IMG/VR virus record: IMGVR_UViG_3300010148_000024
Span: 1-45,362 of that record
Reading direction: 5' to 3' (one strand)
DNA length: 45,362 bases
From: a virus
Made by a program: the position numbers and the translations under genes. Positions 1-45,362 of this stretch are shown here, piece by piece. Each line of letters starts with the position of its first letter. The first letter of the stretch is position 1. Under the pieces are notes generated by a model that saw nothing but the letters and a program-made list of their open reading frames with translations, had not been told where the DNA came from and did not search any database.

Positions 1-2
1 AT

Positions 3-1394
3 ATTGCCAGTGGCGGCGTTCCTTACACGGAATACAGCAAACACATACAAGGGGCTATGCAAGGCAACGAGGCTTCACTTGACTTCTTGAGAAACAATCC
101 TGATGCAGTAAAGCAATTTAACCCAAAGGGTTTGCCGAAAAGAATTCAAGACAGCATAGGCGGCGAAGCACCGGCAAAGAAAGCACCGGCTAAGAAAACC
201 ACCGCTAAGACCGTCGCCAGTGGCAAACAACCTAAAAATCCTAAAAAAAAAAGTGAACGCTCGTTGTTGAACCAGTATTTTGAGGAACGGGCGGTGAACA
301 CCGAACCCAAATATGGCACTTTTCGAGGTAAAAAACCGGGAATTAAAAAATCACTAAGTCTATCGGACTTTGGGTTTCTTAGGCCGGTAGCCGAGGATAT
401 AGACTTCTTGACAGATAGAGAAGGTCGGCCAAGTATTGCTCAAGCATTAAATCCAAGCCATATGTCACTGGCTTTTGCTCGACCAGAAAAACTTTCATTG
501 GATGACTTATTGGCGATTAAAGACCCCCCACTTTCCTTTGGCAGTGATAAGTTAATGAATAATAAGGGAATGCCTATAATGTTGAAACCGCCCGCACCGA
601 CTGGAAGCGATAGGTTCTTGCACTTCAATACAGGGCTAAGTGGAATGAAAGCCAATGCCGCAAAACACCCTCTTAATTCTTGGAATGTTGATGGAAAAAC
701 ATACAAAGACGACGGCGATTTCAAAGCATTTTTAGCCGCAACTGGCCTAAAAAGTAGAAATAGAAACCCGTTTGGAACACTTAAATTGCCTAAGCCTCAA
801 TTTGGCCGACCAATTTTGTATCACGATCCAACGCGAACATCGGCTTTGCCTAAAGGTGGGTTGAAATTAGGGTATGAAATGAACATGACTGGGGTTCCCG
901 GCGTAAATAGAGGTTTGCATCAAATTCATGTTCATGAGCCACTAATGGCAAACAAGACGAAAAGAAGACCAATGGCGAATCAATTGTTGGAGACTACTTT
1001 TGGGGATATAGGAGAAAATTTTGGAGTCAAAAATGTTGAAATGTCAATTAAAGAATTGGCATCGAGGATTAAATCAGCAACGGCAAAGGATTCTCCCGGC
1101 GGCGATATAGTAAATGTCAATGATACCGGAATGGATAAAGGAATGTTAAGAGAGTTAATGCAATCATTACTTACTCAACCAGACCAAGACGAAACAGCAA
1201 CTATTTCGGCAGGTAATACAGACAAAGCAGGGGGATACTCGGTTCCTTTGGGTGTGCAACTTCGTGGCAGTGATGCCCTTGATGGAGATAGTGAAAGGAA
1301 TTTATTGACTTATTTACAAGCACCATACGGTATAAAAGAATATAATGACAAAACCTCGGCATTGCCAAACCTCCCTCCAAATATGCTTGAGTGA
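3..1394 (+). CDS. Unknown protein upstream of terminase, 5' end outside window
   Basis: The reading frame is open from the first bases of the window (frame beginning at base 3), so the ATG at 57 is probably internal and the true start lies upstream. The visible part is about 463 residues. Near its N-terminal side is a low-complexity basic Lys/Ala/Pro stretch (PAKKAPAKKTTAKT at about 175-215), of the kind seen in DNA-binding tails and linkers. The rest is a mixed, Pro/Leu/Lys-rich sequence without a motif I recognise. Its stop (1392-1394) lies 5 bases before the terminase ATG, so the two are probably co-transcribed. A small-terminase role is possible from position alone, but the length and sequence do not show it. 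I do not recognise the function. Confidence 0.75.
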   Translation: MASGGVPYTEYSKHIQGAMQGNEASLDFLRNNPDAVKQFNPKGLPKRIQDSIGGEAPAKKAPAKKTTAKTVASGKQPKNPKKKSERSLLNQYFEERAVNTEPKYGTFRGKKPGIKKSLSLSDFGFLRPVAEDIDFLTDREGRPSIAQALNPSHMSLAFARPEKLSLDDLLAIKDPPLSFGSDKLMNNKGMPIMLKPPAPTGSDRFLHFNTGLSGMKANAAKHPLNSWNVDGKTYKDDGDFKAFLAATGLKSRNRNPFGTLKLPKPQFGRPILYHDPTRTSALPKGGLKLGYEMNMTGVPGVNRGLHQIHVHEPLMANKTKRRPMANQLLETTFGDIGENFGVKNVEMSIKELASRIKSATAKDSPGGDIVNVNDTGMDKGMLRELMQSLLTQPDQDETATISAGNTDKAGGYSVPLGVQLRGSDALDGDSERNLLTYLQAPYGIKEYNDKTSALPNLPPNMLE

Positions 1395-1399
1395 TTATT

Positions 1400-2812
1400 A
1401 TGTCTGGATTAAGCGATATTGCCGCTAAAGTCGATTTCGACATGGGGCGTAGAGATTTCAAATTCTTTTTTGAAGACATTTGCGGTTTTCAGTTGGCTCA
1501 TTTTCACAACGAATGGTATGATAATGCGGAAAAAAATACAAAAACCTGCGTTATAGCCAGTCGTGATCATGGCAAATCTGTTTTTTTCCGTTGCTATTTG
1601 CTTTGGAAAATGGCTTACAATCCCGGCACCGAAGTTCTTTTCTTTTCGCACAGCCAACACCAATCTATCGATCACATGTCAAAAATGGATGAATTGATAA
1701 TGACTACGCCTGCATTGGCTCATCTAAAGCCTGCTCGCGGGTGGGCGAAGCAACTATTCAAAATGACAAACAAATCCTCTATTCGAGCAATGTCCGTCGG
1801 TAAAGCGGTTCGTGGGGCGCACCCTCAAATCGTAGTTCTTGATGACATTTTATCAAGCGAAGCACAAACTCAACTTAGTTCAATTTCAACATGGTTTTAC
1901 ACTGCATTGTTGCCTGTCCTCCACCACACGGCTCAACTTTGTATTGTTGGAACACCTTTTTCCTATACAGATTTGTATTCCGAATTGAAAAAATTAGATG
2001 GTTATTGCGTTAATGAATATCCAGCAATTGATGAAAAAACTGGTAAGCCTCTTTGGGAGGAACGGTGGTCGCTTGATGCACTGAATACACGGCGCAGTGA
2101 AATGACTTCTATTGCATTTACAAGAGAATATCTATGCAAACCGATTGCCAGCGAAGCGAGTTTATTCCCTGAAGAAGTCATAGAAAAAGCAAAGGATGAG
2201 ACTTTGGCCTTGTCATATTATCCGATTGATGGCGGTGAATACTCCTATTACATCGGTTGGGATCCTGCAATTAGCGCAAACCGAAAAGCGGATTACACCT
2301 GTATGATGGTTGTTGCTATGGATGAAAATAGGAAAAAACACATTGTTCATGTTCATCACGAAAAGGGCATGGATTTCAATTCTCAAATTGACAAAATCAT
2401 TGAATTGAATGCTCGTTTTAGTCCAGTCATTATTGAATTGGAAACAAACAACTTCGCAATGGCATTCAATCAAGTTCTAAATGAAATTAGCGACTTGCCG
2501 ATAAAACCGTTTAATACAACTCGTATGAAAAAAGAAGCGTTGATTCATACCCTGCAATTACACTTTGAACAACAGCATCTTTTCTTGCCCTACAAAGATG
2601 AAGGGGCGACTCGACGGCACATGAATGCTCTAATCAATGAGTTATCTACATTTACTATGCTTGATAACGGGCGAATGGAAAGCCTTGGAGGGCATGATGA
2701 CATGGTTATGGCTTTGGCATTGACGGTTCAAGCAACGAAAGAATTTAGGGATAATATCATAATACTTGATGCCGAGTCTTGGCAAAAGAGGTTGGGGTGG
2801 GCTGATGCGTGA
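1400..2812 (+). CDS. terL: Terminase large subunit
   Basis: The 470-residue ATPase-nuclease of the packaging motor, which docks on the portal and drives and cuts DNA. Visible motifs: Walker A ASRDHGKS at residues 53-60, Walker B VVLDDI at 145-150, coupling motif GTPFS near 184-188, then the RNase H-like nuclease acidic residues D288 (IGWDPA), E347 (IELETN) and D433/D434 (GGHDD). Length and motif order match the family. An in-frame GTG at 1391 exists, but ATG 1400 is preferred because the GAGTGAT ribosome-binding-like sequence sits just upstream and the GTG overlaps the previous stop. The family is clear; the packaging type (cos or headful) cannot be read from this sequence. Confidence 0.96.
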   Translation: MSGLSDIAAKVDFDMGRRDFKFFFEDICGFQLAHFHNEWYDNAEKNTKTCVIASRDHGKSVFFRCYLLWKMAYNPGTEVLFFSHSQHQSIDHMSKMDELIMTTPALAHLKPARGWAKQLFKMTNKSSIRAMSVGKAVRGAHPQIVVLDDILSSEAQTQLSSISTWFYTALLPVLHHTAQLCIVGTPFSYTDLYSELKKLDGYCVNEYPAIDEKTGKPLWEERWSLDALNTRRSEMTSIAFTREYLCKPIASEASLFPEEVIEKAKDETLALSYYPIDGGEYSYYIGWDPAISANRKADYTCMMVVAMDENRKKHIVHVHHEKGMDFNSQIDKIIELNARFSPVIIELETNNFAMAFNQVLNEISDLPIKPFNTTRMKKEALIHTLQLHFEQQHLFLPYKDEGATRRHMNALINELSTFTMLDNGRMESLGGHDDMVMALALTVQATKEFRDNIIILDAESWQKRLGWADA

Positions 2813-4061
2813 ACGGATTGAATTTGTGTATGGCGTTGATTCTTGGGATGACGCAATAATGAAAATACTCCCTTCTCTCAACACTGCCGAATCTCCAGAA
2901 GTAAAGCAAAAGGAAAAAGAATTGGAGTTGGCTCAAAACAATGCTCAACAAAAAGTCGAAGCAGATTCGGCAAAGCAACAAGAGCAACAAGAAACGGCGG
3001 CTCAAGCCAAGACTGGCGCAAACATTCAAGGATTTAAAAATCCTAATAATCCTTCAAATCCAAATGAGCAACCCGGTGCTGAACTCGATGGCAAAGAAAT
3101 AGGAAAAACATGGTTTTCCGATAACTTTGGCATGACAAGTAGCGAGATGGTTGGATTGTTATTGAAGGCTGAAAAGAAAGAGATGATTGAGATTATCACC
3201 CCTTTGATTCACCTTGAACGCCGGTCAATTCTAAAACACTTTAGCGGTGTAAATCCCGATTTAGTTTTGGAATTACCTTTGACTGATAGCGATTATGAAA
3301 CACTTAATCGTAATGATACCCGTTTTGACATACCCTTTAGAAGATTCATTAAGTCATGGTCGGATTCAACCGATGACGAGCAAAGAGAACTTGCTTACAG
3401 CGAATGGAGAAGCCGCATTGACAAATCAGAAAGGCTTTCATATCGAGAACAAACCATATTGGGCGATGCCTCCGTATTGTTGGCAAAGAACGGCATACTT
3501 GACTCAAGAGGTATTGTTGAACGCGGGGTTTTAGCAAGCACTTCAGAACTGGCGGGTTTAATCAAAAGTCATGGGTTTTTGTATGACATTTACGCTGTTG
3601 GCAAAGGCTCAAAGTCCGACAAAAAATCATTGTATTATGATGTAGAAAGGGGGGGAGCGATAGTGAAGGATTATGGCCGGTTGATTGCTGGACTTTGGGA
3701 GGCCGGAGGAAAAACAGAATTAGATCCGAGAGGAACGCCAAGAATAGTTTTGCCTTTTTCTTCAAACAATTCGGAGTCTTATGTTGATACTCTTAAAAGT
3801 GTCATGGGTGTCAGTGCTGTTAAAGCGGAGGGGTCTTCAATCGTTATCGAAGGTAATTTGGCAGTCAAAAAAGCCTGTGATTCAGCCTTTGAACATTTGA
3901 ATGATAAGAAGGAGGATGCGATTGTAATTCAAAAAGCAATCGAAGGCGAAGAACAGGCAATACGCTTGTTCACATACAATCATTCATCTCCCCAAAAACA
4001 AACAATTTTGCTCAAGAAGTGGAACATCAGCGAAGAACAATTGAAGGCGGATGTGATTTAA
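2805..4061 (+). CDS. Unknown protein between terminase and portal
   Basis: A 418-residue protein starting at ATG 2805, preceded by GGGGTGGG and overlapping the terminase end by 8 bases. A longer in-frame start at 2766 would lie wholly inside the terminase gene and is less likely. The N-terminal part (about residues 35-75) is rich in Lys, Glu, Gln and Ala and looks like a charged coiled coil followed by an Asn/Pro-rich linker. The remainder is a globular alpha/beta sequence with many charged residues. No catalytic motif is recognised. Its conserved-looking position between the motor and the portal suggests a role in packaging or portal assembly, but that is inference from position only. Confidence 0.8.
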   Translation: MRERIEFVYGVDSWDDAIMKILPSLNTAESPEVKQKEKELELAQNNAQQKVEADSAKQQEQQETAAQAKTGANIQGFKNPNNPSNPNEQPGAELDGKEIGKTWFSDNFGMTSSEMVGLLLKAEKKEMIEIITPLIHLERRSILKHFSGVNPDLVLELPLTDSDYETLNRNDTRFDIPFRRFIKSWSDSTDDEQRELAYSEWRSRIDKSERLSYREQTILGDASVLLAKNGILDSRGIVERGVLASTSELAGLIKSHGFLYDIYAVGKGSKSDKKSLYYDVERGGAIVKDYGRLIAGLWEAGGKTELDPRGTPRIVLPFSSNNSESYVDTLKSVMGVSAVKAEGSSIVIEGNLAVKKACDSAFEHLNDKKEDAIVIQKAIEGEEQAIRLFTYNHSSPQKQTILLKKWNISEEQLKADVI

Positions 4062-4062
4062 T

Positions 4063-5841
4063 TTGGCAGATAAAAAGCGCATTGAAAGACTCTTTTCTTC
4101 AATTGGAATGGATATGGAACGGCATAGCACACCGATGCCGACAATGCCTTTGTTTCAAACGGGAATACAAGAACCTGCTTTGCTTCAAGGCATAACTATA
4201 CCTGCGCTGTATGCGGCGGCGTATGAATGTCTGGTGCTTCGCTCAATTCTCAATCACCTTAATGTTGAAACATTCCGTAAAGGGTGGGGTTGGAAGCCAA
4301 AGTTTGTAGTGAAGTGCGTTCAATGCGCCGAAGAATTTCAACAGCAAGTAGAGACTTGTTCAAAGTGTGGTGGCGAAGTCCGTAAAGCAGATCGTTCTCA
4401 AATTGATTATGCCGATGCTTTATTCCGCACTAAAAATCGTATGCACCAAGACTTTATCGAAATACTCCGTGAAATTGAAATGGACTTAGATATTGTTGAT
4501 GATGCTTACATTGTATTGACAAAAGAATACTTTATTGACCCTAAATCAAAGAAGCCAATGTTTTACCGAGTAAAAGAAATCAGTAGAGCCGACCCTATTT
4601 TTATGAGGATTTTAGCCGATAAGAGGGGTGTGCGTGGCGGTAGTCAATATACAAGCCTTGTAGATCGCTCATTTAGGACAAGTGATTCAAAGGCTAAATG
4701 CCCCAAAACAGGTATGCCAGTAGTGCCTATTCATTACATGAATTTGGCAGGTGTTGGAAAAGGTCAAGTCTATACCGAGGGTGAAGTAATACACATTAGC
4801 AAATGGTCGCCTTCTAAATTGTATGGCCGTAGCCCCGTTGCTACGATGTGGCGACAAGTGAACACTTTGATTTCAATGGATAATTATGTGTATTCAGCGT
4901 ATCAAAAGAAAAGAATGCCGAGAGGCGTAATGGTGATTAAATCATCAAATCTTGAAACCGTCGAAAGAACAGCAAGAAACATTCAAGAACATCTTGAGAG
5001 AGATCCAAATTATATTCCTACAATTGGTGTCGAAACCGAGTCTGGTCGAGGCGGTATTGAATATGTCCGAATGATGGATACCTTAGAAGAATTACAATAC
5101 ATACCTATGAAAGACGATATTCGGCAAAGAATATCGGCTTTTTATGGTGTTTCAAATGTCTTTATGAATGATGTATCTGGTGGGGGATTGAATAATGAAG
5201 GTATGCAAATTGTAGTAAGTAATAGGGCCATTTCACATTCTCAATCAATATACAACCGTGTTTTATTCCCTCAAATGCTTGAAGCATTTTCAATCACCGA
5301 ATGGGATTTAGTTTTGAGTCCACATGAAGAAGAGGATGAGATTATGACAATGCGCCGAGATGAAATGGCGATTCGCAATATGATTCAAATGAAGCAAGCA
5401 GGTTTTGAAGCAAACCTCCGTGATGGAGTTGATGATGAGATTTTGCACTTCGATTACAGGCAACCATCCGATGAAGAGATTCAACAAAAACAACAAGAGG
5501 CGGAGGCCGCGCAAATGGCTCAAAAGCAACAAGGCGGGCAGGTTCAAAAAAGCCGCCGTGATTTAAGTGTAAGCCGAGGTTCTATGCCTCTTGATGCTTC
5601 ATTAGCGAGCGTGGCGCATACAGGCATTCCGCCATTGAGGACAATAAGCGACAACACTGATGGTAAAAACAGCCTCGGACAATCGCCTGAACATTTGATG
5701 AGAAACGACGGCGCACCGGCTGGTGTTAATAAAAAAACGGACAAAAGACGGTTTGAAACGCCAGAAGAGCGAATGTCCGACCATAGAATCAAAGAAGCGT
5801 TGAAAAGAAACGGATTATCAGATGATAAGACGAATGTTTAA
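4063..5841 (+). CDS. Portal protein with inserted zinc ribbon
   Basis: A 592-residue portal, forming the dodecameric ring through which DNA enters and to which terminase and connector bind. The central section (about residues 225-400) has typical portal features: a GEVIHISKWSPSKLYGRSP segment, a long helix-forming region, and the ISAFYGVSNVFMNDVSGGGLN segment. Residues 85-102 hold two Cys pairs (C85xxC88, C99xxC102), a zinc ribbon inside the N-terminal region, which is not usual in portals. The C-terminal 120 residues are Gln-rich, polar and probably disordered. It starts with TTG at 4063, immediately after the previous TAA, with a GGATGTGAT site upstream. It lies directly downstream of the terminase region, as expected. 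Confidence 0.92.
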   Translation: MADKKRIERLFSSIGMDMERHSTPMPTMPLFQTGIQEPALLQGITIPALYAAAYECLVLRSILNHLNVETFRKGWGWKPKFVVKCVQCAEEFQQQVETCSKCGGEVRKADRSQIDYADALFRTKNRMHQDFIEILREIEMDLDIVDDAYIVLTKEYFIDPKSKKPMFYRVKEISRADPIFMRILADKRGVRGGSQYTSLVDRSFRTSDSKAKCPKTGMPVVPIHYMNLAGVGKGQVYTEGEVIHISKWSPSKLYGRSPVATMWRQVNTLISMDNYVYSAYQKKRMPRGVMVIKSSNLETVERTARNIQEHLERDPNYIPTIGVETESGRGGIEYVRMMDTLEELQYIPMKDDIRQRISAFYGVSNVFMNDVSGGGLNNEGMQIVVSNRAISHSQSIYNRVLFPQMLEAFSITEWDLVLSPHEEEDEIMTMRRDEMAIRNMIQMKQAGFEANLRDGVDDEILHFDYRQPSDEEIQQKQQEAEAAQMAQKQQGGQVQKSRRDLSVSRGSMPLDASLASVAHTGIPPLRTISDNTDGKNSLGQSPEHLMRNDGAPAGVNKKTDKRRFETPEERMSDHRIKEALKRNGLSDDKTNV

Positions 5842-5855
5842 TGAAGTGAAACCTA

Positions 5856-6221
5856 TTGGGAGTATTGAAGCGTATGACGGATAATCAAGAAATTCTACAA
5901 AAAATGGATGCAATGTCACGACGAGCGTTGGCATCTTTAGAAGCCATGCAAAAAGCAATTTCAGAAGGCAACCGAGGCATGATTGGCAAACACATGATTG
6001 ATGCCGAGAACGCTTTATCATATCTCAAGAACGATTTGAACCTTCACGATTCTTTGACAAAGACAGCCGAAACAAACCTTGCACACACTCAATTCCTTGG
6101 TGTAATCCCGCAATATAACAACAAAGCGTCTGATTATAACGGAACTGAAAATGCAGTTGTTAAAGGCGTAAGTCGCGCTGGCCGTTCTTCAGGATTTTAT
6201 ACGCCTCATCGGGTGGTTTGA
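5856..6221 (+). CDS. Small helical protein, head module
   Basis: A 121-residue protein of unknown function. Residues 10-75 are strongly helical with Met/Leu/Ala spacing suggestive of a coiled coil; the C-terminal third is polar and ends in a Gly/Ser/Tyr-rich tail. TTG 5856 is chosen because AAGTGA lies 6 bases upstream, the same spacing seen before the capsid gene. ATG 5874 (six codons later) with GGGAG upstream is an alternative. It stands between the portal and the next small helical gene with no spacing, so it is probably expressed as part of the head operon. A scaffold-like or head-completion role is possible but not shown. Confidence 0.75.
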   Translation: MGVLKRMTDNQEILQKMDAMSRRALASLEAMQKAISEGNRGMIGKHMIDAENALSYLKNDLNLHDSLTKTAETNLAHTQFLGVIPQYNNKASDYNGTENAVVKGVSRAGRSSGFYTPHRVV

Positions 6222-6689
6222 TTGACATACCAAGGTTCACCTTCTATTGCGGATCGTATGCGGGCTTTAGAAGTCCGTAGCCATTTGTTACAGAAGGCCG
6301 AACCCATGATGGGTGTTGATCCTACCACTGCTGTAAGCACAGCACCAATCGCCGGATTATTCAATGAAGTTGATAGAACCATCTCGGATTTAGTCGGCAA
6401 AATGAACAGTCTTACACATTTGCTTGACGATCAGCGTTCAGCAGGTGTTCAAGAACAAGCCCTTGTAGGACTACAAATGGATATGAAGCAACTTGAAATG
6501 GCGGTTTTGTCAATCAAGGAACCGCTTTCGATGATTAAGGCTAAACACGCCTCCGTTGTTCAAATGCAACCGCTTGGCCCTGTAAGCGGCGGAATGGCAC
6601 CAGACCCAATGGGTGCTTCAATGCAACAACAAATGCCTCAAAACATGCCTGCTGATATGGCAGGCGGCGCACAAGCAGGTGGTTTCTAA
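6222..6689 (+). CDS. Small helical protein with Met/Gln-rich tail
   Basis: A 155-residue protein starting with TTG at 6222, directly after the previous TGA, with GGGTGG about 6 bases upstream. Residues 10-115 look helical (heptad-like Leu/Met spacing), and the last 45 residues are rich in Met, Gln, Pro and Gly and are probably disordered. No known domain is recognised. Its stop overlaps the next start by one base (TAATG), pointing to translational coupling. It may be a minor head protein; nothing in the sequence gives a specific role. Confidence 0.75.
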   Translation: MTYQGSPSIADRMRALEVRSHLLQKAEPMMGVDPTTAVSTAPIAGLFNEVDRTISDLVGKMNSLTHLLDDQRSAGVQEQALVGLQMDMKQLEMAVLSIKEPLSMIKAKHASVVQMQPLGPVSGGMAPDPMGASMQQQMPQNMPADMAGGAQAGGF

Positions 6690-7072
6690 TGGCAGACGAT
6701 AAAGAATTGACCGGCAATCAAAAGAAACTTGATACAGATGGCGATGGCAAAATTAGCGGCGATGATTTCAAGGCTCTTAGGTCAAAAAACAAAAAAAGCA
6801 AAGGGCTGAATAAGGCTTTAGATGCTGGATGGTCTATGATAAAAGACGATAGGGAATTTGGCGAACCATACGATAGTGACTTCACAGAAACATTGACAGA
6901 CGAACAATTACAAGAACGCTTGATGTCTCTAATGCCACGACCACATTCAAACAGGGTTGATTGCGCTAATTGCGGTAATATTCCGATGACAAAAAAAGCA
7001 AGAGTAGCAACCGGCGGCGTTGAACCATATTACGAATGCCGTCGATGCGGCAATTCAGTGCGGGTGATGTAA
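6689..7072 (+). CDS. EF-hand plus tag peptide plus zinc-ribbon protein
   Basis: A 127-residue protein with three separable elements. Residues 15-26 form a canonical EF-hand-type calcium loop (D15, D17, D19, K21, S23, D26 in the ligand positions; DTDGDGKISGDD). Residues 41-54 (NKALDAGWSMIKDD) are a copy of the recurring AxxAWxxMK peptide found in several other genes here. Residues 92-120 are a zinc ribbon (C92xxC95, C117xxC120). The start codon overlaps the previous stop (TAATG). The combination suggests a small metal-binding adaptor, possibly virion-associated, but no enzyme activity is visible. Confidence 0.85.
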   Translation: MADDKELTGNQKKLDTDGDGKISGDDFKALRSKNKKSKGLNKALDAGWSMIKDDREFGEPYDSDFTETLTDEQLQERLMSLMPRPHSNRVDCANCGNIPMTKKARVATGGVEPYYECRRCGNSVRVM

Positions 7073-7398
7073 TGAGTGATGAAACAGAACAAGTAGAATT
7101 ACTCAAAGAGATGGTTCAAGAATTGCGAACCCTCCGAGAACGCATTGATGTGTTGGAAAAAGAAAACACAGTCATGCAAAAAGCCGTTGAAGACCCAGAA
7201 ACGCTAATGAAGCGTTATGGCTGGATTAAATCAACAACACCACATGCCGACGAAACATACGATCCTTTGAATCGTGATGCTGGCTCGGAATTATCCTCAT
7301 CCACTGGCCCATTTTCAGGCAGTGGCGAATTATTCACTAAATCTCGTTATGAGGAATTAGAGGATTGGAAACAAGCAGAAAAGCAGGTGAATGGATAA
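7072..7398 (+). CDS. Small coiled-coil protein
   Basis: A 108-residue protein. ATG 7072 is preferred over an in-frame ATG at 7036, because it overlaps the previous stop by one base (TAATG) and has GCGGGTGATG just upstream. Residues 5-45 are Glu/Leu/Lys-rich with heptad spacing, a probable coiled coil. Residues 46-108 are polar and contain a Ser/Gly-rich segment. Its own stop again overlaps the following ATG by one base. No domain is recognised; it is probably an assembly factor or minor structural protein by position. Confidence 0.75.
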   Translation: MSDETEQVELLKEMVQELRTLRERIDVLEKENTVMQKAVEDPETLMKRYGWIKSTTPHADETYDPLNRDAGSELSSSTGPFSGSGELFTKSRYEELEDWKQAEKQVNG

Positions 7399-8039
7399 TG
7401 CCACAGTGGTTCGACCCAATGAAAAATACGCCCGAAGGTGATTTGCTTGCTCATGTCCGTGAATTAGAAGCGGCTCTTATCAAAGGCGAGTCAAAGTCTC
7501 AATATATTTGCGACGGATGCGGCAAAACCGATCCTGCTGGCCTTGAGCCTTCAGGAAAATGTGTTGAATGTAAAACCGGTCAAAAGACCGACAAGAAAAT
7601 AATGGAGGGCGAAGGACATTATGATAAGAAAAAATCAAATGATTTGACTTCTCAAATTCTTGCCGAACATGGAATCATTGTCAAATACGAACAAGAAAAG
7701 AGCGTAGAAAACCAAGTGCCTCAATTTGTAAATGCAAAGACCGGCGACCGTGTTCAAGGATATGGGACAAATCAAATGCGACCCGCCATTACGGACACAC
7801 CTAAAAAGACTACAATTAGCGAAGTGTATAAAATGCCTGCTGTATCTCAAACAGGATACGATGCAAAAGCATCTTCGCTTCACATGCACCTAAATGACGG
7901 CGGAGTGAACAAGAATCATCCTAATCGCGCACCTATCGAAGAATCATTAGGCAATATAAAGAAAGCAAGCGGTGAAGGCCAAATGGGTATTGTATCGGAA
8001 ATTGCCGATATGCTTGAAAAAGTCTATGACCGCCTATGA
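7398..8039 (+). CDS. Zinc-ribbon protein, head module
   Basis: A 213-residue protein starting at ATG 7398 (TAATG overlap with the upstream gene; AGGTGA upstream). The N-terminal helix (residues 15-32) is followed by a zinc ribbon with C38xxC41 and C55xxC58. The rest is hydrophilic, Lys/Asn/Thr-rich, with a short C-terminal helix. An in-frame start at 7365 exists but would overlap the upstream gene more deeply. Function unknown; it belongs to the large group of Cys-pair proteins in this genome. Confidence 0.8.
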   Translation: MPQWFDPMKNTPEGDLLAHVRELEAALIKGESKSQYICDGCGKTDPAGLEPSGKCVECKTGQKTDKKIMEGEGHYDKKKSNDLTSQILAEHGIIVKYEQEKSVENQVPQFVNAKTGDRVQGYGTNQMRPAITDTPKKTTISEVYKMPAVSQTGYDAKASSLHMHLNDGGVNKNHPNRAPIEESLGNIKKASGEGQMGIVSEIADMLEKVYDRL

Positions 8040-8050
8040 GGGGGTTTTAG

Positions 8051-11000
8051 ATGAGTGATTTATCGAGAAAAAGAACTGATGCGGTAATCGCAACTTTGCT
8101 CGACGCAGATTATGATTTTAGCGAATATATCTCAATAGCAAAACAATCAGAAAACTCTTTTGATATGATTTTGCCTCAATTGATTGAGGATAAAATAGAT
8201 CAGCCGTATAGAATGAGAGATTTGGAGTCTCCTATGAGCGTTGCCTCAATGACTATTGGTTCGCCGTATATGGCGGGTCAAACTAAGGTATCGACAAATA
8301 TGATGGAGGACTGGCCGATGGCTGATGCTTCAAATCCTTACGGCCACCATCATCCTTTATGCTTGAAATCAGGCACTTGTCCTTTACTGCATGGAGGGCA
8401 ATATGGAGAACCTGAATACGCACATCACCTTATTGAATTCAGTAAATTATTGAAAGAACATGCTTTGCATGAAAAGTCTTTATCACATTTACATCGGAAT
8501 TCGCCGGAATACGGTAACTCGCCTATGTCTATGCACGATTTATACCAAAAAGACCGTAATAGAAGCGCATTTATGGATGAAGGCGAATGGCTTGAAGAAA
8601 AAAGACAAGAATTTATGACTTCATTTGGAATGCTGTCTTACTTGTTTGGCCTTGATTGGAATACACCAGCACATAGAGATGAGTTTGGAGACATTTTACA
8701 AAAAATGAGTGCCGAAGAGTCCAAGGATTCTCCAAATACAAAGGCCATGATTAACAAATTACAAGAAAAATCAGGAATTACATGGGATCGTGCTTTGCGT
8801 TCATGGAAAGGTCGGTTCACGCCGTTGGCTGAATGGTGGACTCGCCCTGCTGATCGTCATGGCCCCGTTTCAAGTGCAAATTTGGGAGATTTAGACAATC
8901 ATTATACCGGCGCATGGGATAGCGAAAATAAAAAGTCGTTGAATCATCACTGGTGGTTGCCCTTTTTGCATTGGGGTGGTGTTGGTCGTTCTAAGGATTC
9001 ATTGAAAGACTTACTAAAGCAATCATATCCGGCTGTATTTAATGGAGGATGGGTTGAACAAGAATTGGTAGATTCGGTATTTGAAAAATTAGACCAATCT
9101 TTGCATCATAATAGCCACTTTCCGAATGCGGCGACTCAAACTGGCTCGCCAGCCCTTACAGGAGGGACTAATTCAGACCGATATACCCGTAAGAGAGGGA
9201 ATTGGTCGGCGGTATCAAATCACGCACACCTTCACCCAAGCGAGGTAAAGGGTCAAGGTGGTAGAATGACTGTGCCATCCGATGCTTTGCTTATGTCCTC
9301 TTTGGGGAGGGCTATGGCGGCACATACTGATGTTGGCAATCCAAAAAGAGGTATTTATCGAGAAGACCACCCATCGTCGGTATCTGATTATTGGAAATTG
9401 CATAATGCTCATTTCAAAGACGCTGATATGGCACTTGGCGACAACATATCAAAAGTAGTTGAGCAAGTCATAAAGCAATTTGGGCCGGAGGTCTTAACTG
9501 GAACTGATATTGAGTCTAATACAATTGCGAGGGGCAACTTACAACAAATTGCTCAAGCGGCAAACATGGCGGCAATGAGAGTAGAGAATAAATCTCAAAA
9601 CGGCAACGGGCAAATTATTCAACCAGTATCCCCTATGGCTCAATCTACTATGCCACCAACATATTTGGCAGGCAACAATGATGTATGGGGCCATGAAATG
9701 CCCGCTACGCTGGCATGGAGGTTTGACCCTGAACAAAACGGATTGCGATTTGATTTGAAGGAGACTCCTTTCAAAACATTACAAAGAACTGTGCATGAAA
9801 ACCACATTCCTTTGCCATCCATGCTGGATGCTGAAATACAACCAAAAGAAAGAGATGTTTATGCTATGTCGGCAACAAACCCATACGGCCATTCTCATTT
9901 AGTAAGTGGAGATTTGATTAAAGCGGATGATTATGAACCAACTGGTGTTTTCAAGACAATGATTGAGCCAGCGCATACAATTTATGATTTAGGAGATATT
10001 GCTTCTTTGAAAGGATTTAGCGGAGGTTGGGCTGTTCAAAAAATGCCTAAAGGAAAGCGACAAATAGTTGAAAAGAAGGGCAAGCGAGTATCTCCTATGT
10101 CTTTGTCGAGTAAAATAAAAACCGACTTGAAGAAAATACAAGGCGATGCTATTTTTGACGCTTATGTTGATGGCGACACTATGGTTGCTGTGGATTTACT
10201 TTTGCATAAAGGAACGGATTTACACTTAGAACCACTTGAAGATCGTTTAGATGCTTTGAGAACCCTGTATGACAGCACAGACCATTTGCATTTTCCTTCG
10301 CCAAATAATTACAATTCAGCCGATAACGATGGCTTAGAAAAAACGGTTTTGTCGTTAAAGGAGAAAGGCGGTAATTTGCTATTGCGGGATTTGACTTCAA
10401 CTTTTATCAAAGGCCGTTCTGTTCATCCAAAATGGATTCGCTTTGTTGATAAAGAAAACATTTCAAAGCAATACCCAACCACGCCTCATATCAAAGTGAT
10501 ACATAATGACATTACTTTGCATTATCCTGAAATTTTATCGCCAGTTTTTATTAAAGGAGAATATGATGGCAAAGGGTATGATGTAGAGTCTATTGAATGT
10601 GAATTGCCTTCGTTGGTGAAACACGCTTCACATCAAATGCCTCTTTGGGGGCCGGTGGCATTATCTCTTTTGAAAGAAGGTGCGGCTGTTGGTGGCGGTA
10701 GCGTCGGTGGCGGCAGTAGTGGCGGAGGTTCTTCTCTTTCATCGAATAGTGCTGGAACGCATAGTCCATTACACAGTGTCGTAAGAAGGAAAAAACGAAG
10801 AAAATTCAAAACAATCAAATCCATTATACTTCGCGCACCAGCGATAACTGGCGACGAAAAAAAGGGAGATAATGTAGATCGAACTATGAAACAAACTCGG
10901 AGATATATTAGGGATGAATCTAAATCAATGACTACATCTGAATTATGTAGTGCCGTAAAAAATCTAAGCCCAAAAATGCTTGAAAACTTTGGTAATGAAT

Positions 11001-11395
11001 ATGGGATTGAAGAAGATGATGGCAAGTGGACTGTAAATGAAGCAATTGACGATGACATTATAGAGAATTTCGTATATCCTCGGATGAATAGTGCATCGCC
11101 TGATGGCGGCGCATGGTCTGGTATGCAGGCCGATTTGACCGCACCGCGAGGGCCAACAGAATTGACCGATGAAGAAAACACTACCTTTGCCGACCCTAAA
11201 AACCGTGACCTTGAAGATGAAGAACAAGAGCCAATACTCAATTTAACAATACAAGAAAAGGATGTTGGCACTGCCGAACTTGAAGTGGGCGGAGAAAGGG
11301 CCGTTCTCCGTTATCCAGAAAAAACCCCAAAAGAAATAGCAAATGAGCAAGACATAGAGCCTGCTTCAAGGTCTGAACCACAACGAATTGCTTAA
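8051..11395 (+). CDS. Large head-module protein with degenerate ligase-like (nucleotidyltransferase) domain
   Basis: A 1114-residue protein, much longer than its neighbours, starting at ATG 8051 after GAGGGGGTTTTAG. The first 620 residues are not recognised but are rich in His and Trp. Residues about 630-800 follow the order of an ATP-dependent DNA/RNA ligase adenylation domain: W660AVQKMPKGKR (motif I-like, K664 the candidate lysine, but the usual KxDG aspartate is not kept), D699AIFDAYVDGD, a motif III-like segment V712AVDLLLHKGTDLHLEPLEDR, then G774NLLLRD and HPKWIRF (motif IV/V-like; the motif IV glutamate is shifted or lost). Residues 880-896 are a Gly/Ser linker, followed by a basic patch (RRKKRRKFK) and an acidic C-terminus. 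I infer a diverged, perhaps inactive, nucleotidyltransferase fold embedded in a structural or head-associated protein. Confidence 0.8.
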   Translation: MSDLSRKRTDAVIATLLDADYDFSEYISIAKQSENSFDMILPQLIEDKIDQPYRMRDLESPMSVASMTIGSPYMAGQTKVSTNMMEDWPMADASNPYGHHHPLCLKSGTCPLLHGGQYGEPEYAHHLIEFSKLLKEHALHEKSLSHLHRNSPEYGNSPMSMHDLYQKDRNRSAFMDEGEWLEEKRQEFMTSFGMLSYLFGLDWNTPAHRDEFGDILQKMSAEESKDSPNTKAMINKLQEKSGITWDRALRSWKGRFTPLAEWWTRPADRHGPVSSANLGDLDNHYTGAWDSENKKSLNHHWWLPFLHWGGVGRSKDSLKDLLKQSYPAVFNGGWVEQELVDSVFEKLDQSLHHNSHFPNAATQTGSPALTGGTNSDRYTRKRGNWSAVSNHAHLHPSEVKGQGGRMTVPSDALLMSSLGRAMAAHTDVGNPKRGIYREDHPSSVSDYWKLHNAHFKDADMALGDNISKVVEQVIKQFGPEVLTGTDIESNTIARGNLQQIAQAANMAAMRVENKSQNGNGQIIQPVSPMAQSTMPPTYLAGNNDVWGHEMPATLAWRFDPEQNGLRFDLKETPFKTLQRTVHENHIPLPSMLDAEIQPKERDVYAMSATNPYGHSHLVSGDLIKADDYEPTGVFKTMIEPAHTIYDLGDIASLKGFSGGWAVQKMPKGKRQIVEKKGKRVSPMSLSSKIKTDLKKIQGDAIFDAYVDGDTMVAVDLLLHKGTDLHLEPLEDRLDALRTLYDSTDHLHFPSPNNYNSADNDGLEKTVLSLKEKGGNLLLRDLTSTFIKGRSVHPKWIRFVDKENISKQYPTTPHIKVIHNDITLHYPEILSPVFIKGEYDGKGYDVESIECELPSLVKHASHQMPLWGPVALSLLKEGAAVGGGSVGGGSSGGGSSLSSNSAGTHSPLHSVVRRKKRRKFKTIKSIILRAPAITGDEKKGDNVDRTMKQTRRYIRDESKSMTTSELCSAVKNLSPKMLENFGNEYGIEEDDGKWTVNEAIDDDIIENFVYPRMNSASPDGGAWSGMQADLTAPRGPTELTDEENTTFADPKNRDLEDEEQEPILNLTIQEKDVGTAELEVGGERAVLRYPEKTPKEIANEQDIEPASRSEPQRIA

Positions 11396-11411
11396 TTGGA
11401 TTGCCAAATCA

Positions 11412-11420
11412 TTCATATAC
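11412..11420 (+). promoter_or_regulatory. TATA-like box upstream of protease gene
   Basis: The 48-base gap before the protease gene contains TTCATATAC centred about 28 bases upstream of ATG 11444. No Shine-Dalgarno sequence precedes that ATG, unlike almost all other genes here. This spacing fits an archaeal promoter producing a leaderless mRNA. If the host were bacterial the box would have no such meaning. Confidence 0.35.
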
Positions 11421-11443
11421 CTTGACATGAAATCCTTCGGTTC

Positions 11444-12829
11444 ATGCAAGCGCAATCAACTGTCGGTTTCTCCGCAATTGGTTCCGACTTTGTTTTGAAG
11501 TCGGCTGATGGCGCAGACTTGTTCGTTGCTGGTTACGCATCAGTTGATATGGTCGATAAGCAAGGTGATAGAATCCCTGTATCGGCTCTAAAGAAGGCTT
11601 TTAGTAAATTTATGAACAATAAAGCATTCCGCAATGTTCAACTCGCCCACAGTGGCATTCAAGTCGGAGAGGTAGTAAATAGTTACACCGATTCTCAAAA
11701 CCGTGTGTGGAAATCTGAAGTTGATGATCATGGGCTGTTCGTAGTATGTAAAATCCGTGACGATATTCAAAAAGCAAGAGAAGTCCAAAAGCAAGTTCGT
11801 GATGGCGAACTACGCTCATTTTCTATTGGCGGGCAGGCGTTGTTCCGTGTTACCAAAACAACCCCTGAACTCGGAACTCACCGAGAGATTACAGACCTTG
11901 AACTCCATGAAATAACACTGTGTAAGAAGGGCATTAACCCTGAATCAAATTACACAATTCTAAAAATGGATGATGAGGATGATACAATGACAAACGCAGA
12001 AACACTGAATGAAATTCGCAACGGCCTAAGCCGTGTTCTAAGCCACCTCGACGGTGATGAAATCGTCAAGGGAGATTATATGGATAAGAACATGACTTGC
12101 TCTATGTGTAAAGGAGATGAAGCCGGTTGCGAAAATTGTTCACCAAAAGAAACAAAAAAGAGTGATAACATGTCTGGAAATGAAAACAACGCAATGGCCT
12201 ATATTGATACCTTAGAAAAGTTCGCACACGAAGCAGGTGTAAATCTCGATGAAGTCCGAACACACTTTGGACTTGAAAAAGCATACATGCAAGAAGGCTC
12301 CGGCGGATACTCTCACCGAGGCCAAGGCGATGAATACGGTTCTGGGGAGGATGCAACTGAACCAACATACCCAACTCTACCTTCTCCAAGTGGCAACCAA
12401 ACTGTCATCAAAACCAATGTTCCTTCGATGGGCTACAATGCACCATCTGGCAACAAGAATGTGATTAAGGGCGAAGACTTGACCCCTGCCGCACTTGAGC
12501 GTGGATACAACGCATACGCCGCAATCCGTGACGAACAATCTCTCAAGGGACTCGTTGAAAAAGAATGGAAAGAACGCTACGAAGCAGAAACCCTTCAAGC
12601 ATTGGAAATCCAAAAGCAATCCGACTTCGGAGGCCAAATTGCGGCTCTACGAAACGAGATTCAATCACTACGAACCGAAAACTCCGACCTTCAAAAGTCG
12701 GCAACTCCAACTCCAACTGAAACCACTGTAAGAGTCCCTTCTCACGAAGAATTCAATGCAATGGGTTCAGGGATTGACGGATGGCGAGCCGCAGAAGACC
12801 TTGCCCGACGCGCACTGCGGGGCGAGTAA
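11444..12829 (+). CDS. HK97-type prohead protease fused to scaffold-like region
   Basis: A 461-residue protein. Residues 1-175 match the HK97-like prohead serine protease family: an N-terminal segment with D-x-x-G-D-R, the catalytic-type histidine at H69 (QLAHSG), the LRSFSIGG serine motif (S127 the likely nucleophile) and the LELHEITLC segment (E156). Residues 218-231 hold four cysteines (C218, C221, C228, C231), a possible zinc knuckle. Residues 240-461 are polar, with a coiled coil near 385-430, typical of a scaffold or delta domain. Protease and scaffold are thus one gene, immediately before the capsid gene. From about base 12,000 onward codon use shifts towards C-ending codons, as in the capsid gene. 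Confidence 0.9.
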   Translation: MQAQSTVGFSAIGSDFVLKSADGADLFVAGYASVDMVDKQGDRIPVSALKKAFSKFMNNKAFRNVQLAHSGIQVGEVVNSYTDSQNRVWKSEVDDHGLFVVCKIRDDIQKAREVQKQVRDGELRSFSIGGQALFRVTKTTPELGTHREITDLELHEITLCKKGINPESNYTILKMDDEDDTMTNAETLNEIRNGLSRVLSHLDGDEIVKGDYMDKNMTCSMCKGDEAGCENCSPKETKKSDNMSGNENNAMAYIDTLEKFAHEAGVNLDEVRTHFGLEKAYMQEGSGGYSHRGQGDEYGSGEDATEPTYPTLPSPSGNQTVIKTNVPSMGYNAPSGNKNVIKGEDLTPAALERGYNAYAAIRDEQSLKGLVEKEWKERYEAETLQALEIQKQSDFGGQIAALRNEIQSLRTENSDLQKSATPTPTETTVRVPSHEEFNAMGSGIDGWRAAEDLARRALRGE

Positions 12830-12859
12830 ATCAAAAACTGATAAATGGAAGTGAATGAT

Positions 12860-14023
12860 ATGGGAAGCACAGGATACCTACGAACAATCGAAGACATGGA
12901 ACGCCTTTACTACGGTGCAGGCGCAGGCGCAAACGCATGGGCTTATTCGGGAACGGATTTGCTCAAGGCTGATTCGCCTTTGACATCATCAACTGCTGGA
13001 ACATACCAAGCGATTTTCGGTCGCAAAGTGTGGTCGCAATTGAACCAAGAATTTAACGCCTTTTCAATTCTACCTAAGAAGCCTTGGGAAAAGAGTGGAT
13101 GGCGTGTAGTTACTGCAAAGCCGGACTTTGGAAAGGGCGGCGGTGTTGCTGAAAACGGAACACTACCGGAAACCTCCAAGCCTTCTTTTGAGCATGTTTC
13201 AACCAAGCCAATGACTGTTGCCCACACCTTCGACTTGTCGGAGACTGCAATGTTCCTCGCTGATAAAGACGATGGACTTGGCGATGCAAGAGCCGTTATG
13301 AAAATGGAAATGGCAAAGCATCACGCTGAACACATTAACCGAATGCTTCTTGAGAATGTCGATACCGTCTCTGGAAACGGCTTTGAATCTATTGACCGTT
13401 GCACTTCTTCATCTTTCACTGAAAGCGCAACTGATTTCGTTGATGTCATTACAGATCACAACCAATACAGCATCACCCGAAACGGTGCTGGTGCAGGTTC
13501 TCGCCAATGGTATGACGCAAATGTAGATGCAGGGGCGGCAGGTGCAAACCGAGCATTGTCCCTCAACATCATTGATGGAATGTTCCGAGAAGTCTGGGAG
13601 CGCGGTGGCCAGCCAAAGGTCATCCTCACTGGATACGATACTTTGGAAAAAATCCAACAACTTCTACAACCTCAACAGCGTTTCACTGAAATGAAGCGTG
13701 TGGTTCCCGGCGTAAATGGTGTCAAGGGTGTTCCCGGCATGGAGGCCGGATTCGTCGTTGCTACTTACAACGGTGTTCCTATCATTCCTTCAAAGGATGT
13801 TGAAAACGAATCTGGTGGCGCAATGTCCCGCATGTATTTCCTCGATACGGACTACATGTATTTCTGCACTGCGAAACCAACTCTTTACCACGAAAGCGGA
13901 ATTGAAACCGGAGATCCATTCGGTATCAACCGACTCGGACAAATGGGATTGTTTCATACAATGGGCGATCTATGGCAACTCTTCTACGGCGCACACGGCA
14001 AGGTTCGTGACATCACCGCTTGA
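12860..14023 (+). CDS. Major capsid protein, HK97-fold type
   Basis: A 387-residue protein directly after the protease-scaffold gene, the standard position of the major capsid protein. The N-terminal region, the E-loop-like segment with Gly-rich KGGGVAENGTLPE (about residues 90-103) and the long helix containing AVMKMEMAKHHAEHINR (spine-helix-like) agree with the HK97 fold. ATG 12860 is chosen because GGAAGTGAATGAT directly precedes it; the in-frame ATG at 12845 lies on that ribosome-binding site. Codon use is richer in C-ending Leu, Ile and Val codons than in flanking genes, as expected for a very highly expressed protein. Confidence 0.9.
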   Translation: MGSTGYLRTIEDMERLYYGAGAGANAWAYSGTDLLKADSPLTSSTAGTYQAIFGRKVWSQLNQEFNAFSILPKKPWEKSGWRVVTAKPDFGKGGGVAENGTLPETSKPSFEHVSTKPMTVAHTFDLSETAMFLADKDDGLGDARAVMKMEMAKHHAEHINRMLLENVDTVSGNGFESIDRCTSSSFTESATDFVDVITDHNQYSITRNGAGAGSRQWYDANVDAGAAGANRALSLNIIDGMFREVWERGGQPKVILTGYDTLEKIQQLLQPQQRFTEMKRVVPGVNGVKGVPGMEAGFVVATYNGVPIIPSKDVENESGGAMSRMYFLDTDYMYFCTAKPTLYHESGIETGDPFGINRLGQMGLFHTMGDLWQLFYGAHGKVRDITA

Positions 14024-14025
14024 TG

Positions 14026-14052
14026 AAGAACAAAAAATGGAAGTGAAATACA
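14026..14052 (+). promoter_or_regulatory. Shared leader/ribosome-binding motif AAATGGAAGTGAA
   Basis: The leader before the gene at 14053 contains AAAATGGAAGTGAAATACA. Nearly the same string (AAATGGAAGTGAATGAT) stands at 12843-12859 before the capsid gene. Both place AAGTGA 5 to 7 bases from the ATG. The two genes also share the C-rich codon use, so this may be a strong translation leader used for the two most abundant head proteins. Confidence 0.5.
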
Positions 14053-14457
14053 ATGACTGAAAACGCAAACATTACAGAAGCAAACGCCGCAACCAAGGTT
14101 ATACTTGATACCAGACTACCAGTGGGTGCATCCCCTGATAGCACCGCTTGGCAGGCTCAATTACCCTCGGCTTCGACTACTGATGGTGCAGTGCAAGGCG
14201 CACTCAACCTCTTGGTCGTTGATGTAATCGTCACAGCCGCCTCAACCCCAACCGTCTTTTCCTTGGATGCCGCAGTAGCCGCAACCTCGATTACAGGCGT
14301 TTCTGGTTCAGAAGTCGTCAGTGTCCTCGGTGTTCAAAACATCGCAGGTGGCTTTGAAGTTCCTACCCTAATTCGCAATGATGGTGCAACAGTGAAGTTC
14401 ACCAGTGCAAGCGGAACAGCAGGCGATCTTCACCGAATCTCGATTCTATACCGTTGA
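14053..14457 (+). CDS. Putative capsid decoration or minor head protein
   Basis: A 134-residue protein, Ala/Thr/Val-rich and probably all-beta, with no charged clusters and no cysteine. It follows the capsid gene with an almost identical leader and the same expression-type codon bias. Together, position, size and codon use suggest an abundant virion protein such as a decoration (cement) protein. The sequence itself shows no motif I can name, so this is inference from context. Confidence 0.75.
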   Translation: MTENANITEANAATKVILDTRLPVGASPDSTAWQAQLPSASTTDGAVQGALNLLVVDVIVTAASTPTVFSLDAAVAATSITGVSGSEVVSVLGVQNIAGGFEVPTLIRNDGATVKFTSASGTAGDLHRISILYR

Positions 14458-14467
14458 GGTGTTTCTT

Positions 14468-14869
14468 TTGACACTATCACTCACCTACAAAGGGTGGAGG
14501 AATTATACCGAATTAAAAATCGGTGGTCGATCTTATGGGTTTGCACCCGGCATGACTCGCACTGATATTCCTAAAGAATTCATTGAAGGCAAAATTATAC
14601 CTTCATTGGCATACGACGCTACAATTTGGGTTGTCGAAGGACATGAACCAGCAGAAAAAGTCAAGGCCCGAAAAATGGTTGAAGCAATTGAAACTCCAAG
14701 CGAGGAAAAGGAGGTATCGGCTACCGAACCCATGCCGGTCGATAGCGACACTCCTGATTACTCGTCACTTACTCGCGCCAAACTAATGTCTTTGGCAAAA
14801 TCAAAAGGGCTACCTGTTTCACCTTCGGACAAGAAAGTAGATTTGATTGCCCGATTACAAGGTGAATGA
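14468..14869 (+). CDS. Small protein with C-terminal SAP/HeH-like helix motif
   Basis: A 133-residue protein starting at TTG 14468, with GAGGTG 7 bases upstream; a longer in-frame start at 14405 would overlap the previous gene and is not preferred. Residues 1-65 look beta-rich and residues 66-97 form an acidic linker. Residues 98-131 (Y98SSLTRAKLMSLAKSKG followed by DKKVDLIARL) match the helix-extended-loop-helix/SAP pattern found in short DNA- or RNA-binding domains. In phages, such proteins are often head or connector-linked. A similar motif occurs in the protein at 21269. Confidence 0.75.
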   Translation: MTLSLTYKGWRNYTELKIGGRSYGFAPGMTRTDIPKEFIEGKIIPSLAYDATIWVVEGHEPAEKVKARKMVEAIETPSEEKEVSATEPMPVDSDTPDYSSLTRAKLMSLAKSKGLPVSPSDKKVDLIARLQGE

Positions 14870-14871
14870 AC

Positions 14872-15420
14872 ATGGGTATTACCAAGCATTCACTTGACGA
14901 TGGCGACGGGCGTTATGGCTCGCGTGTTCGTGTGAATCGTTTGGTGTATGATTTTGTTGCTGGCGATTTAGACGGCCTTACAACAAAATCTGTGACCTTT
15001 CCTTTGAATGGTAAAATCCATAAAATCATTGTTGATCCTACGGCATCAGTTATTGCTGATGGCACTTCAACATCTGGTGTCTTTGAATTGATTGATGATT
15101 TAGGTTATCCATATCATGCCGCAATATCGGCATTGGACTTCTCGGCTGATGCTACTGAAATTTACCAGTTTCAAACCTCCGAGGGAGCCGCAACAGCCGA
15201 TGGAACGCATAATGATTCAAACCATTTGGTTGTCTTTAGTGGTAAATCACACGATGGCGCACTGCCTAAAACCCTTAACGGGGCAGGGGCGGCAACAGTG
15301 ATGGATGACACTACACCTTGGACTGGTCTGGTATGTGGCACAGTCACGCTTAAAATTTCAAGCACCGCTAAAGCATGGACTTCGGCGGCAGTCATACGAA
15401 TAGTAATTTATTACGAATGA
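14872..15420 (+). CDS. Beta-rich protein, possible head fibre or decoration
   Basis: A 182-residue, probably beta-sheet protein with many Thr, Ser, Val and Asp residues. ATG 14872 is preferred over ATG 14866 because AGGTGA is 6 bases upstream of the former and abuts the latter. The pattern of alternating hydrophobic strands resembles phage head or tail surface proteins, but no family is recognised. It lies in the block between the capsid gene and the connector genes. Confidence 0.75.
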   Translation: MGITKHSLDDGDGRYGSRVRVNRLVYDFVAGDLDGLTTKSVTFPLNGKIHKIIVDPTASVIADGTSTSGVFELIDDLGYPYHAAISALDFSADATEIYQFQTSEGAATADGTHNDSNHLVVFSGKSHDGALPKTLNGAGAATVMDDTTPWTGLVCGTVTLKISSTAKAWTSAAVIRIVIYYE

Positions 15421-15426
15421 GAACCC

Positions 15427-15435
15427 CTAAATACA
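15427..15435 (+). promoter_or_regulatory. Possible TATA-like box
   Basis: CTAAATACA lies in the 33-base gap before the gene at 15454, about 23 bases from ATG 15454 and 32 from the in-frame ATG 15463. No clear ribosome-binding site precedes either ATG. Weak evidence for a second internal promoter. Confidence 0.25.
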
Positions 15436-15453
15436 ATAACCCTATAACATGAG

Positions 15454-15837
15454 ATGAGCGCAATGGCATTAGTAATTACAAAAACGAAAAGAAACAATGT
15501 ATCTGGTTCTAAAATCACAGCATATCTGCAAGTGACTTTTGATAACAGTTACTCGCAAGGCGGTGAATCATTTGATGTCAATGCACATTCTGGTCTTGGA
15601 AAAGTAGATGAAGTCCGTATGACGGATGCTGGCCCAATAGATAGCAATTTTGTATTTGCTTATGATTCTACCAACAAAAAAATCGTCGCATACGGTTCAA
15701 CCACCGAAGCATCCGGCGCGCTTGTTGATGCTGGTGCGGCCGCCGTCGCAGGTGGAAAAGCACTACTGGAATTACCAGACACTTCAGCACTTCTCGATGG
15801 TTATAAATTAGACATTGCGGTTAGCGGTAGCCGGTGA
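15454..15837 (+). CDS. Small beta-rich protein of unknown function
   Basis: A 127-residue protein, with either ATG 15454 or ATG 15463 as start. It has alternating hydrophobic segments and an Ala/Gly-rich part near residues 85-105 (GALVDAGAAAVAGGKA), and no cysteine. It resembles small phage head-associated proteins in composition but I cannot assign a family. It follows a similar beta-rich gene and precedes two zinc-ribbon genes. Confidence 0.75.
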   Translation: MSAMALVITKTKRNNVSGSKITAYLQVTFDNSYSQGGESFDVNAHSGLGKVDEVRMTDAGPIDSNFVFAYDSTNKKIVAYGSTTEASGALVDAGAAAVAGGKALLELPDTSALLDGYKLDIAVSGSR

Positions 15838-15860
15838 AATCACCTTTAGAGGTGCTTCAC

Positions 15861-16175
15861 ATGTCAAGTCTCCAATTACAAGATATTGACCTTGAAACGG
15901 CTCTTGAAATACAAAAGCGACGGAACACCCGTATGCTTGAAGTAGCAACAAACGAGGGTTCTATTGCTGAATCGGAATCTCCTTTTAGCAGTCGGAATCT
16001 AAAGAATGCGGCAAACAAGAAAGTTGAAATAAAAAAGCGTGAACGCTTCGATATTCAAAACATTGGTTCTGGGACTCGTTGCCATTCATGCGGTATGCTA
16101 CACTTTTGTTGGACTCCAAGGTGTGCGGTGTGTTCAGCACCTATGCACTTTAACATGGGGGGGCATCATAAATGA
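15861..16175 (+). CDS. Small zinc-ribbon protein
   Basis: A 104-residue protein starting at ATG 15861, preceded by AGAGGTG at the right distance; an in-frame GTG at 15834 overlaps the previous gene and is less likely. Residues 1-30 are a charged helix. Residues 74-91 carry C74xxC77 and C88xxC91 (plus C83), a zinc ribbon, ending in a His/Gly-rich tail. Its stop overlaps the next start (ATGA), so the two are translationally coupled. The role is unknown. Confidence 0.75.
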   Translation: MSSLQLQDIDLETALEIQKRRNTRMLEVATNEGSIAESESPFSSRNLKNAANKKVEIKKRERFDIQNIGSGTRCHSCGMLHFCWTPRCAVCSAPMHFNMGGHHK

Positions 16176-16687
16176 GCAATAAAGCCTTTGAAGTCGGAAT
16201 AGATATATTGAAAGCACAGCCATGTCCCGTATGCGGGGCGATTGGTGCTGAAATCGCTATCGGCTGTCCTGTTCAAGCACCTGCGGTTGTTTGCCCTATT
16301 CGTCGTAAAGAAACGGCTCGATCCCGTCGCACTGAACTATCTCGCATTGGAGGGCAAAGCGACGAATCTCCTATGACTCTTGAAGAGATGAGGGCGGCAT
16401 TCATTCATAACAAGTCGGATGATAAAGACTGGTATGAAGACGCGTCGAGAGATAAAGAATTGGAATCAACACCAAATAAGAAAAAGAAAAATTATGATTA
16501 CCATAATTCTCCACCGGCTATAACCCCTGATGACAAAAAAAGAATGGAGGGGATTTCAACCTCTCCACGCTCGTATAAGCCCCGTATGCCTTATCCTCCA
16601 ATGAAATCTTCCTCTTTAATCGACCGAGCGAGAAAGGCAAACAAAGAAAATCCAAGACCGGGCAGTGCTGATTACAAGAAAGAATGA
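16172..16687 (+). CDS. Zinc-finger protein with N-terminal tag-like peptide
   Basis: A 171-residue protein overlapping the previous gene by 4 bases (ATGA). Residues 4-15 (KAFEVGIDILKA) resemble the recurring AF-D-x-A-W-x-x-M-K peptide, though Trp is replaced by Ile. Residues 18-41 contain C18PVCGAIGAEI...C32...C41, close to the CPxCGA zinc-binding pattern common in phage proteins. The rest is very hydrophilic, Lys/Pro/Ser-rich and probably disordered. Function not recognised. Confidence 0.75.
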   Translation: MSNKAFEVGIDILKAQPCPVCGAIGAEIAIGCPVQAPAVVCPIRRKETARSRRTELSRIGGQSDESPMTLEEMRAAFIHNKSDDKDWYEDASRDKELESTPNKKKKNYDYHNSPPAITPDDKKRMEGISTSPRSYKPRMPYPPMKSSSLIDRARKANKENPRPGSADYKKE

Positions 16688-16702
16688 GATTGGTGAATAT
16701 GA

Positions 16703-18307
16703 ATGGCAAGAACTTTCAATCCCGGACATAGGCCAAATCAGCCTTTGTATCCTGATGATTTAGTCTATACCACCGTTCAAAAAGTGTCGGACTTTCTTCA
16801 ACTGCCTTTGCCCGACCCTGTGGCGTTGTCGGCTAATTCAAGCATAGACGGTAGCACACTAAAACTCCCTATAAGTGGTGCGGAATTCCGTAGATGGGGA
16901 TATACAACCGGCGATAAAATACTCGCATATAGCAATTCTAATTCTGTTGGAACTGAATATACAATAACCGGCACATCATCGGCAGGGAGTGGCAATGTCA
17001 ATTTGTTGGTAGCAAAGGTTGGTGCTGAATCGTTCACCACTGCCGACGCATCATTTATTCAACACCTTTCAGGCATCACCGCCAGCAAAGAGCGAGGAAT
17101 ACAAAAAAGCCAAGTGGAACTGTTGATTAGAGAAAAACAAGATTACATCGACAAAATGTGCCGCATGGCATGGCGACCGCAAATAGTAGTGGATGAATAC
17201 CAAAACTTCACTACATTCAAGCCTTATCGCCGCCGGTATTATACCGATTATGTGGGTGCTGTGTATTTGCATAACCGTTCCGTTCAGCAATTGCTACGAT
17301 TAAGTGTTTGGCAAGGTGACTTTTACAGGGAATTAGCCTCATGCCGAATTAAAATGCAAGTGGCTAAGGCCGAGAGCATATCCGCTACCGAGAAGATTTT
17401 CCTATGTCCGGGTGCTAATGGAGTAGCAACTCTTAGTCGAGGGACTACAAGCACCACATGGGATGGGACATTTGGTGCTAAAACAATTGCTTACAACATT
17501 GCCAATTTAATTAACAAAGATACTGCTACAAACCGAGGTGTTATACAAATTGGTTCTTTGACCGAGGGCGTTGATGAAGACGGAACGGCTGTCCCTTTGA
17601 ATCTCAATGATGAATTCCTCGCAACTGCAAACAGCGACCAAGGCGACGGTATGCTTGTAATAAGCAGTATGCGTTCAACAGAAGATGGTGCGGATTCAAC
17701 AATTGCCACTACCAACAATGATGTTTCTTTTACCTTCTCTAAAGGTTCAACTCCATCCTCGACTGTAACTGGCGTATCATCGCCTGCTTTCACTGTTGCC
17801 GATGGTAGCCTATTCACTGCTAAACATGGCTTGGTGTATATACTCAATCCAAGCGGCGAAGATCATGTTGCTCTTTGTTCTCGGTCGGGCAATGTCTTTA
17901 CCGTAGTGACCGACCTTACAAGCACATTTTTGGCTAATGTAAGCGGTGCAACAGTATATCAGCAAAGAATGGCAACTGATGTAAGCGATGAAGAACGCCA
18001 AAAAGACTTCTGGGTTATGGAGGATAACGGCGCAATTATGTTTAACAATCAATATCCATTCTTTGAAAATCACAGTCTAAAAATATCCTACATTTACGGA
18101 GAGCGATATGTCGATAAGGTCATTGAAAATTGTTGCACTAAATTGGTTGCTATTGACATCCTATTGAGCGATGACTATTCAGTTATGTTCCCTGAAGGGA
18201 CTCAAGGTATTGATTTATCTACAAAAATACAAAAAATGGAGGAAGAGGTCAAACGCTTGCTCATTCCGTATCAAGAAAGCATCATTGTTGCGGGCATGGG
18301 TGGTTAA
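16703..18307 (+). CDS. Putative head-tail connector (adaptor) with large beta insertion
   Basis: A 534-residue protein starting at ATG 16703 (TGGTGA 6 bases upstream). The N-terminal part (LYPDDLVYTTVQKVSDFL, about 15-32) and a helix near residues 130-157 (LLIREKQDYIDKMCRMAWR) resemble the helical core of HK97 gp6-type adaptors. The C-terminal 70 residues (GERYVDKVIENCCTKLVAIDILL...) resemble the second half of that core. Between them is a long beta-rich insertion (about 170-460), and another is near 40-120. Typical adaptors have about 100-150 residues, so this is an enlarged version if the assignment is right. The position before tail completion and tail tube genes agrees with a connector role. 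Confidence 0.7.
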   Translation: MARTFNPGHRPNQPLYPDDLVYTTVQKVSDFLQLPLPDPVALSANSSIDGSTLKLPISGAEFRRWGYTTGDKILAYSNSNSVGTEYTITGTSSAGSGNVNLLVAKVGAESFTTADASFIQHLSGITASKERGIQKSQVELLIREKQDYIDKMCRMAWRPQIVVDEYQNFTTFKPYRRRYYTDYVGAVYLHNRSVQQLLRLSVWQGDFYRELASCRIKMQVAKAESISATEKIFLCPGANGVATLSRGTTSTTWDGTFGAKTIAYNIANLINKDTATNRGVIQIGSLTEGVDEDGTAVPLNLNDEFLATANSDQGDGMLVISSMRSTEDGADSTIATTNNDVSFTFSKGSTPSSTVTGVSSPAFTVADGSLFTAKHGLVYILNPSGEDHVALCSRSGNVFTVVTDLTSTFLANVSGATVYQQRMATDVSDEERQKDFWVMEDNGAIMFNNQYPFFENHSLKISYIYGERYVDKVIENCCTKLVAIDILLSDDYSVMFPEGTQGIDLSTKIQKMEEEVKRLLIPYQESIIVAGMGG

Positions 18308-18308
18308 T

Positions 18309-18590
18309 TTGGCTGATAATGTGTGGGAATTACACATGAAATTCTGTGAAGAATTGGCCGCCGCCCTAAAGAAATACGACGCTGTATCGTCTGGTTTATC
18401 CGGCAAAATCGCTACTGCAAAAGACCTTTTAATGATTAAAGAAAAAGAAATGGATATGGATGATGGCGAAAAATCTACCGATGAGGAATTAGAAGAGAAT
18501 GTGGATATTCAACTAAAAAACAGTGGCCCTCAAAAAAGAGTCGAGACTGCTTTTAACAAAGTGATGGAGGTTATTGAAGGTGGCTCTTGA
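18309..18590 (+). CDS. Small acidic helical protein
   Basis: A 94-residue protein starting at TTG 18309, one base after the previous stop, with GGGTGG upstream. It is largely helical with an acidic middle (GEKSTDEELEENVD). The C-terminal segment (ETAFNKVMEVIEGG) is a weak echo of the AFxxAWxxMK peptide. No family is recognised. It lies between the connector and the tail terminator-like gene, which it overlaps by about 11 bases. Confidence 0.7.
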   Translation: MADNVWELHMKFCEELAAALKKYDAVSSGLSGKIATAKDLLMIKEKEMDMDDGEKSTDEELEENVDIQLKNSGPQKRVETAFNKVMEVIEGGS

Positions 18591-19014
18591 TGCAATACAA
18601 GCCGTTGCCAATTTGCTAAACACGAATTGGAATATCTCGCCAAAGCCTTCAATTGAAGACATCACCGTTTTAGATCGTGGTGAAGGAAAAAGAAACCGAT
18701 TGCTCGACCAAGATGTGATACGGATTTTTGAAACGGCACATAATGAAGCACAGCCCGAACTGCTTTTTGACTTCGCAAATGTTCATGTTAATTTGACAAT
18801 CGACATAAGAACTGTTAAGGGGCGAAGCCGCTTGGGTCAATTAAGGGATGAGGTCAGGCGGATAATTCATAATGCTCGGAAAGGCGATGGAGATAATTTT
18901 GACAGAATAATTTTCAAGACAAGAACCGATCTTAGTGATAGAAGCAAAAAATTATTCCGATATACGATGCAGGCAGAAACAATAACATTTGCAGTGACAT
19001 TACCGGATTTGTAG
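18580..19014 (+). CDS. Putative tail terminator/tail-completion protein
   Basis: A protein of about 144 residues. GTG 18580 is preferred (GGAGG 9 bases upstream); TTG 18574 is an alternative. The pattern of N-terminal helix, central strands with VNLTIDIRTVKGRSRLGQLRDEVRRII and the following FDRIIF...RTDLSDRSKKLFRYTMQAE segment resembles small tail-terminator/tail-completion proteins that cap the tail tube at the head side. Gene order (connector, terminator, major tail protein) agrees. The assignment is moderate and rests on pattern and position. Confidence 0.7.
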   Translation: MALDAIQAVANLLNTNWNISPKPSIEDITVLDRGEGKRNRLLDQDVIRIFETAHNEAQPELLFDFANVHVNLTIDIRTVKGRSRLGQLRDEVRRIIHNARKGDGDNFDRIIFKTRTDLSDRSKKLFRYTMQAETITFAVTLPDL

Positions 19015-19028
19015 AATAGGTGAATAAA

Positions 19029-21233
19029 ATGGTGAATACAATTTACAAGGGCGACTTAGCAGAAATTTCATGGGGTATGGAGACTGGACTTACAGTTGAT
19101 GGCACAGGTTCAGCCACAGGGTTCGCTCATGCACCTCACGCAACTCAAGCCAATACCACAGTGATTACTTTTGGTTCAGCATCACCTTATGTCGATACAA
19201 CCCTTGAATTCCCCGACAATGCCCTCGTTGGTTGCATTCTCCGCCTATCAGGGACTACAAGCGGCGGTCTATCAGTCGATTACTACGCAACAACCCGTCG
19301 AACATTTTACATCACGGCGAGCGATACCACCAACAAAACAATCAACATTCAACCGGCTTTGCTTGCGGATTCTGGTAATGCCGCCGCAACTGATGTTCTT
19401 ACAATCGACAGCGTTCAATGCCCCACCCCAGATTTCACCATGACTGATGCGACGCAATTTGTCAAGTCAGACCAATTCTTCGGTTTGCTCAATTCTTTTT
19501 CTCTACCAGAACCCCAAATTGATGTGAGAAAACAACACATAGTTGGAATGGGTCGAGATGTAAATGTTCTCACCAGTGGGAGAGAAACCCTTAGCGGCGG
19601 TAGCATGAATCTAAACGCTCACACGCTACGCTGGATGAAATACGCTCTTGGCGGCCACAGTGCTAAAAGTCAAGGTGAATTCGTGCATTGCGTAACAAAC
19701 GGCAATTTGACAGGAGGTAGCCAGTTAAACAATAAAGACGGCACTGCGCTTTATGCGGCGCAAGCAATTGGCTCAGGTTCAACCTTGTTTGTATCCAGTC
19801 TTTCTGGAACAACTGCTGGTGGCCTTAACCTTGCAGGCAACAATTGTCTTTTGGGTGCGAGAACAACCTCCGGCACTCCAACGGTAATTAACGCCGCTAC
19901 TGATCACTTTGTTACTACCCACGAAGTAGTTCGCGCAGATGGCGGTATTTTCAAAGTCATGGATAGTTTAGGAGTGCCTAAGTATGGCTTTTACACGACA
20001 TTAGCCAGTGTAACTCAACTTACAGGTTGCGATGACATTGATGCAGGGGCAATGACCCACGCCCAACAAACAAGCAAAGCCGTTTATATTTTAGCACCAA
20101 TTAACGGAACAGTAGATCTCGCTGTTGGAGATACGAGAATAAATGTCGGTGCAACAATTAGAGCAAAATTCACTGTTGGCGACTATGTGCAAATCATTGA
20201 CAAAGACACCGTAGAAATTCCGGGTGCTGATGCAACCTTGCCCTCAATCAACAAGCATGAAATCCGCCGAGTAATTGCGACATCCGGCGATTATATTTAC
20301 ATTGAACAACCTTTGTCATTCCCTCACCTTGTTGCTTCATGCGGTATTGAAAGAATCGCTTATACAAGTGATGCAAAAAGAGGTAGCCCGCACATTGATG
20401 CAACAACCAAAGAACTTTCGTTTGGAGTTGAGCATACTATTTACGGGCATACTGATTTGCCGACCTTTATGATTGAACAGTCATTCCGTCGAAACGACGA
20501 TATAGTAACTCATTCCGATACGCCAACTGTTTCATCTGGTGGTGCTGAACAATTGCTACGCCTTTACAACGGTTGTAAAATCAATAGTGCATCACTTGAA
20601 GCCGATACGGAGGGCGAACTAAAGATGTCACTCGATTATGAAGCAACTCGACACTACACCGATACTGCAAACAAATTCTATCCTCATCGAATGTTTGAGA
20701 ACACTGCAAATAGCGCAGTTAATCGTAAAGCGTCAGGCATAGCAGTCGATGGCGAAAAGCCATATTTGTTTCAAGACATGAGCATTGAAATTTTCGGACA
20801 AAATGTCCTCCGAGGAACTTCTTTTAACATTGGAGTAGATAACGGCAATACGGCTCGTTGGTATATCCGAGGATATGAAGGCGCATCAGCCGATACAGAC
20901 CAAGTTCAACACGGAGGGACTCAATTCGCAACTGATATTACCGAGGCTCAAAGAAATTACACCTTTTCTTTCTCGGCAATCATTGAAGACGACAGGCTGT
21001 GGGATCAAATGAGAACCCGCCGACATCATAAAAATACAAACGACATTGTAATTCGTTTGAACAAACCCGGCTCAGGGGCAACACGCCAAAGTGCGGTAAT
21101 CACGGTAGAAGATTACACCATTGCCAAGGCCGATCATCAACTCCCCGACGATAAGGGGGCTGTGACAGTAGAGGTTGAACTTATTGTTCGACACATGAAA
21201 ATTACTGAAACAAGCCCATACCTCACTCTATGA
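19029..21233 (+). CDS. Putative major tail (tube) protein, enlarged
   Basis: A 734-residue, beta-rich protein starting at ATG 19029 (AGGTGA 5 bases upstream; GTG 19020 lies on that site). It follows the tail-terminator-like gene and precedes the tail chaperone pair and tape measure, the usual place of the major tail protein. The C-terminal 250 residues (for example SFRRNDDIVTHS, KMSLDYEATRHY, MSIEIFGQNVLRGTSFNIGV and TFSFSAIIEDDRLWDQM) look like the core beta barrel, with a central region of Gly/Thr-rich insertions. It is two to three times longer than most tube proteins, so added surface domains are likely. Function is inferred mainly from order and fold-like pattern. Confidence 0.72.
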   Translation: MVNTIYKGDLAEISWGMETGLTVDGTGSATGFAHAPHATQANTTVITFGSASPYVDTTLEFPDNALVGCILRLSGTTSGGLSVDYYATTRRTFYITASDTTNKTINIQPALLADSGNAAATDVLTIDSVQCPTPDFTMTDATQFVKSDQFFGLLNSFSLPEPQIDVRKQHIVGMGRDVNVLTSGRETLSGGSMNLNAHTLRWMKYALGGHSAKSQGEFVHCVTNGNLTGGSQLNNKDGTALYAAQAIGSGSTLFVSSLSGTTAGGLNLAGNNCLLGARTTSGTPTVINAATDHFVTTHEVVRADGGIFKVMDSLGVPKYGFYTTLASVTQLTGCDDIDAGAMTHAQQTSKAVYILAPINGTVDLAVGDTRINVGATIRAKFTVGDYVQIIDKDTVEIPGADATLPSINKHEIRRVIATSGDYIYIEQPLSFPHLVASCGIERIAYTSDAKRGSPHIDATTKELSFGVEHTIYGHTDLPTFMIEQSFRRNDDIVTHSDTPTVSSGGAEQLLRLYNGCKINSASLEADTEGELKMSLDYEATRHYTDTANKFYPHRMFENTANSAVNRKASGIAVDGEKPYLFQDMSIEIFGQNVLRGTSFNIGVDNGNTARWYIRGYEGASADTDQVQHGGTQFATDITEAQRNYTFSFSAIIEDDRLWDQMRTRRHHKNTNDIVIRLNKPGSGATRQSAVITVEDYTIAKADHQLPDDKGAVTVEVELIVRHMKITETSPYLTL

Positions 21234-21268
21234 GAGCCTTTAAGTGGGAGAACAAGAGGTTGTAGAAT

Positions 21269-21652
21269 ATGCGATTAAGCGGAACAGTGACAGTAAATGG
21301 GGTTCGCGTAGCCCTCGATTGGACTATATTAGGTAATAGAATTGAAGCAGGGCCGGGATTGCCATGCAATGATGTGCGTTTGCATATACCAATGGCAGAC
21401 TTAAGTAATACATCTGGAGGGGTTTTAGATGTCGAGTCTTCAAATTCTTATTCCGATCTCAATGTGACTGAATTACGGGTTTTGTTGAGGCAAAGAGGAT
21501 TGGCTGTATCAGGGACAAAGGATGAACTAATCGCTCGATTGATTGCAGATGATGAAGCAACCGAAGAGTCCGAAGATGATTTAGAAGATGATTTAGAAGA
21601 CGATGCCGGAGATTTAATCGAAGGAGAGAGCGAAGATGGCCCTGAAGAATGA
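21269..21652 (+). CDS. Small protein with SAP-like domain and acidic tail
   Basis: A 127-residue protein. Residues 1-50 are beta-rich. Residues 61-92 (YSDLNVTELRVLLRQRGLAVSG then TKDELIARL) fit the SAP helix-linker-helix pattern, a short nucleic-acid-binding motif. The last 35 residues are almost purely Asp/Glu. It overlaps the tail chaperone gene by 17 bases. Its SAP-like part resembles that of the protein at 14468. Its role is unknown; the acidic tail may compete with or modulate DNA binding. Confidence 0.78.
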   Translation: MRLSGTVTVNGVRVALDWTILGNRIEAGPGLPCNDVRLHIPMADLSNTSGGVLDVESSNSYSDLNVTELRVLLRQRGLAVSGTKDELIARLIADDEATEESEDDLEDDLEDDAGDLIEGESEDGPEE

Positions 21653-21995
21653 TTTTTTACTTTCAAACGAATCTGTTCGCCACGAATTAGAGACTCCGAA
21701 AGGCACTTTGGTTGTTTATGTCAAGCCGATTTCATGGATTCAACAGCAAGAAGCATTATCGAGGTTCGTTGATTTTTCTGGCAGTGACGATAGCGGTAAT
21801 GTTGCTCCAAAGATAGATTTGGGCGGTTACTGGCGTTATGTATTTACTAATTGCATCGACAAAACCGAGCCTAAAATGTCAAAAGAAGACTTGTTAAAAT
21901 TACACCCTGATGTGGGTTCGGTTATTCAAAAGGTGTTGCCAAGTATATTTGAGATAATTGGTTCATTTGCAGGCGGCGACTCCCCTTTGGCTTAA
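21636..21995 (+). CDS. Tail assembly chaperone, short form (gpG-like)
   Basis: A 119-residue protein starting at ATG 21636 (GGAGAG upstream), inside the end of the SAP gene. It is mixed helical with YVKPISWIQQQEALSRFVDF and a C-terminal helix. It precedes the tape measure and ends near a slippery heptamer, which together are the signature of lambda gpG-type tail assembly chaperones that coat the tape measure during tail assembly. The stop TAA is at 21993-21995, only 4 bases after the heptamer. The protein is present in the virion assembly pathway, not usually in the finished virion. Confidence 0.8.
   Translation: MALKNDFLLSNESVRHELETPKGTLVVYVKPISWIQQQEALSRFVDFSGSDDSGNVAPKIDLGGYWRYVFTNCIDKTEPKMSKEDLLKLHPDVGSVIQKVLPSIFEIIGSFAGGDSPLA
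21983..21989 (+). promoter_or_regulatory. Probable -1 ribosomal frameshift site CCCTTTG
   Basis: In the zero frame the bases read TCC CCT TTG GCT TAA, so the heptamer C CCT TTG fits X XXY YYZ. Slippage by one base gives CCC and TTT, then continues GGC TTA AGC into the open downstream frame. A 10-base palindrome GGCTTAAGCC overlaps its last base, and TGATGA (22000-22005) can pair with TCATCA (22017-22022), which could act as a weak stimulator. Confidence 0.8.
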
Positions 21996-22348
21996 GCCAT
22001 GATGATTTGAAGGCCGTCATCAATGGCGAAATGCCTAAGCATATTGGGCCTACTGAACAATCTCTTTTGGCCTTTCAAACTATCACATTTGTTCTTGGAA
22101 CCCATTTCAATTGCCCGCCGCACATGTGGGATAATCAGCCTGTTGAGCGAGTGATGTTGGATTATCATTTTGTCACCATCGCCAATGAATTGAAAAACGA
22201 AGCAATGGAAAAGGTGCAAAAAGACGCTCAACGCAAAAGCAATATAAGCGGTGGTGCTAAAAACGGGAGGCCACTACGAACTACAAGCGACAGCGCGAGC
22301 CTCGGAGATTTCTTCGAGCGTATGAATCAGGATATAAGGGAGGAATAA
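21989..22348 (+). CDS. Tail assembly chaperone, frameshifted extension (gpT-like)
   Basis: This frame is open from 21953 to 22348 but has no ATG near its beginning and no ribosome-binding site before TTG 22007. It is most simply read as the C-terminal extension of the gene at 21636, made by -1 slippage at CCCTTTG. The fusion would have about 237 residues, 118 from the first part and 119 from this part (entering at GLSHDDLKAVING). The extension contains a helix-rich segment (NQPVERVMLDYHFVTIANELKNEAME) and a Ser/Arg-rich tail. In lambda-type phages the GT fusion is made at a few per cent and links chaperone to tape measure and tube. Confidence 0.8.
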   Translation, partial: GLSHDDLKAVINGEMPKHIGPTEQSLLAFQTITFVLGTHFNCPPHMWDNQPVERVMLDYHFVTIANELKNEAMEKVQKDAQRKSNISGGAKNGRPLRTTSDSASLGDFFERMNQDIREE

Positions 22349-22352
22349 GAAA

Positions 22353-23846
22353 ATGGCCGACCAATCCTACACTGATTACCTCAACATGTTTGCTAAAGCA
22401 AATGTGCCAATGAAAAAGCATACAAAGGGTGTGCAATTACTTGCTTTGAAATACAAGATACTGCATAAAACCTTTGGGCCATTTATGGATTTATGGCTAC
22501 AAATGCACCAAGGCGTTCAAACAGTTGGAGAAGCATTGGATACTCTTTCAAAGCCAGTAGAAGACACGGCGGAGGGCATTGATGCTTTAACAAAAGCAAC
22601 TGGCGCAACAGTATTGAATTTCCGTAGCCTAATACTCTCGATTACGATCATAATTGGCATAATCATGGCCTTTGTCGGTATTGTATTTTTAATGGCGGGT
22701 TCTTTTGCGAACATGGATTCGGTGATGCCGGGAACGACGGATATGATCGATGGGCTAAAAAACGCCTTGGCATCTGTTATTGAAGCAGGCAAAGGGGTTG
22801 TTGAAACCATTATGAGTCTTGACTTTTCACCCATACTCGGCCCACTTGGAATGTTAATTGGCGGCATTGTTAAGTTCATGGCCTTGGTTCTGCAAGTATA
22901 TGCCGTGATTGCTGTTGGATACATGGAGATTATTACAATGATGGGCGAAGGAGGACAACTGCAAGCAATAATTGATACGGTTGCAGGGGTTTTTGCCAGT
23001 CTTGTTTTTGGTTTTGGCTTCATCATGTCTCAACTTGAAGCGGTGGGAGTAACCGGCGGTTCTACGCTGTCGGCAATACAATCCTTTGTCGATACTTTTG
23101 TTGCATTCTTATTTAGTTCAGGAATTATTGATTTTGTTGTTGAATTGTTTTCGTTTGTAGCAGAATTGACTGGTTTCATTATAAAAATCTCGGCTGTGAT
23201 TATTGGCCTTTTGATTCGATATTTGGCCTTCTTTTATAGCAAAACAGAAGGATATTGGAAGGCTCTTGCAGGCGCAATAGGAATCATAGTAGTTCTCGTT
23301 ATTGGCGTAGTAAGGGTTTTCATGGCTTATTGGCGCGGTTTAGTGGCACTTTTTAGTGGTGATTTTGATGGGGCTTTGAAGCACTTTGAATCTATCACTG
23401 GGATTGCTTCTAAAACCTTTAATAAAGTGTCAAGTCTCTTTGAAGGAATGGTAGATAATTTGATTCGTTTTCTTCAACCATTGTATGATATGATTGAATT
23501 TGTTGTTGATGGAATTGGCGGTGTTCTTGGAGGGGCAAAGGACATAGGAGGGGGCATAATGTCTGGCCTTGGATTCTCGGAGGGGGGAATTGCTTCGGGG
23601 CCAAGTAGCGGTTATCCAGCCACCCTTCACGGAACAGAAGCAGTTGTTCCTTTGCCAAACGGTCGAACAATACCGGTTGAAATCAAAGGGGCTATGAGAG
23701 GCAGTGGTGGTGGCGATAATATCACCGTTAATATCAATGTAAGCGGCGGCGGTAATGCTAATGATATTGCCAAGAAAGTAAGCCAAGAAGTCGCACGAAC
23801 ATTCCGCAATCGTTCTCGACAAAGTGGATTTGGGAGGGGTATTTGA
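22353..23846 (+). CDS. Tape measure protein
   Basis: A 497-residue protein next to the chaperone genes. The N-terminal 80 residues are helical. Residues 85-330 contain several long hydrophobic segments (for example LILSITIIIGIIMAFVGIVF near 92-115), typical of tape measure proteins that may insert into or cross the membrane during DNA ejection. The C-terminus has the family-typical EGGIASGPSSGYPATLHGTE and AVVPLPNGRTIPVEI segments. At about 1.5 Angstrom per residue it would predict a tail of roughly 75 nm, short in contrast to the very large tip proteins downstream. ATG 22353 follows GGGAGGAA. Confidence 0.88.
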   Translation: MADQSYTDYLNMFAKANVPMKKHTKGVQLLALKYKILHKTFGPFMDLWLQMHQGVQTVGEALDTLSKPVEDTAEGIDALTKATGATVLNFRSLILSITIIIGIIMAFVGIVFLMAGSFANMDSVMPGTTDMIDGLKNALASVIEAGKGVVETIMSLDFSPILGPLGMLIGGIVKFMALVLQVYAVIAVGYMEIITMMGEGGQLQAIIDTVAGVFASLVFGFGFIMSQLEAVGVTGGSTLSAIQSFVDTFVAFLFSSGIIDFVVELFSFVAELTGFIIKISAVIIGLLIRYLAFFYSKTEGYWKALAGAIGIIVVLVIGVVRVFMAYWRGLVALFSGDFDGALKHFESITGIASKTFNKVSSLFEGMVDNLIRFLQPLYDMIEFVVDGIGGVLGGAKDIGGGIMSGLGFSEGGIASGPSSGYPATLHGTEAVVPLPNGRTIPVEIKGAMRGSGGGDNITVNINVSGGGNANDIAKKVSQEVARTFRNRSRQSGFGRGI

Positions 23847-25084
23847 TGCCTAAAATTCAATTGATTCGGCGTGACAGTAGCGTTATTGAATTAGATGCTG
23901 GAACTATTTCATTTGGTTTCAATCGGGCGGTGGCGGTGCAAGCAATACCAGTCATTGCAGTAAGAGCCGGTATTGATTTGAATTCAACAAGCGTAGCAAT
24001 CCGAATTGATGGTATTTTGACCGATGATGATGAAGGAAGTGGTGGGGCTGGTGCATCAATGACAATAGATTTGTCAATGGGTGTATCTCAAACATTACCT
24101 GCGGCCACTTGGCGCAATTTTTATACTTCATGGGCTTCTTTACTTACTGATTCTTACGGGGTGCAATTTACATTTCAAAGTGCGGGTCAAGTAGATGCTG
24201 GCTTAGGCGAGAACATTACTGTTCGATTAACAAATGGGACTGTAAGTAACACAGTTGCGACAAAAAGCATAATCAATGTCCGTATTGATAATACCACCAG
24301 CACCAAAGGCATTTCAGACGCAATGAATACTGCTCTTTCAAACGCCAGTGTTAAAGTAAATACTACAACAGTGACATTCCCTTCTATTTTTACAACAACT
24401 CGTTCAGCAGGGCAACAACAAACCCTTTCTACTGCAATACAAGGCAGTAGCATGACTGATGAAAAAATTGAAATAAAAAATATATCTGTTGGAGAATCAG
24501 GTAATGTTTCGGTTGCTAAAAGCAAAGACAACAACGGTTCAACGAGTAATTGGCAAAGTCAATTCATGGTTTCAAACATGAGTGGGGGAAAAGCGTCTTC
24601 AAAAATGACAAGAGGTGATAAACTCCAAGATCTAATGAATATTATTATGAATTCAAGTGCGGGTGGTGCTTTAATCAATCCGCAAGTTTTAGCAGGTGGT
24701 TTAGTGGATTTGCCCGATTCAATCTCTTCTATTGACACCTCTAAATTTTTACAAATAGGAGAAAGTAAAGTAGTTCAAAAATACATTGTTGGAGTCCGAA
24801 TACCGTATGAGTCTTTGGCATCCTCTTCAACTGGTTCTCGCATTCTTCGCCAATTTATTTTACCGTCTGGTCCCGGCACTGATTTTCCCGCAGTGTCAAA
24901 CACCAGCGATTATGACCCAACCGATACCGTAAATGGTTCATTAAAGCGACCAAATCCTTTTTTCAAACAAGGAGTGGCTATACCTGCTGTTTTAACTTCA
25001 TTTGAACCTTCATACGAAGCGGGGGATTCAGTATGGACATATTCATTATCCCTCGCCGCCGTCGAACAAATGGTGGGAATTTAA
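23846..25084 (+). CDS. Tail tip/baseplate protein, unknown family
   Basis: A 412-residue, beta-rich Ser/Thr-rich protein. ATG 23846 overlaps the tape measure stop by one base (TGATG), preceded by GGGAGGGG. The N-terminus (PKIQLIRRDSSVIELD) and the C-terminal segment (IPAVLTSFEPSYEAGDSVW) look like tail-associated proteins. Being directly after the tape measure, it is a candidate for the distal tail or tail-to-tip connecting protein. No specific family is recognised. Confidence 0.75.
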   Translation: MPKIQLIRRDSSVIELDAGTISFGFNRAVAVQAIPVIAVRAGIDLNSTSVAIRIDGILTDDDEGSGGAGASMTIDLSMGVSQTLPAATWRNFYTSWASLLTDSYGVQFTFQSAGQVDAGLGENITVRLTNGTVSNTVATKSIINVRIDNTTSTKGISDAMNTALSNASVKVNTTTVTFPSIFTTTRSAGQQQTLSTAIQGSSMTDEKIEIKNISVGESGNVSVAKSKDNNGSTSNWQSQFMVSNMSGGKASSKMTRGDKLQDLMNIIMNSSAGGALINPQVLAGGLVDLPDSISSIDTSKFLQIGESKVVQKYIVGVRIPYESLASSSTGSRILRQFILPSGPGTDFPAVSNTSDYDPTDTVNGSLKRPNPFFKQGVAIPAVLTSFEPSYEAGDSVWTYSLSLAAVEQMVGI

Positions 25085-27637
25085 GTGGGCGTTCACTTAA
25101 CTAAAAGTCAAGCGATTCGCTTTAACGGCGTTACTGATGGTATAGTCGTTCCTACCGGACAATTCCGTGAATCGGGCGTTGATTTGCTTGGCCCTGCTTA
25201 TGATGCAACAAATCCATCCCCCACCGCAAATACCAGAAAAAGTCACGCTACCAAAATTGGCAGGTTGCATTTACCGAATCAAAGCAACTCACTCAATGCT
25301 ATTTTTAATGATTTTACAATAGATGCGTTCATAATACCTGATTCGGGTGGAGTTGTTGTTGAAAAACCCGGTTGTTTTATCTTAAAAGTTGGTGAACCTT
25401 GGGGTGTTGGTGGAATTGTTTTTGGCGTTGAAACTATTGATGGGTTTTATACGGCCCAAACAACATACAATGTTAATACTGCTGTTCCTTGGAGTGGCGC
25501 AGACCAAATGACATCAGCGACCGATACGGCTTTGTATTCCCCCTCCGATTTGGTGCTTGGAGAGCAACCTTTAATGCTCATTACGGCTCAATACACTGGC
25601 GTTGAATTGAAATTGTTTGTCAATGGAGATTTGGTTGCTAAATTGAATTTGGGAGAACAACGGCTGTTAAAGAATGATTCTTCGGATTTGTTTATTGGTG
25701 GTCGAGGTGGAGAGTTCCGAGGCGTAATTGAAAGTGTCCGTATCAACCGAGGAATCACCGCCCCTGTTGTTCAGCCCTTGACTTTACAAGATGCAACAAT
25801 TGGGCTTTGGGATTTCAATGACGATATAAAAATCCCTCAAATCCATTTCTTTGACAACGCATTTGAAGCCTCCCCCTCTCAATCAAAAGACGGCGCAGGG
25901 CTTCACGATGGCAAAATTGACACGCCGTTTGTATTGATTGGTTATGATTTTGAACGAGGCGGCCCAAGTGCATTAGGTTCTTTTAGGATTTACGATCCTC
26001 CAACAAACAACGGAACATCAATGGGTGTAAGTGATTCGTTCAAGGGTATTGAATTGCTTGGTGCTTACATTACAGGGCTTTCACCTTATGAGGTTCGGGT
26101 TCGATATGTCGAATCGAGTCAAGTATTCGTAATTGGCGATTCTCAAGAATACACGCAAACATCTGTTGGCTATCGTTCTTCATCCACTATCTCAAAGTCA
26201 ATTTTAAATGCTGTAATCAATCAATCATGCACTCATCCCGTCACTGGATTAGCAGACACCCCTTCTACAAAATTAAACGGTTTGAATGTTGAAGGTGCGA
26301 CCAGCCCTCTAAATCCAATCGAAAATCCTGTTGAAAGAATACGGATACATTCTTTGGATTTTGCGAATGACAAAATTATTTGTTCATCCGTGTTCCTTCA
26401 ATCCGAACATTCTTCGGCGGCTAATCGTTGGGATCCAGCCGACAGGGGGTTATTGTATAATCACGCCGATGGAACACCTGTTTGGCTTACATTAGGCAAT
26501 GGCGATTTAGTGCTTGATGACGGCACAACATCGCATCATCGAACCGTAGCCGCCGCCAATGCTAATCCTCGGAGACTTGATGTGACAAACGAAGGAATCA
26601 ACTTAGCGTCTGGCGGAACCGAAGGGCGGCCTAAAGACGCATACACACGCGCTTTATTCACTCAAGGACAGCGTTTTGAAGATAAAAGTAAGGAGAGGAA
26701 TACTGCTTATTTCATGGCTACAAGAAGTCGAAAACCAACTAATTATCTCGATTTAGTAAATGATACCGGCGTTTTAGTCGAGGGTAATTTGGCAAGCGAC
26801 CTTTCCGAAAATCCCGACCCGCCGGTTTTAGTTTCGCCAGAAGGAACCTTTGCGCCTATTGCGGTTTTAGATGCTGGCGCACAGAATTATTCAAATGGTG
26901 CAACCGCAACTGTTTTTGTCGATACGAACCCAAACAATAACAGTTTAGATGCAAGCGGGGCGGCAGATTTCAAACATAACTTCTACCCTAAAGGAACATG
27001 GGTCATGGAGGAAAACGGGGCTTATTTCAACGGGCATGATTGTCTTAAAGCAACCACCGAGGCATTGTTTATGCTTGGCAATGCAAGCGGGAATGCGAAT
27101 GCTTTTGTTGCGGCAGATACAATTGGGGGTTGGTCTGTTTTTGCCTATATACGCCCTGTATGGCAATCCGGCACAGCAACAGTGCTTTTTGCCGCCGACA
27201 ACGGCACTGGAACGCCTGCTTCAACACATGTTACCGAAACGGGTTCTGGAACCTATCTCATCGACGGCCCCGGTGCTGGTTCGGCAACAGTATCCCCCTC
27301 CGCAACAACTCAAAGCACACTGCTTGTTGAAATCTCTTTAGACCCAATAACAAGAAACATATACATTTTTCATCGAGGCGTTTTGGTTCATACCTATGCG
27401 GGCGGTAGTGCTGGTGTTTCATCCGATTTAAGCGGTTTTGTTTCCTTGTTTGGCTCCGATACAGCCGCTTCTTTCAATGCCGCAAACCCCCCCAACACCT
27501 CAATATCGGGTTCAGGCAGTGGTTCAGTGGCTAATTTTAGAGTAGCAGAAGTTTTGATATACGGTCTTGGTGGTGCAAATCATATGGCCCGCAATGCCGT
27601 TAATGGGTATTTTTTGAATAAATACGGACATCTATGA
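25085..27637 (+). CDS. Tail protein with two LamG/concanavalin-like domains
   Basis: An 850-residue protein starting with GTG at 25085, immediately after the previous TAA. Residues about 70-225 (NDFTIDAFIIP ... VELKLFVNGDLVAKLNLGE ... FRGVIESVRINRG) and about 680-850 (GWSVFAYIRP ... IYIFHRGVLVHTYAGG ... VAEVLIYGLGG) both follow the jelly-roll LamG/ConA-like lectin pattern. These bind glycans or act as structural surface domains. The middle is unrecognised. This is probably an outward-facing tail-tip component that helps host recognition. Confidence 0.82.
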   Translation: MGVHLTKSQAIRFNGVTDGIVVPTGQFRESGVDLLGPAYDATNPSPTANTRKSHATKIGRLHLPNQSNSLNAIFNDFTIDAFIIPDSGGVVVEKPGCFILKVGEPWGVGGIVFGVETIDGFYTAQTTYNVNTAVPWSGADQMTSATDTALYSPSDLVLGEQPLMLITAQYTGVELKLFVNGDLVAKLNLGEQRLLKNDSSDLFIGGRGGEFRGVIESVRINRGITAPVVQPLTLQDATIGLWDFNDDIKIPQIHFFDNAFEASPSQSKDGAGLHDGKIDTPFVLIGYDFERGGPSALGSFRIYDPPTNNGTSMGVSDSFKGIELLGAYITGLSPYEVRVRYVESSQVFVIGDSQEYTQTSVGYRSSSTISKSILNAVINQSCTHPVTGLADTPSTKLNGLNVEGATSPLNPIENPVERIRIHSLDFANDKIICSSVFLQSEHSSAANRWDPADRGLLYNHADGTPVWLTLGNGDLVLDDGTTSHHRTVAAANANPRRLDVTNEGINLASGGTEGRPKDAYTRALFTQGQRFEDKSKERNTAYFMATRSRKPTNYLDLVNDTGVLVEGNLASDLSENPDPPVLVSPEGTFAPIAVLDAGAQNYSNGATATVFVDTNPNNNSLDASGAADFKHNFYPKGTWVMEENGAYFNGHDCLKATTEALFMLGNASGNANAFVAADTIGGWSVFAYIRPVWQSGTATVLFAADNGTGTPASTHVTETGSGTYLIDGPGAGSATVSPSATTQSTLLVEISLDPITRNIYIFHRGVLVHTYAGGSAGVSSDLSGFVSLFGSDTAASFNAANPPNTSISGSGSGSVANFRVAEVLIYGLGGANHMARNAVNGYFLNKYGHL

Positions 27638-27646
27638 GGGGTAAAA

Positions 27647-30600
27647 ATGCCGGAAAAATTAACCGAACCTTCTGAAGATTTCGCCGCGACTGGTTTGACG
27701 GCTTACAATCTTATAGAAGGCCGGTATTTTAACCGCAAATTACCCGACCCCGACGCTCAAGAGATTAAAAGAACAATACAAGGTATTTCCGATTCTTTTT
27801 CTTATCAAGCCGACGATTTAGGTTTAAAGTCAATGGTTTCAGAAAACGATTCTGTTAAAATTACAGAAGCGGTGTATAATGGTGAAGTGTTGAGGGTTCA
27901 AAACCAAAGCACACTTGTTTTAGAAAACAAAGACCAATCAGGAGTGTATTTCAATCGGCTGGTTTATGAATCAAGTAAAGGGCAATTTGACCCATTTACA
28001 AATTCAGTCTTGCCCGGTTCATCATTTGATGAAGTCATCGGTATTGCCGTTGAGGATATTCGGCCCTTCTTACTCAAAAATTTGGATATTAAACATCGAG
28101 CCGACATGGTAGATGGCAAGCCTACAAACCCCACATACATTCAACATTTAACTCCCGAAAAAGAATGTCGAGTCGCAGTGATTGAATTAGATATTGAAGC
28201 ATTGGGTTTAGCCGTCAATCCAAAACTGCCAAATCGTATTTTGGTGTATTATGATGCAATTGATTTGACCGGCGAAGTGATTGCTGGAACATCTCTTAGT
28301 GAAAGCAATGTAAATGCTGGATTTGCTACATATCATGCTAATGGCGATAAGGGATATTTAGTCGTTAAAAAGACAATACCTTCTATGAGTAGCATATATG
28401 ATTTTACCGAACAAACGGGGGCTGAACCAATCACCAATAGAAGGCCGCTACGAGATATAATCATGCGACCTTACGGTTTAGGCGCGGCAGACCCGCAACT
28501 TTCAACCACTGCGTTGAAGGAATCGACCTACCCTCTAAAAATAACAGCACCCGGCGGTTTGGTTTCAATACCTGTTAAGAATTTCAATAAAGAATTAAAA
28601 AATCATACTATGAGTTCAGCACCTTTTGGCGGCATTACACCTTCTCCATTCATCAATGTAGATAAGTGCGTAAGTGTTCAAAAAACCTCTTTACAAGGAT
28701 ATGGCAGACCCATTGGTGTGCCTTCTATTACTACTCCAGATGACACTATTCAAAGCAATTATAACAATTTGACAGTCGTTTCAGGAGGGGGAGGCGACCT
28801 TACAGCACACACTTCTTCTAAACAAACCCCTTCTTCGTTTTCAAGAGCAAACCTGCAAGTTTTTGACATCATCGACAATGTAATTGAAAACAATGAAAAC
28901 ATTTTATTGATACACCCCACGAACAAAAATAGGCATAGTGGATTGAGTGATTTTATTTCACTTAATGATAATGCTCTTGACCCTTCAATTGTTTCAATTG
29001 AAAACACAGTGATGAAGGGCAGGGTTGAAGAAATTGCACCACAGATTTCTGCATCCGGCGATTCACACATTACAATCAAAGGTCGATCTCAACTGATGGA
29101 TTTAGCAGACCAGCGTTCAGAAAGAGATTTTGAATTGTCAAAGGGTATGCCGGTGAAGGAGATTGGTGACTTAGGAACGCCAACCGTTTCAATGACTTTA
29201 GGTGGATTGGGACAAGGGGGGATAGACATACAAAAAAGTTATGTCGAAAACCCAATTTTGAAAGGATGGAAAGATAGAATTGTCACATCAGGTAATCCTT
29301 CTGTTCGTAACGATAAAGCAACATCTACGCTTTATGCTTCGACTCGCTCATTGGTTGAATTACCTATTTTTCCTTCAATGATGTTTGACACTGAACACTT
29401 GTTAAAATCATCAGTAGAGAAAGGCGACCCTTTGCCAACCGACAAATGCACTACGCTTACCATAGATTGCACTATGACGGCAATGAACCGCCCGCAAATG
29501 TCGGAGTATGAAAACCGGTTTTCAAAGGATTGGGGAATGTATAAACCGTGTGCTTCATTAAAAGTAAATGATGCTTCACACGGTCAAAAAATCCGTTGCA
29601 TGAAACCTTCAGTGCAAACAGTGACTATTGCAGGCTCGGCATGGGATACATCGGCCACTGATTATGAAATTGATTTAAGATGCCCTACGGCTGGATTTTT
29701 AGTGGGGATGTCGGTGTTGATTGGCGAAGGAGGTTTTCTTGCCGCTTATCCTCATGGAATCTCCGGCGTAATCACTGCGGTTCCTTCATCCTCCGCAATG
29801 ACAGTGAAAGCCTATAACCCGCTTGAAACAACGGAGATAAGCACCCATCCTTACCGGCAAGCATTGAGAAGCGGCGCAACCACCTCTACAATTTATGCAG
29901 GCATTCCTATTGTTCTTGGCGATATATTGCATGTGCCGGGAATGACAACAAATACTTCGGGAGATAGGGATACAGTGCGGGGGCGTTTAGCAGGCTCTAT
30001 TCAATCGGCATTCGGCTTGGCATCAACTCAAGTGCAAACAGACAAACACGATACACATAAAATATGGATACATTCTGATGGCCCAGATATGGGCGCATTT
30101 GAAGTCGATCCTTTAGAGAATTATATGCCTCGCAATGACCGACCTTTGATACCTGATATTGAATGTCGCTCGGCGGCGTTGAACCTTATTGGAAAAAGCA
30201 GTAGCGGAGATGTAAGGTATGTTATGCCTATGGATTTGAATTTGGGAGAAATCGCCGCAAGTAAAGGAGATTTTGAAAGTTCATTTAATGAAATAATTCG
30301 TCGTATAAATCAAGCCGGACATCCTAATGCAAAGAATTTGGCAGGGGGCAGTGCCTTTGACCCACCTTACATTTTTACAAGCGGTTATTCAACTTCAATC
30401 GACACTGGCTCTCACATGGGCTATGTAAGGGCATTCGCAGGTAAAGCGGTAGAAAGTAAAAGTGGAGAGAGGGGTTTTAGCATTGTAATTCATAGCACAG
30501 TGCCGGGTGCGGCTGGCCGCAACTTTGCTGTTTGGATTGATAACAAAAGCCCTAATCCTTACCGGCCAAGTAGAGCGTTTGGGTTTGGCGGCTTAGTCGC

Positions 30601-32698
30601 TACAAATAGCCGACATTTCAAAGCCAATTCATTCCCTGCGCCATTGCCATTAGGTGATGATGGAGAAACATATTTGCCAATTACTACCTTTACAGGTGCG
30701 GTTCACGGTTCTCAATTGTTCAACCCAGATAACACAGTGACGACATATCCTGATGTTCGGCGTAGATACGACGGTATAGGGTCGCATACGGTGGTGAATA
30801 CTGTTATTTCACCTACTGTAAAGCGCATTGGGGCCACTACAATGAATGCGGCGGCAAGTGCAACCCATAACATGATTAAGCCGTTGCCAGCCTTGTTTTC
30901 TACCGGCGCAACACCCCCTCAAATCAACCATTTGGCGATAGAAGGCAAAGGTATAGATCATTGGTATAGGACATTTAGAAACATGAATGAGTATAACGGA
31001 GATATGGTTGGAATCATAAGAGTAAATGACCGCTTGGCTGAATTTAGGTCGATGACGCGTAATCCTATAAACAGTAATGATTTTGGCGAGGATTGCGTTT
31101 TTCTAAAGGACATAACACCTTACAAAGATGTAGGGGCGTTTTACGAACAATTTTTCGCTGAAGAAAACGGCGGGGGCGGTAGTGCCATTGCTACTGTTCA
31201 AGAAGTCGAAGTTGAAATCATTTGGCCGCCAAAGGATAGTCAAGGAATTCTGTTCTTTGGCGGAGGTCATACAGGAGTTGTTGCCGACATTGCAGATGGG
31301 ACTGGTCGAAATTATGAAAATGAATACAAGCACTATTATTCAAAACCGATAGTTCCGGGTGATTATAACACTGGTGCAACTATTGTAAGCGGGGGGAACC
31401 CTAACCTGCCTTTGCTTGAAAAACTTGGAGGTTTTGTTGGATTTCAAAATTTAGGAGATGTTTCGACAGCATCCGCTATTTTGGACTTTACCGACATAAA
31501 GAATGAGGATACTCTAAATGAAGCGTCATTGAGAGGCTTTCACCATAAAAGCGAATTAGACTCCGCAGGTAAATTGACCGACCTTTGCTTTCTTTATGCT
31601 CGTTTAAATACAACAATTAGTGGTAGTAAAAACCAAGATGGAACGCTTTTAGTAAATGATTTGGATGATTCGCCTTTATGGGTAACTACAAATGGCACTC
31701 TTACTGCTGTCAATGGCCCTGCTTACAATGCCAATAAAGATTCGGGCAGTAAAGGCATACCTATCGGTCACGGAGATTGCGTGGCGTTATTTGATAGCAA
31801 CAATACACCTGCAATTTATACATACAATGGCGTAAAAAACATTGATACTAATAATTTTACAATCAGTGCGTGGATAAAACCAACTGGAACAGGGGCTTCG
31901 GCCTTTTTTTCAGGGCCGGTAATTCATGGTATTAAGTCATCATCACCTTGGGGGCTACACATTGGCGGCTCAACCGGAGGAACAGATTTAGGCAACATCT
32001 ACATTGGATTAACTTATCCATCAGGGGATGCAAGCAATCCAGTAAATGTCGCATTCTTAGACACCACTGCATTGAATCGAGGAAAAATGACTTATGCGGG
32101 TGGGCAATGGATACATGTAGTTGTAGGTCTTAAAGAGGGAGAGCCGATTTGTTATTTGGGTAGCACAGGGGACTTGTATAGAGAACCGGGTGGTGTGCCA
32201 AGTGAAAGTAATGCTCTCATTGATTTGTCGGAGTTTATGAAATTCACAAAAGACCAACATTACAAAGGTAATTCGCCAAACAATGATGCAAATGGTTTTC
32301 GAGTCAATCAAACTGGTTCAGCCGACCACCCTGCGGTTTTATCTAACATTGCCAACGGCAAAAGACAAAATGAAATGGTAACAATTGGCATGGCTTTGAT
32401 TGGTGCGCCGGATATTGAGATTGACCCCGGAACAGGGAATTTTGCAGAAGGCCCGCCACCGCCAATGGATCATTTTGGTGACGGTGTGACTACCAGTGGT
32501 TATTTTCATGAAATAGGAAATGTCGAAGATACATCAACAAGGTATTATGGAACTGTGGCATCGTCATTAACGACGGGGGCTAATCATGCAGGCCCAATTC
32601 ACTTTCAAGGTGGTTCTTTGGCCGATGTTGCAGTATTCAAAAGAGGATTGACTTTTGCAGAAGCAACGACTCTTTTTACTGGTAAAGGTGTGTGGTGA
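27647..32698 (+). CDS. Large tail-tip protein with C-terminal LamG domain
   Basis: A 1683-residue protein with ATG 27647 after GAGGGGTAAAA. Most of it is beta-rich with many Asn, Thr and Gly residues. The C-terminal part (from about residue 1400: NFTISAWIKPTGTG ... QWIHVVVGLKEGEPICYLG ... LADVAVFKRGLTFAEATTLF) is a LamG-type lectin domain. The N-terminal 300 residues resemble a structural base rather than an enzyme. It is probably part of the tail tip or a fibre. No hydrolase motif is recognised. Confidence 0.82.
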   Translation: MPEKLTEPSEDFAATGLTAYNLIEGRYFNRKLPDPDAQEIKRTIQGISDSFSYQADDLGLKSMVSENDSVKITEAVYNGEVLRVQNQSTLVLENKDQSGVYFNRLVYESSKGQFDPFTNSVLPGSSFDEVIGIAVEDIRPFLLKNLDIKHRADMVDGKPTNPTYIQHLTPEKECRVAVIELDIEALGLAVNPKLPNRILVYYDAIDLTGEVIAGTSLSESNVNAGFATYHANGDKGYLVVKKTIPSMSSIYDFTEQTGAEPITNRRPLRDIIMRPYGLGAADPQLSTTALKESTYPLKITAPGGLVSIPVKNFNKELKNHTMSSAPFGGITPSPFINVDKCVSVQKTSLQGYGRPIGVPSITTPDDTIQSNYNNLTVVSGGGGDLTAHTSSKQTPSSFSRANLQVFDIIDNVIENNENILLIHPTNKNRHSGLSDFISLNDNALDPSIVSIENTVMKGRVEEIAPQISASGDSHITIKGRSQLMDLADQRSERDFELSKGMPVKEIGDLGTPTVSMTLGGLGQGGIDIQKSYVENPILKGWKDRIVTSGNPSVRNDKATSTLYASTRSLVELPIFPSMMFDTEHLLKSSVEKGDPLPTDKCTTLTIDCTMTAMNRPQMSEYENRFSKDWGMYKPCASLKVNDASHGQKIRCMKPSVQTVTIAGSAWDTSATDYEIDLRCPTAGFLVGMSVLIGEGGFLAAYPHGISGVITAVPSSSAMTVKAYNPLETTEISTHPYRQALRSGATTSTIYAGIPIVLGDILHVPGMTTNTSGDRDTVRGRLAGSIQSAFGLASTQVQTDKHDTHKIWIHSDGPDMGAFEVDPLENYMPRNDRPLIPDIECRSAALNLIGKSSSGDVRYVMPMDLNLGEIAASKGDFESSFNEIIRRINQAGHPNAKNLAGGSAFDPPYIFTSGYSTSIDTGSHMGYVRAFAGKAVESKSGERGFSIVIHSTVPGAAGRNFAVWIDNKSPNPYRPSRAFGFGGLVATNSRHFKANSFPAPLPLGDDGETYLPITTFTGAVHGSQLFNPDNTVTTYPDVRRRYDGIGSHTVVNTVISPTVKRIGATTMNAAASATHNMIKPLPALFSTGATPPQINHLAIEGKGIDHWYRTFRNMNEYNGDMVGIIRVNDRLAEFRSMTRNPINSNDFGEDCVFLKDITPYKDVGAFYEQFFAEENGGGGSAIATVQEVEVEIIWPPKDSQGILFFGGGHTGVVADIADGTGRNYENEYKHYYSKPIVPGDYNTGATIVSGGNPNLPLLEKLGGFVGFQNLGDVSTASAILDFTDIKNEDTLNEASLRGFHHKSELDSAGKLTDLCFLYARLNTTISGSKNQDGTLLVNDLDDSPLWVTTNGTLTAVNGPAYNANKDSGSKGIPIGHGDCVALFDSNNTPAIYTYNGVKNIDTNNFTISAWIKPTGTGASAFFSGPVIHGIKSSSPWGLHIGGSTGGTDLGNIYIGLTYPSGDASNPVNVAFLDTTALNRGKMTYAGGQWIHVVVGLKEGEPICYLGSTGDLYREPGGVPSESNALIDLSEFMKFTKDQHYKGNSPNNDANGFRVNQTGSADHPAVLSNIANGKRQNEMVTIGMALIGAPDIEIDPGTGNFAEGPPPPMDHFGDGVTTSGYFHEIGNVEDTSTRYYGTVASSLTTGANHAGPIHFQGGSLADVAVFKRGLTFAEATTLFTGKGVW

Positions 32699-32700
32699 AT

Positions 32701-35700
32701 ATGACTGAAACAACCATTTACCGAAAGAAAATTTATCCCTCAAAAAACACTTCTTTGGGAAGCACGACATCTGGTTATCCGCTTTCTGGTTTTTTAGCGA
32801 TGCACTTTACATATCCCGACCTTGAATATGCGGATGACATCACTACATGGCAATATGGGACAAATACGAATAATTGGAAACAAGGTCTTCAAGTTATCAT
32901 AAAAACAAGTTTTGCCGATTCGGGGGTTCCCGTTCCGACCACTACAACTAATTTGCTTGGAATTGATTTAGCGGCGGCGGCCACTGCCTCTTCAATGTCG
33001 TTTGATTTAGGCACTGAAAGAGCAACTCGATACATTGCCGCCCAAATTAACGCTCATCAATCGCAACAACTCTCAACGACTGGCGCAACAAAATTGCTAA
33101 AAGCACGATATGTCCGAATGTCGAGTCGGCCTTCTTGGGATACTGATGCTCCGGTTCAAATATCGGCAACTCAAATTGTAGTCAAATTCACCGAACACAC
33201 TTTACTTGGTGGTCGCCATTTTGAGAGAGGCTATCCTTCTGATTTGCCCCAATCAGGAACAATTGTCGTTTTGGTGTCTGGCACTGAAACCACCTACAAT
33301 TATACCGCAATAAACGAGTATAATCAAAAAGGATATGCTATTTTGACTGTTTCGGGGTTGCCGGGTTATTCATCTACGGGTGTTCCGGCAAATTGGACTA
33401 CGGCTAAAATTACTGGCGAGCCGGAAAAACACACTATTGTATTTTCATGGAATCGAAACAGGACTGCCGAAGATGGCACTGCTACCGGATATGCTAATTT
33501 CAACGACGACATTTATTGGAGTCCAGCAAACATGGGGCCGGTGGTTCAAGGCGTTGGCGGCGTTCCTTTATGGAGATTGATTGCGAAGCCGATGGATGGC
33601 GGGAATATGGCTTTGCCATCGCCTCATCGAGTGTATAGAGGTGGAGGGGGCAAAGCAGGTGTCACCGAGGCAAGTGGGGGCGGCTATTGTCGCTTTTCTA
33701 TCGAAGGTCTAAATTCTTGTTATTCCCCTGCTGTCCCTGCACCAGATTACAACATTACAGAAGCAACTATTGAGGGGATTACCGAAGCCGGTCAAGCATT
33801 AGTCACTAATAACCAACCATTGCACATTGAACCTCTTGAATATGGTTCTACTATGCGGGCCAAAACATCAATTGTTCAATATGAAAATGGCTACACTTCA
33901 AATTTCAACAGTGTTGAAAATACAATTGGTTCTTCTGGCAATAAATTAGGTAATGCAAATGTGTTTCATGCCGATCCAACCAAAGACAAGGGCTTGAAAT
34001 CAACAGTAACTAACGAAATGTATGCTCGACCATTCCGTTTAACTGATACAATAAATACGAACACTGTTGAAGACATGTTAATTTCAAATGAAGAAAAGGT
34101 CTTTGATGACATGGATGTTATTGACGATCAAGGCAATGTATTGACTTTACAAGGCGGCTCTCCATTCGGAACCGTAATCAAGGATTTTGCGGTGAAAACA
34201 AATCGTAAAAGAACCGATTCGACCGATGAAGCATTTGGCCCTTCGGCCCCCAATGGTTTGTTTGAACCAAACATGGAAATCCAATTACCCGACGACAAAG
34301 AGATACCCGGAGAAATCTTTGTTCGCACAGGCCACGACAGGGTTCAAGCATGGTCGAATAAGTCATGGGGCATGGGTGGCTTGTCGGCCCCCGACCCTCG
34401 ACCGGCTGGTGTCCCTGAAGCAAGCAATGAGCCATCACAGTTTGATACGCATGATAGAATGCTGGTATTTCACTGTAAAAGAATCCGTCATGGTTATGGA
34501 GAGTTTGTATCTGGCATTGAATACAATACTGAATCCAGTTTTGCAGTAATACCAAGCGGTAGCACCAGATTCTTTACAGCGCATAGGGCGAGCGACCATG
34601 TAGAACGAGGTTCGGTTCTAAATCAAACAACAAACGGCACATTATCTACAACTAAATATCCACATCATCGGATTCGCTTTGGCCGTCAAGGTCACTCTCT
34701 TGTAACTCCAATGGGTCATCGAGGGACACCAATGGCGCATAGGCGGCAATTGCATCGTTCATTCGGTTCATCTTATTCGCTTATGTTTGAAGCAAAGACC
34801 GAACATAAGCACTTTGGTTTTGGTAATGGTGAATCTTCAAATTCGGCTACCAGATTCAATTTAGACACTTTAGAAACTAAAGGGGTTGCGGGATATACAA
34901 CGAATGCAGGTTCATTTTCGGGTGATGGGTTGCCAACAACTGAACACCTCGTCGGTTCTCGTTTGCATAATCATAAATCTCACTATTCTTCTATAACGCC
35001 AAGAACAAATTTAGATTATTTGATTGCGCCGGGACAAAACCATACTAAGGTTGAAGGTTCGCCTGAAAAGGTATCTCAAGGAACATTGGTTGAAACTGCA
35101 ATCAGCAGTGTAAATCGGCCAACGCATTTGACTTTAACCGATGCTTTGTCTTTAACTAATAGAGCAAATACAGCAAGCGAATTCATGGTAAATGGATTTT
35201 TGTTGGGTAATCCTTCTATGATTGGCGGCAGACCTGAACCTCCGACTGCAACATTTTATACAACTACTGCTGGAAGTGTTACTGTTTGGAGTGTAAGAGG
35301 GGCAAATGAAGGTGTTTTAGTGCCTCGGTCGGCAACAGAATTGGCAACAACTCCGCCATTGATATTACATGACCCAGATTCGCTTAATATGGCGGCTGTT
35401 CCTATTTATGGCGGCTCATCATACACCGTTTCAGAGCATACCGACATGGGGCTAATGAAAGACTCCGACACCAATACTGGCGCAACCCCCGACGCGTTCC
35501 TTTGCACATGGTTGGCTGAATACAGTCACCCTGCACTTTTGGGAACTTCAAGAGAACATTACCTTACATTCCGTTATCGAGAATCGGGAATGCCAAGAGC
35601 AACAAATTACCCTGCAACAAACGGCTTGTTCTTGAGAAATTATTCAAATCAATCTACTGCTGGACTTGCCGTAAATGCAAAACCATTTGAGATGCTTTAT

Positions 35701-38700
35701 GTCAATCAGTGGAGGCAAAATTATGGCTACAATGGGTTGAATGCCGCAGGTCATGGAACTATCGAAGGAATCCGTTCAGCAGGTGCGGTATTGATGGGTC
35801 ACACTGGTTTGGCTGAACCAGAAGGAACTATGCAAATTCTTGATTCGGTGGGTAATTTGTTTGGAACAGCCCCTATGAGAAAAACAAGAGGTGAAGGAAT
35901 CGGTGACGGTTTAGATCCAAACCAAGACGGTGCGCGAGTCACTATTGATGCCGACTCCGATGGAGTGGCTACAACAAAAATCAATTATTTGGTGAATCCC
36001 TTAACGGCAATCAATTATTCACGGCATTTGCCGGTTCGTGCATGGGGGGCAAGAACAACCTCCGATGCCCTTGACATGTTGGCAGGCACACCTACCGAGA
36101 CAACAGCAAATATGGAGAGTATATTTGGAAAGGGGCGTTTTGATGGAGGATTACATGATACAATGAATTCAATTCCTGATGCTACAAATCATGGTTCTCA
36201 ATGGATGACTCCTACCGCCAAAGCCACATACGCAACCGCATCAACTCCAATTGGATTTGTATTCTCCGGCGAAACCGTTGAAGCAAACAAGTTCATGGGG
36301 ATTTCAAAAGCAACAAACAAGCCGTTGTCGATTAGTGACGAACCGTTGGGGATGGGCCGCAAATTAAAATTAGAAACATTTGGAACAACAAACCCTACTG
36401 CTCTTGCTTCAGGTCATTGGGATTTGAAAGAACAAGAAGTGCGGCCATCCACGCTACCGATTTCTGGAACTGTTCTTTGGCTTAAAGCAGGTGATTTGGA
36501 GTTAAAAGACGGTGAGGCTATAAGTGAATGGGCCGATTCAACCGGCAATGGTCGAACATTTGTTCAAAACACTGCGACATCTCAACCTAAATTCATTGCA
36601 TCGGATGGAGATTTTAACAACCATCCTGTTGTTGATTGCGACGGCGGAGATAAATTAGTGATGGCGGCTTTTGATGCGGCTTTAAATCCAAATGAATTAA
36701 CTATGTTTGTAGTTGCCGCCACTGACACTGATAACAACAATTACCAAGGTATAATGGAATCTCGTTCTTCATCGGGCGCACAGGCTGGTTATAATTTGTA
36801 TGCCAAATTAACTGGCAACCATAGATGGCAATTTTGGACTGGCGCAAACACATCTTGGCAGGTAAGAGAATCAACAACCGATTTAGAATTAAACCGAGCC
36901 GATATTGTGTCGTGCATAATTAGTGGAGGCGACGGGGCAGGTGCAACTGCGACTACAACCTTGCGATTAAATGGGGCGCAAGAAGCAACTGGAACGACGG
37001 CTTTTTACAAATCAACAAGTGAAGCAATGACTGTTGGTAATGTTCCGTCTTCATTTTTCTTAAACGGGCAAATAGGTGAAATAATCATTTACGATAGGGC
37101 TTTATCTACAAGTGAAATTGAAAATGTCGAAGCCTACTTGTCTTTGAAATACGACAAAACACTGCCAAACGCCCACGCATACTCTCAATCGTCTTTGAAT
37201 ATGATACCTCAAAACAAAGGGGTAGATCCATTCATTGATTTGGTGCAATATACTGGTTCGCCTACATTCAACCAAGAAGAGTCGCCAAACGCCTTTAAGC
37301 AAACAGCGTCACCCGTCATACGCATAGGGTCACTTGCCGAACATCACACTCTCAAAGGTTCGGCTTTTCATCAAAATGCGGCGGCGGTAGCAAGTAACTA
37401 CGGTGAAACGCATTATCCGATTACTGGATGGGGCTTGAAAAACGCTTATGCCGCCGCACCTATACCCCTTTCTGAAATTGCCGACCATAGGCAAATACAA
37501 TCAAGAGGCGAACCTCGACTTGGAATGGTAATCGAAACTGAAAACGAAAGAAATGCCGCTAAAAGAACAGATTATCAAGTCACTGGCACTAAATCCGTAT
37601 CCTTACATAGCGATTTGGCAATAGGTCAAATGTTCCCTGTGTTGCCCGCATGGGGCAATAATACAAGTCGGCGGTTTCAAGGAATGACTACTGGTGTTCG
37701 CTCAAATCCCGCCGCCGGTTCTCTTTATACAACTCCTACCGTTGCTATGAGCCACGAATACCCATATTGGTCGCCAGATGGGAATGCGGCAAAGGGAGCA
37801 ATTACGGTTTCAAATGATTCTGTAAGAGTCGATGCTCAAACGCATGGCATGGATTATTGGTCGGTGCGAGGGGCGGCTGATATGCCAGCATGGGGAGGCG
37901 TTTATATTCTAAGAAAGACATACCTAAACCGTGTTGAAGAGTCTTTGAATAATGAGTCGGTTCTTGACGGTGCTTTGGCTCAAGCACACCAGCCTCAAAG
38001 AAAATACATTGATTATGTTGTTCGCTTAGTTAGGCCATTGAAGATGTATGGTTGGGCTTCAAACCTACAAAGTGATGGTTGGGTCTTGGGAGCGAATGCC
38101 TCCACAGTCAATACTGGCGGTTTAGGTTTTCAACCATTTACACGCGACAAGAGATACGGTGTTTTTGAGATAAACCAAGATCGTGCTTTGGGGTCAATTG
38201 ATGTGTTGGCATCATCAAGCGGTGCTTTGAAAATAGAATGGCCCGATGCAAACGACCAAACGGCTGTTTGGCACTTGATACCCTCCGCAAACATGCTACA
38301 ACACTTCAAATCCGATGCAAACCGAAAGAAAAATGGAGAGTTTAGTGCGCCTGTTGAGGCTCGATATTCTCAATCAACAGTATCAGGTGGTAACGAAGTA
38401 TTGTATCAATCGGAATCGAGTTATGAGGTAGATGGAACCGGTAATGCTGGCGATTATGCCAAAAGAGATAGAGAGTTCAAAATGCAACAACAAAAAACAA
38501 TGCTTCGTGATTATCCTTCTGTTACTACTGTAAAAACATTCACTGGCGGAGGGGCAACAGACCGCACTATACTCTTACAGCAAGCAGTAAGTTTGCCAGC
38601 ATCAGGAACATTGGCTGTGATTGGAAAAACAGGAAAAATCACCTATACAAGTATTGATGGGCGTTTGTTGAAAGGCGTGACAAACGAAATCACCGATTAT

Positions 38701-40233
38701 GTTGATGGTGATGTTTTATTCTTAAACGACGGAACAGCAACGGCGCAAACCATTCAAAACAAAAGGTCATTCACGCCTTCATTACCAACTGCACCTTCTT
38801 TCATTGATAACGCCGTTGTCTTAAACAAAATATCAGATTTCGTTTGGAGAAAGTTCGACCACAGGACAAACAAGGTGACAAAAACAAATTTGGCCTATCG
38901 TGGCTTACTTGAATATAGTCCAAGCGATTTCATAATGGGTTCTCAAAGACCGTTGCGATTGTTGGATGGTAAAGGCGGCGGCGTTGTTGAGGAATACATT
39001 CGTTCAAGCGTAATACAAGATAACATTGGAATCGAAGATGGCAAATTCCCCCCTTATTTGATTGACTCAAATGAAAAATTGTATAGGGTTGCGGGAATTG
39101 ATGACGAAACAGGTTTCATTTCGATTCGGAACATTGATGGCGACTTTATTTCAAAAGAAATAGCAATTGGAGATGTTTTGGTAGGGCAATATGGTTTCAT
39201 TGGACTTAGAACCTCCGATGCCGCTTTGAATTTGTTAAATGATTCGGCAGGCAACATCGCTGGATTTTTGCCATACCCTTCAAATGATATAATTAAAAAT
39301 CAAGGTGCGAGACTCGCAAATGAAATTGGTATTGGTGCGAATCCGATATTAAGTTTAATGAAACAACACAGTGGAGAGTATGTGGCTCGTAATGTCAAGG
39401 GTTTGAACATACTTGAAGTCATTAAATCATTGACTGAAATGGATGGCAGGCAATTGGTTGTTGAAGAAAATGGTGCTATGATTTATTCAGACAGCACTTT
39501 TAGAGAGACAAACATTCGTCTTGGTTTGGATAGTGGGGCGCGAGAGATTCAAGTTAGTAAAATGTTTGATTCACCAAATCAAGTCGTTATAGTTGGGGAT
39601 GTTGTTGCTGAAAACGAAAAAATTGAAGTGACAGTAAAGGACTTGGAAAAAATGAGAAAGGCTTCGGGTTCAACTCCAGATGATAATTTAGTAAGGGTCT
39701 TGAAAAAAGAAGTTCCGGGATTGAAAACAAATAAAGAAGCACTGCGAATTGCCAAGTCATTGTTAAGTCGAGCCGAAAATGGCGCACCTTTAATCACCAT
39801 AAATGGTTTGCTCAAAGCCTCATCAATCATTCCCGGTGACATGGTTAAAATTGATTTGCCGACTCATGGGATTCGAGGCACATTCGCCGTCTTTGAAGCG
39901 ACTCATTATCAATCACTTGGGACTACCGATTTAATTGTCGCACAGTATGAAAAAGGTATTGAGGGGCTACTTTCGGACATTCAAGTGGCAACGGGCAATA
40001 AAAACAATACCCAAAGCAAGGCAAAGGAATCAAACGAATTGAATGAGATTGCGTTAAGCGGTTCAGTCAAAATAATCGCTGTCGCCAAAATGTATGTTCG
40101 CACCAACAATAAGCAACATTTCATCATTGGGGCTAAATATGACGGCGGTTTAGGCCGAATCGGTGTTGCCGATAACAATAAGAAAGCAAAGCCTCTCGGC
40201 AATAGTAAGAGCCGGTTCTTTGAGGTGAAATGA
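32701..40233 (+). CDS. Giant tail protein with LamG and hub-like C-terminus
   Basis: A 2510-residue protein, the largest in the window, starting at ATG 32701 (GTGTGGTGA upstream; GTG 32692 is part of that site). About residues 1255-1485 form a LamG/ConA-like domain (SGTVLWLKAGDLELKDGEA ... IIIYDRALSTSEIENVEAYL). Near residues 1070-1092, DPNQDG and DADSDG resemble calcium-binding repeats. The last 280 residues (ILEVIKSLTEMDGRQLVVEENG ... IPGDMVKIDLPTHGIRGTFAV ... ATHYQ) resemble the core of tail-hub proteins (gp27/ReqiPepy6 Gp37-like). If so, the hub is at the C-terminal end of a giant fibre-like chain, an unusual arrangement. The hub call is moderate, the LamG call is good. Confidence 0.82.
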   Translation: MTETTIYRKKIYPSKNTSLGSTTSGYPLSGFLAMHFTYPDLEYADDITTWQYGTNTNNWKQGLQVIIKTSFADSGVPVPTTTTNLLGIDLAAAATASSMSFDLGTERATRYIAAQINAHQSQQLSTTGATKLLKARYVRMSSRPSWDTDAPVQISATQIVVKFTEHTLLGGRHFERGYPSDLPQSGTIVVLVSGTETTYNYTAINEYNQKGYAILTVSGLPGYSSTGVPANWTTAKITGEPEKHTIVFSWNRNRTAEDGTATGYANFNDDIYWSPANMGPVVQGVGGVPLWRLIAKPMDGGNMALPSPHRVYRGGGGKAGVTEASGGGYCRFSIEGLNSCYSPAVPAPDYNITEATIEGITEAGQALVTNNQPLHIEPLEYGSTMRAKTSIVQYENGYTSNFNSVENTIGSSGNKLGNANVFHADPTKDKGLKSTVTNEMYARPFRLTDTINTNTVEDMLISNEEKVFDDMDVIDDQGNVLTLQGGSPFGTVIKDFAVKTNRKRTDSTDEAFGPSAPNGLFEPNMEIQLPDDKEIPGEIFVRTGHDRVQAWSNKSWGMGGLSAPDPRPAGVPEASNEPSQFDTHDRMLVFHCKRIRHGYGEFVSGIEYNTESSFAVIPSGSTRFFTAHRASDHVERGSVLNQTTNGTLSTTKYPHHRIRFGRQGHSLVTPMGHRGTPMAHRRQLHRSFGSSYSLMFEAKTEHKHFGFGNGESSNSATRFNLDTLETKGVAGYTTNAGSFSGDGLPTTEHLVGSRLHNHKSHYSSITPRTNLDYLIAPGQNHTKVEGSPEKVSQGTLVETAISSVNRPTHLTLTDALSLTNRANTASEFMVNGFLLGNPSMIGGRPEPPTATFYTTTAGSVTVWSVRGANEGVLVPRSATELATTPPLILHDPDSLNMAAVPIYGGSSYTVSEHTDMGLMKDSDTNTGATPDAFLCTWLAEYSHPALLGTSREHYLTFRYRESGMPRATNYPATNGLFLRNYSNQSTAGLAVNAKPFEMLYVNQWRQNYGYNGLNAAGHGTIEGIRSAGAVLMGHTGLAEPEGTMQILDSVGNLFGTAPMRKTRGEGIGDGLDPNQDGARVTIDADSDGVATTKINYLVNPLTAINYSRHLPVRAWGARTTSDALDMLAGTPTETTANMESIFGKGRFDGGLHDTMNSIPDATNHGSQWMTPTAKATYATASTPIGFVFSGETVEANKFMGISKATNKPLSISDEPLGMGRKLKLETFGTTNPTALASGHWDLKEQEVRPSTLPISGTVLWLKAGDLELKDGEAISEWADSTGNGRTFVQNTATSQPKFIASDGDFNNHPVVDCDGGDKLVMAAFDAALNPNELTMFVVAATDTDNNNYQGIMESRSSSGAQAGYNLYAKLTGNHRWQFWTGANTSWQVRESTTDLELNRADIVSCIISGGDGAGATATTTLRLNGAQEATGTTAFYKSTSEAMTVGNVPSSFFLNGQIGEIIIYDRALSTSEIENVEAYLSLKYDKTLPNAHAYSQSSLNMIPQNKGVDPFIDLVQYTGSPTFNQEESPNAFKQTASPVIRIGSLAEHHTLKGSAFHQNAAAVASNYGETHYPITGWGLKNAYAAAPIPLSEIADHRQIQSRGEPRLGMVIETENERNAAKRTDYQVTGTKSVSLHSDLAIGQMFPVLPAWGNNTSRRFQGMTTGVRSNPAAGSLYTTPTVAMSHEYPYWSPDGNAAKGAITVSNDSVRVDAQTHGMDYWSVRGAADMPAWGGVYILRKTYLNRVEESLNNESVLDGALAQAHQPQRKYIDYVVRLVRPLKMYGWASNLQSDGWVLGANASTVNTGGLGFQPFTRDKRYGVFEINQDRALGSIDVLASSSGALKIEWPDANDQTAVWHLIPSANMLQHFKSDANRKKNGEFSAPVEARYSQSTVSGGNEVLYQSESSYEVDGTGNAGDYAKRDREFKMQQQKTMLRDYPSVTTVKTFTGGGATDRTILLQQAVSLPASGTLAVIGKTGKITYTSIDGRLLKGVTNEITDYVDGDVLFLNDGTATAQTIQNKRSFTPSLPTAPSFIDNAVVLNKISDFVWRKFDHRTNKVTKTNLAYRGLLEYSPSDFIMGSQRPLRLLDGKGGGVVEEYIRSSVIQDNIGIEDGKFPPYLIDSNEKLYRVAGIDDETGFISIRNIDGDFISKEIAIGDVLVGQYGFIGLRTSDAALNLLNDSAGNIAGFLPYPSNDIIKNQGARLANEIGIGANPILSLMKQHSGEYVARNVKGLNILEVIKSLTEMDGRQLVVEENGAMIYSDSTFRETNIRLGLDSGAREIQVSKMFDSPNQVVIVGDVVAENEKIEVTVKDLEKMRKASGSTPDDNLVRVLKKEVPGLKTNKEALRIAKSLLSRAENGAPLITINGLLKASSIIPGDMVKIDLPTHGIRGTFAVFEATHYQSLGTTDLIVAQYEKGIEGLLSDIQVATGNKNNTQSKAKESNELNEIALSGSVKIIAVAKMYVRTNNKQHFIIGAKYDGGLGRIGVADNNKKAKPLGNSKSRFFEVK

Positions 40234-40262
40234 TATGGGCGCATTCAATGAAGCATGGAGTA
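40227..40262 (+). repeat. Repeat copy 1 (ribosome-binding site and tag-coding 5' end)
   Basis: The sequence GGTGAAATGATATGGGC followed by (G/A)CATT(C/T)AATGAAGCATGGAGT begins the gene at 40235. The same sequence with two silent or conservative changes begins the gene at 40505. The repeated part includes the ribosome-binding site and the codons for the tag peptide. Confidence 0.75.
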
Positions 40263-40498
40263 TAATGAAGCGAGATAAGGGATGGATTGCACCAGATGGT
40301 TCTAATTGGAAACACCGGATGGATCCTATGAATTGCCCCTTATGTAGAGGCCCAATGCAATATCAAGACGGATATATCGGTTCAAGTGGTCGTTTTGTCG
40401 AACCTGCGTATATGTGTATGGATCCCCAAGAACCTTATTGCGAAGTAAGAAGGCATGATGTGAAAAGTTCATTGAAGCCGCAAACAATCAAAAGGTGA
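40235..40498 (+). CDS. Tagged zinc-ribbon protein 1 of tandem pair
   Basis: An 87-residue protein with AGGTGA 6 bases before ATG 40235. Residues 3-13 (AFNEAWSIMKR) are a full copy of the recurring AF-N-x-A-W-x-x-M-K peptide. Cys residues at 34, 37, 61 and 69 form a zinc-ribbon-like set. The 5' end is nearly identical to that of the following gene, including the ribosome-binding site, indicating tandem duplication of a tag-containing start followed by divergence. No enzyme motif is seen. Confidence 0.82.
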   Translation: MGAFNEAWSIMKRDKGWIAPDGSNWKHRMDPMNCPLCRGPMQYQDGYIGSSGRFVEPAYMCMDPQEPYCEVRRHDVKSSLKPQTIKR

Positions 40499-40532
40499 AA
40501 TGATATGGGCACATTTAATGAAGCATGGAGTG
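40495..40532 (+). repeat. Repeat copy 2 (ribosome-binding site and tag-coding 5' end)
   Basis: The second copy of the GGTGAAATGATATGGGC...AATGAAGCATGGAGT block, at the start of the gene at 40505. The coding sequences downstream are not alike beyond the two Cys pairs. Confidence 0.75.
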
Positions 40533-40717
40533 TCGCTAAAGAAAAGCCAAAGTGCAAATATTGTAATGGGCCAATGACGCGTTATGAGAATGTAAAAAAC
40601 GGAAAAGTGAGGCATCAATGCAGTAACCACTGCTACCGTTCACAACGAGAGTATCAACGCAATTTGTATCCTACGCGCAATCACCTCCCGCATGGGATGA
40701 AAGGAGGCTACCACTGA
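40505..40717 (+). CDS. Tagged zinc-ribbon protein 2 of tandem pair
   Basis: A 70-residue basic protein. Residues 3-12 (TFNEAWSVAK) are a copy of the tag peptide. Cys 17, 20, 39 and 43 make a zinc finger with a Cys-x2-Cys and Cys-x3-Cys layout. The rest is Arg/His/Tyr-rich. It shares its ribosome-binding site and first 10 codons with the preceding gene. Its stop overlaps the next ATG by one base (TGATG). Probable small nucleic-acid- or protein-binding accessory protein. Confidence 0.8.
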   Translation: MGTFNEAWSVAKEKPKCKYCNGPMTRYENVKNGKVRHQCSNHCYRSQREYQRNLYPTRNHLPHGMKGGYH

Positions 40718-41058
40718 TGCCAATTTTAGATTCAATTAAAGCCGCTTTAACCGACCACCTGCAAACATTGATTTCAGGCGTAAGCCTTGGTTCATCCGGT
40801 GGCAATTCTTCATCGAGAGATGCGGGCGTTGGCAACGGCCAATTATCAGTCACCCCTGAAGTCACACGGATTGATGATCGAACCATTGCGGTCACTGCTC
40901 TATTCGACACTCAACAAATCGCTTCTTCTGAAATAATGGAATTAGCAATACACGGCGATACTTCCTTAGATACACCAGCGTTCCGTTCAACCTTTTTGCC
41001 GATTACAAAGGACTCAAATACCGAGGTTCGCATTGATGTTCTAATGGAGGTGCGATAA
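40717..41058 (+). CDS. Small tail-fibre-associated protein
   Basis: A 113-residue protein with a strong GGAGG before ATG 40717. The N-terminal helix (DSIKAALTDHLQTLISGVSL) is followed by a Gly/Ser-rich linker and then a beta-rich part that ends in EVRIDVLMEVR. Its stop overlaps the next ATG by one base (TAATG). Position directly before a fibre-like gene suggests a fibre attachment or assembly role. No family is recognised. Confidence 0.75.
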   Translation: MPILDSIKAALTDHLQTLISGVSLGSSGGNSSSRDAGVGNGQLSVTPEVTRIDDRTIAVTALFDTQQIASSEIMELAIHGDTSLDTPAFRSTFLPITKDSNTEVRIDVLMEVR

Positions 41059-42209
41059 TGGGTAATACAAACCTTGCCGAAGGACACTTGAAGACCGCTA
41101 CTGGCGTTTCATACCAAGCAGACGGTTTGAGAGACACCGATGTTTTAACAAGCCCCACATTGACTAATTTTGTCGAAAGAGGATTCTTGAACGGCGTTGT
41201 CCCTGTGACAATGAGTGCTTACAATAACACTGCCAGAAATGATGCGAATACGGGCAATTGCGTGGTTCGTTTAGTCGGTTCACTTGGTTCAGCAACCCAA
41301 GTAATTGTTGATGCTGGAACCGTTTGTTTAGATGGCATGTTTTATTCCGTATCTCAAACGACATATACCGTTTCAGCCAACACTGCCAATCTTGACAGCA
41401 CCCATTCAGGTTCGGCAATCTCCAATCCATCAGGTGCAAACGAAGAAGCAATAATGCTTGTCTATATCGACCCAAGTAAAAATAACAACATTGGTTTAAT
41501 TTACGGTTCATTTGTAGATACTGCTTCAGGTTTGTTCCCTTCATCTCCCTCGGCACATCTAAATCAACAATCAATTGTTTTAGCATCCATTCGCGTCGGA
41601 AAGGGTTCAAGTTCAGTAGTGATTGTTGGGCTTGAAGACAAAAGAACATTCTTTCGACCCGGCCCTTATCCTTTAGCAAAACAAATTCATTCCGATGGTT
41701 CGGCGGCTCATATTCGCAACGATCATATTGCTGGATTTAATGCGGCGGATTTACCTATTACTGGTTTAGGCCACCTTTACGCTCGCGACCCTGCTGGATT
41801 TCACAGTGGAGTTGAACATGGTTCGGGCCAAACACATTTGTTCTTTCAAGGAGATCAAGGCAGTGGAACATTGGCTGGCGGCGGAGGCTCATATCAATTG
41901 ACACCCGTTCACCGTGTTTCTCGATGGGAGGGAACCTATGCGTCATTAACAGCCGGTGAAATTGTTTTTGGCACTACAATTCTTTTTGCTCCATTACGGA
42001 GTGAAGAAGTAGGGCAACCGGGATATTTGGTGAACATTCAAATGTATGCAAACACTACTGGCGGTTTATCAAGGACACTAATTCAAGGAGTCGATTATAC
42101 AGTCGCCGCCGATAAAATAATTATTTCGGCCCCTTCAGGGTGGGCTACTGCCGCTTCTTCATTGACACATATACATTTGACTTATGTTCATGCTTGCCAT
42201 CACGCATGA
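41058..42209 (+). CDS. Tail fibre or virion appendage protein
   Basis: A 383-residue, beta-rich protein starting at ATG 41058 (GGAGGTGCGATA upstream). The N-terminal 170 residues look like a fibre-base domain (VRLVGSLGSATQVIVDAGTV ... EEAIMLVYIDPSKNNNIGLIYGS). The middle contains a Gly/His-rich segment (GFHSGVEHGSGQTH, LAGGGGSY). The C-terminal part is a further beta-rich domain. No catalytic motif. Likely a receptor-binding fibre or head appendage by composition and location. Confidence 0.78.
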   Translation: MGNTNLAEGHLKTATGVSYQADGLRDTDVLTSPTLTNFVERGFLNGVVPVTMSAYNNTARNDANTGNCVVRLVGSLGSATQVIVDAGTVCLDGMFYSVSQTTYTVSANTANLDSTHSGSAISNPSGANEEAIMLVYIDPSKNNNIGLIYGSFVDTASGLFPSSPSAHLNQQSIVLASIRVGKGSSSVVIVGLEDKRTFFRPGPYPLAKQIHSDGSAAHIRNDHIAGFNAADLPITGLGHLYARDPAGFHSGVEHGSGQTHLFFQGDQGSGTLAGGGGSYQLTPVHRVSRWEGTYASLTAGEIVFGTTILFAPLRSEEVGQPGYLVNIQMYANTTGGLSRTLIQGVDYTVAADKIIISAPSGWATAASSLTHIHLTYVHACHHA

Positions 42210-42218
42210 GGTGTTTGA

Positions 42219-42416
42219 TTGATTAAAAAATACCGAAACAAAGTTTCTCAAACATGCCCTGCATGTGAAAAAAATGTTTTAGCAATTAGAATTAACGGTT
42301 TTTATGCTGGCAATCGCGACCGAGTTTTTTTATGGCAGTGTCCTTTATGCGATAACATATGGGAAGGCGCACGACCAATGTTAAAAATCGCTACGGTCGT
42401 TTCAAGCATGGAGTAA
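42219..42416 (+). CDS. Small zinc-ribbon protein
   Basis: A 65-residue protein starting at TTG 42219 with GAGGTG upstream. C13xxC16 and C41xxC44 form a zinc ribbon around an RINGFYAGNRDRVFLWQ core, followed by a Trp/Glu tail. Its end overlaps the next predicted reading frame (42359-42541) by 58 bases. The role is unknown. Confidence 0.72.
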   Translation: MIKKYRNKVSQTCPACEKNVLAIRINGFYAGNRDRVFLWQCPLCDNIWEGARPMLKIATVVSSME

Positions 42417-42541
42417 GGACTCGATTGCCAGAATCTATACGATACAAAACAGTGTGTAGAAAGTGTAAAACAGCATCAACTTCGCAAAAATGCACTACTT
42501 GTTTGATTGAAGATGCTATAAAGTGGACTAAACCATATTGA
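42359..42541 (+). CDS. Small zinc-ribbon protein, start uncertain
   Basis: A 60-residue basic protein from ATG 42359, or about 38 residues from TTG 42425 (AAGGA 5 bases upstream). C33xxC36 and C45xxC48 form a zinc ribbon in either case. The longer version overlaps the preceding gene by 58 bases in another frame, has no ribosome-binding site, and would carry a basic N-terminus (RRTTNVKNRYGRFKHGVR). The shorter version is better supported by translation signals. I am unsure which is used. Confidence 0.6.
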   Translation: MGRRTTNVKNRYGRFKHGVRTRLPESIRYKTVCRKCKTASTSQKCTTCLIEDAIKWTKPY

Positions 42542-42552
42542 GATGATTTGTA

Positions 42553-43074
42553 ATGAAATGCCCTGATTGCTCCAACCGCTTAATACCTCATGGTCGAGGA
42601 AAAAATACTTCACTTCTTTGTAATCAATGTGGTAAAAAACACGCACTTGGTTCGTTAAACAAGTCTGTTTTTTGGAAAACGGAGATTAACCGTTTGAAAA
42701 AGCCAACACCAGATGCTAAAGCGGGCCGCCATGTTTGCACTGAATGTCATGGCGAAGGTAAATCGCCTAAATGTCCTTCATGCAAGTATTCAAAGACAAT
42801 ACACGGCAAACAACAAGTGTCAAAGCCCTCTCAACGCAACAACAAGAATTACACTATTCTTCGTTCTAATGAAGCATTTGATGTTGCATGGGATATGATG
42901 AAAAGCGTCGATAAGGGCGACAACGCCCCCACCAATCCCGGTCTTTGGTCGCAAGCCAAATCAAAAGCCCGTTCTAAATTCAAAGTCTATCCCTCCGCTT
43001 ATGCAAATGCTTGGGCTTCTAAGTGGTATAAAGGAAAGGGCGGCGGCTGGAAAAAGAAGGGGAAAAAGAAATGA
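42553..43074 (+). CDS. Double zinc-ribbon protein with tag and YPSAYANAWASKWY domain
   Basis: A 173-residue, highly basic protein. It has two zinc ribbons (C3, C6, C23, C26 and C62, C65, C74, C77), then the tag peptide at residues 108-117 (AFDVAWDMMK). The C-terminal domain (residues 130-167) contains KFKVYPSAYANAWASKWYK and GGGWKKKGKKK, a small basic domain that recurs in marine tailed viruses as a conserved domain of unknown function. The order suggests a modular adaptor protein. ATG 42553 follows GAGATGATTTG. Its stop overlaps the next start (ATGA). Confidence 0.85.
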   Translation: MKCPDCSNRLIPHGRGKNTSLLCNQCGKKHALGSLNKSVFWKTEINRLKKPTPDAKAGRHVCTECHGEGKSPKCPSCKYSKTIHGKQQVSKPSQRNNKNYTILRSNEAFDVAWDMMKSVDKGDNAPTNPGLWSQAKSKARSKFKVYPSAYANAWASKWYKGKGGGWKKKGKKK

Positions 43075-43694
43075 TTCAATCCCCTGCCTCGGATCTTCTT
43101 ACTAAGGACTTAAGGCGTTGGTTCAAAGAGAAATGGGTCGATGTTTCACGAAAAGACAAGGATGGTAAGCATCCACCCTGCGGTCGTGGTGAAGCGAAAA
43201 CAAACAGTAAGGGATACCCTAAGTGCCGACCTTCAAAAAAAGTAAGTAGCGAAACACCTAAAACAACAAGAGGTATGAGCGCAGATGACAAGAAGGCGGC
43301 TACGCGCCGAAAGCGTTCAAAGCCTCAAGGTGTCGGAGGGAAACCAACTATGGTGAAATCATGCAATTGCAGTAATTGTAATCTTTTAACAAAAGCATTC
43401 TTAATGCGAGAAGACATAATTAAAGCAAAAGACAAGCCTTTTCACGGCTACAATCCAAACAAACATAGCCGAAAAGGTGGATTGAATGCTAAGGGCAGGG
43501 CTAAGTTCAAGCGTGAAGAAGGGGCTAATCTAAAACCACCAGTCACTACCAAACCGAGTAAATTGAAAGCCGGTTCAAAGAAAGCAAAGCGTCGAAAGTC
43601 ATTTTGCGCCAGAATGGGAGGGGTCAAAGGGCCGACCAGCAAGGGCGGTAAATTGACTCCTAAAGGTGCGGCATTGAAAAGGTGGAATTGCTAA
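43071..43694 (+). CDS. Basic Cys-containing protein, marine-phage conserved type
   Basis: A 207-residue, very Lys/Arg-rich protein overlapping the previous gene by 4 bases. The N-terminal section (WFKEKWVDVSRKDKDGKHPP, then CGRGEAK and YPKCRPS) and the C-terminal section (RKSFCARMGGVKGP, then LTPKGAALKRWNC) are sequence types found together or separately in many marine tailed viruses, with no established function. Residues 98-103 contain Cys-x-Cys-x-x-Cys. The middle is low-complexity and basic. Nucleic-acid binding is plausible from composition. No catalytic motif. Confidence 0.8.
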   Translation: MIQSPASDLLTKDLRRWFKEKWVDVSRKDKDGKHPPCGRGEAKTNSKGYPKCRPSKKVSSETPKTTRGMSADDKKAATRRKRSKPQGVGGKPTMVKSCNCSNCNLLTKAFLMREDIIKAKDKPFHGYNPNKHSRKGGLNAKGRAKFKREEGANLKPPVTTKPSKLKAGSKKAKRRKSFCARMGGVKGPTSKGGKLTPKGAALKRWNC

Positions 43695-43710
43695 AGTGAG
43701 ATGATTTTAT

Positions 43711-44043
43711 ATGAATAAAGAAGAACCAACAGTATCAGTAGGCAATGAAACCATCGAAGTATCTATGATGATTGATGGAGAAAGAAAGCGAAAGAGATAT
43801 TCAGGCCATACCAAAGAAGAAGCGGTATCGGCGTTCAAAGAAGAATTTATGAGCGATTTGAAAAAAGCAGAAAAGAAAACATCATGTTGTTGCGGTGCAA
43901 CCAAAGAAACTCCTTGCGTTTGTATGCTCAAAGGAACTGAATGTTCTATGTCTAAACCAAAGTGCGCGTGTTATAGACTCCTTGACAAGCAAAAAGATGT
44001 CAAAAAGTCATTTGATGTTGGATGGTCTTTGATGAAAAGGTGA
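43711..44043 (+). CDS. Cys-rich protein with C-terminal tag
   Basis: A 110-residue protein with ATG 43711 after AAAGTGAGATGA. The N-terminal half is a small alpha/beta segment with many charges (SMMIDGERKRKRYSGHT). Residues 59-87 hold eight cysteines (59, 60, 61, 69, 71, 78, 85, 87), a dense metal-binding region. The last 11 residues (SFDVGWSLMKR) are a C-terminal copy of the tag peptide. Having the tag at the exact C-terminus contrasts with the N-terminal copies in other genes. Confidence 0.8.
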   Translation: MNKEEPTVSVGNETIEVSMMIDGERKRKRYSGHTKEEAVSAFKEEFMSDLKKAEKKTSCCCGATKETPCVCMLKGTECSMSKPKCACYRLLDKQKDVKKSFDVGWSLMKR

Positions 44044-44052
44044 TTGATTATA

Positions 44053-45362
44053 ATGGCCGCCTTCGATCAAGCATGGGGGTCGTTAAGGCCACACCTCATC
44101 CAAAAAGCGAGAGGTGGCATCAAAGCATTCCCTCCCGAACGCTTTGAAGAAATCATGCGGGATTACGAAGCAAATAGAGGCTCAATTATACCTGCGCCAA
44201 TGAAATACACTGGCAGTAAAGCGCAACCCCATTATATCGGCCCATTGCGTCGTGCTATGGCTCTAAACCCTTCTAAGAAAACCGGAGGGCGAAGGCGTAT
44301 GCTTGAACCTTTCATGGGGGCATTAAACGCATCAGCAAATGTTAATCCCGGTCAAAGAGCGTTGGTTGCGGATTACAATAGATTCATGCCCGAAGTCTTC
44401 AGGCGTATCCAAAACAATGACATGATTTTAGATATGGAGCCATTCATGCAAGATGGTGTCGTGCCTAAACAAACATATTATGAGGCAATCCGAGGCGCAG
44501 TTCCTAAAGGGCGGAGAACGAGAGAAAAGGATGGCTTCAATTCTACTTGGGATACATTGCTACCAAATTCTTTCAACGATTATCTCCGTAGAGAAAAAGA
44601 AGGAGAAGAATTGTCGGAACAAGAGGTGCGAGACATGCTGGAACAGTATGCTCGTTATCAAAGAATGGCATGGAGGGGAGATGCAAGGATGCCCCAAGGT
44701 TGGGCCAACCAAACCTCAAACGCACCTCTATTCAAATTCCCTGCTGGTTCAAAAATTGACTATGGCGTGAATGCGCCAGTGTATCGCAATTTTGATATTC
44801 GTTCTGGCATGGACTTTGCCGACTTCTTCAAATTAGGATTAGACCCCGATGACGATTTCTTGTTCCTCGATTCGCCTTATGCTGGCGGAGAGGGGGCAAA
44901 TTACGATGAGAATATGCCTTGGGAGGCTCAAGAATTGCTTGCCGAATTAGCAGGCGAACAAGCGGCGGAGGGTATGCCGGTAGTCGCAACCAACAATCCA
45001 ATTGTTGCACCGTTGTATGAAAAACAGGGATTCAAGACGCAATTATTAGGTCGGCCAGACAGATACCGCAATTACGACCAAAAGCAACCATTGGTGAAAC
45101 CAGAAGCGATAATGCACAATTTGGATGATTTCGATTGGTTTGAAAACCACCCTAACATGAAGTTAGCCAGTGACGATCCGTTTGAACAAGCATGGGGGTT
45201 AATCACCAAAGGTAAAGGCAAGTTCAAAGGATATTCAAAAAACACCATTAGCGACCGCCCAGTGAGGCAAGGAAAAGCAAAAGCGTGGGGAATTAGCCGA
45301 AAGGTGAAAAGAGGCCGCACAGCCCGCCGCTACAAGCGAAACAAGACAAGAGGGAATGTTCG
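44053..45362 (+). CDS. D12-class DNA adenine methylase, tagged at both ends, 3' end outside window
   Basis: A frame open from ATG 44053 (GGTGATTGATTATA upstream) to the window end, at least 436 residues. The D12-class N6-adenine methylase pattern is visible: M50KYTGSK (motif X-like), L84EPFMGA (motif I, SAM binding), A106DYN, and the catalytic motif IV at 273-276 as DSPY rather than the usual DPPY, then V310VATNNP. Between motif I and IV lies a charged helical insertion (about 130-265). Residues 3-10 (AFDQAWGS) and 375-383 (DPFEQAWGL) are tag copies at the N-terminal and near the C-terminal side of the core. The tail is very basic. It probably modifies viral DNA; the DSPY variation may affect activity. 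Confidence 0.85.
   Translation, partial: MAAFDQAWGSLRPHLIQKARGGIKAFPPERFEEIMRDYEANRGSIIPAPMKYTGSKAQPHYIGPLRRAMALNPSKKTGGRRRMLEPFMGALNASANVNPGQRALVADYNRFMPEVFRRIQNNDMILDMEPFMQDGVVPKQTYYEAIRGAVPKGRRTREKDGFNSTWDTLLPNSFNDYLRREKEGEELSEQEVRDMLEQYARYQRMAWRGDARMPQGWANQTSNAPLFKFPAGSKIDYGVNAPVYRNFDIRSGMDFADFFKLGLDPDDDFLFLDSPYAGGEGANYDENMPWEAQELLAELAGEQAAEGMPVVATNNPIVAPLYEKQGFKTQLLGRPDRYRNYDQKQPLVKPEAIMHNLDDFDWFENHPNMKLASDDPFEQAWGLITKGKGKFKGYSKNTISDRPVRQGKAKAWGISRKVKRGRTARRYKRNKTRGNV

What the first reader, a model, noticed from the sequence alone, without database searches (positions are those of the whole stretch)
6808..45210. A recurring A-F-(D/N/E)-x-(A/G)-W-x-x-(M/L)-K peptide in many unrelated proteins
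The same short amphipathic peptide occurs in the EF-hand protein (6808-6849, ALDAGWSMIK), both tandem zinc-ribbon genes (40241 and 40511, AFNEAWSIMK/TFNEAWSVAK), the double zinc-ribbon protein (42874-42903, AFDVAWDMMK), the Cys-rich protein (44008-44040, SFDVGWSLMK, exact C-terminus), and twice in the methylase (44059, AFDQAWGSL; 45178, PFEQAWGLI). Weaker forms are at 16184 (AFEVGIDILK) and at the end of the 18309 gene. Copies occur at N-termini, C-termini and interiors of proteins with no other shared sequence, so they are not simply gene duplicates. The simplest inference is a docking tag recognised by one viral partner, for instance for packaging accessory proteins into the head (as T4 capsid-targeting sequences do) or for tethering zinc-ribbon proteins and the methylase to a common machine.
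Basis: partly seen in the sequence, partly recalled or inferred. Interest (0 to 1): 0.85.

Follow-up and report, generated by a model that had tools for sequence, protein, structure and literature searches.

The report
Head-packaging tag in marine archaeal viruses
A 12-residue peptide (roughly MTAFDxAWxxVK) is attached to dozens of unrelated late proteins in tailed viruses of abundant ocean archaea, and the evidence suggests that it is an address label bringing these proteins, including likely host-modifying enzymes, into the virus head for delivery to the next cell.

Summary
The window is a 45-kb fragment of a magrovirus, a tailed virus of Poseidoniales archaea. It holds 7 tag copies against 0.15 expected. 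In it and 14 relatives there are 138 copies against 0.5 expected; host-order genomes show only background.

The consensus is M-T-A-F-[DE]-x-A-W-x-[LVI]-h-K. F, A, W and K are kept in homologues while synonymous sites change freely, so selection acts on the peptide. 107 of 138 copies are N-terminal. Over half of the internal copies sit where a second tagged module has been fused on. All but one of 142 copies (20 records) lie on the virion-gene strand, mostly in a block upstream of the terminase.

The strongest functional clue is a natural experiment. In 19 of 60 loci the portal gene is split and its C-terminal tail is a separate protein. All 19 split tails carry the tag; none of 41 fused portals does. 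The portal tree shows two independent changes, so this rests on two events.

Tagged cargo includes ADP-ribosyltransferase-fold proteins, kinase-like proteins, D12 methylases and zinc ribbons. Best explanation: a prohead-targeting signal working like the T4 capsid-targeting sequence. Virion location and binding partner remain unproven.

The parts
6815..6844 (+). tag copy ALDAGWSMIK inside the EF-hand-like protein 6689-7072
   Evidence: kept as ALEIGWSVLK in the 50%-identical homologue in L002; EF-hand matches lie below the Pfam cut-offs
16184..16213 (+). degenerate tag AFEVGIDILK at the N-terminus of gene 16172-16687
   Evidence: AFEVGMDLLK in L002; similar CPxC proteins in G002 and G010 carry full tags
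40241..40270 (+). N-terminal tag AFNEAWSIMK of zinc-ribbon gene 40235-40498
   Evidence: AFEKAWGLLK in the 63%-identical homologue in G008
40511..40540 (+). N-terminal tag TFNEAWSVAK of zinc-ribbon gene 40505-40717
42874..42903 (+). internal tag AFDVAWDMMK in gene 42553-43074, between double zinc ribbon and the phrog_27331 segment
   Evidence: the downstream segment is 87% identical to a stand-alone N-tagged protein in G005
44008..44037 (+). C-terminal tag SFDVGWSLMK of Cys-rich gene 43711-44043
   Evidence: in other records the Cys-rich module plus tag is followed by a further module
44059..44088 (+). N-terminal tag AFDQAWGSLR of the D12-type DNA adenine methylase 44053-45360 (runs off the record)
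45178..45207 (+). internal tag PFEQAWGLIT at the junction of methylase and GKFKGYSKNTISDR domain
   Evidence: the downstream domain is 73% identical to a stand-alone N-tagged protein in G007
5540..5841 (+). C-terminal tail of the portal gene (4063-5841), fused and untagged in this virus; start approximate
   Evidence: homologous tails in split-portal viruses are separate tagged proteins
12956..12973 (+). invariant DLLKAD in the N-terminal arm of the major capsid protein; candidate maturation site sharing the h-h-K end of the tag (speculative)
   Evidence: partly aligned in HVTV-1
11444..12829 (+). S78-family prohead protease, with a long C-terminal extension that is a candidate scaffold region
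   Evidence: Pfam PF04586 and head maturation protease PHROGs

Best explanation
The peptide MTAF[DE]xAWx[LVI]hK is a prohead-targeting (capsid-targeting) signal of magroviruses. Late in infection a block of cargo genes is expressed with the head and tail genes. The tag probably folds as a short amphipathic helix (F, A, W and the hydrophobic pair on one face) and docks to one head component, such as scaffold, protease, portal or inner capsid, so that cargo is enclosed in the prohead. Cargo such as ADP-ribosyltransferase-like and kinase-like proteins would then be ejected with the genome to act on the new host; methylases and basic proteins may act on the genome. Shown: enrichment, protein-level conservation, virus specificity, virion-strand location, module-start position, and the perfect association of the tag with split portal tails. 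Inferred: late timing, head docking, ejection, the partner, and the helix in isolation.
For: Enrichment in 15 records, 138 against 0.5. Virion strand 141 copies in 1000 genes against 1 in 434 genes on the other strand (p about 2e-22); the other strand holds PolB in G011, G015 and G019 and a UvrD-like helicase and thermosome in G002. Split portal: 19 of 19 separate tails tagged, 0 of 41 fused tails tagged, two independent changes on the tree. The portal C-terminus is expected to point into the head (established portal architecture, own knowledge). Protein-level selection: F 83%, A 77%, W 80%, K 86% kept against about 20% at x positions, with about half of the F and K codons synonymously changed. 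Virus-specific: 2 host hits against 2 control hits in 60 genomes of the host's order. Cargo: ART family matches RNA 2'-phosphotransferase and DarT and KptA by fold (E 5.5e-4, probability 1.0). T4 precedent: the first 10 residues of IPIII suffice for packaging, and Alt is a packaged ADP-ribosyltransferase (PMC9026906).
Against: No virion proteome or binding data exist. The split-portal result rests on two independent events, so the table p-value overstates it. Copies can be C-terminal or internal, unlike T4. No conserved residue follows the tag, so cleavage by the prohead protease is unsupported. Several cargo proteins (zinc ribbons, methylase) could equally act on DNA or transcription. The kinase-like assignment is weak (best Foldseek E 0.03).
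Confidence: 0.68

Rival explanations
1. The tag is a viral docking motif for a non-virion partner, for example a late transcription or replication complex or the virus-coded thermosome, and co-location with virion genes only reflects late expression.
For: Zinc ribbons, methylases and basic proteins are among the cargo; G002 encodes a Cpn60/TCP-1 chaperonin.
Against: No copy lies among the other-strand genes apart from one in G008. Tagging of the portal tail exactly when it is split off has no reason under this view. ART-like and kinase-like proteins are not obvious replication partners.
Confidence: 0.17
2. The tag is a gene-start cassette: a DNA or expression leader or recombination joint that new genes in this block acquire, with no protein function.
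For: Most copies are N-terminal with MTA in front and occur in head-to-tail overlapping genes; codon identity is somewhat higher within than between genomes (0.59 against 0.50).
Against: About half of conserved F and K codons differ synonymously while the amino acids are kept; internal and C-terminal copies exist in single proteins; replacements are conservative, e.g. W to F.
Confidence: 0.06
3. The tag is recognised by a host factor (protease, chaperone or localisation system).
For: Viruses often exploit host short linear motifs (general knowledge).
Against: Host proteins do not carry it: background level in 60 genomes of the host's order, and in the infected single-cell genome the hits lie only on the virus contig.
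Confidence: 0.06
4. Chance similarity or gene duplication of one protein family.
For: None of weight.
Against: 138 against 0.5 expected; the tagged proteins fall into 78 unrelated clusters once the tag is masked.
Confidence: 0.01

Closest known systems
T4 capsid-targeting sequence (CTS) of internal proteins IPI-IPIII and Alt
   Same: About 10-12 N-terminal residues shared by otherwise unrelated proteins; cargo includes an ADP-ribosyltransferase; variable cargo repertoire between related viruses (PMC9026906).
   Different: Different virus lineage and prohead protease family; sequence homology was not tested; up to 16 strict copies per record; also found internally and at C-termini; no cleavage site demonstrated.
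Effectors fused to portal or MuF head proteins (polyvalent proteins)
   Same: Enzymes such as ARTs are thought to be carried into the head with structural proteins (PMC9503650).
   Different: Here a short tag seems to replace covalent fusion; portal tails show both states in one virus group.
Encapsulin cargo-loading peptides (own knowledge)
   Same: Short peptides thought to bind the inside of an HK97-fold shell.
   Different: Those are mostly C-terminal and belong to cellular compartments; not tested here.
Shared N-terminal delivery domains of secreted effectors (own knowledge)
   Same: One delivery signal attached to many unrelated effector domains, spread by fusion.
   Different: Far shorter, and tied to virion genes rather than a secretion system.

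Membership tests
T4-type capsid-targeting sequence | short terminal peptide shared by otherwise unrelated proteins | tested here: met
   107 of 138 copies within the first residues of the protein; 78 unrelated clusters
T4-type capsid-targeting sequence | peptide sufficient to bring a foreign protein into the prohead | not testable with these tools
   needs experiment; split portal tails are indirect support
T4-type capsid-targeting sequence | removal by the prohead protease at a defined site | tested here: inconclusive
   the tag ends in conserved K but the next residue is variable (M, A, E, S); capsid protein has invariant [DE]LLK[AS]D
T4-type capsid-targeting sequence | strictly N-terminal position | tested here: not met
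   26 internal and 5 C-terminal copies, over half of the internal ones at module junctions
T4-type capsid-targeting sequence | sequence homology to the T4 CTS or its protease site | not tested
   no T4 sequence was compared
Portal- or MuF-fused effectors | effector covalently fused to a head protein | tested here: not met
   cargo genes are separate; only the portal tail occurs in both states
ADP-ribosyltransferase superfamily (tagged YHGT proteins) | ART fold | tested here: met
   profile hits to RNA 2'-phosphotransferase and DarT; Foldseek best hits KptA/Tpt1; model pLDDT 73
Protein kinase-like fold (tagged family A3) | kinase fold | tested here: inconclusive
   VVKxP, DRxxxN and DxD motifs; best Foldseek hits are effector kinases but E is 0.03 or worse; model pLDDT 61
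Magrovirales | related capsid, portal, terminase genes and Poseidoniales host | tested here: met
   MCP 88% identical to a 106-kb contig in a Poseidoniales single-cell assembly; halovirus-like MCP and terminase; no tree with classified magroviruses was made

The most novel reading that the evidence does not exclude
Magroviruses carry a modular virion cargo system: a 12-residue address tag that any late gene can acquire, marking a large and fast-changing arsenal of effectors (ART-like, kinase-like, peptidase-like, methylase) for packaging and injection into Poseidoniales, and able to replace covalent attachment to the portal. It would be the first capsid-targeting tag recognised in archaeal viruses, as far as the papers searched show.
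Probability: 0.55. Interest if true: 0.88.

Novelty: new variant of a known kind. Interest (0 to 1): 0.8.

Why it matters
[quoted passage not shown] A packaging tag would let anyone list, from sequence alone, the proteins that arrive with the genome. It would give a directly testable targeting peptide for loading proteins into an archaeal virus head, and suggest that head-packaged effector delivery is not limited to T4-like and similar phages of bacteria.

Tried and rejected
The copy at the end of the 18309 gene was rejected. Records with few or no tags (G011, G015, G019, G009, G018) looked like counter-examples, but they end at or near the terminase and lack the cargo block, so they do not show loss. 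A DNA or RNA-level signal was rejected because of synonymous change. A host-recognised motif was judged unlikely. Cleavage after h-h-K, suggested by the capsid protein, could not be supported because the residue after the tag varies. Pfam recognised few of the tagged proteins. Sequence search gave nothing usable for the kinase-like family (myoglobin chance hits). HVTV-1, a distant annotated relative, has no strict copy in the 100 kb read. No paper in the library contains the motif strings searched.

Full report
What was checked. The window is the whole of a 45,362-base virus record, a fragment. It encodes, in order, the end of a gene before the terminase, a terminase large subunit, portal, S78 prohead protease, HK97/SU10-type capsid protein, tail genes, and then a block of small genes ending in a D12-type methylase. 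Its capsid protein has 137 relatives in the viral collection, distant halovirus relatives (HCTV-1, HVTV-1), and an 88% identical copy on a 106-kb contig in the single-cell assembly AG-422-I20 of an uncultured Poseidoniales archaeon. The virus is therefore a magrovirus or a close relation; no tree with classified magroviruses was built.

The peptide is real. Every strong copy is at the stated place. The window has 7 copies against 0.15 in shuffled proteins. Fourteen relatives were read nearly whole in pieces: together with the window 138 strict copies against a shuffled mean of 0.5, and 3 for the reversed pattern. A DNA form of the pattern hit 25 of 29 related records about 127 times with no control hit. 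More distant records, whose capsid proteins are 60-68% identical to the query, also carry it. One listed weak form, at the end of the 18309 gene, is not kept in homologues.

It is selected as a peptide. Among N-terminal copies, after M-T-A come F, D or E, any, A, W, any, L/V/I, V/L/A, K. In 111 homologue pairs with 51% mean identity outside the tag, F is kept in 83%, A in 77%, W in 80% and K in 86%, while the free positions are kept in about 20%; about half of the kept F and K codons differ synonymously. Homologues that fail the strict pattern often show conservative variants at the same place, such as AFDTAFNLIK or AFDTTWDLLK.

It marks the start of modules. 107 of 138 copies are N-terminal. 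Of 27 internal copies, 15 are followed by a segment homologous to the body of a protein that elsewhere stands alone with an N-terminal tag; a few of these reflect start-codon choice. This explains the window's internal copies: the zinc-ribbon protein is fused to a tagged phrog_27331 segment, and the methylase to a tagged GKFKGYSKNTISDR domain. With the tag masked, 136 tagged proteins fall into 78 unrelated clusters.

It belongs to virion genes. Across 20 records 141 copies lie on the strand of the capsid gene (1000 genes) and one on the other strand (434 genes, p about 2e-22). The other strand carries PolB in three records and a UvrD-like helicase and thermosome in G002. All twelve records with at least 16 kb of late strand upstream of the terminase have 3-14 strict copies there. 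The host does not use it: 60 genomes of the host's order gave two hits outside the virus contig against two control hits.

A natural experiment with the portal. In most relatives the portal has a C-terminal tail of about 100 residues. In some the portal stops at about 490-560 residues and the tail is a separate downstream gene. Over 60 loci, all 19 separate tails begin with or contain the tag upstream of the tail, and none of 41 fused tails has it at the junction. The portal tree needs two changes of state, both forced by well-supported branches, and 14 distinct split portals are represented. The statistic is therefore two independent events, not nineteen, but the tag has been kept in every descendant seen. 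Portal C-termini are expected to point into the head (established portal architecture, own knowledge). The simplest reading is that the tag replaces the covalent link and brings the tail to the prohead.

The cargo. One tagged family (YHGT proteins) is ART-like by profile (RNA 2'-phosphotransferase E 0.0017, DarT 0.018; the profile includes the tag, whose neighbourhood forms part of the match) and by predicted fold (KptA E 5.5e-4, probability 1.0). Another has kinase-like motifs and its best fold matches are effector kinases, but at E 0.03 or worse. D12 methylases, DUF6321, GP88 and zinc ribbons are found by Pfam. Several proteins show HExxH-like motifs suggestive of peptidases (read by eye), and one resembles an ASCH domain below cut-off. 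In both models the tag is an N-terminal helix, with modest confidence.

Comparison with the known. In T4, the first 10 residues of IPIII suffice for packaging, residues 4 and 7 matter for targeting and 8 and 10 for processing, and Alt is a packaged ADP-ribosyltransferase (PMC9026906). Head-packaged ARTs, and effectors fused to portal or MuF, have been proposed widely for phages (PMC9503650). The magrovirus tag works like the T4 signal in these respects, but it is not filed as a member: it is not strictly N-terminal, no cleavage was shown and no homology was tested. The capsid protein's invariant [DE]LLK[AS]D resembles the end of the tag, which may hint at a shared maturation site; this is speculation. 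No paper searched contains the motif.

Judgement. The tag and its protein-level, virion-linked nature are well established here. Head targeting is the best explanation at about two in three. Ejection into the host and the identity of the docking partner are inference.

Noticed in passing
L283 (CACGHY010000002.1): A Poseidoniales single-cell assembly (AG-422-I20) contains a 106-kb contig with a capsid gene 88% identical to the window's: apparently an infected cell, giving a host link for this virus group.
   Followed up: partly
window 12845-13000 and relatives: The N-terminal arm of the capsid protein has an invariant G[ST][DE]LLK[AS]D motif after a more variable first stretch; a possible prohead protease site.
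   Followed up: partly
G018, L236, L019 portal C-termini: Some truncated portals end in an added zinc-ribbon or other small domain where the tail used to be, so the portal C-terminus looks like a hot spot for domain exchange.
   Followed up: no
window 3-1394; G002 21416-23158; G025 22224-23555: In several relatives the gene just before the terminase encodes a long low-complexity protein with an N-terminal tag and a conserved DNMSLLPTGW-like C-terminus; the window's gene at this place is cut at its start, so its tag state is unknown.
   Followed up: partly
window 43071-43694: Protein combining DUF5872 and DUF6321 with no tag; DUF6321 relatives in G001, G002, G006, G010 and G014 carry an N-terminal tag or a close variant.
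   Followed up: partly
G002 32752-35088, G025 10342-12489: Large tagged proteins with an internal tag; the G002 one has a GP88-like (PF17338) region after the tag, and both belong to the largest cluster of tagged proteins.
   Followed up: no
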